Source: Hoplostethus atlanticus (taxonomy: Eukaryota; Chordata; Actinopteri; Trachichthyiformes; Trachichthyidae). From it: DNA of 64,000 nt. The translations under genes and the position numbers were made by a program. Position 1 is the first letter of the stretch, and each line of letters opens with the position of its first letter. The DNA is taken from NCBI GenBank assembly GCA_034670405.1, contig JAXDDX010000051.1, positions 835,501 to 899,500 on the forward strand, in the 5' to 3' direction. Below are positions 1-64,000 of this stretch, in pieces. The notes beneath the pieces are model-generated. The model worked only from the letters and a program-made list of their open reading frames with translations, ran no database searches and was not told where the DNA came from.

Positions 1-1691
1 ACGGCTGCAGCAGACAGCGGAGGATCTTTCTCCCTCCCTTGCCACAGTGAATCAGCAGCAGCTTCAGCAGAGCTGTGCATCTCCGAGGTTGGTCCACTGC
101 ACAGCTCCATTTGTAGCGTCAACTGTCTGAACGCACAGCTTGTTAGCGGCTCCAGGCCAGCGAGTTCGCTGTGGTGCAATGGAGAGGCAGGCAGGGAAGC
201 AGCAGGCCCACCGGCACCACTGGTGCAGTCTTAATGGTCATCATACCAGACAGGTTGAACGCCAGAGAGAGAGAGGGGGAGAGAGAGAAGATGGTAACAG
301 TGAGATTCATCTTTGATAATATATTAAAAAACATCATAAAACTGCTGTGTGTATAAAAAGAAACTGAAATGAAGGTGGAATGGGAAATACATGCTGGAGG
401 ACGTCTCAGAAGTCTTTGGAATAGTGAGGGCAGATAAAGAGGACCTCATAGATAGGGTTCTGCAAAGTTACTTAAGATACTTAAGATAGGGCATGACACT
501 GGGGTATGTGAAATAAAGGATTTAAAAGGCATGTGGGATTATGGGTTTAAAGAAGAGCAATTTCAACCTTTATGGGAACAAGTGGTTGAAATAACATACA
601 TTTATTTATGTGCCCCATAGCCGAGGTCAACGATGTCGGTGGTGTGCTGTCCCATATTTGTTAGCATATTACTTTTTTTGTATCATTACCTGCAGATCAT
701 TATTCAATAGCTCTAAAATATAGAGGATCCGATGCGAGTTATCATCAAAATCAAAAACATATTGGAGAGCCAGGCTCAGGATGTTTGAAAGAGAGAGATA
801 AAAATAGTGTATGTTGTCTGCACACAATGCACAAGTCAGATGCTATCATGTTGTTTACAGACTGGAGGCTGGATCAAATCCAACTCCGGTAGGAACTGAA
901 CAAGAACTGTAGTTGGTAATACCCACACGTGCCCGTGGAGACACAACTGTGTTTGTAATGTTGTAATTACCGGAAAGTTACTCAGCCATGCTAAAGTCTA
1001 AACAGCTCAGTAGGAGAGGGCACCGGTGTTTGTTTTCCAAGGATGAGAGAGAGAGAGTAAAACAGTAGAACAAACGGCATCTGTTAACTGTATGACCCAC
1101 TTAGAGCCCGGCTCCAAATGTAAGGGTCTCCTCTCCGTACTCTCACTTCAAAAGATGCCCTCTCATTACTCCCATTCACAACCCAGCCTACAAGACACTG
1201 ACTCTCTTCTTCAACTCTTGTTCTCGTGTTGAGCCGCAACCACACAACCATATGGAACAAAACACTGCACAAAGGGTTGCAATTCTGTGGGGTTTTGAAC
1301 ATCTGTGCCACACTTTGAGCTCCTGTTTGAGCACGCTTCATTGTTTAAGAAAGCTTTGCCGTTCAGCAGCAACCAGGCAAGCAGCCACACGTGACCACGA
1401 TGGGCTAGAATTGTATGTAGAGCAAGGACACTGAATAAATAGCACAATAATTTGTAATATCAACCAATTAGCATGGAAATGGAATCAGGACAATAGGTGC
1501 CCCCACGGTGCCAAGTGAAAAACTGAAAAACGACACACCTGAAAATGCTGGCGGCATCCAGGTGAGGCGAACAACCACATGAAACACAAACAAATTAAGT
1601 CCTATTTACAGACGGCTGGAGTGGGTGACACGTCTGGGATGTTGGCATGTTATTTTATTGTTGTGGAGTCAAGAGAAAAAGCGATAAAGAG

Positions 1692-1694
<3 letters not shown>

Positions 1695-1738
<44 letters not shown>
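1695..1738. repeat. (GA)n microsatellite
   Basis: Uninterrupted GA dinucleotides, 22 units. Confidence 0.97.
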
Positions 1739-1741
<3 letters not shown>

Positions 1742-1964
1742 TAAAATGGAACAACTCCCTGGGGCACGCACAAGAATTCATATTTGCAGGGAACAACAGA
1801 AATCTAAAAGGAACTGTTGAAGAAATATAACAGCCATTAGCTGTGTAGAAAGTGGCTGCTAACAATGAGGGAACCATTTTCCGTCAGTGTGTTACCGTCC
1901 CTGAATGGCGAATGGAATGAGCCCTATGGAGGAAAATAGTCCAGCCACAGTCCAGGAAGATGGG

Positions 1965-1968
<4 letters not shown>

Positions 1969-2015
<47 letters not shown>

Positions 2016-2024
2016 GTGTGTGTG
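1969..2024. repeat. (GT)n microsatellite
   Basis: GT dinucleotides with two TATG interruptions. Confidence 0.95.
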
Positions 2025-2261
2025 AGTGGGTGTCTTGGAGAGGTTAGAAGCTGAATAGGAGGTCTTTCGTCTTTCGACCTGCTAGTTTGTTTGGCTTTAC
2101 TAAAATAGCCTCCAGGAACACAGTTAGGCAGTGGGTTTACTTCCCCTGGAAATTATCTAGTTTGTGCGCCTCATTTCCACTCCAGGGCCTACCTACTCTG
2201 GCTGGCCACAGCCAGTGTAAAATGCCTATAAAACTTGAGCATCCTATCTGAAGGCAACATG

Positions 2262-2612
2262 TGTGGCGGTTGTGTAAGGTTTAGAAAAGCAGACTTGTAA
2301 CTGCAAAGACACCGGTTTGAATCCTCAAACCGACTTGGAAAGTCTAGGAGGGAAAAGTGAATGAGCAACACTCTTCCCTATCACTACAGTCTGAAGTGCC
2401 CTTTAGTAAGGCACTTAATTTGGACAGGGAAAGAAGGGCAAGTGAATTACACTCTTGCCTCTCAACAGCCACCATCAAGGAGCCCTTAGGCGAGGCACCT
2501 AACTACAGAGCTGTTCAGTGGCCAACAGTAGAGGCTGCTGGTTGTTCTGCAGCTTTTAAGTGTGAAGGTGTGCAACCATGATGTATATCCACTAATAAAT
2601 AAAAGCAAAAAA
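2262..2612 (+). repeat. tRNA-derived SINE
   Basis: The head is tRNA-like, with a B-box-like GGTTTGAATCC at 2313-2323 after an acceptor/anticodon-like stretch. The body has the diverged repeated words AGTGAAT and CACTCTT, and the element ends in AATAAATAAAAGC, as SINE tails do. The family name is not known to me. Confidence 0.6.
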
Positions 2613-2743
2613 TCAAAGAGTAAGAGTAAGTAGGCTTTCATTTTATCATTTGCAAATCACAATGGTGTAGAAATCCAAGTGAGCGAGCCACAGCTATAAT
2701 CTGTGGTCATGGACATGAGGCTATTGTCAGCCAGCGAGGTCTC

Positions 2744-3005
2744 TTAAGAGTTCCAAGTAGTATTTTGCAGGTTCCCGTTTTCAACAGTAGGTTCTTCACC
2801 ACAGTCCATGCTTGTCATCTCTGGGATGGTGGAGGACAATCTCTTTACCTCACTCTCTTGATCTCTGGATTGGGGGCAGGCAGGCAATTCCTTTGTGCTG
2901 ACAGGCGACTGCAGTTCCTTTGAGGAGGAAGAATCACACTTGGTAATGGGCCATCTTCCCCAAACAGGCCCAGGGGGAGGGGCAGAAGAGGCAGCAGCCT
3001 GGGAG
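2744..3005 (-). CDS. possible C-terminal coding exon, unknown gene
   Basis: An 87-codon open frame starts right after an acceptor-like CCCCTGTGTCAG and ends in TAA at 2744-2746. It reads SSQAAASSAPPPGPVWGRW at the start, KCDSSSSKELQSPVSTKE in the middle and EEPTVENGNLQNTTWNS at the end, a Ser/Pro/Glu-rich tail-like composition without simple repeats. No family was recognised and no partner exon was found to its right, so a chance frame remains quite possible. It is not cfap58: the human tail does not match. Confidence 0.22.
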
Positions 3006-4618
3006 CTGACACAGGGGTATGATGCACAGTACCCTGCTTAAGAAGTAAGCACCACAGGTATCATGAATGCATCTTAGCTTTAGTGTAGTTAATTATATGT
3101 AACTGCTACAGACTTTCTAGATAGTATTTAGTCAATTAGCGTACTCTCACACAGCCAAGCCAAGTTTAAGCTGTTTGAACTCATGAGTCATTTTGCACTT
3201 TTGACAGCTTGAACACTTTCTCAGAACTTTTGATTGCTGCAGTTACTTGTGTTTTACTAAATTTGTGGATTACAAAAATTAATTTTCAATTTAATTCTTT
3301 CATCCTTCTGCAATGAGGCATAATATGTTCCTTTCACACATCTGATGCCAGAGTCTACTGAGTCATTCTATCGTTGCAAAAATGTTTTGCAGTTTGCACT
3401 ACCAGCTGTACAATGGTGTCAGAAAACCGGATCTCAGCCTCTAAATAGAAGACATGGAGATGTGTGATAGATGCTTAATTCAGGGGCAAATAATGCTAAA
3501 GAGGGCTGACATACAAAATGCAACTCAGGCAATTTGATTATCCCAACACTTTATAAAGTGTTTGTTTACAAAACATTCGCACCCTGGAGGGAAAGCTTAA
3601 AAATTCACAAATTAATTCCTCTGAAGTGGCACAGTAATTAGATGTTCTTTTTTTTAATGAATTTGTTTTTCAAATGTTTGGGATGAGAATGACAGGTTTG
3701 ATGTTTTTTTCCAAAATATATATATTAGTTAAGAGGGTATTACTTCAGACACAGAACAGTGACATTATTGAACGCTGCAAACGGCGCAGTAACTCTGCTG
3801 CTATTCCAGAGGGAGTTACAACTAACATTCTGTAATTTAATTCTGCTGTTATTTAGGAAGGAGTGACAATCAACACCAAATCCAGTTGTGATATGTCAAC
3901 TGGTGATACTCTGAAAAGTGATTGGACTTTTGAAAATGTAATTTTGACTAGACGGACTAGATCTACCGCATAAATGTAGAAAACTGTAAATCTTACAACT
4001 CAAACAAATTGTTGACTGTCTTTAAACTGCTGTGATCAAATCCGAACACTGTGACTGTATGTCTCATCTTTTTTTCTTTGGAATAAAAATGATAAACTGG
4101 TTACTCTATTAGCAGTTCTAGTCAAAGTCTTTACAAAGATAGCTGGCTAATTTCATCAGTTGTGAGTAAAACAGAAGTACACAGAGACACAGAGGCTACG
4201 GCACTTTGTAAGAGGGACACACAGTGATTAGAAACATACTGTAGGATTCAATTTGACGATAAAAACCTCTTGGTGGTAACATGTGAAGGACTTCAGTGAC
4301 AGAAAGCACACTGGGGAAACACCTATTCTTATCTACACATTTTCAATCTGTATGACTTCTGTAAATCTGTTAATTACGGCAATCTGAGTTCCACTTGTTA
4401 ATCATTTTTCTCAAATCATCCTGCAATTAGACTCATTATGTGGAGAATGATTATATCAAAGTGCTTGGCCAAGTCCAGAGAATTATGCAAGGGTCCCCTA
4501 TGAACCTATCTCACCGTTGCTATTTTTATCCCCATGAAATCAGACAAAACGCAATGGCATATTGGGGGGCACTTATCAAGGTCCCAGTTTCTCAGGCAAG
4601 GTTGATACAAGATGCAAG

Positions 4619-4867
4619 TAAGGCTACGTCCACACTGACGTAGCCTCGGCTGCTCATGGCTGCTCACGGCTGCTCACGGCTAGATCAAGTCACAGTAAAA
4701 GGTCATCGTTTTTGAAAGTCTCAGTTTTTGCCGTCCACACTACAACGTTTTCACTACCGACTCCGTTTTGGGGGGGTTGAAAACGCCACCGTATGTGGAC
4801 GGAAGGCCAAAACTGAGAGATAAACATGCGTTTTCAAATGTAAACGGCTTAGTGTGGACGTAGCTTA
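4619..4867. mobile_element. hAT-like MITE with 17-bp terminal inverted repeats
   Basis: The left end TAAGGCTACGTCCACACT and the right end AGTGTGGACGTAGCTTA are inverted copies. The interior is also partly palindromic (GTTTTCA and TGAAAAC words). There is no coding capacity. The ends match a non-autonomous DNA element type common in fish, probably hAT. Confidence 0.7.
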
Positions 4868-5856
4868 AATTTGTGCAACATTTAAACATGCACATATACT
4901 CATATGGATAGAGTACACTTTCCAGACTCTTTCTGACACAATGCACACAAGCAGGCATGTGCACGCAAAAAACCTACGTGTGCACAACATGTTCATACAA
5001 ACACCTGTGAATCAACCTCACACACACACAAACAATCCTGCATACACAAACACCTACGCGGGCGCACACACCCACATGCATATGTAACCCCTTCTATTTG
5101 GCTCTTACACAGCAGACTGAAGAGACCACACGACAACTTCTCTCAGGTTCACAGCGTTTATTCTGATCAGGTCTGATCACCTGGCACATAAACACACAAA
5201 TAATTGTGTTTGGGTAGTGAAGCACCAGACAGGTTACTGGATACTGCCCCAGACTAACATCGTCAGCAGGCAAAAGGGCATTCTTTCAAAATGTGATCAT
5301 ATAGTTTTGTTAGACAAAATAATTCCCACTACAAATGTACACAATATTTATCTCAACAACTTATTTTATCAAACAAATATTCATATTTTTATAAAGAAAC
5401 TAAACCTCTATGCAAGGGTTGAAACAGTGCTCATTAGCAATAACTTAGAGTTAAAACATTTCAATAAAACATATCTGGAACATAAACACACAAATAATTG
5501 TGTTTGGGTGTTGAAGCATCAGACAGGTTACCGGATACCGCCCCTATACATTACAAAATACAATCAACACACATGGAGGCCATTTCACATTAGTGCTTTA
5601 TGAAGCTTTATGAAGGAAAGCCAGTGTGCGCAGCACAGCAGCTATTAGCCAAGCTAACAGAATTTTAGCTAAACCTTCAAACTAAAATAATAAAACTATA
5701 AAATGACAACTCAAAACAGTCAGAAAACATGGCGACACTATCCATATCACCTCATTTACACTTTAAATTTTACTGTAAATAGTTCAACTCAACATTTGGA
5801 AAGATCACAGAGCAGTTTTCACTACATACCAGACTAACATCGTCAGCAGGCAAAAG

Positions 5857-6770
5857 TATGGAAGCGCATTAGGGCCACCAACGGGGGGGTTATATTAAAT
5901 GGACTGCACTTATATTATGCTTTTCTAGTCTTTCCGACCACTCAAAGCGCTTTACATTACATTCACGTTCACCCCATTCACACACATTCATACACTGATG
6001 GCAGGGGCTACCATGTAAGTTGCCAACCTGCACATCAGGGGAACCTAACCATTCATACACACTCACACACCGAAGGCGCAGCTTCGGGAGCAATTTGGGG
6101 TTCAGTATCTCGCCCAAGGACACTTCGACATGCGGACTGGAGGAGCCGGGGATCAAACTGATTCGACTGATTAGAGGACGACTTGCTCTACCTCCTGAGC
6201 CACAGCCGCCCCTGATTTTCTGAGATTAAAGTCAGAATTTCTGAGAAAAGTTTAGTGTTTCTTGGGGCTATTCATTAAAATGGATGACATGAATACTCTT
6301 ATCAAGTTATATTTTGGAATTGGATTTAGTAATAAGGAAATTCTTTGTCTGTTGGCACAAAATCACCTTATTATATCAAGTATTCGTACTTTGAAGCGAC
6401 GTTGTCGCAAACTGGGTCTTTTCAGAAGGAGAAAACATTCGGATTTAAATGAGGTAATAGCCTTTGTGCAGGAGGAACTATCGAGAAATAGTCAAATGCA
6501 AGGCTATCGTTGGGTGCATCTTCGTGCTATTCAAAGGGGATTTGTGGTGCAACAAGATGTGATATGACAGATTATCAAATTAATTGATCCTCAAGGTGTG
6601 GAACTGCGACGGGCACATCGTCTGAGGTGAAAGTTGTTTCTCAGAAGTTATTTCTGACTTTTTTCTCAGAAATTCTGACTTTAAACTCAGAATATAACCT
6701 CCCCGCATGCGCCCCCTCTTCAAAAAAAGACAAAACAAAACCTCCGTTGTGGCCCTAATACGCTTCCGTA
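5857..6770. mobile_element. Ginger-like DNA transposon remnant with TIRs
   Basis: The inverted ends TATGGAAGCGCATTAGGGCC and GGCCCTAATACGCTTCCGTA are flanked by an identical 6-base target duplication, CAAAAG (5851-5856 and 6771-6776). Inside, on the plus strand, 6262-6567 encodes the N-terminal part of an integrase-type transposase (SIRTLKRRCRKLGLFRR, LQGYRW-like and GFVVQQD words) known from fish elements with an rve core. An in-frame TGA ends it, IIKLIDPQGVELRRAHRLR follows, and the catalytic core is missing. The family name is a best guess. Confidence 0.65.
5890..6215 (-). repeat. tRNA-derived SINE nested in the DNA transposon
   Basis: On the minus strand it starts GGGGCGGCTGTGGCTCAGGA (A box), then has a B-box-like TTTGATCCCC, followed by a conserved body (CCTTGGGCGAGATACTGAAC; AGCGCTTTGAGTGGTCGG) and ends near GTGCAGTCC. 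This is a common teleost SINE. It splits the left subterminal region of the surrounding transposon, so it is the youngest layer here. Confidence 0.8.
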
Positions 6771-7543
6771 CAAAAGGGACGAGCCGACGAATTCCAGTAG
6801 CTAGAATTACCACCACCAGCCACATGAGGGTGCTCAAGTACAACAACTAAAAATACCCCTGAATAGGTAAACATAGGATTTAAGAACAATTCTCCAAGGA
6901 AATAAATAACAAAACCATGAATAAAGAATAGATGTAAGAATAAATTTTGGTGAACTTCATCTATCAATAACAACCCTGTTACACCTACTCATAAACTCAG
7001 TCCATGTCGTTCTCAGAGCAGCTGGTGCTGGCAGAGAGAGCTCTTTCAACTGCTCTCCACAGAGACAGGAAACTCTTGTGGCTTATTCTGTAAGGCTTTC
7101 CAAAAGTGACCTCTCGCACCCCACTCCTCGTCTCCCCTGTGAATTTTGGCAAAGCCTTCACACAACATCCACCGTCTATGTAATGTGATTCTTCAAAGAG
7201 CTTATGCAGATAATTTGGTGACAAACAGATTTGTTGTTGCAACATAAATAAGCAAACCTAGTGCAAGAGAGATTCATATCATGTACCAAAAACACATGGC
7301 CATATGTTGGATCTAAGTCCAGGCATCTGTCGATCATTCCTTTGATCAGGCCCCTTTTACGTGACTTAAAGCGTAGGCGTCATCTCTTGGCTAATGCCTT
7401 CTGATAAACAAGGAAAATCAGGCAGTAATTACATTGCCCAGGTTCTGCAAATAAAATGACACCGTTTGAGTGGTGGTTGCAAACATTTTTTCCTCAGGAG
7501 CCCCCTGAGCCTCCACACTAACCTGAGAGACACTGTGTTGTTG

Positions 7544-7581
<38 letters not shown>

Positions 7582-9280
7582 ACACTAGTAGTTGCTGGCT
7601 GAAGATTTATGTGGAGTCATTTTGCTCTGAAAACATCATACATGCTAAATGGGGAAACGAGGACGTGGTAAATGAGATTAAACTAATTGTTTAGTCCTTA
7701 GGGTTTACATGAATATCACTGTGCAGAAGGTTAGGGTATTTAATTATCTCAATAAAATGTGCTAATGTAATCGACAAAGATCATGTCTTTGATTAGCAAA
7801 CAAGAGTTTCATTGCTTTGCTCCAATTAAGCAAATGATAAATGGCGTGTGACAATCTTCTGGCTCTGCTCACTGTGTTTACAGAGGAACCTTGTGAACCC
7901 CTTTTAAAATCATGGTTTAGCAATGACATATAAGCCAGACTTTACAACTGATAATAAAGTCATAGCTCATGAATCATTATGTCAAACGGCAGCTGTTTTG
8001 ATGTGTGCTGTGATAATGACTTTGATTCCAACAGCAGAGAAAAATAAATAATGGCCATTTACTGACGATGTATTAACGTCACTAAATATACTCAGCCTCC
8101 TGCAGCCCATGTTGAACACAGATAAAATGTTCTATCAGACAACATGCTGTCAGGGGAGATTGATGGTGGAAACAGGGCTACATGACCGTGTGAGAGGATA
8201 CCTAGATGTCACAGACTTCCGTCACCTCCGTACGTCATTAGTATTGGTTTGTGATGACAGAACCTGACACATGACAGGCAAAGGCCTTCTCTGTTATTCA
8301 TCCCAGGAGAACACATCTGACAACCAGCGGACTGATTCACTTACTCACTCACTGACTAACTCGCTGGCGGACTGGTTCCTGCAGTCGAGGGATGCGGCAC
8401 TGCACAGATGATAAGCAAACAGGACAATAAGCCACTGTAGTTTGGAAGTGAGGACTGGATTGGAAGAAATTGGCACAGGGCAACTGTTTGTTTGGAAAGC
8501 AGACTACACCGCTACACGCCAAAGCCTAAGCTACCCATTTGTGACCCTAGTGCCAGGGCCCAAACACTCCCATCCCACCCTGCACCACCACAATCCCCTC
8601 CAATGTTGGAAATAGTAACAAAAAGGGGTTGAGAGAGTGAGAGTGAGAGAGAGAGAGTCAGAGAAAGTCTGAAAGACTGAGAGAGAGCTACAGTACAGTC
8701 TAGTGCTGCTCTGTGCCAGCCTGCCAAGTGGCACTGGTGCCACTGCACAGAGGGTTAGGTGCCAAAGCTTGTCAAACACAGGGAACCAATCCAATCCAAT
8801 CCAGCAGCTGAGGGGAGGGCTGGCTGCCACTCATCTCACCTATATAAGAGCTGTGACTGCTTGCCGCTGCCAGGCTGTAAAAACAGCTGCTATTGTAAAA
8901 CTCCCTGTGTGTTACAAAGGTCTCTATATATGGCACAAAGTGCTGGCAAATGCCCACATGGGGGGAAGAGGAGGCAATTACATTAAATTCCCACTCAGAC
9001 TATAATATTTGGAAAACACCCAAAATTCAGTCATTGAACCTTGAACTTTCTTCAAATGTCTTCAAGACTAAACCATATGTCAAGGCTGCTGTGTTTGTCC
9101 TGTGCTATAAATAGGAGGGAGCTTCTTGCTGATCCAGTGAATTTCATGGCGCACAATGTTTATATGACAAATGTGTCTCATGATTGTAATTGGGGTTGGC
9201 TTGCTTGCAAAGGCGCTTTGTTCAGAGGTATTTACTGGGCAAAAAGCACCTGAGGGATATAAAGGCACAGAGTGAAAGTG

Positions 9281-9281
9281 T

Positions 9282-9330
<49 letters not shown>

Positions 9331-9398
9331 TGTGCGTGCGTGCGTGTGTGTGGATTGATTGGTTTTGGGGTGTGTGTTTGTGTGTGTGTGTGCATGTG
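9281..9398. repeat. compound (GT)n microsatellite
   Basis: Two GT tracts separated by GTGCGTGCGTGC and a short GATTGATTGG spacer. Its translations give false CVCVCV and THTHTH frames. Confidence 0.95.
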
Positions 9399-10498
9399 CA
9401 CGTTCAACAGTGTGTCTCATTGTCAAGGCAAGAGACTATCAACATTTTCCCCACTTTAACACCCCTGTCTCCCCCCCCCCCCCCCCCCCGCAGATAAATA
9501 AGTGAGATGTCCAAGAGAGATCATTGTCGGAGAGGCCCTAAATCGATCTATCCTAATGAATTACCTGCCTGATACATAGGAGTGAGGCCCGTCACACCTC
9601 AACACCTCAACACCCCAACAGAAGATGACTGGCAAATATACTAAACACGATCAAACTTTAAAGACACACATACATGAGTGCTTTTGGCCGGCTGTGCAAA
9701 CTGTTGAATGGAGGGTAACCGGATGGATGGATGGACGTGCCTCAGTGGAAGAACTCCCCACCCCCTCCAGAGCACACAGGCGGGGGAGCTGAGAATCCTA
9801 GAACATTTCATTTTCCAGTTGAAAAAGACTCCCTTTCCACCCGGTAATCCTGTCTGCGCAATGAGCCCTGCCTCCTCCCCCCACCTCCACCACACTTCCT
9901 TATCCAAGGACACGCACCTCAGTAGAGGATCAGCAGGTTCATCTGCAAGCAATGTCACATTAAAACCCCGTTAAGCTCTAATTACGTAGTGTGTTAGAGA
10001 GCAGCTGGTAAAATACAACTGTACTGTAATGCTGTGCTGAATTGGGCCCCTACATACCACAACAGAAGTGAGACATAAACCAGCTCAAATTGGTAAGTAA
10101 GGTGTAATATATCTGCTTCCCAGGTCCTCTCAGCATGCCCTCTTATGTGCTTTTGCTTTTTCTCTCGCTCTCTCTTTCTCTCTCGTACTCTTTAAACCCT
10201 TCTCTCGGTTTCTGCCGAGTCTATCTATCTCCCTGCCTTTATATGCTCCATTTCTCTCACTCTTCCCCTGCTTGCTAGGAAAGCAAGCAGGCCCAGATTT
10301 AAGCTTGTGTCAACACTATTTTGCACAGAAGAGTTCTCATCTGCACTTCCCAAAGTTTCTATGCAGTTGCACATCATCTCTTTGTGGATAGTAACAGGGA
10401 GGTAATAAAAAACCTAAAGATGAAGAAACGTGTAGGTGGCAGGCCCCACACTTGTGCATACATGGGCATGAGTGTTTGCCTGTGAATGTGGGTTTTTG

Positions 10499-10522
10499 GG
10501 TGTGTGTGTGTATGTCTGTCTA

Positions 10523-10561
<39 letters not shown>
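10499..10561. repeat. (TG)n microsatellite
   Basis: TG dinucleotides interrupted by TATGTCTGTCTATC. Confidence 0.95.
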
Positions 10562-10563
<2 letters not shown>

Positions 10564-13500
10564 ATGTCAGAGGGGACAGACAGGGTGAGCAGGGGGTTCC
10601 GGCAGATAGATGGAGTAGCCACACAGCGGCGCCGCAGTGTGTGTGTGTCACGCTTGATCAACTCTTATTACAGCATGTGTTTGCATGGCGGGCTCATAAA
10701 CATGACCACAGAAATAGTATTGCATACACACCCGTGCACACACACGTGTGCACTCACGAGCACACACACCAGCAGATGCAATAACCCGTAGCCTCATTTG
10801 CATACAATTTATTGCTAACTTGTCAGCCTTCCAGCGACACCTCCTGCCTCACCTTCTTTACAAGGGAAGGCGCCAAGCTGTGATCGCTCATTGCAAATCA
10901 TCAGAATCACACAACTATCGCACACACACAAAGCAGCAAAGAACGAGTGACGCAGAAATTTGGGCAATTTCTGAGGGCAAAAGTAAAAAACAAAAATATT
11001 ATTTTCAGGATGAAATATATTACAATAGATGTAATAGTAATTTATTTTCCTTCACATTGCTTTATTTTTTTTCAAATCTTGTGAAAACCAAAGGCAGGAA
11101 TGTATTTATTGCTGAGGGTACATGTTCCACCAAGGAGCAAGATGCAGTCTTGATACAGAGTACATTTCCACGGCTTATGTAGTTTAAAATATCAATTTGC
11201 ACCCCTTATCAAGATAAGCAGCGTTTGCAGTAGCATTAAATGATTCAATTTCATGGTCTAATCAGGGTGGATGTCATGGGCACACAATGTCAATATCTAT
11301 ATACGTCTTGTTACAGGGATCCCCCCGTGTCAACAAATGCTTTTTGAATATTCTTAATTGCCATTGATTTTCTGCTGGCCGCTACAAAGGGAAGGCTTGA
11401 CACATGCTCGTCCTGAAAGTGGATGACCTTCACTTGAGGGAAGAGAGGAGTTGAAAAAATATAGACCTTTGAGATAAGCGGTTACCCACTGGCTATACCC
11501 TCAACAATCAATAGATGTAGAAAGAACTTATTACTGACTAGTCCACAGAGTTAAAGGGGGCAAAAAAGCCAAAACAAACCCAACTTGCATCTCTGGTTGC
11601 TATGCTACCGTAAGGGCTTCAAAAAGTTAAACGCCAATGAAGAGTGCAAAAACGTTGTCCAACTTTTCGGATGAGATGGTGTTTTTTGATCTGCGCATTG
11701 GCATTCAGATATTGTAGCCGTCATACGGTCAAAGGTCTCCATCTGAACTGCATGGCTGATTTATCAGAGGTGTGACTTTCGCTAGAAGGGAGCTAACTGC
11801 CGTAATTCCTTCCAGTCAATTTGCTCAAAAGAGATAAGGCTTTGATCTCCACTGGCAGTGGCCCCAAGGACTTGATTCCTCAATCCATCTGGCTTTCAAG
11901 ACTGATGAATCCCCCACTTGCAGTGTTGAACACTGCATTATTCTTGACCCTAGGTGGTATCCATCCTTAATATTAACCTTCCCTAGGTCCCCATTCTCCC
12001 AAGACGTTGGGTGATACTAAACACAGAGAAGCCTCAGTTTGTCTGTTTGGTGTCTGCATCACCTCCTCCTCTAAGATTGAGATATGACTTTAGGAAACAA
12101 GAACAGGTGGAAATGATCAGAGCTGCTCCTCTATCTGTTACCAAAGATATCACACACATAAACACACACACACACACACCCCTCTTAATATCCACTACTT
12201 TCCACCACTGTGGCCAGCCTTTTTTTTTTATGAGGGAAAAGAAACAAGACAAGCAGGGGTAATGGAGGAAATGATAAGGAGTGAGAGCAGAGGGCAGGAA
12301 ACAGATGAAAAATGGAGGGTGAGGGAGAAGACTGTCAATCACTCAGGAATCTTGGGAGATAGAAAAGAGAGAGAGAGAAGGAGGGGGGCGGGGTTGAATA
12401 CAAAGATCTGGATCATCATGTTATAAAAGTCACCCAGAATCAAAGCGAGAAAAACGAGGGCTCTGTGAATGTAAGCCACATGCTGCCGGCTGCTACAATT
12501 TTAGTCCACTTTCAGCTGATGGAAAAAATACACAAAGAACATAAACATGAACATAATCATGAAGTGAACTGGGTTGGGCTGATTTGTCCATTTAAAGAAG
12601 TTGTTAGTTTGGAAGTGTCAGGGGCCTCCTCTCTCAATCTTTGATCTGGGTTGGGCAGGTGCAGGCGGCCAGAGATGTTCATCTTTATTTCATCCACTTC
12701 TTCTCAGCCTTTGGCTCAAGTTTCTAAGTTGATTTTAACGTCATTGATGTGGAGGGTCCTTGCACACATGTTTTTCGTTGGTGGGAGCAGCTGGGGCAGG
12801 TTGTAAGGGGTACACTTTGAGGTGAGGAAGGCAGGGACAAGGGGAAAATGCTTTTCTTTCACTGATAGAACAGGCACTTCATGCGTACAGCCCATATGGA
12901 GGGAATGAATTAGGAGCAGGAAAAAACAATGAGTCACCATGAGGGGCATACATGAAATCTAGTTCATCCTTTATTACTTCTGTAATTTGTGTAATTTGTG
13001 AGAATAAACAAAACGTGAATTAATTCCTTCTTTTATCTCAATGCTATCTTACACTTTTCCACTCTAATTGCCCCAAATGTTCAAATAAACCTGTCTGGAC
13101 ACTCCAACACCCAGAGTGGGATTAGTATCCAGTGCATTGAACATGTACTGTCAGGTTTAGATACAGATTCAAGTGGATTTATGTATTGTCTGTTGGACTG
13201 TACTGGAGTCGTGTTGAGAGTGCTAGGCGGTAGGCACGCCACCGAGGCCATCTGAGGTGAACGGCCTGCCATAAGCCCACCTGGATCTAGTGCATCAGAG
13301 TTAGGTGGCGCAGTAATGAAGACAGCGCCCTGGTCTGCATGCCGGGTCCACAGAGGAAGGTCTCTGAAATGGAAGCGCTGCCTTTTGGATGCCATTAATT
13401 TGCAGTGACAGTTTGGCTTTTCTTGGCCAGAGTGCTGCATAAGAGAGGTCGACCTTAATACTGCGCTGTAGTTCTTTTTTTTCTTTTTTTTTGCTCTATA

Positions 13501-14545
13501 AAAGAGGGAGCCTCTCTTTACATACATTTGGACAACGGCTGGTGGTCAGCCATAATTACACACCTAAGCCCGTACATTATTTATGCCACCTTTTACAATC
13601 CATTAAAAATCGTTTGGCCTCCTCTAAAACCTGTCATTATCGATTGACTTTACTGTAATTGCTTCTTTAAGCCCTCAAAGATTTTCTGCCAGGTGATTAA
13701 GGATGTACCCACTGCTGCGTGGGTCTGCAGATAACGTGCGCTAATCAAGGGACCATAAAACTCGCAAGCCCAAGCACTGTTTCACCCGGTGGTCGGCAGC
13801 GGAGGCAGGCCGGGATTCTAACTGTGATCGGGATGAATGTGGGTTTTACAAGTCTGATCCCTTAGATGTAGTGCGGCCGCTTCTCTTCAGCTGATGATTT
13901 GTACGCCAATAATGCTGTGGTTTACTTCCACAGTAGTAACAGCTACTAAAATTGAATCAAATCAATCACCTGCATTGCACTACAGGAAATACACCTCACT
14001 GACTGCATGATTTGCTGAGCTAAAACAAACCAACAGTTGTAAGCGGCAGCTCTCTAAGTGCTGAGACCCATAAGGATGTGCTGGCCTACAAAACCACAAT
14101 AATTCTTTATTCAATAAGCACAATTAACAGCTCGACATTGGGCGAGGGGGGGGGTTGTTTCATGCTGCCTCTCTCCTTCTCTCTCTCTCTTTTCTCCATT
14201 GTGCCATCTATTAAAGACCTGGAGGAGTGTTTGAGTGAGAGAGGGAATCAATATCAGCGCCATTAGCATCTCGCCAGAGAGCCTGTCTCAACATTCGGTG
14301 TTTAACATTCAAAGTCGTGAGTCACTGGAAATGTTTCTGGGGGCTTATTAATTCAAGTCCAACAGTGTGTTAGCCCACGCATCAACTCAATGGGCTAACG
14401 GAGCTAAATGGGCTATGATTTCCTAGAGTATGATCCTTAACTGCATGATAATTGGGCCTGCACTGAACATAGTGAACTTGGAGCATGGCAGTATGAGACT
14501 GCAGCACGATATCACAATGACACAACGACTGCTGAATGGTGACTG

Positions 14546-15045
14546 TACACTCACCGGACCCGGACCCCCTTTTGCCTCCAGAACAGCCTGAATTCTTCAC
14601 GGCATGGATTCAACAAGGTGCCCTTCTGCACACCACTGTTGTAAAGAGCTGTTATTTGAGCATTTGTGGCCTTTCTCTTAGCTTGAACAAGTCTGCCCAT
14701 TCTCCTCTGACCTCTGTCATTAACAAGGTGTTTTTAGCCACAGAGCTGCTGCTCACTGGATGTTTTTTGTTTATGGCACCATTCTCTGTAAACTCTAGAG
14801 ACTGTAGTGGTGAAAATCCAAGGAGGTTCAGCTGTTTCTGAGATGCTGGAACCACCACGTCTGGCACCAACAATCATACCACGGTCAAAGTCGTGAGAGT
14901 GGTATTGGTCGAACAAAAAACGAAACCACTTCACCATGTCTGCAAGCTTTATATGTTGAGTTGCTGCCACGTGATTTGCTGTTTGGAGGAGCAGGCTATT
15001 TGCGTTAATGAGCAGGAGTACCTAATAAAGTGGCCGGTGAGTGTA
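14546..15045. mobile_element. Tc1/mariner-derived MITE, copy 1
   Basis: The ends are TACACTCACCGG and CCGGTGAGTGTA, with CCTAATAAAGTGGCC just inside the right end, bounded by TA. This is a widespread fish Tc1-like terminus. The interior keeps the flanks of a Tc1 transposase gene (words TTCTTCACGGCATGGATTCA and CATTCTCCTCTGACCTCTG), but the middle of the gene is gone. It is non-autonomous. Confidence 0.75.
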
Positions 15046-16812
15046 GCCTATATGTGTGAAGTGATATGTACAGTCTGCATTCCCCCCTCCCCCCAAATAC
15101 TACTTTATCACTGTCTAAATAAAAATACAAACAGTTTAGTTTAGTAAAAAGTTAAAGTTTAAAAAAAAAAGTTAAAGTTTAGTGGCGATTTAAACTAAGA
15201 ATCACTTTCAATATCATCCATTCGTTCAATGTCCCTCATGTTTCTGTTTTATTCCAAGCTGCAGGTTTCCACAATCGTGAATCAAGCTGTGTGTTGTTTT
15301 AATCAATGAATACATCGGATGAAGCACCTGGTGCCTCGTATCACTGGGCATTGGTTCAGCGTAGCAGACACCTGACCAGAGTCCAGGCCAGGCTTGGACT
15401 GGGGCAGGGCCAGTGGGGGGTCCATACGCCAGACTCCCATGGTACGGCAGATGGCTGAGGGGCTGACCCAGTATGGTGATTCAATCTGCTTCTCTTATCC
15501 GAGGTGGGCCAACTTATCATTACAATCAGTAGCAACTAGGTTTTCTCTTTCATCACGCGCCGTTTCTCTCAACAACGAATGTCTCCTGTGTGCATCAACT
15601 GTGATGTTGTAGAGTGCTGCTGTGAGTTGGCAAATATGTACGAAGGAAGCCCTCAATCACGCTCGCAGTGTTTGGGAGCAGCACTTGATTGCAATGGCAA
15701 ATTAAAATGAACTTACGTAAGGAAGTCTTTGACGTGTAGAGAGCACTTGGGAGCCTAGCAACGGTGGGCCAGGCTACTAATTCACCCAGCAGATTTTCAC
15801 ATCTTTGTTTGGGAGGAGATGATTTTGAAATGTAGATTGAATTTGAAATGTAGACAGTAGGAGGGGAAATGGAAATCTGGTTAAATCTGGTTAAATAACG
15901 TCTACTGTGTGTGTGTGTGTGTGTGTGTGTATTAAATAACAGTAAAACCTTTCAATTACTTTTCCACAGACCCCAAAAAAATGCTATCCTGCCGCATGGA
16001 TATAGATAAATATTAAAGTAAACAAGTCACTACAAACTCTCTCTTGCTGGGCACATGGTGAAATGGGGCTGTGGAGATTAGTGGATTTCATTAGTTATAA
16101 TTTGATCAGAGTGGTGATTCCCAAGCGAGGCGCAACAGATGATTCAGACACGAGTGTGGCTACACTGGACATCTTCAACAACACGCCTGCCTCTCTAAGA
16201 GCCCATAGCGAGGGGCTGGCCACATATCACTGTTTAATCTTCCATGGAGCAGTTTCTATTAAAACCCAGTCAAAGGACGTTAGGTAAAAAGAAAGAAAGG
16301 TCAGCCGATTCGCTGGCTCATTGATTGCCTGGTCTTCTACCCTGGCTGCCCCTGGGTTCCCCCGTCAAATTTGGTGATTTGAAGTATCATTTACCACATG
16401 TCAAGAGCGCTCACTGACAGCTGCTCATCGCCCATACTCAAGGTCACCTGCAGTTCTGATCAAATGAGGCCAAGGGACACGAGCACACACACAAGGCAGA
16501 AACACGTGTACACAGGGACACACACACACACATACATGTACAGTGTCCACAATGGTATGACTCCAACGCGCACACAATGCCGAGCTATGGTTATATGCAA
16601 CAATACATGTTCACAAACACCACACACACACACACCTACAAACAGACAGACTCATGTGCACCTGCATACTCTCTCACCCACGCACATACAAACTCACACA
16701 CACACACACACTCCTCCACATTGCTTCTAACTCAATCTTCTCAGGCTCTTGCACAAGTTCAAGTTCAGTCCCCCCAGGGGATTGAAGCGGTTACCCAGTA
16801 GAGTAATCTCAC
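15046..16812. other. intergenic sequence left of the cfap58 relic
   Basis: No exon was recognised here, although the last cfap58 exon should lie in or left of this stretch. It holds a (TG)n tract at 15906-15930 and CA-rich patches around 16480-16710. Confidence 0.45.
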
Positions 16813-16930
16813 CTGTTCTGCTGCTTCTGACTCAGGTACTTCTTCTTGATGCTCTGTAGCTTGTTGGCCAGCCTTTCGTTCTCATTCTTGTGCTCTGTAG
16901 TCTCCAAGATGTTCAGCTCTGCCGTTAACG
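16813..16930 (-). pseudogene. cfap58: cfap58 relic exon, SELNMYE...KKKYLAQK segment
   Basis: It reads ALTAELNILETTEHKNENER and LANKLQSIKKKYLSQKQQN, matching CFAP58 VLSSELNMYEVQSKEYKYEV and EKLTNELQNLKKKYLAQKRK. It is the only relic with no stop or frameshift, although it appears two codons shorter than the human segment. The donor is good (ACAG before GTGAGA). The last exon (PGFTGGGF tail in human) was not found to its left. Confidence 0.9.
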
Positions 16931-18809
16931 CTTGCAGAAAGAAAGAAATGTCAGTTTATCAAAGAAAAAGTGCAGAGAGGTGAACAGTTCATGGTTTCCA
17001 TGCATGTGAAAACATTTGTATACTTGCATTCTGAATATCTATGCTTTATTCTCATTATGCTATAATATTATTGATTTGTTTCTTGAATTTCGCTGAGGGG
17101 GTAATTAGTATCAGTTGTCCTTTTGGCTTCAATTTGATGACGCACTTGGTTGTCCGTGAACAGTTGAGTGGACTTTCAGGCATATAGTGCTGTTATTATT
17201 TTTAAGTAAATCTGTATTGTTATGATAATACCAATATAAATGTACATATTGTTCTGCTGAACTGGCATCAATGGCATTAGCAGTAAATGCAGTATAGCTG
17301 ATGGTTTGCTAAACTGATTGTTTTGTTCCTTTTATTTTACAGAACATTGTTAAGATATTTGTTAAGAAAACAAATATACTATTACTACCACTGTTACTAT
17401 TACTACCATTGTTACTATTACTACCACTGTTACTACCACTACTCATAATAATCTTAACGATTATTATGATTATGATTATTTGTATGATTGTTATGAAACC
17501 AATCTAGGAGGCTCATGTCTTATTCACCACCATGAACCTTGTCCCCTAATGTAAATTGATTCTCATTGTCTTTAATTTTTATTGCTAAAACAAGGCAAGC
17601 TGAATGAACAGCTGATTCTTGCTGTTTCTTGTAGATTCTGTTTCTGTTCTTGAGCTTAATTTTCACTTTTGGGTTACTGCAGGCCTAAATGATGCTTACT
17701 ACATATTAGCATTGCAATTGCCTGGGTGCAGGCTTGTTTAGCTAAACTCTTGCCAACAGTGCCTGGGGTCCACATTTAATTAAGCCTGGTAATGAATTAT
17801 CAGAGAATTAAGCTCAGAATGGCTCCACCTCGGGGCATTGGCAGGCTTTATATGTCACATGTGTATAAAGTTATGTGCTGTTGACTGCAGATATTCAAGA
17901 GAAACCTATTCTTCACACCTAGTCTAATGTAACGTTCAGCATTTAATGACCGCACCAAGATCACCTACGGCATCACAGAAAGAAAGAAAAATGATCATCA
18001 CGTCTTCATCTTTCCCCCAAAATCCATCCCAAACGTTTTTTAATGGCATCTGAATTAAAAGTTTCTAAAAAGAGGGGGGGAAAAAAAGTAGAGTGAGAGA
18101 CGTACTGGAGGGGGGTATTTTTGAAATCCCAAATGTCAGTTGCTCCGTAGTTCTTTATGGTTGAGCTCTTAATTAGGTGGTGGTGATGGGAGGCTGGGGG
18201 GGGAGGAGTCTAATTATTCATTTAAGTGAACTGTCCCCGAACCCACAACTAGTCTGTGAGGGAGAAATGATTCATGGACGCCCTGAAGAGCCCTTAGTAG
18301 GATGGGTGGGAGAGGCAGGGCCGCTGGACATGGGGAGGGGAGGGCAGAAGCAGAGATACTGGTGGGGGGCGGAAACAGGCACTCTGGGGCAATGGGGAAT
18401 ACTGCTGCCTCAACATGCACCACAGGCCTACATCCACCCCAGCTCCACAGTGCCTTAAGTACCATTTCTGTGCCAGTGGTCAGAGATGCTAGAATGACCA
18501 AAAAAAAAAAAAAAAAGCAAGAGACTTAGAGATAGAAAGGGAGAAGAAGAGGGACGGCGGGAGGGAAGGGGTGAGAGAGAAATGGAGAGGTGAGGGATAA
18601 AAGTAAGTAGAGGAGATGGAAGGAATTTCAAGAAAAAGAATGCATGTGATATTAACATCAACAACAACACATATACAGGGATAAAGAGACGGAAAATGAA
18701 GACAAATAATAGGCTGCGAGAGAAAGATGCTTTGACTGGCGAGGAAAAAATTAAGGAAGGAGGAGGGAATGATAAAACAGAAGAGCGAGAGATGAAAGTC
18801 GCTGAGGAC
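16931..18809. other. former cfap58 intron
   Basis: AT-rich, with a degenerate (TTACTACCACTG)n minisatellite at 17384-17446 and a poly-A run near 18500. No gene was seen. A 152-codon minus-strand frame over 18455-18913 is low-complexity FSLS sequence joined to relic exon 18810-18931 and is not a gene. Confidence 0.45.
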
Positions 18810-18931
18810 CTTGAGCTTTTTGTTCCTCTCTCTGTGATGGTACTCTGGCACTGCTGGAGCTGCTCAGCTGCCTCCGGACCCAGCTGCCACGCCAGAATGT
18901 GCTTCAGCCCCACATACAGTCTCTCCTTCTC
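18810..18931 (-). pseudogene. cfap58: cfap58 relic exon, EKEKLYMELKHVLARQPGPEAAEQL segment
   Basis: It reads EKERLYVGLKHILAWQ, LGPEAAEQLQQCQSTIT and, after a one-base change of frame, ERNKKLK. CFAP58 has EKEKLYMELKHVLARQ, PGPEAAEQLKLYRRTL and DKKQQLK. The GPEAAEQL block is the signature that identified the gene. The 3' edge (AAG before GTCCTC) is a weak donor. Confidence 0.92.
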
Positions 18932-21900
18932 CTTGGGGGGGTGGGGGGGGGGTGGTAGAGCGAGAGAGAGAGAAGAAGAGAGAGAGAGAATGAGTTAGAG
19001 TTAGTGAGGCGAGAGTATTGAGTTCGGTGAGAGGCACTCTTTTCAAAACATGCCACATATCCCACTGGGTGCTTCATTATCGGCTACAGACTCCCACATT
19101 TACGGCATCCTTTTAGATCTGAGTAAAAATGTTATTTTCGAAACAGATCAGAGGCACTGGAGTCGCAGGCTGTAAATAGATGTGTAATGGGTGAGAAGGG
19201 TTATTATTGTCACATGGGTCCACCACAGACGCCCATATAGATTACTACTGTAGGTATTTTGCTCAGCCAGGCAGAGTGCTCTTTAAAACGCACTTGAGTC
19301 TCCCTCGATTGCCCTCCATCTTCACAGCAACACCGCACCAACAATCACATCTCCCACAAAAGTGTTATTAACAAATAAAACATGACTTTGCAGACAATAC
19401 ATGGCAGGGACAGCATACTAAATCAATGTCACGGTAAATCAGTGTAATAAATGTGTAATCAGGCAGACTGTGGTGGAACCGCAGACCCGGTTTGACCCTA
19501 TCAAGTCTAAATGAGGTCCGCTGAGTCGTTAACACTCACATTTGAATAACATGCATCAATATTAATAGGTTATTAATGACATAAAGCAATTACATATACA
19601 GTGGACTGGAGAGAGGGTGAAGAGGAAAAACAGGGAGAGAGAGAGAGAGAGAGAGAGAGAGCAATCCTCTCAAGACTGTAGAGTGTATGTGTGTTTGTGT
19701 GTGCACGTGTAGTATAGGTGTGTCATGGTGAGATATGGATATGCATGCACACTCATGTTGCCTGCATTCGTCCCTGTTTGCACTAGATAGATAGTGACCT
19801 AAGGGTGAGCGATCTTCATGCGCTTGTAAACTCATATACTCATGACTGGGGGGCAAATAGCAGCCAGCCCATTCATATGAACTGACTTCACAGAAATGTC
19901 TAGCAGCAGTATTGTGGATTGTGTGTGTGTGTGTGTGTGTGTGTCTTTATAACACAGAGGTGTGTGACAGAGGTGTGTGGTTCAGATCTGCCCAAGCCCA
20001 GGAGGTTCAGGGGACGGTCAAGTGATCCCTAGAGGAAAAGGAGGAGAAATTTTTCAAAAACCTGAGAACTTGAGCAAAGGCTTAATCCTTTTACGTGAAA
20101 CCCTTTTTTATGTTGCGAGTGACAGGTGCATGTGTGCACACCGGATGCGTATTTACAATTCTACAGTGTCAGAGCTTAAAGACTCAAAAGTATCTTCTGT
20201 GTTTCAACACAGAAAAAAAATCTTTCTTGGTTTTGAAGGTTTTGCTTTTGATTAAGGCGAATGGTCTGTTGTCCACCAAAACGTCCATCAGATGCTCTAA
20301 TGAAGACACCCTATCTGTATCTGTAAGTTATGAGTGTGCAGCTACTCTCATATCCTTTCACTATTTAATGTTAGCAGGCAGCTCACCAACTCAGGTGTGT
20401 TTCGCCAAGCATTTGCAGTTTCAAAGCGTGCCGTGAACAAATAAATCTGTCTCCATGTGGTGTTTTCTTCTGCTGTGTCCAGATGTTACACGTCAGAATG
20501 AATCATAATTAATCAAAGTCCTTGTGTACTACCTGTCTTTTAATGGCCACAGAAAACACTGGTAGGGTAGTGATTTTGAAAAAAAAAAAAAAAAAAAAAA
20601 GACACATGGGCCCTGTAGATGTTGTGTCCATGTGCTGTATGGAAACTTAAGCATGGGGTGTTTCTTGACATAGTGCTCAGAGAGGGAACAGAGAGTGTGT
20701 GTGTGCGTCAGCAGTGAAAATCAACCAACTGGCCTCTCTTCCTTGGCCATCTTTATTTCCTCCTCCTCTCCTCATCATGATTGAGTCATCACAGTGCATG
20801 ACAACAAATCACTCTGACTCACTTCCTGCAGCCAATGCAACTGAGGGAAAAAATCCTCCTCATTTATATCTCCTTGTGTTTCTGGTTAGAAATTCCAATA
20901 TATTCCGGTGCCAAACATGACAAGGGACGACAAAAAGATAAAAGAGTGGCACCTGAAATAGCTCTGACCTGCTTTCGAAGGACTGCTCATAGGAAGTCTA
21001 AGTATACCTCCACAGTGTGACTAATGCAGCGATATAGATGTACATTTAGAGAAACAATCCATGCTGTTTGAGTGATCTGTCTATATGGAGGTGTTGTTGC
21101 AATTGCCAGCTTCGTGACAGTGATCAATAATGCATGTTATCAAGTGTGGTCTCTACGAATGGCATTGTTACCTGCCCTGGAAGAACAATATTCTCACAGC
21201 AGTTATTCCAGGCACAATGACTTGCTCTTTATTGGAAGGCTGGTGAAAATGTAAGCTGTCAAACTGTCAAACGGGAGCCAGCGTTCACTAATATATTTCA
21301 AAACTGACTGACCTGCAATACTGCTGCCTGTGAGAGAGAGGATGAAAAAAAAACAAAACAAGCAAGCTCCCTCAGAAAATTAAACCACTGCCAGTATATC
21401 GACTGCCACTTAGCAAGAGAAGGAAGACGGAACGGAGCAAATGAAAAAAGGAAACACAACAGAATTGTATTGGTGCATTGTTAATCAGTGGAACACAATC
21501 AAATGCAAAGTAATATGGGAAGGAAATACAACGGGCAAAGCATGGGACCTTCAGGGACCAAATGACCAACCGAAGTAATCATTATTATGGGTGCTTATAA
21601 TCATCATAATGCATCTGTATGCCTTCGCACTCCAGGATGCCCAGTGGGGGTCTAGCGCCATCTTCAGGTTGCCGTTTTCGATCAATGGTAACGAGGGTGG
21701 GCTCACCGTAACCGTGGCAACCCATGCATATCATTCATAATGCCCGGGTCCGCCTTTGTCCTTTAATGGTAGGCAATCAGCTGCCCTGAAATCAGAGTTA
21801 GAGCTGACAAGACAAACAAGAAAGAGCGAGCGACGGGGTAATCTGAGACAGAGAAACACAGAATGAGGACCGTTACTCCAGGATAAATTCATCTTAAATC

Positions 21901-22492
21901 CAGAATAGCATTCAGCCTCGGTCAGGAGTAAATCTGGAACAGACCCTGTCACCCCCATACCCTCCCACAATTCCACTATCTTGCTCACACTATGAAAATT
22001 TCAGCAGATCTGTAACAGTCCAAACTACTGTTACGGAGATTTGGCTGGGCTCCAGCGTGTGTGTGGGAGAGGGGCAGCAAGGCTAACTGTACTGCATTAA
22101 TTATATTAGAGGAGGGACGAGCTGTGTGGTTGAAAAAAAGAGAAAGACAGAGCAAATGAATTACACCTGCAATTTGAATGACAACATAATATAAACTGCA
22201 GTTTAATCTAAAGTAAACACAACAACAAAAACAGACAAATGCAATGGTAGCTATTGTAGAAGTCCTCCTCGATTCCTTATTCCTTAGCTCCTGCCCCCTG
22301 AAAAGAGAACAAAACTTGATTTTTCCTCTCGCAGTTGGAGTCAAAGTGCAGAAGTAGTTCAGCAAGCATGTAGTAAATTTATGGCTTTTATTTCACAGAT
22401 TATGAGTTCATAGTTTTTCTTATGAAAAATCTTTAAAAATCACTTAAAAAATATATTTTCCACTTGGCTCTCATATTGACTTGTCTGTGGCT

Positions 22493-22546
22493 GTGTGTGT
22501 GTGTGTGTGTGTGTGTATGTGAGAGAGAGAGAGAGAGAGAGAGAGA
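22493..22546. repeat. compound (TG)n(GA)n microsatellite
   Basis: A TG tract passes through TATGTGA into a GA tract. Confidence 0.95.
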
Positions 22547-23089
22547 CAAAGACCAAGACAGACACAAAGCACGAAAGAGAGTCTACAAGTCTACGAGGGC
22601 TCAAGCAAGGCACCACCAAATTGGGAAATTTTCTAAGCCTCTTATGTATGATACATAAAGGTAATAAAAACTGTTGGTCCAAGAGTTGTGAATAAAGGAT
22701 ACATCAAAAAAGTCATATGTAAGAAGTCAGGAGGGAGGGAGTTAGGATTTACAAAAAAGGGGAGGAGAGGGGGAAAACCAACCCTGAATATCTGTCTGCA
22801 GATGCACAGAATTTTTCGATTTTCTTTCCTCCCCCTCTTCCCGTCTATTGCATTTGCCTGACACAAACAGATGAACGCTAGGTTTATGTCAAAGGAAGTC
22901 TAACCCTCGAGGCAGCGTGCACCCAGCACATCATCACATACCACTGAAGGATGGGGTAATATCGACTGATTTATTTTTCCCTTGCATTTCCTCCGACTCC
23001 CCAGCTAGTGAATTAATTATAAACTTAAAAGCATCAAATGTTAGTCATCAACAAGTGATCAAAAGAGGACACGGAACATGTAGGCATGA

Positions 23090-23123
<34 letters not shown>

Positions 23124-23349
23124 ATAATAAATAATAAAGGGTGCCACAGAATGAGAAAAAGATAACAAGATACACTTTGGCCATATGCATGTTAATGGGT
23201 GGCAACCCATTTGTTTACATTTGGATTACAGTTTTTTCATTGGTAGTCATCAGTATACACCTGTTAGACCTTTGAGAAATGCTCGGATGAAATATATCTT
23301 GTTTGCACACCATCTGGTAAGTTCTTCTCAAATTGTTGTCACACAATAT

Positions 23350-23908
23350 TGTCACGGCTCCAGCCCCGGCTCCGGGGTTTCCCTATGTTTTCACCTCCCC
23401 TGTCTGTCACTGTCTGTCTATGTGTGTGTGGTGTGGGTGTGGTTCCGTCTCTCGGCCCTGCCTCTCCTCCACACCTGTCGCCTATCAAGCCATCAGCCCA
23501 GCAGTATTTTAACCCCGGCTCTTCAACCACTCGTCGCCAGATTGTTCCGCCTATTTCGTGGTATTCGCATTCTCGGCCGCTCAAGATTCCCTATCTGAGT
23601 TTATTCCCCTGTGTGCCTTCGGCTATTCTAACCCGAACTCTCTTGTCTTCCAAGATTCCCCTGTGTGTTCGACCCCTTGTGTCTCCTCGCCTGTATCCAC
23701 CAGCCTGCCTGCCTCCCCCGCTCCAGCCACACCTGCTTGCTCCAGCTTCAACCCGCGTCCCTCGCTCCTGCCTTACCAGCTCGTCTCATCGTCCAGCCAG
23801 TCCTGCACCCCCCATCTTCCTACACCTGCTTCCTCATTAAACCTCCTTTTTCCCTACTCCGTCGTCCTGGTCTGCCTTTCTGGGTCCTGGTAACTGCTAT
23901 CGCTGACA
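23350..23908 (+). mobile_element. solo LTR (559 bp)
   Basis: It begins TGTCACGGCT and ends GCTGACA, with an identical 6-base flank CAATAT on both sides (23344-23349 and 23909-23914). The interior is C-rich, with an ATTAAA signal near the 3' end. No internal retroelement coding region adjoins it, so it is a recombined fossil LTR, probably Ty3/gypsy-like by its form. The intact flanks suggest modest age. Confidence 0.7.
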
Positions 23909-24770
23909 CAATATATTTCAATCAAATATTAACACATGTATGCTCCTAATGCACAGATATTGACTGTCACTGTCACTACTGCTAGTGCTTTAACTTTGAA
24001 AAATGACTTAAAAAATATTTGTAATTATTAATTGAATTATTTTTTCAAATGATGTAATCTTGTTTGGAGACATGTCATCTGACTATAAACCATTATATAT
24101 GCTGGTTTATAAGCAATGTACATATGAACCCTGCAGTTTGCCAGTAAACCAATAGATATTCACACGGCTGTAATAGTTTATTTCCTACACAGTACCCCAA
24201 AGCCTGCTTGACATTACCACATAGAAAGTGGGAAGCATAGAAAATCACTATCGCTGTCATCACTATTGGTTAGGGTTTATCGTGTCGATTTCACTTCAGC
24301 CATTATGAAATTGTAAAATGGAAGTATACCCTTTCTTGAAAACTACTTGCATGTGGAGGGAAGTAAGAGGCATCCAATTATAAACCAAGGTGCTCAGATA
24401 GGATCGAGCCAAGTCTAATAGAGTTTCTGTCCTTTGCATCCTTTCTATAATATGGTCTCAGTAGGAGAAAACATGCTGCAAGGTAACGTTGGTAGTGTGT
24501 GCGCACTCTTGCGTGTGTGTGTGTGTGTGTGTGTGTGCACATTCATTGATAGAGGAGGAGGATGATAGGGCATCATGCTCCATTTCTGCTATCTTTCCCT
24601 TTTCATTATTTCTCTAAGGGTAGTCAAAATGAGGCTCCAATCCAATTCCCGTTGCACACAGCAACCTGCCACTACAGGGATCTCCCATAGGCACACACAC
24701 CCCATCTCACTTCCACACCGTCTTTCACACTCTCTCTCTCTCTGCTTCTCTTGTGCTTTCTCTCTCTCTT

Positions 24771-24802
<32 letters not shown>

Positions 24803-25905
24803 GCAGCTCTCTTTCTCTTTCCCCTCTGTTTTCTGACACTCATAGACTATATCAGCTCAGTAATTCTGGCTACGCAGCCAAAAGTATTGCAGTAACAAAT
24901 CTCACGGCCTAATCTCACCCAGGCTTATGTCAGGGATATTGTTGTCTGTGTTTTCCAATATCAGCACTGAACACTCATATGATTAAATTACTGAGGCAAA
25001 TCGGATATGTGGGAGGCAGGGAGGGAGGGCGGATGGATGGGCTGCCTGGCTCACTCAATTGGCCTACATCATGTATAGGGGTCTTTGTGTCAAAGAGACC
25101 ATCGAACTCTGCAGAGCATTACCAGACGAAATCTGTCAAGATGAATATTTTGATGTTTGGGAGGGGAAAACAACAATTGACTAGCAGAACAATGATTTTG
25201 GCAGAAGTGGATGTTGTGGCATTGAACGTCTGGCAACAGGTTGAGAAAAGCTATGAGAAAAGCTGGGCGAAGCTGCATCATCGGCATTGGCTACATCAAA
25301 CATTGCATGTGAAATGTTCGTGGAAAGAGGCTATGATCTGCAGCAATCTCAAACAAGCCAGTAGGAGGATGTGCTTTTATTATTTTTTTTAAATCGAGTT
25401 GAGAGGAGCTATTCTTCTAAGATATGAAACACATTCTTTTTATCTTACATAGCACAGAAAAGCCACCAAAGCACTAAATCACTCAGAAAGGGCCTGCAGA
25501 CATAATATCTAGTTACTTTATATCCCTTTTCTGGTACAGCATTCAGGCCTAATTGTGCCAAGATGAGAAACTCCTTGGCATAACTCCAGCCTGTCTGCAA
25601 ATTAAAACACTATTGCCCTCACATCTGTAGTCGAGCACATACGTAAACAACACAGCGCTGCAGAGCAGTGGTGTTCCCTTGAAAGGTGTAAAATAGAGAA
25701 CAGATCTCTTCCCTCGCTCAAAGGCACTGCCATTGATTTCTTGTGGGGTGACCCAAACCTACCAGTGGTTTATTATTCAGCTCCTTGTGGGAAAAGCCAC
25801 ATTGTTGGGCCAATAGGATGAGACAGATCAATCTAAGGTGTGCACAGTATGTGTGTGTGTGCATGTGTGCGCGTGAGTGTGTCTACGCGAGCGTGGAGCG
25901 TTTAC

Positions 25906-26009
25906 CTGCAGCAGTAAGAGCTCTTTGTCCATCAGCTCCTGGGTCTTTGCGATCAGGCATTTCAGTAGTCAATCTTCTGGATCAGCTCGTCTTTGCTGGG
26001 GTCGCTGGC
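25906..26009 (-). pseudogene. cfap58: cfap58 relic exon, ASDPNAYELIQKI...KELLLQ segment
   Basis: It reads ASDPSKDELIQKID and, after one frameshift, LLKCLIAKTQELMDKELLLL followed by Q. CFAP58 has EASDPNAYELIQKIHTLQ and RLISKTEEVVEKELLLQ. The acceptor (cctccacag) and donor (CTGCAG before GTAAAC) are intact. Confidence 0.9.
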
Positions 26010-26365
26010 CTGTGGAGGAGAGTCATTTACAGAGTGTTAATGGCCGCCACGGAGGCGCAACCTTTTCCTCTCTGCATAGGTTCTCGTCACTGTGAGGGAG
26101 AACAAATGTAACAGGTCAGGAGTGTGGCTTTAAAGGCCCTGTGACAACAGAAATGTGCGCTATACTTATTCACAAGCACAGCAGCCTTTTGCTTTACATT
26201 ACATACATACTTTTCCTTTAGCGACTTACTCTGAATGAGCGGTATCTCGCTAAAGGGCACTTCAACAATACAAGTGAGCTGTTGCAGGGAACCTTTGACC
26301 TTCCTGTTATGGTCTTTCTAACCACAAGGCCACCCTCCCCACACATACACACCCACACAAAGGTC

Positions 26366-26482
26366 CGCCAGCTTTCTCCAACAAAGAACATCTGTGGTTT
26401 TCCAGCTGTTCCTCCACGGTGTAGCACTATGTCCTGTTTCTGAGCAGCTTCCTCTGTATGTGGAAGAGAGCCCGTCTGCAGC
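26366..26482 (-). pseudogene. cfap58: cfap58 relic exon, FFHMQRELLKERTRC...WRKLE segment
   Basis: It reads CRRALFHIQRKLLRNRT, a TAG at 26427-26429 where the family has arginine, CYTVEEQLEN, then after a frame change TDVLCWRKLAD. CFAP58 has ELRQEFFHMQRELLKERT, CRALEEELEN and NVHRWRKLEAS. The 3' donor has decayed and both edges are approximate. Confidence 0.82.
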
Positions 26483-27539
26483 ACGGCCAACCCAATGCCA
26501 TTTCACATTTCATACTATGCTCACATACAGCTACATTCAACAGTCAACAAATTGAAATATCTTTGATAGAATATGCCTGTTGCAGCCTTTTAATGTAGGA
26601 TAAATTAATGAATGCACCAATTAGTTCTCATTTAGAGATTTAATAACTAAATCACAGCCTTGGTACTATGAACCACAAATGATCATATTTCATGTTCCAT
26701 GGCTTGGAAAATAATTACAGGAACTCTAAAATTAACCTCTGAAACAGCGTGGGAGAGATTGACAGCTTTGCAAATAGCTTAGGTGATTTTAAATAAAGCA
26801 CAATCAGATTTCAGAATAAAGGAGAGGAAAGACATTTTCATTTCAGCTTCGACAATTCTACAATTATTACAGTATTGAAGAAATCTGAGTTCAGAGGAGT
26901 TGGAGAGGTATGTAAATAGGACTGTTCAGAGAGAAGGAAGAAGGAATGTGTTTGGGAGCTAGTCTGCAAGTGTTCCCTTTCTATCATCTGCCCTGGGCGG
27001 CAACAGAGGTAAAATAAATTAAGTTAAATTAAAGTGCAGTTCAGATGGCAGCAGTGGCCCAATCAATTGCCGTTCCGACACCTGCATTATTGCAAAGGCA
27101 TGTTAAATACCTATTATCTGTCTGCATGTTTCCTTCAATGTAAGATGCTAACACTAAGCCTCCTCCTTATTCCAAATGATGCATTGGTTGTGTCAACACA
27201 GCCATATGCTAACCGACTGACAGGCAAACCAGAGATGTATAGTCTCACACTTTAAGTCAAACACGCCAGAGACTTTACGTTTATATTGCCAGGAGAGACA
27301 AATGGTGATAATATACGGGAGAAGCCAGCCATTTGCTCGCTCACAATGAGTGATCTCCTGGATGTCATGACCACAGAACAATCAAGGTGTATTTGTCATT
27401 GCATCCTTGGTAAAATACACTAGTAGGAGGCCATTGCTTTGGCCCTGAGGTTGTTTCACCCAATCTTGTCAATGTGGATTGCACATTGGCAAGGGACCTG
27501 GGTTTGATTCCCAACCCTGGTCCTTTCTATGTTGGGTTT

Positions 27540-28015
27540 GCATGTCAAGTCAAGTCAAGTTTATAAGCCAACAACATAAACAAGCCTCAAATGACTTTAC
27601 AGGCCTAACTAGGACAAGCTGATAGACAATCAGATTTATGACAGAATCAGTTATCAATTATCAATCAAATGACAATGATGATGTTTACAGAACATGATCA
27701 CAACAAAAGCACATGGAAACAGTAACAGGTGGAAGAGGGCTCAAAGGGTTTCATTTTTTCATTTATTTGTTAAACCTCAGAGACACATTGACAGCAGGTG
27801 CCAAATGTACACATAAAATACACAAACAAATTAAAATAAGTAGTACAAAGTAAAAACAAATAAACCAATATTTAAGATTCCAAAACTAAAACATATCGTA
27901 TTTAAAATACGAGCCTAACCTGGCCGGCACCACCAGCCTCTATGAAGACAAGGAAAAACTCCAAGAAAAACACTCCGGCATAGTATCATGACAATAAAGT
28001 TGAATTGAATGAAAC
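27540..28015. repeat. LINE 3'-tail-like repeat (L2/CR1 type)
   Basis: It starts with the tandem word TCAAGTCAAGTCAAGTTTAT and ends with GGAAAAACTCC, AAACAC and TTGAATTGAAT, words typical of fish L2/CR1 3' regions and of SINEs that share them. No open reading frame was found. Boundaries are approximate. Confidence 0.45.
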
Positions 28016-28236
28016 CATTGCATTTATAAAGAGCTGACTATCGTGTGTTATTGATATATATCCTGGACATGATGGTAACGAATCCCTGAGTTTGAGTGCT
28101 CAACTCTTTGGATCATTAGACTGATATTATTATAAAGAGACTATTCCGGTGTAAACTGGTACTGCCAGTGTTTAATTAATCAGTTATCCATAATTGTATC
28201 AATACAATTGATACATTATTAAATTTCATAACTGAT

Positions 28237-28656
28237 TGTGGCAGACTGGGGGGAGGGTGTGTGTGAGGCATAGACTGGATATCAGGAGAAAATTGAGCTA
28301 GTGGGCTGGTTCTTCCTGTGCCCAGCACCAGCTACGGACAATTAAGGCTGATTGCAACGGGGTCATTTTAACCTGTGTGTGTGTGTGTCTGTGAGGTTGA
28401 GTGAGTGGTCGTCCTAGTTCGCTGTGTGTAAATAAAGCAGGCTGCCGGCTCATGAACTCACTACTCCTGCCTGTGTCTCAGTCTGTCGCGACGCTGATTC
28501 GCCCGGACCCAGCTTCACTGTGAGATTTAAACACAAGGTTAGTTGGTGGAACAAAGGCTGACTACTAATAAGTCTAAACTCTCACAGGTGCTTTCTACCT
28601 CCCCGCTGAGCTCCTGCGCCTTCTCTGATGCCTAAACCTCCCCCCAGTCTGCCACA
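28237..28656 (+). mobile_element. solo LTR (420 bp)
   Basis: The terminal repeat begins TGTGGCAGACTGGGGGGAGG and ends with its inverse, CCTCCCCCCAGTCTGCCACA, an unusually long inverted terminus for an LTR. The flanks are nearly the same 5 bases (CTGAT and TTGAT). An AATAAA signal is at about 28431. No internal region is present. The alternative is a non-autonomous TIR DNA element, but the TG...CA ends and the polyadenylation signal favour a fossil LTR. Confidence 0.5.
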
Positions 28657-28867
28657 TTGATCAAATAGTCTCATTCCATAACAAAGCTACGCCCAACAGG
28701 AGAAAGAAATGGAAGAAACCTTGGGCGGGGCAATTCAAAGAGGCACGCACCCCCCCCACCAGGATGGCTGGGCGTTCAATAGATGACAGGACAAAATATA
28801 ATATAGTTCTGTGTATCTAGCTCCGTGGAACAGTTCAGTATGCTTGGCTAGCCAGAGCCGCTGTAGT

Positions 28868-29045
28868 TCAGCATGTTGACACTAAATTGCCCAGGTTTTA
28901 ATGTGTCTGTCTGTCTGTGGCAGCCCTATGATGGACTGGTGACCTGTCCAGGGTGTTTCCATGCCTTCTGTATGCTGGGATACACTCCAGCCCCCCCGTG
29001 ACTCTGGATAGGAATAAGCAGGTCAAGAAATTGAATGAATAAATG
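28868..29045 (+). repeat. SINE/LINE tail, L2-like
   Basis: The words CTAAATTGCCC, GATGGACTGGTGACCTGTCC, AGGGTGT and GGATAGGAATAAGCAGGTCA, and the ending (TGAATGAATAAATG), match the standard L2-type 3' tail shared by many fish SINEs. No tRNA head is visible. Confidence 0.65.
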
Positions 29046-29551
29046 CAGAGTAAATGGCTTCTCTTGCCCCTTGGAGCTACAGCAAAAATGTAGTCTCCCA
29101 CCCCGGTGTTGGTCTATGTACTATATTTCACGTTAGGAAGAGCTCAAGGGGCAGCCACAATTTGGCGGTGTCATGTAATGGTAGAAGATCATGATCCACA
29201 GCAGGTGGTAGAGTGGAGTAGTGTCACAGCAAAACCTGACCCTTGACAACACTAGAATATTAGCATGCAGAGGACATCAAGGCCAGCGTCTCACTTCTCT
29301 TCAGAACCACAGGCTTGTTTCCTGTGTCTCTAGTCTGTGCCTTTTTAATTGTGATATTGGCATGAAGGTGGTCCCGGTGCTGTTAGAAGAAAATGGGGCT
29401 AAATGTGCAAACATGCATCAAACGTCACCTGAAGGGACAGCAGAGCATTAATCAATACCTGTCAACACATGAGTCCTCCTCAGTCTATGGGAAATATACC
29501 ATGATAACACTAATCTAATTCCCTGCTCCAAGACATTTGCATTGTGATTAA

Positions 29552-29592
<41 letters not shown>

Positions 29593-32008
29593 TGAGTTTT
29601 TGATTCATCAAGATTAGTAGGAGCTGCTGCAATGCTGCTGTCCTCTCGCTTCAAAGTTTAATCAACCTTAGACTGGAAGCAGCACAGCTATTTCTATGCA
29701 TCTATATTGATCGCTATAGATAGATCGCTCCTGTGCCATGGCATCTGTGCCAATCTGCTCGCAAAATGTTTCTCAAAAATTGTCCCTGCCCTGCTCTGAT
29801 CCTTCCATTAGACGGAAAGAAAGAAGAGAGAAAAACAACTGGGTGAAAAAAAAAGATGATTCTGCTTTGTGTATTGTTTGAGAAGCAGAAGAAATACTAA
29901 TATTAATATATAATATATTATTAGAGTTGAAGACCACAGTTGTCTTTCTCAGCAAGAAAAAGGTGAGATTGAATTTGACCACTTCTTTAAATCTATGACC
30001 ATAATTCAGTTTCTCACAGATAAACAGCACAAAAATATGATGCTCTGAGATGGATAGATACACAGGGTCGCAAAAGCAGAGAAATAAAATCAGAACTCGA
30101 GGGAAACGTTGTGAGCTTTGATACATAGTGGAGAGCTCTCGGTCATGGCTGTGTCAGCATAAGCGCACTCTCACACACACACAAACACACAGGCAGATCA
30201 TTTCACGCCGAAAGCCTTTTGAACAATTAGACGTGTGTGGATAATGGCCATAATGGTACAGTGGTGCTCTGGGGGATGAAGCAATGCAGATCACAGAGAG
30301 CAGCAAAGTAATATCGTAAATGTGGATTGAGACCTGTGTATGTGCACATGTGCATGGATATATGTCTTTGTGTGCACTTGAGTGTGTGTGTGTGTGCATG
30401 TGTATACAGTAGACTATGTATGCGCGTGCGTATGTGCATGTGTTTAAGTGTGCACGCGCGCTTGCAGGTGTCTGATTGCTAGGGATCCATCTGGTTGTCT
30501 GCAGAATTTCAGCTTTTCATTCAGGCAGAGAGTAAGTAGGTTGGCACTTAATGAGCCGATTACCGGGAACAGCATATGGTGTGTTCTGCGCGGTTCTCCC
30601 GGCTCCACCATTAGCAGCAATGAGTTGGGAGAGATGTGGGTGCGCTGGGTCAGGAGAAATGTACCGATATGTGTCGACTGAGACACACAAGGCTTTCTGT
30701 AGTTACAGATCTTTGGGGGGTGGAATGTACAAGGAGAGGATGAGCAGAAAGGTCCGCAGGGTTTAGACAGGCAAGAGAAAAATTCCATCACTGCAGCTCC
30801 ATCCATTTAATCTCATCGAAATGTCATTATGAAATTCCTTGTGAAACAAGCCATTAAAAATTGCACAGAACTCGAAACGTCCTATAGTGTGTAGTCTGCT
30901 GTAGAAATATTTATTATTAATAAGGAAAGGCATCAGGCAAGAGTTCAGATTGATGCATATTTTCAGGCTAGAAAAAAAAGAATGAAAAGAAGACATGTAA
31001 TTGACTTCTCTCTGCTTTTGATATTGTTTCAAATGTAAGGCCCTGCTCATTAAAAGTGACAAACATGGACTGACAATTTCCTTCAAAGCTAGCTACCATG
31101 CAGCCCACTCGCTTCCAGAAAAGGCTATGCACGGAAATTACTGCACAACCATATCTACAGAAATAACTAGGTAGAATGCACAATATACTACATGGGTATC
31201 AAAGAAATCAGCTTTTTGTTGTCCACGAATTGTTGTAACATATTATATAGTTTTAACTAGGATTTTTTTTTATTGTGCATTGTTATTGTTATTCATGCCA
31301 TCTGGCCCTTAATCCTTGGAAAGAGTGTAAGTTAGTACTCCACTGAAATAGTGCTCAAGAATTTCCAGTTAGCCTTTAGCCCCCACTACTGTGCCATTGG
31401 CAGCACGTTACCTCCCTGTCCACACTACCATTTGGCAAAACGATTCATACTTGATACAAATAATTAAGGGCCATGCACCGTAGGATAATCACACTTAGAG
31501 CACTATGTCTACTACCGACACAGAACATTTGGTGAAGCCATGACCTAGTGCCATCATCAGGCCAAACATTTCAAACAAGCGTATGTCCTGACCCGTTTGT
31601 CGTACAGTCACAAAACCCAGAGATGCGGCTTCTCAGGGACCATTGTTTGAATGGCCAATTGAATCGTAGGCACAGAGAGTTGGCGGACGCCTCATTAGAC
31701 TCAGTAGAGGGCTGACTGTCTGGATGCCAAGCCCTTCCCTTTCTTCATTGGCTGTTAATGCTTAATATCTTTTGAACGATTGATCATAGAGAGTTGGTGG
31801 ATGGCTCATTGGACTCAGGAGAGGTCTCTCTGTCTAAGTGTTTTTTGCACAAAACTTTAACCCTAACTATCCTACCCAGTCCCATCTAAACCATAAACTA
31901 CAAACCTCTCAGCGGCTAATAATTACATAGTAGAACAGAAGAAATGACCATTAGATGGCGCGGTCATATCTCTGGCTGCATGTGGAAACCGCATGGCCGA
32001 GACAGCAC

Positions 32009-32104
32009 GCTGTAATCTTAAGATTAAGATGATTTTTTCTTGCAGCTATAAATGTAGCTGTAATCTTAAGATTAAGATGATTTTTTCTTGCAGCTATAAA
32101 TGTA
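32009..32104. repeat. 48-bp perfect tandem duplication
   Basis: Two adjacent copies with period 48 (32009-32056 and 32057-32104), identical over almost the whole unit, each containing TTAAGATTAAGATG and TTTTTTCTTGCAG. The near-identity points to a recent duplication. Confidence 0.85.
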
Positions 32105-32640
32105 TCTGTATGTACCAAGTGTGGTCATACCGCCTCTCCTAAGCACCCAGGAAAACTTTGATATAAGTTTAATAATAAAATAATCTGAAATAAGAAGTCC
32201 TTTTGGAATATTAGTGCATAATTTAGGTTCATTGATTATTTATCGAAGCAGCATGGGGACTGACGGCAGTCTCTGAAAGGTTATGTAGGAAAGCATGCAT
32301 TGCTACAGAAATAACCCGAAAATACAAGGAATGATAGAGTTTTAAATAAATTCACCATAGGTTTGGGAGCAGGAAGTTCAAGGGAGGCTTCTCGGTCTAT
32401 CTTCTTCTCTCATTCCTAACTCTTACTCTATTTCATCCTATTTCTCTCCCTCTCTCTTTCTATTCTACCCTTCTATTCTGAATGGTAAAACCAACCCACT
32501 GTGTCTGTAGCCTCTCTTTGTCCTCATCTACCTCAACCTCTCTCTATCCTCCCTCTAATCCTCTATCCTGCCTACCATGTCTTGTCCATGCTTTTCTTCA
32601 TTCCCCTCCACCTCATTCTCTCTTTATCCACCCCCCCCCC

Positions 32641-32811
32641 AAAACCTTCTTGTGCCGGAGCCTCTTGATCTCCAGCTTGATCAGGTGGATGTCCTCCACC
32701 CTTGGTCAGGATGGATTGGAGGTTCTTGACCTTCTCATACAGCAGTGTCGTACAAGCACGTCGTTGCGGTACAGCAGCTGTTTTCCCAGAAAGGTCCAGC
32801 TCGCTAATCAC
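32641..32811 (-). pseudogene. cfap58: cfap58 relic exon, VISERD...LRLEIKKLRREK segment
   Basis: Four short blocks in alternating frames read VISELDLSGK, QLLYRNDVLV, LLYEKVKNLQSILTKG and VEDIHLIKLEIKRLRHKK. They match CFAP58 VISERDILGS, QLVRRNDEL, LLYEKIKIQQSVLNKG and LEDMRILRLEIKKLRREK in order, so three frameshifts are inferred. The 3' edge abuts a poly-C tract, and no clear donor remains. Confidence 0.88.
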
Positions 32812-33059
32812 CTTGGCCGCAGTGAATGTGCACCAACAAATAAACACATACAGCAGGGTGAGAAATTAACACCAGCTGCCAAGCAAATAATTGGTCAATC
32901 TGTAATGTGGCTGGTAAGTCTGTATTCTCTACCAACCACTTTACTAAGGCAACCAATCATCATGAGAAGGTTCGATCTTGACTTGTATCCCTAAAAATAG
33001 CTAATTTTGGAATTGATCAGCCACTATAGCCTCACAAATTTTTTTAGTTTACTGCTCTT

Positions 33060-33275
33060 GACATGCTCTTGATGGTGTTTATAAAAATACTCAATGGCAC
33101 TAATAATGAACAGCATGTAAAAATCTATTCACTGGACTTGTATTTTAGTGCATACCCAGACCATTTGGTGGTTCTTGGATTTTTATCATGGGTGCTCCCA
33201 GTGGTAATCAAACACATAAGCCTACCAGTGTTAGCATCATGCTCTACCCACTGAGCTATACAGAACAGCTCGGTA
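33060..33275 (-). repeat. tRNA-derived SINE
   Basis: On the minus strand it reads TATAGCTCAGTGGGTAGAGC (A box) then GTTTGATTACCACTGGG (B box) and GCACCCATGATAAAAAT, resembling the tRNA-related head and junction of salmonid-type SINEs. It is diverged and not a functional tRNA, since the stem pairing is not kept. Confidence 0.65.
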
Positions 33276-34072
33276 TATATACAGGGTACATAGTAGAAGC
33301 CCTTACTCGTTTCTGAAAAGGTTTTTTTTAAACAAATTCACACTGACATCATCGTTTAGCATCTCTCCAGGTACAGAATCTCTAGACCTTCTACTGGAAG
33401 TCAGCCATTTAAGCCCCAAGTGTGGCTCTGCCGCCTTTGTCTGTTTGGCGAGTCAAGAGTCATTACCCTGTTAAATAGTGATTCAGCCCTAAGGAGGCAA
33501 AAAAAAAGAAGAGTCTCATCAACAGAATTATTTTTGGCTCTGTGTGGAAAAGATCACACCCTGATAGAAATGTCTTTGTCCATCCCAGGCCTCAAGGAGG
33601 ACACACACAAGGGAGAGAAGGGATGCCTGCCACGATGACATCAAACAACAAAATCACTGAGCCTATTGGGTCTGTTTGATTGGTGTCAACTGCCACCTCA
33701 CCTGTTGACACTAGCATTCTGCATATCAACTGCTCCTCCCAATGTATCGGGACAGGGGAGCTTGAAAGCTGCATCGCAGACGGCTGCATTTCACTTAGGG
33801 TGGGGTTACTGAGGTCAGTGAAGACTTTAGGCTTCAGTGGGAGAGGCTGGCTCTGTGTTTAATGAGCTTGGAGCAGACCCAGACTTTGGTCTCTTTCATC
33901 CCTGTCGCGGTCAGGGCAGCCAGTTAGCTCACTGAAGCAAGGAAAGACCCCTTTGACAACCCCTTTTCCCCACTCAGTCTCTCATTCTTCACATCTGTCT
34001 CTCTCCGTCTTACTCTCTCCCCGTGTCCCTTTCTCTACCTCTTCTTCTCTACCTCTCTTTCTGTTGCTTCAC

Positions 34073-34211
34073 CTGGTCCAATTGTTTCTTCTGTCGGATC
34101 TGCTCAGCATCAGCTTCGGCTATGATCTTGCTCATTTTGCTCCTGTGCCTTCTGGCTGTCAATGCACTGCTTTGTTTCCTCCGCCTGCTGCTTCATTAGC
34201 TGCAGCTCTCC
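34073..34211 (-). pseudogene. cfap58: cfap58 relic exon, RIIAEADGERLRQKKELDQ segment
   Basis: It reads GELQLMKQQAEETKQCIDSQ then KAQEQ and, after one frameshift, MSKIIAEADAEQIRQKKQL then DQ. This is among the most diagnostic pieces, since CFAP58 has ELQKLRQQALETKHFIEKQE and IIAEADGERLRQKKELDQ. The acceptor (cctgctacag) and donor (CCAG before GTGAAG) are intact. Confidence 0.9.
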
Positions 34212-34427
34212 CTGTAGCAGGACACAGAGAGACAGAGAGGGACAGACACACACATACACACAAACACAGGGCTTACACCGAGTTCTGTTTCTGAAAGATA
34301 TCAGATATGGGACAGAGGTTGCCGAAAGGTTAGAGATGCGGGCTAGTGCCTCTAACGTTTGTTCTTCTTCTTCGCTGAGTCGCACTTCGTTGGCGTGCGA
34401 ATGAGTACATACTTCCGCTTACGCAGA

Positions 34428-34664
34428 GGACGTCAATTGAGTACGTGGTCCTTCAATGTGGCCCAGGACACATTCGCGTACACACTGCTAAAAGAATGTG
34501 GCCATATGCGGCCCAGACCACCTCCGAATGTGGTCTGAGCGGTCGGATCTCAATGCGTCCTCAATGCGTCTTGGGTGCATTCATACCTGTACTTAGAACT
34601 GTCCACTTGTGATCGGATCACCTAAGACGCATGTTAATGCCAGGTGTGAACAGGGCCTGACCGT
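34428..34664. mobile_element. hAT-like MITE fragment
   Basis: The right end, AATGCCAGGTGTGAACAGGG before CCTG, and the internal GTCCACTTGTGATCGGATCA are words of a common fish non-autonomous element ending GGCCCTGTTCACACCTGGCA. The left terminus is not clear, so the copy is probably truncated. Confidence 0.5.
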
Positions 34665-35419
34665 ATGACTGTGAAGCAAGGTGGTGCTGAAATGGAACGA
34701 AAACCATCCTAGGATAAATAAAAGGTTAAAAATGTTTTTTGCGGCATTTTGCTGTTCCAATTTGTCTTACTTTGAAAATGCCTGTAGAAAGCAATATAAG
34801 AAAGTGAAAGAAACTATGAGATAGAAGGAGAGGGAGCAAAGCGAGAGAAAACTCAGGTCATTTTGTTCTTTCTAATAATTCCCAACCCCTGTCCCTTGAT
34901 TCAGCTTAAGGAGATGGTGAGGACAAGGCTGTGGTGAGAGACTGCCATACTTATTCAGTTGAAAGGGCTAAAGAGCTTCATTAGTGCCCAGATCAGGTGT
35001 CCCGTTGGCTGGCTGCACTCCCAGAAGGACCATGGTCCCTGTTGGTGCCCCAACCACTGTGGTGGAGGTGGTGGTTACATTTTCAACAAAATGTAGTCCT
35101 GGACACAAAAGTCCCTTGTACAAATAGAGGTGGCTATCTTTCTCTCATTTCTCTCCCCCGGTAGGCTAAGTACTTTGGGAGTGTCCAGACTAAAGTTAGG
35201 GGCTCCTGGTGAGGTATCAATGAATAAACAGAGGACACATTGCTGTGATGCTGTGCTGAAATGATTATGTGGTCTTCTATGGGTTGAGAAAATTCTACAA
35301 TCCCTTGGGCTCATGAAACCTTCCCGAAACCCATTGGATAAACTCAAAAATGCATGGTGGTCAAGTCTGTTTTCCTTAGTTCCTGCAAAGATGACATTTG
35401 GGCGATTATAAGGTTTTTA

Positions 35420-35762
35420 CCCGATAGTGACCATAGGCAGCGACTACGTGGTGCCCACGGACAAATCATATTGCGGTTAGCGTTTGATGCTTTAAATTTT
35501 GTTGCGCATCTACTGGTGTACAGTACAGTATTTTTCTGCCATCTTTGGGTCAGCGCTGCATCTATACCGTAATTAGACACCCAAGAAAAGTACGGCTCAA
35601 GTGCCTTCTCGCATGTTACCAATCACACGCACATATTCCTGCATGTTTCCACACCCTCGTAGGTTTTGATCGTACCAACGAACAAATTCAGATACGAACA
35701 AAATGATGAATGAGACTGTGTTCGTAGAAACGTTTGTACGAAACGCTGTGAAAGAGGCCCAA
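35420..35762. repeat. unclassified interspersed repeat
   Basis: This has the texture of a fish DNA-element end: TACGAACAAA and GTTTGTACGAAACGCTG near-inverted words, closing with AAAGAGGCCC. No ends or target duplications were defined and there is no coding capacity. Confidence 0.3.
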
Positions 35763-35864
35763 TCTGTCTGCACTTCCTGCTCAAACTGAAACAACTGAAT
35801 GGGGAACATACATCATCAGTCTGGAAGGGAACAGACCTCCAAACATCTCCTCTCAGAACTTAAG

Positions 35865-35992
35865 CACTGCCAACCCACCTGACTTGCATGTGAACTGTGG
35901 GAGGAAACCCACCCACAGAACATGCAAACATGCACACACCTTCTTGCTGTGAGGCGACAGTACTGTAACCACTGTGCCACCGTGCCACCCCT
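35865..35992 (-). repeat. SINE head with L2-type body
   Basis: On the minus strand it runs GGGGTGGCACGGTGGCACAG, GTTACAGTACTGTCGCCTCA, CAGCAAGAAGG and then GTTTCCTCCCACAGTTC, the usual order of a fish SINE/LINE unit. It is internally deleted and diverged. Confidence 0.65.
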
Positions 35993-37936
35993 TCAACAAT
36001 TAATAAACGGAAAATACATTTCACACAGCATTAATGAGAATTTCAGACATTTGATGCGTTTGTATTGATTGCAAAATCAGTTCAAAGCGGAACAGAGACA
36101 ATTCTGTATCATATTTTTTTTCCCTACTTTGTCATACAGGTTACCTACTGAGAAGAGGATATCAAAATAACAAGACTGACTACAAATAGAAGACAGATGA
36201 GAGAGTCATACATGTAAGACACATTATAGCTGTATACATGAAAGTCATATATGAATAAAACAGCCTTAGAATCCCATGAATACTGAACAGTAGTCAATCT
36301 CACACATAAACTATTTCTTCCACTACAAGATCACACATTTACAGTCAGACATAAATTAAGTTTCTGGTTTGTTGTGGTGAAGAGAAATGAAACACAAGTG
36401 GCAGGGTGACACATGCATGCTGAGAGGGCTCCAAGGTCATGCGATTCAGTGGCTAATATCACAGGAAACCTGCGTGGGGCAATGCTCACTGTGGAATAAT
36501 TGAGTGGGTACAGCAGTGAAGTGTTTGGAGACAACTACAGCCTCCATGCCATTCTGAGGGAAACATGCTGATGGTGATGCTTTTTGACAGGAGGAAAAGT
36601 AGCACGCTGGAAATTCAACAGAGACAGAAAATAGGGGGGAAGCAGGATAGGGAAGAGAAGATGATATGACAGGGTTTTTTTCCCTTTTCGTCGGGTGTGT
36701 AAGGTTGAGGCAGAATTTGTTACCATCTAGAGAAAAAACTATTGACTTTCTGTCATAGGACTAGTACAAGGATAATTGTTAAATGAAGAGTAAAATTCGA
36801 GAGGTAGGAGCAGGGGCTGACACCTGACAAATTGGTGAGGAGAACTTAAGAAGATGGAAATCATGTTTCAATGAGTGTCAATGACCTTTTAAAGACACAA
36901 AGGGTCATACATTAAATACATTGTCATTTACATGCACGCCTATATTGCTGTTACTTCTTGTGTTTTAACTCCGCAAACACATTTGTTTGCAATGTCATCT
37001 TTTTCCCAGATAGATGTAAAATCAATACTGTAAAAGCACTGCTTTACTCTTTTTGAAAACATCCAACAAGAAAGCTAATCCGTAGGCCACAAAACTCCTC
37101 CATGCTGATCAGCTTTCATGATAAGCCTTTTCTTTTATTCAGCATCCCCTACATTTTCTCACCACTATCTTCCCTCCCTCCACTTCAAAACCAACCCAGT
37201 CAACCACATCTACACCAATCTCAGCTGGAGAAACAGAAAATACAGGGAAATGCCAAGAGAGGATAACTGCAAGTTGAAGGCAGAAACAGTGCAATACCAT
37301 GGAGCTGTACCCACTGCTATGTGGGAAGGCAATTTAATTGATCAAAATTTAAAACTGCCTTGCTCGTTTTGAAATGTAAAAAAAAAAAAAAGATGGACCA
37401 TTACATGAATTCAGCATGGAGAACATACTGTATTGATGGAGCCCAATTCATAATGATTGTTCAGAACAGAGGAGCTATTCTGAGCATTGCCGTCACTATT
37501 TAAGGGTATCTTTTTTAAACCAAGAGAGGGAGGAGAGAGAGTGAGAGATGAATGTATAGATGAAGACTAAAAGCTAAATGTGTCAGTTGAAATGAAAGCC
37601 TCCAGTTAGCTTGGTCCGTATATAAAGGTCAGAGGAATTAGAAGCAAGACAGAAAATGATGGGGTAATGACAGGGTGGGATAGCAGAAAAGTCATGACAG
37701 TGACATGAGGGGAAATTGATGCTCAGGGTAGTCAGAGACTTTGACTGTTGAAGGAAAAGGTAAAGCCGTAGCATCAAAAATTAGATAAACAAATGAATAA
37801 TGAAAAAAGCAAAACAGTTGGTATGGAAATGTCTTGCTTTTATCATCAGGCTGTTCAATTTTAGTGTACTGTTCTTTTGGTCTTTTCTGCATTATATCCA
37901 AAAACATGAAGATATGATGCTGCTGTGATGCTGCTA

Positions 37937-38047
37937 TTCTCCATTTATATGCTACCACGAGGTGAAATCATCCGTAAGTTTTATCACTACGCCGACAATA
38001 CTCAACTTTATGTGCTTCAATCAATCACTCCCAATTCCAAAACGTAG
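37937..38047 (+). mobile_element. LINE reverse-transcriptase fragment
   Basis: It encodes FSIYMLPRGEIIRKFYHYAD then NTQLYVLQSITPNSKT and a stop. This is the motif-C region of a CR1/L2-clade reverse transcriptase (normally YADDTQLY). The second catalytic aspartate reads as asparagine and the frame ends early, so the copy is dead. Confidence 0.75.
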
Positions 38048-38127
38048 AGGCATGCCTATGCGAAATCAAACACTGGACGTTGCTGGTTATGTTGGTCCAA
38101 TTATGTTGGTTATCGGACCAGCTAGAC

Positions 38128-38190
38128 ATACTGTACTGTGCAAAAGTCTTAGGCACCATAGATGTTTTTACATAAATTTGGTCTTAGATG
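38128..38190. mobile_element. DNA-element terminus (GTGCAAAAGTCTTAGGCACC)
   Basis: TACTGTGCAAAAGTCTTAGG followed by CACCATAGATG is the recurrent terminal sequence of a short mariner-like fish element. Only one end is seen. Confidence 0.4.
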
Positions 38191-38499
38191 TTAATTTTTT
38201 TGTTTTCTGCATTAGTGTTTTACATTACCGCTATTTATAGTACCATTTTTGATATTTAGAAAAAAAATTCAGATGTTGTCAAACCATATATACACTGCCA
38301 CACGCCCTTGGATCACAGGACGCTGGCTACCTATCTATCCCAGCAGTCAAAAAGAAAACCTTTTCTTACTGCTGCAATCAGAGAGACAAGCTCTATTGAA
38401 ACCAAGTTTATTTATTATTATTTGGAAAGTAAGGTTAGACCAGTTAGCTTGTACTAGCTCAGATTGCTGCCGATGGTCTTCATGCTGGTCATATCTGTC

Positions 38500-38830
38500 T
38501 GTGTGAGAGAGAGTATGTGAATGAGTCTGTCTGCGGTGTGTATGGGTGTGTCCCCTATCTGTTTCCAGGCTGTGGCTGGGCAAATGTTGGTGTCCTTGTG
38601 GTCCCCCATGATCAGGATGGTCCACCCAAGTGTTTATTCTGTATATTTTGCTTATGTTCCATTTTTCCTGCCCATCCTTGGCACCTATGGCATGCCTGAC
38701 CACCCTGGTTGGGGGATCCCTCTCTGAGTAGCCCCTCCCAAGGTTTCTTCCTAAAATGTTTCTTTCCTAAAAGTTTTTACTTGTCCTCTGCAAGAGTCCA
38801 AGTTTGGGGGGAGCCGTGTGCTGTCATTTG
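38500..38830 (+). repeat. LINE 3' region copy 1
   Basis: It runs through TGAGTCTGTCTGCGGTGTGT, ATGGGTGTGTC, and GGGGGATCCCTCTCTGAGTA followed by CCCAAGGTTTCTTCC, the usual 3' end of a fish CR1/L2-like LINE. A diverged second copy starts at 41006. Confidence 0.55.
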
Positions 38831-38857
38831 TTTCCATAATGTGGGCAATGTCAGTAT

Positions 38858-39692
38858 TACAGGGGATGGACAAAATACCTGAAACACCTAGCAATATATG
38901 AATTTCAAGTCCTGATGAGGAATATGACCACCCTTTGCCTTCTAAACAGCCACCTTCCTCTTTGGAATGCTGTCATACAAGTCCTGAATTGTGTGTAAAA
39001 GAAATGTACTTTGGCAACTGTGTTCCTTCTCCAAAAGAACAGTGTTGGCACCACAGGGTCTACCTGGTTCTGTAAAATGGCTTCATATTACTTGCCCGTT
39101 ATATGGCCATGCAAGAGAATCATCGGATCATCGGAACAGACAAAGTTGGTAAAACACATCCATTGACTTTCTCCAAACATGAACCCACCCGGATGTAGAA
39201 AATAGTGTGTGTGGGAAGGCAAGGTCCAGGGACCACCACAAAGCCAAACACAGGGAGGGAGAAGACATCAGGGAGACAACAACCCACAGCTGCTTCCACT
39301 CTAAAACCCCTTGATGCTATCTAGCACTTGACATGCAGATTTATAACTGGTGACAATTATTATTACTCATCATTTTGTCTTATATGTATTCAGGTACTGT
39401 GGCCGAAAAACTCCAGTGATCTCGAGTGCTTTTTGATTCATTAAATATCTTACCATGATTGAATATAATTGATTTTGATAAAGATTTTGTATATTTCTTA
39501 TATTTATTTTATTGGTGTATTTTGCTATACTATTATTTATTTTTCTATTTTTCTCTTTTTGCTATGTAACTCGGCTCCACTGAAAATGAATTGGGCTTCT
39601 GTGTGAATGCTCACCCTGGATTATGGCACAGAGGATTATAACATCAATAAAATAAACACGGTGATTCCGTTATTTTGTCCAAACCCTGTGTA
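38858..39692. mobile_element. Tc1-like transposon relic
   Basis: The left end ACAGGGGATGGACAAAATAC and the right end TATTTTGTCCAAACCCTGT are inverted and bounded by TA (38858-38859 and 39691-39692). The left third keeps Tc1-type sequence. The rest is replaced by other material, including a 59-base word repeated exactly at 43214. No transposase frame survives. Confidence 0.75.
39588..39646. repeat. 59-bp exact repeat, copy 1
   Basis: Starts GAATTGGGCTTCTGTGTGAA and ends GATTATAACATCA. An identical copy lies 3.6 kb away at 43214-43272, in both cases leading into a CCTGTGTATT end of a Tc1-like element. Confidence 0.85.
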
Positions 39693-41005
39693 TTCAGGTA
39701 ATGACATTGTTAATTATTCTGTACAATTAAATTATACATCACTCAAATTCACTGGACTGCAAGTAAAAATCTCACATGTCCTATGACTGAGAGGCCCATT
39801 TAAATGTGTTTTTGAGACTCAAATGAAGGACGCTCCATTTGAATCTTTTTGTACTACTGCCTCTAATGCTTTTTAGATTTGCGTAGGATTCAATTATCAA
39901 AGCAATATCGGATTTAGTGTCATATCACATTACAACTGAAATCTTGATTGGATTAGCAGAAGAGAGGCCTACAGTATGAGCTCAAGATAAGTATTAGAAA
40001 TATAATTTCTCAATTCAATGCACACACTTTCTTATGGCTCATCACGAAGTAGCATACAAAAGTAATCCTCCCTCTGTGCTCACTGTCCTCCTGAATCTGA
40101 CAAATTAAATGACTCTTTCTTCCCAGCGCGCCTTTTGAACTTGTCATCCAAATGTCCAATTGTGATCAGAGACAGGAAGCACATATTTCTCCCTGGCTAG
40201 CAGCAAGTGTTCTTCTCTTCATGCTTCCTGCACACTCATTAATTCATAAATCACGGTAGGGTACGGTTGGAGGGTGGGCAGTAAAGGTAAGGCTGCTGGC
40301 TGGTGGGAGAAGGGCCCCCCCACGCCTGCAATGTTCACGTCCTCTCCTCCTGAGAGTCTGGCAGATAACAGTACAGCAGGAAGCCCCCATACTAATCAGT
40401 GGCCGAGGGCACCAGCAGCAGTTCCTGGGGGTGAGTGATAGCCATCGGCTTCCCGGGGATCAAGGCATGACGGACATGAGTAAGTGCCGCTGGCCCCTGA
40501 AGCATGCTAGGTTAAACCTGATGGGTGGACTTGACTCGAGTGCTGCTGAAGAGTTACGATCATACAGAAGAGAGTAGAGGGGCATGGGAGAGATTGTGTG
40601 GCATAGTCCAGGGGCCAGCCGATTTTCAATCCCACATAAGGTCAGACCTTATTGCTAGGTAAGATTGAGGGTCACAGCCCTTAAGGCTGTTGGGTCTCAA
40701 TCCCCTACCTCAATTATATCATGATCTACTACAGGGGCAAGAGAATGTATGTGAATCCCAAGCTATAATATGTTATTGGATATAATATTTTATTTTTTAG
40801 GCAGTTTTGAATAACAAAATATGAAGTATAAGAAGTCCAACCATACAAGATGATGTGACATTATGAATGATATAAAAAGTTACTTCCTTTTAATTCAAGT
40901 TTGGATGCACTCTGGGCCAAAAGATAACACGCAACAAATAAAAGTGTTTTATCTGTAATTATTTTGTAGCACATGGGGTTGTGGCTCTTTTTTGGTTTTG
41001 TTTAA

Positions 41006-41260
41006 ATGCTTTGGTCCCAGTTTTTTGTTCATTCATGTTGGTGTGTGTCGTTTTGTATGATTGGGAGTAAGAGAATGAGTTTATCTGCTGTGTATGGGTG
41101 TGTCTCCTTTGTCTTTTTATTTCAGGTTGTGGCTGCAGCTGGGCAGTATCGGCATCCTGGGTGGTCCCCGACTCTTCCTCCCTCCTCGCTTTGTGGCACC
41201 TCCGAGGAAAAAACGGGAGTCACAAATCCAATCTGAGGGCAGATTCATGGCACAGATCAC
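41006..41260 (+). repeat. LINE 3' region copy 2
   Basis: Shares GAGAATGAGTTTATCTGCTG, TGTATGGGTGTGTC and a CAGGTTGTGGCTG-type word with the copy at 38500, in the same order. No coding frame was found. Confidence 0.5.
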
Positions 41261-41659
41261 ACCATAGACAGTTCGGAGGCTTGCGTGTGGCTACATCTTT
41301 TAGGGCACTCCCCGGTACAAAACAAACCCGATGCCTATGATCAGAGGGATTATAACTGGCTTTTGATAATTGTAAACGAGGTAAACGAGAAAAACCTGTT
41401 ACCCCTTCACACATCTACAAAACACACAAACCTTTTCTTTTGTGTTTGCTTGGTTCCTCCTGTCCGGTCTATGGCCAGCCCCCCAGTGGTTGAGTCAGCT
41501 AGCCGTGAACATCAGGACTGCTCTCTCCCTGACAACCTTCCGGTGCGCCCCACCAAATCCATCTGTTCAGACCACTGGTGCTGGGCATTCCCCACAATGG
41601 CTTCACCTTCACACAGCCAGGGAACCGGTGGACCCACACACCTTTGGCTGGCTAAAATA

Positions 41660-41692
<33 letters not shown>

Positions 41693-42330
41693 CTCAACAC
41701 CTTCTGTTAGTGCACCTTACTATGACTACAGTTGATACTGTAGTGTGCACATAAGACGGTTCATATTCATGATGCATATTCATGGTGTTTTCCCCCTAAG
41801 GTCTTAGACTGCCATGTGTGAATTTATATACATATATATGTGATACAGCTTGTGTGAAACAGCTGAGCATAAAGAAAGCCAAGACGTTCTAGACAAAAAC
41901 AAGCAGGCCTTTCGTCACCACTGTTCCATGCTCCATCAACAGCAAACGAAAGCGACACAGCTACATCATTCCCTTAGTAAATTCACAAATGCAGGGTACA
42001 GAACATACCCATGCAGTGGCCTTTTCAAATTGAAAACACTGTACTATTCAGAGTCATTGTTACACATGCGTAGACAATACGGCCTAGGTTACAGTTTACA
42101 TTTAAATTGAGCAAAACCACACTGAAAATCCTCTGAAAAATGTCCAGCTTAAAGGAAGCCAATCTTAAATGTAGAAATGCATGTGCATAGGGCTACTTAG
42201 GCCGAGTACATTTCTAGCTGTGGTGCCTGCAATTTTGCCTGCTGCGTCAGCTTATGTGGCCCTTGACAGTATATGAGATACTGTACCCTATATCAAAAGG
42301 TAGAGAAGTTAGAGAGGCTAGTTAACTTGT

Positions 42331-43060
42331 ATGTTAGGAGTCCCACACTGTCTTAGTAATGTAGCTCTGTATGGGAAAGCGATCTTAGAACTACCCATAT
42401 CTAGCCTAACAGAGGAATTTAAAAGTGCAAAGGTAAGATTAGAGATGACACTGACGGAGTCAAAAGATCTAACAGTTAGTAGCACAGCGCCTACGGTGTC
42501 AGCAGGGCTAAAATGGAATCCAAAAGAAGCAGGCAGTTAGTGCTCAGACATAGGGATATCGTAAGTGCAGGTGCAACTAGGCTGAGGAAGATTAGGGCTA
42601 GGCTCAGGGCAACCCTTATGGAGTAAGGCAACTCCATCAGGGAAAAGAGAAATGGTTGTGGACCAAATTAAGCAGCAGGAAGCAAGGTGTGCTAAAGGCT
42701 GTCTCTCAGGCGAAACAAGGTCGGTGGATGAATTGGGAAAGTGTAGAGAGGAAGAAACTTGGCTGAAGGGAGCTGTGTGGTATGGAGGAAAACTGACCTA
42801 GATTCATTACAGGTGCAACCTATGATGTACCACCATCTCCCAAAAATGTCAGTCAATAGGCAGGGGAGGACCCTTCCTGTCTCTTATGTTCAGACATAGC
42901 TACTCATGGACATACTTTCTTAGGATACAAAATCGGTCTGTCCCAGGGACGATACACCTGGCGACATAACCAAGTGCAGAGGTCTAGCAGCAGGTCTCAA
43001 TAGCAGCAGCTATTGAGAGCAAGCGGGTAGAAATCAACTCATCAGCTGACAGGAAGGAGG
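42331..43060 (+). mobile_element. decayed LINE ORF, C-terminal region
   Basis: The frame at 42331-42540 reads LPISSLTEEFKSAKVRL, like the LPVSSLVEEFKVAKTRL block of a fish LINE polyprotein. Further on, DPSCLLCSDIATHGHTFLGY and KIGLSQGRYTWRHNQV follow, matching its C-terminal zinc motif (CPLC...H) and the LSQGRYRWRHDQVL end. Several stops lie between, so the element is dead. The clade is not certain. Confidence 0.65.
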
Positions 43061-43213
43061 TTAGTACAATTGGGAGAAAAGACTACGAGGAAAGAGTCGC
43101 TGGGCAGCCATGTTGTAGGCCATATGTTGGCTTGTTGTTGGTAGATTTATGACGGCGTAGCCTGATGACCACATAGCCATTTGTGGGTTAGTGCTTCATT
43201 CTTTCTGACATCT

Positions 43214-43272
43214 GAATTGGGCTTCTGTGTGAATGCTCACCCTGGATTATGGCACAGAGGATTATAACATCA
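43214..43272. repeat. 59-bp exact repeat, copy 2
   Basis: Identical to 39588-39646 and followed by AATCCTGTGTATT, a shortened version of the Tc1-like end that follows the first copy. It is probably a fragment of a sister element. Confidence 0.85.
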
Positions 43273-44233
43273 AATCCTGTGTATTGATAAATGCTAGATG
43301 AATTTATTTGAGCTGAATTAGGTAAACTAGGTTCTGGCAATGCACAGTAAAAGAGTGCATAAAAAAGTGAGATCATTTTCAAGACATAATGAGGGCCAGA
43401 CTGAACGGCCTTTAGAAATAGATTAGAAGGCACACCAATTTATGTGATCACTTGAGAATAGGGCTGCAATTAACCACTATTTTGTTATTTATTGATATGC
43501 CCTAACAAAGAAACACAAGAGATAGGGAGGTTTTCCCATGTGTGTTTTTTTGGGGGGGGGGTCTAACAAAAGATTGTTTGTTAGACAGACAGACAGATAG
43601 ATAGATACACAGATAAGGTAAGTGGGCCAAATGAACAAGCACAGAGCCCAGCAGAGATACACATTACAATTACATTACATTACAATTACCAATACACATG
43701 CAGAAGGAGGAGAAAGGGGTGGGATGGGCTGTGCAGGGGTCAGGCCAGGGTACACGGGGACTGTCATTAAATAACTACAAGCTCTGGTCAAAAAGCTGTG
43801 AGAAAATGTGACAAGGTTAATTTGCCTGTCAGAGGAGGACACTGTAAGAGAAAAAGTGGGAGATGAGCCTCAGCCTTCTTTTCAAACTATCAAAGAAAAG
43901 GATATAAAAAGATGATGAAACAAAGAAGGGAATTGAAAAAAATCAAAACCCTTCCTGTGATGTGTCATTTTGTGACATGAAAGCCTCACAGTCATACTTT
44001 TCCCGTTTTCCAGTAACTGTTGGTGCGGCACATTGATATTGGCAGCCCACATCGGGCTTGGCAGGCGGAATTGGACTTGAACAGCATTTTAATGGGTATC
44101 AAATGGAACAAGCTCAAACAAACATTAGGTTCTGAGTTAATGAGTTTGGTTGCACGTTACAAATGACCTGCACAAGGCTGTCCCACTCCTCTCTTTATAG
44201 CGCTTCTCTGGCGTATACCACAAGTTCACCTTG

Positions 44234-44404
44234 TCAGTGAGTCAATGAGTGATCGATTGACTGACTAACTGATGTGCTGACTGACCAACTGACCAACTCA
44301 TTGACTTCCTAACTGACTGATCAACTGAATGTGTGACTGACTAACTGGCACACGGGCAGGTGTACAGTGACCGATAGAGTAACTGGTTGATTGACTAACA
44401 AGCC
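44234..44404. repeat. degenerate (CTGA)n minisatellite
   Basis: Irregular runs of GACTGACTAACTGA and GACCAACT words. Simple-sequence origin; no coding meaning. Confidence 0.7.
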
Positions 44405-44478
44405 GAACATCAGTTGTGGATAGCAGCACACCCTACATGAACCTCAATTATTTTTTTTGCTGTAGGTACCTGTCGTAC

Positions 44479-44584
44479 CTGACAGATTCAAACATGTGAT
44501 GCTGCTGCTTGAGCTTGCGCTCTGCCTCAGTGACCTCCTTCTTGCACTCGAAGATCTCTGTTTCTCATCCATGTGTTGCTGCAC
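44479..44584 (-). pseudogene. cfap58: cfap58 relic exon, ETQIFDYRKK...LYEAVR segment
   Basis: It opens as VQQHMDE, then after loss of one base in an A run continues TEIFECKKEVTEAERK and LKQQHHMFESVR. CFAP58 has NMEDIKVRETQIFDYRKKIA and LKQQQNLYEAVR here. The acceptor (catccacag) and donor (GTCAG before GTACGA) are present. The exons just before it in the protein were not found in the 6 kb to its right. Confidence 0.87.
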
Positions 44585-47121
44585 CTGTGGATGGGGGGGG
44601 TGGGAGTTGGGGGGAAGGGGGGTGAGAGCGAGGGGATCTTAGTTTGGCGCCTCATTAGAGGCAGGGGAAGGCTTACATAACCAAGGGGATGATAGCTGTT
44701 TTAGACACTGCCTGTCTGATGCTAACAAGCATTTGAAATTCAGATTTCTCTGCTTCTCGTCTCTACTGAAAGCCTGGCATTTTGACAAAGCTGGAGGGGG
44801 AAATGCAGTGTACAATTGAACAGAGAGGACAACTGTGTTACACAAATATAAACCTTTCAGCTCTCATTGCCGTTGGATGGCTAGAGATATGCGTTAAAGG
44901 CTCTGTTAACAGCATAGGCCAATTTCAATTTCTATGAGATCGATACAGCTTTCACATATCCTCCCTTTTTTTTTCCACCTCCTCTCTTTTCAAAGAAGCC
45001 ACAAAAGCAAGATAAGAAATGTCAAATTACATCCCCAAATCCTTTCCAAATCAAATTAGATTTCTGGGTTGTATTATACTGCTCCCAGTGCATGGGTCTG
45101 CTAATCCAATCATGGAGTGCCAGGGCTCAGTTCACCCCAGTCCCTGGTAACATGCACAGAATGAAATAATTGTATTCACGAGGGATTTATGAATGAAGCA
45201 ATCGTAGTAAGTAACATGCCTTACGCAACAATAGCCTGAGAAGGGGCTGATTGATTGAGATCGAACCTACAATGCAATTACTCGTGACTAAGCTGTGCAT
45301 TTAAGTTAAGGCCACTTCTCTAAAAGTGACTACCGCCGTGCATGCTATAGGTGAGATTAAAAAAAAGTCAATGTCAAAGTCAATTTTCTAGGGCTCAGCT
45401 CAAGCACGCACTATCTACTGCCAAATTGAATAATGGCATATCATCTCATTCAAAGGAGATCGATCTTCTTTATTAAATAGTTGTTATTGTTTAGCAGGAG
45501 AAAAGGGTTGAACAGCCGTTTGCTATCACTTCACAGGTGACTGCTTCAAGCTTTAAAGAAATAAGAATGAATGCTGCTGGAATGTGTCTGATTAGAACGG
45601 AAACACAGGATTAAAATGAATGACTGCACAGCAACGCTCAAGTAATATTTTATTGTTTTAACCATGTTGACTTCCAGAGCTTGACATTGATTTATTGAGC
45701 CCTCTTTTGTGCACCGGCAGCAGATTTCTAAGCAAAAAGGAAATATTCATGAACGTTAAAGTGTTTCAGTGATTCAAGGCGCTCGTCAGAGGTAAAGACA
45801 CATTCGCAAAACCATTACTGGGAGGCTGGCTCCAAAATCTTGCGCGACACTTCATGACAGCATTCATTGTGGCAGCTTGTGGTTGTGGGAGATGTTACTA
45901 TTCACCACCCCTCAGTAAGCCATTGCTTTAATGGCCAACATGGGAATTTTGTCAGTCGGTTTAAAAGTTCATATTGAAATGTAGCATCGGAATTTTTACT
46001 TGAGACAAAAGTGACAGCTTAAAACCAACCACACGTTTGCACTGTAATGCATAATGACACAGGCACAGACAGCTGAATATGGAGAAACGGCGACAGAGAG
46101 CGAGCAAAAATCAAAGTGAAAGTTTGGCAGGAAGCTGAATAGAACATCAACATTTGATAGCAATCCTGGTGAACTTGTGCAAAAACTACAGGACTGAAAT
46201 GAAATTCTTTACAAAGGAGATGGAGAGGCTGGGATGTGTGCTGTATAAGGCCTGACTGAATTAAACTGGGTTAAAAATAGGCACACTTTGAGCTTCTTTT
46301 TTTTTTTTTTTACTTGAAAGGTACAAGGAATAGCACTAGCATAGCTTTTGAAACAGTAACTGGTGGTGTTTTTCCTTACCTGTGGCTTTTGCTATTGTGC
46401 TACAATAAAGTGCAGCACAATGGCACTGGAGAAAACTAGATAATAAGGTGCAGTATAACACTCGTCCTAATATACTCATTAATCAGTGTACTACTTTACA
46501 CAGCCAATTAGAGACTGCAGAACAGACCTGCGTCATGAGAGATTAATGTTCATGGCTTAGGGTGGTAATGCTGCCTGCTACTACAGTGCACTGCTATGGC
46601 ACAGTACAAAGTCTTTCTCCGGGCTATTGTTTTGATGAGAGCCTTTTAGAAAGTGCTTGCCAGTCTTTGAGCAGGTGATTGCGGAACACCGAGACACACA
46701 ATACATGATGTCTTCCAATGGGTGGAAGGAAAATTACTTGACATGGATGCATATAGCTAGTGTACCCTGCAATCTTCCTCTGTTATTACCACCCCAGATT
46801 GCTGGTATTCCTTACTCTCAATATAATCATTGTCCATCATTTGGATCTATTTGATAGAAAGGGATGTTGAAATAGTGAGATGAATGTGGCAAGCTGAGGA
46901 TAACCGTCTGTGTTGGGACTCATAATCTAGACAAAGTGGCAGTATATAGCTAGGTGTCATACATGATAAACTGCTGTATTTAAATGGGGTTGCCTCCTCC
47001 TTCATTCTTTCTGCCTCATCAACAACACGTGAAAATGCTGTATGTTGAATGTCCTACATCTTACAATTTGTGGAGCATGTCATTAGACCATATGCCGCGG
47101 AGCAGCTTGAATTCATCTCTG

Positions 47122-47126
47122 TGTGT

Positions 47127-47174
<48 letters not shown>
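47122..47174. repeat. (GT)n microsatellite
   Basis: About 25 GT units with one GGG interruption. Confidence 0.95.
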
Positions 47175-47175
<1 letters not shown>

Positions 47176-47689
47176 AAAAACAATGAACAGAAAGTTAATA
47201 ATACTCATAAACCATTCCTAAGTCTTATTCCACACAGACATTGGTGTTCCATATATACAGGCCAAGGTTGATATTCCCACCCTGGGATTAATGTAAGAAA
47301 TTCCATGATTTCCATAGACACAGGAGTATAACTGCTAATATCATCTTATTAAATAAAAATTAATGTGAATAACGAGTAAATACACATTCTGACAAACATT
47401 TAAATTCCCTGATATTCAGTTAAAAGTTCCTTTTAACCAAATTGCATGATGACTTTTTCTGTCTACAATACAACTCTTAAAATTCTACTCACACAACCCA
47501 AGGAAACCCAATGGTCTGAAATAGCTAATTTCTCAGGCTTTTCCAGGATTAGGTAATCACAGGGAAGTATTTGAAAGAGAATTCAACATACTCTTTTGTG
47601 ATTGATTGACAAACAGGCATACATACATGCAAAGTCAGGGAGACACACACACATGTTTGAGAAGAAACCCCAAATGTCACACAAGGACA

Positions 47690-48145
47690 AATTCTGATTC
47701 ATCAACCGGTGAGTTTGTTTGAATTAATACAGAAATGGAGCTTTAGCGTAAGTTCAATCAGGAAGGGTAATTCTGTCAGCTGGAGCCAAACACGCCACCA
47801 GCTCCGCATCGCTCTCCAGAAACCAATCACTAACCATTTCCCTCTATTTGTACCCCCTCAGCTGCTTCCGTGTTTCTGTCATTTCAGCTGCCTAAACCGC
47901 ACCAGTCTGACGCACCACCTCCTCCCCCCGCCACCAGCAGCATCACGGCTCCATCAGATATCCAGAAGGGTCAGATCTTCAGCCCGGGGGGGGTGGGGGG
48001 GGGGTTCTCCTGTCTCCTACCTGCCCCCAGGGAGCTTCACCCTATCGCTGGATACCTCTTGGAGTCTACGCCAAACCTATGCACACGCACGTTCTCTCAT
48101 GTTGTTAATAAATTCCTTTACTCGTAATCCTAGCCTCTTGTGATT
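47690..48145 (+). repeat. unclassified interspersed repeat, copy 1
   Basis: Shares with 50035-50415 an opening (GAGCTTTAGCGTAAGTTCAA here, GAGCTTAGTGTAAATTCAAT there), a CACCA/CCGCC-rich middle, a TTAATAAATTCC-like polyadenylation stretch and an ATCCTAGCCTC / ATCTAGCCTC close. It may be the terminal repeat of an LTR- or DIRS-type element; no coding region was found. A fossil either way. Confidence 0.5.
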
Positions 48146-50034
48146 GAAATCAGGTTCATTGAATCTGCACTTCTCCCCAGTGCAGCATTCCTTGCTCTCG
48201 CTCTCACGTCCATGCCACAGTGGCTCACACAAGCCTGTGTCTCTTAGCATGCCAGCGTGTAACGCAGTCCTGCCTGAGCCAATTAAATATGAATGGGCAC
48301 TCATCTCCTTATACACAACAACAATACAATATTTAGCACATCATCATCGGTGTCAGGAGTACTCTCCTTTTTCCTTCCATCTCACATTGAGAGCCTTGAA
48401 GAGCAATTAGGACCCTTTTTCAGGAAGAAGAGAAGCGAGTGGGACTTTAAAGAGCCATGTTTTAGGAGCAGTGATCCTCTAGATCAAAGAGTATGCCTCT
48501 TGTAGCCTCTTATGAATCCTTTTTGGGCTTTGTGTCTTGTCAATAAAAAAAAAAGTAGGCCAAGTGTGGCAGCTGTAAGTGACTATGTTCCAGCATATGT
48601 GAGAGCATAGTCCATAATAGTTGAATACGGTGTACAGGAGAAGTTTTTTACTGCATGCTTGCTGAACTACTGCTGCACCTTTGCTCTCTCCCCAAGAGGA
48701 ATTCATTGGAAAAAAAGAAATGCTCTATTTTCAGGCGTCGAAATCACCTGGGACCTAGTTGGTTAAGAGACACTGGAATTTTGTTTTACAATATACTATT
48801 TTGGTTCCACCGTCTAAAAATTTAAGAAAGAATTGTCTGCAGCACTAAATAAGGATAGATAAAACATAAATACACAATGGTCACTACAATGACTAACACT
48901 GTACAGTAGGTTCTCCGTGTCACGCAGCTGGATGTTATGAGATTTGACCTCATGGTGTTGGTCACATAACAACATGACTGGTACGTCTTGTTGGAGTGTC
49001 GCAGTGGCACCACAGACCTGGAGGTGGGTGACCTTTAAACCAAAACGAGGAGGCGTCTTCATAAGGGCTCTGACAGGAACAGGTGAATGGAAGTGACGGG
49101 CTTATATATATGTCACAAGGGGAAGAAAGTCAGGGGGGAACACGTATTATGGTCAAACCCAATTTTTTTTTTGACTAAGTGGATGTGGGGCATGGAGTCT
49201 GAAGGAAATATTACACCGGTGAGAAGAAGCCTATTATTTTCATGTCTGAAGCAAAAAGATAGGAGTATACATAACAGAAAGAAACACTCAGGGAGAGGGG
49301 GATTGGGGGGGGGGGGGTGCATGAGTGGCACAAAAAGACAAACCTGGGTAAAAACAGAGCAACCTAAACAGAGACAGGCAGATAAGATAAACATGGAGAG
49401 AAAGGTGAGACAGAGAGAAAGTGAGAGACATCAACACAGAGCGAGGTCACGACTCAGAGAGCAACAGTGAGACAGTGAACATGGCTAAGTGCATACGGTG
49501 TCAGAAAGCATGAGCATCTGGGTTGTCATAAGAAATGGGCATTCCGTGTACTCCCCTCGGTCGCCATGTGGAGATTGAGACTGTTGACCTCCCTGTCAGC
49601 TCCTGGGCTCCCATCCATCACCCTGGGGACACTCATCCATCACAACATCAGACGGCCCCACCTACAGTACTCAGGTGAGGACAGACTCCAACCATTGAGA
49701 CAATTGGTTGCTCAGCCTTAGCCCTGCGCTCTCGTTAAAGGATGAGACCTGTTTTTTTATTCATGTGAAACTTAGTTGGTTCTTTGGCCTCTGAACAGCC
49801 TAAGGACTGAAATGTGTCTTTTGCTTCTCTATTAATAGCTGCACAACAGTGTCGTCGTTAAATGAAGGTAGATTAAAGGTGATTTGAACAAGAATTAAGA
49901 AACATCTCCCCGTTGCCTCTATCTACGCCCATGAATTTCTATTTGGGGGAACCAAAAAGTGCATTCCAGTTTCACTTTGTTCTTCAAACTACTCCAGGGC
50001 TAAAGAATCCTCAGGGTCATGAACAAAAGCAGTT

Positions 50035-50415
50035 CACCATTTAATTATGAAGTTTGAGCTTAGTGTAAATTCAATGAGGAAGACTACCTGGCTCGTATTT
50101 ACTTTATTGCTACTCCAGGTATTCTCACAGCAATCGGCCTCAACTGCTACATCCCTATATATACGGATACCTGCCCCATCCGTGTCTCATTTCAGGCTCC
50201 CCACCACCACCACCACTGCCGGTAGGTCGTCAGCTCCCGTTGGTCATCAGTGGATCCATTCTGCCCAATGGAAGAGCAGTCTACAGGGGGGAGTTTCACA
50301 GGGTTCTCCTTTAACCCATGATCATTGATTTCAACTGGAGCCGCCGCCAATGCTCGCCTGATTCATGATCCATTAAAGCTTGCATTCAAACTTACAAATC
50401 TAGCCTCTCCTGATT
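50035..50415 (+). repeat. unclassified interspersed repeat, copy 2
   Basis: The shorter second copy of the repeat at 47690, in the same orientation. Its open frame (MRKTTWLVFTLLLLQV...) superficially resembles a signal peptide, but the frame is not kept in the sister copy, so it is not a gene. Confidence 0.5.
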
Positions 50416-50677
50416 TGAACTATCATCATCTAATGCCTGACTGACTTTTTCTGACAGAGTAGTCTTTCCAACAGAAAATAGACTTTGGACAAATGGACAA
50501 ACTCCACCCCCTCCAACCAGCTTGATTAAACGTGACATCAGTGGAGTTTTGGTTTTCCCTTTGCCCTAGAAGCAGTCAGATGTGACAGATTGGAGATACA
50601 GACAGTTCATGTCATGTATCAGTTGAGGTATGTGCGCATGTGTGTGTGTGTGTGTCTGACATGTGTCTCTCCCTTAC

Positions 50678-50820
50678 CTTTCTCCGGACTTGTGATCTGG
50701 GTCTCAGCACCTCCTTCTCCACCTCCACATCTGATCCTCCATCTGGTGGAACGTCTTCCGGATGGCTTCTCTCATCTTCATTATCTCCTGGCACATCTGA
50801 TTCACCTCCTATTCTTTAAT
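50678..50820 (-). pseudogene. cfap58: cfap58 relic exon, EEEVHQM...EDQKAEVE segment
   Basis: It reads IKE, a TAG at 50809-50811 where the family has glutamate, then EVNQMCQEIMKMREAIRK and TFHQMEDQ, and after a frameshift DVEVEKEVLRPRSQVRRK. It matches CFAP58 KEEEVHQMRLDIGKLNKIRE and HHTEDQKAEVEQHKE. Both splice sites are intact: acceptor cctttgtcag and donor AAAG before GTAAGG. Confidence 0.86.
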
Positions 50821-51408
50821 CTGACAAAGGGGGGGGGGTGTCAAGGGAAGCATTAAAGAGGAGGAGAGCGAGGGGAGAGAACACCTCCACACACACCTTT
50901 CTCAAGAGGATTTGCTGGAAGACACGTGTTTCAAAGTGTTTTGGGTAAAAATAGTATTTTTTCTTTCTGTGTTTTGCCACCCTCCCTCCCTTCTTCCCCC
51001 ATCTCTCTCTCTCTCTCTGTGTCTGAAATTACTATATCCACTATACAGGAAATGACAGCAAATCTGCAAGAGCATGAAATCAGGATGCATATCATGTGTC
51101 AGCACAACAAAAGCAGGCTGTGTTGGGATACTCCCCTGGTTGGCCAAAAGACATTGGGATTCTTGGTTATATGATTTTTCAACGGTTGATGCATCTGAAT
51201 TAAATGTAAAAGGTTAATAGGATTTTTTTCTTGTACAGTTCACTTCAAAAGACGAGAGATGATGCCCCTGTCTCCCGGTAGTGAAATACAAGTGTTCCAA
51301 CAGATGTACTTGTTTCCTTCTTGTTCCAGTACAAGATGAACTGTGTCTAAGCACTGCCCCCTTGTGGTTGCATATGACAGGATCCGTCTCCTATGACAAG
51401 GAGTTATA

Positions 51409-51821
51409 TACGGCCACGTTATTAGGTACACCTATCTAGTACCGGGTAGGAGCCACTTTTTTGGACCCACAAACAGCCTGAATTCTTCACGGCATGGATT
51501 CAACAAGAGCTGTTATTTGAGTATTTGTGGCCTTTCTGTTAGCTTGAACAAGTCTGCCCATTCTCCTCTGGCCTCTCTCATTGACAAGGTGTTTTTAGCC
51601 ACAGGATGTTTTTTGTTTACGGCACCATTCTCTGTAAACTCTGTAAAGTGCGTGAAAATCCCAGGAGGCCAGCTGTTTCTGAGATCTGGCACCAACAATC
51701 GTGCCACGTTAAAAGTCGCTTAGATCACGCATCACCATGTCTGCAAGCTTTATATACTGAGTTTGGAGGAGCAGGCTATTTGCATTAACGAGCAGGAGTG
51801 CCCCATAAAGCTGGTGAGTGT
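51409..51821. mobile_element. Tc1/mariner-derived MITE, copy 2
   Basis: It starts CGGCCACGTTATTAGGTACA and ends CCCATAAAGCTGGTGAGTG. It is the inverted-end relative of copy 1 at 14546 and shares its interior (TTCTTCACGGCATGGATTCA, AGCTGTTATTTGAG, CATTCTCCTCTGGCCTC). The central transposase part is absent. It is more diverged at the ends than copy 1. Confidence 0.75.
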
Positions 51822-52636
51822 TTATCCTCTACTGATTTAGACTTGTGATCATTTAAACAAAAAAAAGATCTACATGTTCTTGATCTTGCCATGTCCGTGC
51901 CTAGTCTGAGAATTCCTTGCTACGCTTGGTTTCTATTTAGGAAAACATCTCTACTTCTGAAGGTAAATAAGGGCTTTACGTAAATGAATGCCACATAATT
52001 CATACGATAGCACTTGGGCACGTTTAGCTTGATGTGAGTGTAAGATCTATGGGGAGGGATGGAGTACAGCCAAGTTCCCCCTGAGCATGAATCATACTTT
52101 AAAGAGCAAAAGTTTTCATGCCCATCATACATGATATTATAGTGCAGGATGTGTATTCAGTAAAGACTCAAATGCCAACCCTTTTCTCCTCATCATGCTG
52201 TTTCTGTGCACACAGCGTTGCCTCAGGCTCGAGGAGGCTTTTTGATGGAGGTGAGTTGAGGAGTTTTTCCCCGAAGAGGAATAACATTAGAAACCCCTTC
52301 CACCTTTCAAAAAAAGGTCAAATATCATTCAATTCCTACCCACCTGGCTCCCAGGACTCCTTATTATGCAACGTTCTTACACCTAGCAATTCTGTGTCTC
52401 TCCAGTGGGCAACACTTTGAGATTAGGGAGCTATGTATGTCTTTCCTCTGTGGAATGTGAACTTACTGTTAGCTCTGTAACTCGATCTCTCTCTCTCTCT
52501 CGTTCTGTCTTTTTCTCTCTTAATCGCCCTCTCTCATACCGACACATCTATAAACATGCACAGGTACACACCAACACATTCTAAACATACACAAACATTA
52601 AACCTTGTTGTGTGTGTACCTTGTGTTGGCGTGTAC

Positions 52637-52795
52637 CTTCAGGTGATTTGCCTTCTGCTGATTTTTCCAGGGAAAGCTCTTCACTGGCCAATGAGAGCTG
52701 CTTGCTTGGTGTTCCTCACTCGCACTGCCACTATTCAGCTCTGTTTGTTCTGACAGTCTTTCAAGATCAGTCAAAGCCAGGGCAAGGTTGGGGGG
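52637..52795 (-). pseudogene. cfap58: cfap58 relic exon, RNAKLQQ...NQQKALELK segment
   Basis: Pieces in shifting frames read ALTDLERL, RVRNTK, KQLSLASEELSLE and NQQKANHLK, matching CFAP58 AAKELEQF, MRNAKLQ, EQHSLVCEQLSQE and NQQKALELK. At least two frameshifts are present. The donor (CTGAAG before GTACAC) is fair. No AG acceptor is left at the expected 5' edge, so the right-hand boundary is approximate. Confidence 0.78.
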
Positions 52796-53408
52796 TGGGG
52801 AAAACGCCATGGGACGAAATGCTTTTAATATCATATCATTTCTAAACTCCCAACAGTAGAGCATGAACTGTTTGAATGGTATTTGGGTGCAGGACTGTTC
52901 AACATTTTTAACAGCTATCCCAGCAGTGGCTATTTGCAAAATGTCACGAAACACTTCAAGCTATGGCAAACCACAAATGTCAGAAAAAAAACAAACATCT
53001 TAGGCAATCTGACTGGTATTTATACCGGGCAAGCCATGGCAGTAACAACTAAGCATTCATCACCATCCAAGCTAGCAGCACAGTCGATTGGCATGATGGG
53101 TAAACTTGGCACTGCTGACACTACAGCCATGTGCACATACTGGAAGAAGCAATGGGTGGATGAGGAGATAATAGGAGTAGACTGGTGGAAAGGGAAAACA
53201 GTGGGAGGGTGTGTGTGTGTGTGTGTGTGTGTGTTTGGCAAAGATCAGGCACCAGGCTTTCCCTCTGTGTAATGCCTCACTTAGTCTGTACATGGTGCAC
53301 TGACAGTCTCTGTGTGTGTAAATCTGCGTCCATGTCATTGTGTGTGTGTGTGTGTATGTGTGTGTGTGTGCGTGTGCCTGTGTCCCCTTGGCCCTGTCCA
53401 TTGTTAAC

Positions 53409-53585
53409 CTTGAGCGCCTTCAGCTGCTGCTCCAGTCGCTGCTGTTCCTCTTTAGCCCTTTGGCCCTGCAGGGTCAGGGTTTTGATGTTCTCCATCCTGG
53501 CCTCCATGTCGGTGCAGCTGCTTCACCCCCTTCTCCAGCTTCTCCAGGAGATCTCGTTCTGAAGGACCTGGAGTTCCTGCTGGAG
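53409..53585 (-). pseudogene. cfap58: cfap58 relic exon, KLEKELKQ...LEQQLK segment
   Basis: Three frames are needed: LQQELQVLQNEIS, then LEKLEKGVKQL, then TDMEARMENIKTL and AKEEQQRLEQQLKALK. They match CFAP58 FQQEIQQRQNEAS, KLEKELKQIQADMDSRQTEI and KEELQKLEQQLKEQK. The second change looks like the loss of one base near CAGCTGCACCGAC; the first looks like a deletion. The acceptor (aaatacag) is good and the donor (GTTAAC) is weak. Confidence 0.87.
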
Positions 53586-54058
53586 CTGTATTTGGAAACA
53601 CCAGACAGCAAAAGGTTGGCAAAACGCCCAGAGTTGGTGTAGCCGTTGCGCCCCCACTTCTGGAGCTGTATACGCCACTGATGGCCGATAGAATTCTGCC
53701 AGGACTTTCTACCTTTTTTCACTGTACTCTCTCCAAAGGAAAGTATGCTTTATCTATGCCTGTGTTTAGCAGTCACTCATGTACAAGGTAACATTTCCCT
53801 TATTGATTTCCAGAAAGCGAGTGTCTCTATCTTCTAGCTACATCTTTTACAGGGTGTAAAAGCAAAGCAAAATGTAGTTGGAAAATCTTCTAAAAAAATG
53901 TCTAATTCTCTACATGTCTAATATGCCATAACACAATCTGGCATACAGTTGTCAGGGTTATGGCAAGCTTGCCAAAATTAAAAGGTTCATGAGACGCTCT
54001 GCCTACAGCTAAGGGAAGAGCCTTGGGTCATAGACACTCCTTCAGTCTCTACCACATT

Positions 54059-54061
<3 letters not shown>

Positions 54062-54119
<58 letters not shown>
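54062..54119. repeat. (CT)n microsatellite abutting relic exon
   Basis: About 29 CT units directly touching the coding match of the relic exon at 54120-54223. Read on the minus strand it extends the frame as Arg-Glu repeats. Confidence 0.97.
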
Positions 54120-54121
<2 letters not shown>

Positions 54122-54223
54122 GACTCCTGCTGAGTCCTGCTAAGTTCTCTCTCAGCCTCCACCAGTGTAAGCAGCTGATCCTTCCCCTTGGTCAGCCTGG
54201 ACGTCTTAAGTATATCATTTACA
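54120..54223 (-). pseudogene. cfap58: cfap58 relic exon invaded by (GA)n
   Basis: It reads VNDILKTSRLTKGKDQLL then TLVEAERELSRTQQES, matching CFAP58 around DLLRFKEEVTKERDQLL. It has a good acceptor (tttttcag). The coding match then runs without a break into a (GA)n tract (54062-54119 on the plus strand as CT), and neither the expected continuation (QETERSKEEAEHAISQ) nor a donor can be seen. Either the repeat grew inside the exon or a deletion joined the exon to it. Confidence 0.8.
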
Positions 54224-54360
54224 CTGAAAAATACATCACAGTTGATCCCTTTACTTCTATATTAAGTGCAGAAGAGCGATGGAAAATATGATTAAATGCC
54301 GGCTTAAGCTTTAAGTGATGCAGCTATCTTTGTAGAGGACAGAAGGCAACAATGACTCAC

Positions 54361-54478
54361 CTGTGCTCTTGGCCCATGGACAAGCCAGACAGTTAGGTTT
54401 GCGATTCAGAATGGTCTTTTTACTCTTTACATCTTTATCAGGAGCTGCATCACCCATTTCCCAAGCCTTTTCTAGCTT
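54361..54478 (-). pseudogene. cfap58: cfap58 relic exon, KAW...LSMGQE segment
   Basis: The frame gives KLEKAWEMGDAAPDKDVKSK then KTILNRKP, matching the CFAP58 segment EIEKAWKMVDSAYDKE. About ten codons (the NLTKLVEQG part) are missing with a frame change, after which LSGLSMGQEH can be read in another frame, as in the human GSGLSMDQH. It has a strong donor, CACAG before GTGAGT, and a pyrimidine-rich acceptor. Confidence 0.87.
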
Positions 54479-54716
54479 CTAAGTGTAGAGGAGAGGGAGA
54501 TTTGAACAAAGTATTTGATGGCAGAGTGAAAGCTAGGAGCACAAACATCACCTAATGGCACCAAAAACACCATATCTCTGTACCAAACACCAAGTAAATG
54601 GCATAACTTTGTGTTTCTACCCCTTTATCACAAAAACACAATCATGAAGTGTAATATCACCCTCATCTTCCAGCTTTGTAAATATGCATAGCCTCTAATG
54701 TTCTGGATACATATAC

Positions 54717-54965
54717 TTTCTTCAGATAAAGATTTTTTGTCAGATGGTCCCGGGACAGCTTCAGTACAGTAGCAGCTTTGGTGAAGTTGGACACTATCTC
54801 TGCATTCAGCTGACAGTATTTGGACATCCTCTCACTCTTGTGGGACTTCCTCAGTGCATTGGTGAGATTCTCTTATCCCACACAGAAATTGTCCATGCTC
54901 TTTGAGGACCACGCGGAATTCCTTCCCTAAAAACTCAAAAGTATCCTTTTCCTCCTTCCTGGTTC
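54717..54965 (-). pseudogene. cfap58: cfap58 relic exon, N-terminal region
   Basis: It reads KEEKDTFEFLGKEFRVVL, then after a small deletion and frame change SMDNF, then NALRKSHKSERMSKY and CQLNAEIVSNFTKAATVLKL. This matches roughly residues 10-100 of CFAP58 (human words: FEEMERDFQGVL, SLEKF, LNAEIV, ATALKLS). An in-frame TAA at 54873-54875 stands where the family has tyrosine. The acceptor (tttccag before 54965) and donor (GTATAT) look intact. The first coding exon with the ATG was not found upstream. Confidence 0.88.
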
Positions 54966-55618
54966 CTGGAAATTCAGAAATAGGTCACTGTCACTGAAAA
55001 TGTGCCAAGACTGAGAGACTGTGAGTAGCATAAACTAAATCATACAAGACTTCCTATCCTGATGAAAGTGAAAAGTGATCTAAAAATATGGTCTGAGAGA
55101 ACCTGAAATTATTTACACCTCAACTTATTGTGCTATTATTATAGGGTTGTAGCTGGTGCGTGGGCCTGTGTGACTCAGTCGCTCAACAGACTATGCAGTC
55201 AAATGGCATGTATGCATGCATGCCTGGAAGGTTTAAAGTTTCCTTTCAATGGTTTGCCATTCTTTTTTGCTCATTGCTTGAGGCTAATTCTAACACAGCA
55301 GAAGAGGGACTAAGTTAGCAGACAAAACTACCAGAGCAGTTCCAACGTGGTCTGGTCTGACGTCAAATTTGCCCGAAACATCAGCAATAATGTTCAACTT
55401 TAATATTAACGATAACTAGGTTGGCAAAATTGTGTTTAGTAGGCTAAAACTTTTATGAGACAAAAACTCTTGGATCTACGTCCATTATCGTTCTCTAGGT
55501 CAAATCATTCAGTTGGACAATGTGTGTCTCGGTATAAGTAAGTGAGCGCTGTTTTTCGGCGAGGTAACACTGAAACTCTTATCTTTCAAAACATTGCTGG
55601 TTACGAAGACGAAGACTG

Positions 55619-55630
55619 TTCTCGCGAGAA
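55619..55630. promoter_or_regulatory. TCTCGCGAGA-class promoter palindrome
   Basis: The 12-base perfect palindrome TTCTCGCGAGAA contains the TCTCGCGAGA core-promoter motif known from many vertebrate TATA-less and divergent promoters. It lies about 650 bases upstream of the first surviving cfap58 relic exon and 1.25 kb upstream of the neurl1 ATG. Motif identity is direct; function is inferred. Confidence 0.5.
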
Positions 55631-55667
55631 GTCTGTCCTGATGGAATCCTCAAACTGACGTTGCATT

Positions 55668-55797
55668 CAGTGGTTCCCAATGTGGGCTCCACGGACAATC
55701 GCGGTTCCTTTACAGGGTCCCAGGGGATCCCCCAAAAAATGAATAATCATTTCATTTCATTTTTTTTATTCCCGAAATTAGCCCATATATGTAACAA
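55668..55797. mobile_element. hAT-like MITE end (CAGTGGTTCCCAA)
   Basis: Begins CAGTGGTTCCCAATGTGGG with GGGTCCCAGGGGATCCCCC inside, the usual start of a fish hAT-type non-autonomous element. The right terminus was not found. Confidence 0.55.
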
Positions 55798-55806
55798 TGA
55801 CTAGTC

Positions 55807-55974
55807 CAGCGGTTCCCAACTCCCGTTCTCGAGACCCAGACTGCTGTTTTTCTATCCTACCAGACGGTTAATTGCATTCACCTGGCGTCCCAGGTCTAAA
55901 CCAATCCCTGCGGGACGGCTACAGTTAAAACCAGCAGTACTTTGAGTCCTGAAGACCAGAGTTGAGAACCACTG
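55807..55974. mobile_element. hAT-like MITE with complete ends
   Basis: The left end CAGCGGTTCCCAACTC and the right end GAGTTGAGAACCACTG are inverted copies of the CAGNGGTTCTCAACTC type. The 168-base element has no coding capacity and sits in the shared neurl1/cfap58 upstream interval. Confidence 0.75.
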
Positions 55975-56877
55975 GGATACTCTGAACGTTACCCCACTGG
56001 TGGTCTAATGTGGGTCAAAGAAGCGGTCCTTCTTTAAGAACCTTCTGACCTAACCGTTATGATAAATAATGCGACTGTGCATCGATAGATATGTAGTTAA
56101 TGCCGTTAAAAAGTAAGTCCAAAGTGTTATCCGGCTACTTTTGTTTGGCTGTTTTTGTTGCTTTACACTAGATGGCAGCTCTACACAGTTCATGGACCCA
56201 CGATAAAGCTCTCAATATGCATTTGTTTGTTTGTTTCAACACACTGCACATGATCAGTTTAGTCGAACTAAACGCAGGCCAGGGTAGGAAAAACCTAAAT
56301 GAAGTTTTACATAGCTGTAGCCTACTTCTGGGTCTATTTTATTTTTTATAGCCTATAACCTTCATTAGACTGGGCGTTGAGAGGGAAATGATACAAACTG
56401 TAATTGTATTTAAAAACACCGCATATCTAGAACCAGCTATTCATCAACCTTTTTTTTGTGAGTGTTGAAACATTTTTGTCTTTGTTCTGGCAATTTAAGA
56501 GCAAAGTAAAAGAATGGTCGCATCTGCTGTTTGTGGATAATTTGAAGCCACAGCTGTGATGAAAAGGACATCTTAATCATGATGTCCGCGCATGAATAGG
56601 CTCCGGCTCCATACAGGACGCGATATCATGTTTTCGTTGCACTCTTTCACAGCGCACCTGTATGCGTGCTGCCTGTTGCCTCTTCGGCTTGTGTAGTTTG
56701 GTGACTTGGGAAAAAAAGAACATCACTTCTGTCTTCGACAAGAAAAAAAATGCTTATGTGTTTACTTCCGAAGAAAGTGGCTTAACGGGATATATCAAGT
56801 GGATAGAGACAATTTCACGCGTTGATACTCGAAGCGCACATCTGGTGGACAAGGTACATTTTCAGCATCTTATTGTC

Positions 56878-56959
56878 ATGGGCAATAATGTGTCAGGCAT
56901 ATCGACGCTGCAAAGAGGACAACAGCACAGGTTTCAGAGACTTCCAAACTCTCAAAAAG
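56878..56959 (+). CDS. neurl1: neurl1 first coding exon (partial gene)
   Basis: NEURL1 is a RING-type E3 ubiquitin ligase with two NHR domains; in the family it acts on Notch ligands and on CPEB3 in neurons. This exon encodes MGNNVSGISTLQRG then QQHRFQRLPNSQK, close to the human start MGNNFSSVSSLQRG and its HPQNLK end. Gly2 in an MGNN context is the N-myristoylation site that carries the protein to membranes. The exon stops after the first base of codon 28 at AAAG before GTCAGT, a good donor; phase 1 with a leading G fits the aspartate codon (D) that follows in the human protein. No other exon is in the window. The frame is open for 72 codons upstream, to an ATG at 56662, but the homologous start and the myristoylation signal argue for 56878. 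Fish may have two neurl1 paralogs, and which one this is cannot be told. Confidence 0.85.
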
Positions 56960-58249
56960 GTCAGTAGCCCCTATACACACGTGGAAAAGTAAACGATTAT
57001 TTTACGCAAATGTTGGCACCGATTTGTGAGCGTGTTGTCTTCAAGTGGTTGGTTTTCAGTGTGTGTTGTAATAATTACGGTATCCTATGGAATACTGTCT
57101 AAGCATTTTGTTCCGAGGAAAGGTTAACTATCTGCAAAAGGCTTTGGACACGTTTGTCACTTTTCATATTGATGATTCCGCTCATCGTCACTTGTGGTGC
57201 TGAAGAACAGCGCCCGTTTCAGGCTGCAGGGCCTTTTGTCCACTTAAAATAGGGTTTAAAGTACGATCGGTGATGTAAATAAAAAGGTGAGTAATCTATG
57301 ACCTGCAGTCTGTGATCATCAAATCGATTATATTTTAAGAAAAACATTTTTGATTTTTCCTCTTAAAACAACAAATCCTCATACAACTTACATCAGTTTG
57401 ATACTTACTCTAAATCTTCATGAAGATTTATCAGCCTTAAAAGTTTGCTAAAGTGAATTGGGTACAATATAGGCCTACATATGACTTTTTTTTAATCAGT
57501 ATTATTTTACAAGTTTTCATGAAGAGTTGTTTTGTTTTGCTGAAGGAACCAGCCCCAGGCACTTGTAGTAGTTATTAGTGAGGTAATGAGGGATGGTGGC
57601 AAAAGGATAGATGTTCAGGACTGGTCCCTTGGAGTGAAACATCATAATCCATGTACTATGAAAGGTAAGGTGCCTGATCATCATCACTGCACCAACATTG
57701 GAAATGTTTACCTTAAAAGCAAACCAGTCATTGTTAATGTTCACAGTCATCAGGTAAAATGTGAGAAACATATTTGAATGCCAATGTTAATTGGGATTGC
57801 TTCACTGCATGCTAAAAATACATTTAAACACAATCCAGAATCCCACAGAGGAGGGGAAATAATGGAGTTGGGCAGGTATATTTGGACAAAGTAAAGCAGC
57901 AAAATCCATTTCAGTACTTCACTCCAAAGTTATACAATACCAAGTTTACTACAGCTGAACTTATTATCCTCACATGCCCCATCCACTCTAAAGCTCTTTC
58001 CAGTACCCTTTGGGCTGAGTTCCATGTGTAATACAACAATGTACAATCAAGTCTGCCCCCACACGCCCCACCCTGATCCAACTGCTACATCTGGATTACA
58101 GAAGGAAAAATGAGCCTGGGTAACAAGTCAAAATGGGGCTCCCATCAGGATAATCGCCATAAGTGCAGAGTTTGCCCTTTCACTTCCAAGTGATGGTCTC
58201 CCTCTATTGCTCTAGTGTTATCAGTATCTCTTTCCCTCTCTTTACTTCC

Positions 58250-58251
<2 letters not shown>

Positions 58252-58290
<39 letters not shown>
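58252..58290. repeat. (GT)n microsatellite
   Basis: GT tract in neurl1 intron 1 followed by CT-rich sequence. Confidence 0.95.
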
Positions 58291-58292
<2 letters not shown>

Positions 58293-59568
58293 TGTCTCTC
58301 TCCCCATCTCTCTGTATCTCTGTCTCTCTCATACACTCTGTCTCTTAAAACTGCATGGCTGTATTCATATTGCATATTGTAGGAACACAGTGCAGAACAA
58401 GTGAGTCAGGCAAAGAGAAAGCAAGGCAATGCGTGAGAGGAGAGGGCCCATCATTCAGCCAGGTTTCCTTGACGACCACCCATAACATGTGCAACAGTTC
58501 CCATGGCGATGGTGTTCTGAGAGCGTTATCAGTGCAGATGCTGGTGGATTGGGATGGGGACCTGACTACGTCACTGGCAGCTATTCAGTAATGAAACGAC
58601 AGGGATATATTTGTTCTCCTTTGAATCAGACATTACTGGGCAGGTTTTATATGGTCGGTTTGGTTATGGCGCATAGATCCCTGCAGATCAATGCTCAATC
58701 CTCAGGCAATTCTGAATGCATTCACTCACAGCTACACAGCGATATACACAGACACAGAACCCCCCCCCCCACACCCCGCTTTACTTGCTCACGCACACAC
58801 ACTCACTCCACTTGTACACAGTGTGCAGACAGCATTATTTGGAAGAATGCTTGTTTCTTTGTGGAGGGGATGAATCAGATGTGTCTGTATGGGTTGATCG
58901 ACTGAGCAATAATGAACAACAACATTTTTTAGATAAATCACGCAAGCAGATTTACAGCATCTGTGATAGCTTTAACCAATGGCTGTTTTTCACTCTTCTC
59001 TTAATGCTTATTGCCCACTTTTATACTGTAGTAATGCAGTTATGGTAGGGTGTAATATTATGGGAAAATGTGATAACAAAAACAAAACAAATTTTACATT
59101 GAAAAATTGTATTGAAAAGTGTAGATGAGAGTAGTATGGAATAGTATGGAAGCTCAAAGTGCAATTTGTTTCTACATAGTTTTTACAAAGCACTATAGTG
59201 ACATCTTTTGACTCAACAAATAAAGAAATGACCAAAAATATAAGCTTAAGCTTAGTTTTGGTTCATTTTACCTTTCTCTCATATAGAATTGTACGAGCCT
59301 GCATTACAGCCAATGATGCTTTGAATGCAGCTAAGAACAGCTGGTCATGTGACAGAGAGGTAGTGGGACAGTGCTCAGACAAGAGACATCCTCAGGGATA
59401 TTGCATCACCAAATGCATTTAAACATGGTGTTCAGTGTCAGACACTGACAAACAATGCACTTGTATGAAAGTACACAGTACGTTCACACTAAGTACACAC
59501 AGACAAGGAAATAGAGACACAAATAGATGTAGGTGCAAAAGTAAATTAATAGTAAAAGAAATTGTGTA

Positions 59569-59570
<2 letters not shown>

Positions 59571-59618
<48 letters not shown>

Positions 59619-59638
59619 TGGAAACAAAGAGAGACAGC

Positions 59639-59693
<55 letters not shown>
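59571..59693. repeat. (TG)n and (GA)n microsatellites
   Basis: A TG tract of about 22 units (59571-59614) and a GA tract of about 27 units (59640-59693) with a 25-base spacer, in neurl1 intron 1. Confidence 0.95.
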
Positions 59694-59695
<2 letters not shown>

Positions 59696-61634
59696 CAAAT
59701 GCCCTACTGAGCAAGTGGTAGAGTAACACCCCGTAGGTCAACAACAGTTTAGTTCCAGTCCATTTCTCCATCTTTTTGGAGAAATGGAAATCCATTTACC
59801 CATAATCAAGTTGGTTACAAAAACTGCCCTGATAAGCTGTCACAGTGCTGAATTCATTCCTTTAACCCTGATTTAACCATGAAAGATGACTAAAAATGTG
59901 TTCTTATTCACAGCAATGGCCAAGGTTAGTAGTTACAAGGGAGTTGGGCGCTTAATGCCTTGCTCAATGTCACTTCGGCAGTAGGGTGAGCACTTTTGAT
60001 GCTTTTAAATGGCAATGATTAACACCAAGAGATCAATGCTGTTCAATTGTTTTTCATCCATTAAGAGTAAGAGAGAGGAGAGGAGAGATAAATGAAGGGT
60101 TTGAACTGTGTATCGTCGGCTTTTCCTTACTGCAAATTTACAGCAGCCTAAATTCTCCTAAATGATACTACTGCTGGGACACTGCAGCAGATACCCCACA
60201 ATAGACACACACACATCATTACTATCTCAAACCAAAAATGTCTATGTTTTCAAATGTGTTAGTCAATAGTGAAAAATTGGTCCACCTTCCAGTCTGCAAG
60301 TGTGGGTGTTGACCCTCATACATGTGCTGTCCTCTACCTAGACGGCATAATCACGTCTCCACTTCTGCCCCACTCATAACGCCATTACCATAGTGACTGA
60401 CCTAGTGCAGGCCTGAAATCATGTTGTTTTTATTGTCAAAAACAAATCACAGAAGTGTCAATTGTAGCTGTAAGTCTTAACGATACTTTCAGCTTGGGTG
60501 AAATTTGGTCTAAATAACCCTTAGATGTTTTTAACGGATGATAACTGCAACAGAAGGCCATATCTCACAACTTTTCAATTAACGTCATTGAGAGCAGACT
60601 GGTTTGCATTTCTATTTTCGCTGTGGTTTGTGATGACGTTCGCGGTCCCCACGAAATAGGAGCTGAGTGAAAACCTTCTGCGTCTTCCTCCTCTCAGCTC
60701 AAACTCACTCAGTGGCGTTCCTTTATGAAATTAAAGAGGCAAACCTTTCAGGTAATTACACTGCAGCCTTTGTTTGTAATAGGAAATTGGCCCCTGTCCC
60801 ATATTAGTCATATGGACCAACAATAAAGTCTAATCAGAAATAAGTGCACTTTTTCCTTGGAGAATGGTCATTACAAGAAATTATATTTGTGTTGTGATCC
60901 CTGTGTGATCCCTTTGTGATAGCTCAGACCATATTTCAAGCGCTGCTAAGTGAGGTCATACGAAGCTGTAAAAGTAAGCAAGACACTAATAATGTAGAGT
61001 AACAAACAGTGCTTGACTGTATACAATATTTCTATCAGCATTGCACAAGCATGAGGCATAATTGACAATGATATTACCACAAAGATATGGACCCGTGGGG
61101 CCAACACCTCTTACTATAGCTGTGACCTTTCTGTGTTTTCTTTGATGTGCCAGTTGACCTTGGTTATGCAACATGGCGCAGTCGTTATAGCTATAGCATG
61201 AGGTGTTCCCTAACACCTGTTTAAATAAGAAACATGAACACAGAGAGGTGATACTGGCACATTGCCACTCCTTGGAGGATTAAAGCACCTCAGGCAGTGT
61301 AATGTAGCCTTCACACTTAAATGTTTGTTCTAAAAAGACTACCCATTGTTCCCATCCTAGACGACCTATAGAAGCATTGTGAGAAATTGTAGGTTAAGAT
61401 TAGCTCCCAGTTAGCAGCGCTGAAAAACAGATTCACCCACAAGTAACAATCAAGATACGGTATGTAATAGATCTATGGATAGGATCTTTTAGTTGCTTTA
61501 GCTGTTTCTTTTGATGGTTCTTTTAGTATCTTTCTACCCCTAAACTCCCTGTGTATGGCAACCAGGAAAGAAAGATAACACTTAAGTAATTACAAGCCTT
61601 GCACTTGTTATCTAAGCAGACAAGTGTATTGATA

Positions 61635-61654
61635 CCCCCCCCCCCCCCCCCCCC
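61635..61654. repeat. poly-C run
   Basis: Twenty consecutive C, long for a fish intron and prone to sequencing length error. Confidence 0.9.
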
Positions 61655-64000
61655 TATAAAGATGGGAATATCGCCTGCTTCTATCCTACAGAAACAGATG
61701 GTCCTATTCTGTAATATGGAGACAAACACCTCTAGCCTAGTGTATTCTGCAGCTTTATAGAGTTTAAAAGAAGAGGAAGAAGGGGAATTATAATCTCAAT
61801 TTAAATGCCACTTGAATCATAGTCATAGGTACTTATTCAGTAAATATTGTGCAAACCTTGTAGCAAAATAGATTAATGATTGGATGGAACCTAACCTAGA
61901 GAAGTATTTTGTGGAAGGGCACGTTGATGATTCACATTTATAGCATTCAAAATAACAAGCCTCTAGACCTGCTGCTATCAATTCAATTAATATTTTTCAG
62001 AAAACGAGGGCATGGTGAACTGCAAATTCACAGGGTCAGTAGTAGTTTAGAGTTCCAGCAGGTTCTGCCAGTGCCTTGATTTTCCAGGGGCACATTTTCA
62101 GCATTCTGGTGTTCCAGGTGCAGTGGTGATATTTTCTGGGAATGGTGCCACAAATGTCTGACAATAGTTTGTTTGGAGAATATGTGAATTTGTTTGAATA
62201 TACAGTGTGACATTTTGCATTAATTCTCAGGAAGGCTGACCTTTTGTCCCATTTTACCAGTGATACTATGATACAAAGGCCCTTTGTACCAAACCTTGAT
62301 TCTCCCCTTGTTGCATCAAATTACTTCTTCTCATGGAATGAATGAATGTTTCTTTGCTTTTGCGTAATGGAAATTTCTCTTGTATAATGTTTTCCGATGA
62401 TTGAATAGTCTGTTTAGCATTGATAACAGATTAATTTGTGTTAAGTCAAATTTTGTTGTTGTTACTCAAATAGGATCAAATGAAACAGAACATGAGGCAT
62501 TTTGTGGCGAGCCGCTCTGCAAAGCAGAGCTATTGTGGTTGGAAAATTAACTGACTTGGAGAGGCTGTTACTTTGTCCTAATGTGACCTAATGCTTAAAT
62601 CTTCAAAAAACATGTTTTTCTTCCTGATAGACCTACAAACAAATAGCTGTTCTGTATAGTGGCAGATAAAACGTAGCATGTCAACCACAGAACTGGTTTT
62701 GATAGCGTTGTCCAATTAAAATGAAAGAAGTTGGACTGGTAGTTAGAAACGGGTAAGTTAAAGTTGGCAAACTCTGTGTCATGGAGAGGATTTCTTGGCC
62801 CCTTCTTGAATCCATTGTATCCATACCTCCTAAAAGACTCTATGCAGGCCTATAGATCTTCTGGTCACTATCTGTTAGCCTGCTAGTTTTACTCTTATTC
62901 TGGTTTCCACTACAGTATGTGGCTGGTGAAGAATTTTAATCTTCATTGAAATTCATCTTCACAAACTCTGATGCATGGTGGAATCTCTCTCTCTCCTTTT
63001 TCACTGATGACCACATTTAGAAATAGGTTTTTTAACATTAGCATTGGGGACAGATATGCCTGTGTATTATTGTGTGTATCCCTGCATATCTTTTGCCCCA
63101 AATAAACCAAATGTGATTTCCCTCTCATCAGCACTCAAAAAGCACAGCTGTCTTTTTGATTCCTCTTTTCACGCACACACACATACGTGCAACACACACA
63201 CACAAACACACAGACACTATTTTCATTCTTTTATAAACACACACAAACAGGGATCTCCCCTTACACTGTAGGGCTGCAGTGTTTATGATGGGATAATCTG
63301 TGCGTCGCGGGCTGTGGCCCATGTGAGGAGGGGATTACATATTTATTTGGGGAATTTTCATCCTGCCTGTACCATCTGTCACCACTAGTGCAGCCATGGG
63401 ACGTTTACAAGAGCTTTATGGTAGAGAGATAGGGAGAGAGTGGGTGTGAGAAAGACATTGTGTGAGGAACACGAAAAAGGAAGTAAATAGAGGAAAGAGA
63501 TACTGATAGTACTTGAGGAACAGGGGAATATCTGGAGTCGCAACTGAAAACCCTGGCATAAAGCCACTTGCATTTCACAAGCAACAAAATCCCCTTCAAT
63601 ACCATAGAATTATTTTCAGAACAATTTTCAGTTAAGTCAGAAGTTATGGACTTTACAATGAGGTCCAGCAGTAGCTCCTTCTCCCCCTCAGTCGCTTCTG
63701 TTAGTTTTCCCATGCTCTCTGCACTGAGAGGGAAGTCTCTTCCTAGATCCTGTTTTCCCTCTGACTGACTAGTCCCAGGGTGATTAAGACCCAAACCTCA
63801 CCCCTGATGTCATAATCCGCATCCCTGTCGGTTACATCATGAGGCTGCAAAGCTTTTGTGGCACGAGCAAGGCCCTGACTACCTCCGAGGTAGAGATGTT
63901 TTCTTTCTTTCTTTCTTTCTTCTTCTCTGTGTGTGAGACGATATGTAGGTAATTAATAATAGAGGAATGCAATTAAACAGGTGACTTACGTACAGACTGT

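Follow-up and report, generated by a model that had tools for sequence, protein, structure and literature searches.

A cfap58 gene that lies in ruins in a fish genome raises the question of whether the lineage has lost this flagellar gene or whether a working copy stands elsewhere and, if so, how the two copies are related. The window analysed here is the whole 64,000-nucleotide stretch of Hoplostethus atlanticus DNA at C51:835501-899500, from an assembly of 632.8 Mb in 1161 contigs (contigs are abbreviated as C51, C15 and C123). An earlier note, made from the letters alone, had read thirteen decayed exons in it as an unprocessed dead cfap58, and had proposed either a second copy (for example after genome duplication) or loss of the gene from the lineage, with a speculative link to flagellum-less sperm. 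The dead unprocessed gene and the second copy have held up; the lineage loss, the sperm link and the example of genome duplication have not.

Relics and lesions of cfap58 in the window

The 17 exons of an intact cfap58 on C15, described below, were aligned to the window, with 20 shuffles per exon as control. Minus-strand relics were found for 13 of the 17 exons, in collinear order from 54965 down to 16813, the same number and limits as had been read from the letters. The relics score 94-255, and shuffles of the same exon reach at most 20-27. Frame-shifting indels occur in 12 of the 13, in keeping with the twelve exons previously described as carrying stops or frame changes; they come to 29 in total, a count that varies with the alignment settings, and only E16 is free of them. 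The splice borders, described before as mostly intact, retain an AG acceptor in 11 of 13 relics and a GT donor in 10 of 13. The in-frame stops already named (a TAA ending at 54873 and TAGs ending at 50809 and 26427) are present base for base in the assembled sequence, and there are no others among 583 aligned whole codons. With 12 of 13 relics frame-shifted and 4 of 17 exons not found, the window copy has no complete open frame. Homology to the C15 copy reaches beyond the outermost relics, upstream to about 55669, which takes in the promoter region and the start codon, and downstream in intron 16 to 7573, with a short match further on. The dead copy thus spans 48.4 kb (7290-55669) versus 11.6 kb in the living copy. 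The features are listed in Table 1.

Exons E7, E8, E10 and E17 score no better against the window than their own shuffles. Each was searched for again in its own interval with other settings, and no relic was accepted; for E8 and E10 these settings gave long weak alignments, made without a shuffle control, which were not taken as relics. The last exon, E17, was found neither in the window nor in the 10 kb beyond it. When eight pieces of the gene were compared with Pfam, two matched CFAP58_CC (PF21771, cut-off 27 bits), one at 44451-44564 with 29.7 bits and one at 34052-34192 with 24.2 bits, which falls below the cut-off; the remaining six gave nothing above Pfam cut-offs. The best relic, compared with PDB at E values up to 10, matched three chains, all of them CFAP58.

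The introns stand at the parental positions, in that the 13 relics are split at the same borders as the C15 exons and the introns partly align. The relics, their lesions and the kept introns together establish that the window holds a real cfap58 that is dead and unprocessed, as the earlier note had stated. A retrocopy is ruled out because the introns are common to both copies.

A nest of multi-copy repeats lies about 300 bases past the last cfap58 match. One family has pieces at 5100-5856 and 6771-6984; between them lie pieces of two other families, at 5896-6216 (found in at least 29 other places) and at 6217-6771. Two open reading frames in the nest, 5121-5600 and 6256-6564, were tested for transposable element identity and gave nothing above Pfam cut-offs.

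Table 1. Features of the dead cfap58 and its surroundings, in window positions
Feature	Position	Strand	Remarks
TCTCGCGAGA palindrome upstream of start codon	55620..55629	-	unchanged in dead and living copy; two CpGs
Probable first coding exon relic, ATG plus one codon, then GT	55480..55485	-	aligned to ATG GAG/GTAAGT, C15:5295099; presumed splicing
E1 relic	54717..54965	-	two frame shifts; TAA 54875-54873
E2 relic	54361..54478	-	two frame shifts
E3 relic	54110..54223	-	five frame shifts; GA repeat in place of 3' end
E4 relic	53409..53585	-	two frame shifts
E5 relic	52637..52767	-	five frame shifts; acceptor TG
E6 relic	50678..50820	-	two frame shifts; TAG 50811-50809; donor GT vs GC in living copy
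Site of deleted E7	49109..49117	-	9 bases vs 138 in living copy
E8 not found	45127..48917	-	3791 bases vs 514 in living copy
E9 relic	44437..44584	-	three frame shifts; Pfam CFAP58_CC above cut-off
E10 not found	34229..43763	-	9535 bases vs 312 in living copy
E11 relic	34073..34211	-	one frame shift; Pfam CFAP58_CC below cut-off
E12 relic	32656..32811	-	three frame shifts; 3' end unalignable
E13 relic	26368..26475	-	two frame shifts; TAG 26429-26427; without GT donor
E14 relic	25906..26009	-	one frame shift
E15 relic	18810..18931	-	one frame shift
E16 relic	16813..16931	-	one in-frame deletion only; acceptor AA
Intron 16 homology to living copy	7573..8582	-	two blocks; 26-base match further on at 7290-7315
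Nested multi-copy repeats near missing last exon	5100..6984	+	

The living copy on C15 and the age of the pair

An intact cfap58 lies at C15:5283537-5295099, with 17 exons and 865 codons, no premature stop and a stop codon at its end. AG precedes all 17 exons, the donors are GT in 15 of 16 cases and GC after E6, and a probable first exon of two codons (ATG GAG, then GT) lies 590 bases upstream. The encoded protein scores 1020 bits (9fqr_It) and 995 bits against CFAP58 chains in PDB, and it is identical to mammalian CFAP58 at 523 of 816 compared residues. Searching the whole genome with this protein, with 52 of 76 candidates scored, gave 22 matches, of which 17 are on C15 (one per exon) and 5 on C51, all inside the window; no third cfap58, for example on C123, is among the matches listed for the scored candidates. 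Five of the 17 C15 matches show a stop where the match overruns the exon end, and the spliced frame has none. The suggestion that the fish may keep another copy is thus borne out, loss of cfap58 from the lineage is contradicted by the intact gene, and the idea of flagellum-less sperm, for which mormyrids had been the example, was set aside once that gene had been found. The C15 copy is presumably expressed and doing the gene's work. At its E6 donor the living copy has GC in a weak context (C15:5291145), where the dead copy has kept GT (window 50678); in the living copy, an in-frame GT precedes this donor by 12 bases, and splicing there may leave the exon four codons shorter.

Dead and living exons differ by 14, 15 and 19% at first, second and third codon positions, respectively. 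For the pair, dS is 0.30 (bootstrap 0.23-0.37), dN is 0.15 and dN/dS is 0.51 (0.40-0.70). Outside the exons the two copies are 81.7% identical over 4070 alignable bases of introns and promoter region, a figure that errs on the high side, since parts that cannot be aligned do not enter it. Could the window gene nevertheless be intact in the animal, and its decay the product of an assembly error or a mis-joined allele? This is almost certainly not so: the introns diverge by some 18%, 12 of the 13 relics carry frame-shifting indels (29 in total) and four further exons were not found, which is more than sequencing error or allelic difference would produce.

The SorCS genes of C51 and C123, over 113 and 112 codons only and with the pairs taken as ohnologs, served as a yardstick of age within the same genome. 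One pair has a dS of 1.22 (bootstrap 0.76-2.86) and the other is saturated; this second pair was matched by position, and its C51 member is nearer to the cross partner on one of two exons (70 versus 65% of residues). Short stretches of the SorCS pairs compared by blastn match at exons only, with no intron match. Since its introns can be aligned and its dS is 0.30, the cfap58 pair is, by this measure and in relation to the SorCS pairs only, younger than the SorCS block duplication. This result goes against the genome duplication that had been offered as an example of how a second copy might arise. Two SorCS pairs are present in the genome, on C51 and C123, and the two cfap58 copies could be imagined as ohnologs from the teleost genome duplication of which one was shifted by rearrangement; however, with a dS of 0.30 (0.23-0.37) and introns 81.7% identical, against 1.22 (0.76-2.86) or saturation for SorCS, such an origin is highly improbable, and only gene conversion across the whole gene could save it.

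The window copy also bears the mark of relaxed constraint. Over 573 codons with mammalian CFAP58 as outgroup, 92 are changed in the window copy only (stops counted) and 31 in the C15 copy only; 45 of the remainder differ in all three, 125 in the mammal only, and 280 are the same. The dN/dS of 0.51 points in the same direction as these lineage-specific changes. If a working cfap58 is assumed to have a dN/dS of 0.05-0.20, the dead copy has evolved without constraint for 0.78-0.97 of the time since the pair arose by the point estimate and for 0.50-0.74 by the lower bootstrap bound, so that it would have been free of constraint for at least half of the time since copying.

Neighbourhoods of the two copies

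The Sortilin-Vps10 domain occurs in genes at C51:595-597k (+) and 686-692k (-) and in a second pair on C123, and no gene on C15 is among the 22 matches listed. For one exon from each of these four genes, the solved structure that matches best is SorCS2, and sortilin-related receptor either follows far behind or is not among the matches listed for those exons; the C51 and C123 genes are therefore regarded as SorCS-type. The dead cfap58 (-) is followed about 150 kb downstream by a SorCS-type gene (-) and beyond it by another (+). At human 10q25, CFAP58 adjoins SORCS3 on the same strand, and SORCS1 lies beyond them, convergent with SORCS3; the arrangement on C51 is the same as this human order, and a convergent pair of this kind would presumably be SORCS1-SORCS3. 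The other SorCS pair, on C123, is accompanied by SFR1 and by a Mab-21_C gene, perhaps ITPRIP, and no cfap58 match on C123 is among those listed. Neither SFR1 (Mei5) nor Mab-21_C (ITPRIP-type) gave a match on C51, and neither gave one on C15. The living cfap58 on C15 lies about 9 kb from a gene with the Pfam FEZ domain, which we take to be FEZ1 (number 1); frames further off, named by eye, are presumably MSANTD2- and IGSF9B-like. In turkey, the interval described in PMC8470100 holds COL17A1, SFR1, ITPRIP, CFAP58 and SORCS3 together. The lack of SFR1 and Mab-21_C matches on C51 counts against it as the ancestral address, to which the SorCS pair and its orientation point, in this one fish genome. 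Given the SorCS arrangement on C51 and the lack of any Sortilin-Vps10, SFR1 or Mab-21_C match on C15, C51 is most likely the old address and C15 the new one. The dead copy would thus stand at the old address, with the SorCS pair nearby in the expected order, and the working copy, with its intact frame, at the new address beside FEZ1.

The SorCS blocks at C51:595-692k and C123:835-1074k resemble partners from a genome duplication with reciprocal gene loss, SFR1 and the Mab-21_C gene having been kept on C123 and cfap58 on C51 until its death.

The direction of copying could also be reversed. In that case the original would be the C15 gene, and the window would hold a truncated copy that was already dead when it came to lie near the SorCS genes. 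No last exon was found in the window or in the next 10 kb, which would fit such a partial copy, and a dN/dS of 0.51 is compatible with death at or near birth. However, the copy would have had to land by chance, in the expected orientation, no more than about 150 kb from a SorCS gene and, given that CFAP58 stands beside SORCS3 in the turkey interval (PMC8470100), the gene would earlier have had to move away from there unseen. The nested repeats near the missing exon provide a possible later cause for its loss, and the reverse direction is, on balance, unlikely.

Probable copying and takeover, and comparison with known systems

The DNA shared by the two copies starts about 180 bases upstream of the start codon and reaches the last intron or beyond. 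It includes TCTCGCGAGA, which we take to be a promoter element and which occurs once in 94 kb of C51 and once in 200 kb of C15 (C15:5295213-5295222). Beyond cfap58, these same stretches of C15 and C51 have in common only short, mostly repeat-like matches. When the C15 segment was compared, together with its flanks, with the 200 kb to which it belongs, the single match was a 107-base palindromic repeat (C15:5295985-5296091, 83% self-complementary) about 700 bases upstream of the shared cfap58 segment. The kept element and start region might suggest that the relic is still transcribed from its promoter as a non-coding RNA, perhaps one that regulates the living copy. At 82% likeness it is not unusual for ten bases to be kept by chance (about 0.14 as a simple product), and it is improbable that the relic has such a role.

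Genes are known to relocate. In the present case, a copy of cfap58, promoter included, very probably came to lie elsewhere, after which the original at C51 died. The gene would first have stood beside SORCS3, as in turkey, and an earlier block duplication would have given the genome its two SorCS pairs. Later, the gene would have been copied to C15, next to FEZ1, on a stretch of DNA that included its introns and promoter region; there the TCTCGCGAGA element inside the shared part could have allowed the copy to be expressed at once. The C15 copy would then have taken over from the original, the loss of which would have been free of cost while two working copies existed, and the original would soon after have lost function and decayed through stops, indels, exon deletions and inserts. 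Of this account, the relics in the window, the intact C15 gene, the introns and upstream DNA common to both copies, the age of the pair relative to SorCS and the presence of SorCS genes nearby are shown by the sequence, and we infer from there on: that C51 is the ancestral address, that the living copy is expressed and does the gene's work, and that copying came first and death second.

The window gene is similar to other unprocessed (duplicated) pseudogenes in its introns, collinear exons, stops and frame shifts, but here it is apparently the parental locus, and not the daughter, that has died. Both the relics and the living copy match the CFAP58 family (Pfam PF21771; PDB 8j07, 9fqr, 8glv), although the window copy cannot encode the protein. 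A further parallel is JYalpha of Drosophila, which, in the account given in PMC8261240, is a male-fertility gene that lies on different chromosomes across lineages, with one address without a working copy; according to the same account, hybrids can become sterile when male-fertility genes move. Similarly, cfap58 has one address without a working copy. Unlike JYalpha, cfap58 has a dead copy that can still be read, it belongs to a fish, and there is no known cross or hybrid defect. No title on a cfap58 relocation was among the titles listed in the literature searches, and a prior report is possible; the search for flagellar pseudogenes with relocation in teleosts gave no paper.

What appeared to be the loss of a fertility gene becomes an apparent move. 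Synteny-based screens of fish genomes for flagellar gene loss would wrongly score cfap58 as lost here. As the relic is readable, the move could be dated via both addresses in related fishes. A bolder and very unlikely reading is that cfap58 moved in this manner in a lineage whose relatives have kept to the old address or resolved the pair in the other way; crosses between such lineages would then give some offspring without a working cfap58, among them sterile males, and this gene would be a vertebrate counterpart of JYalpha.
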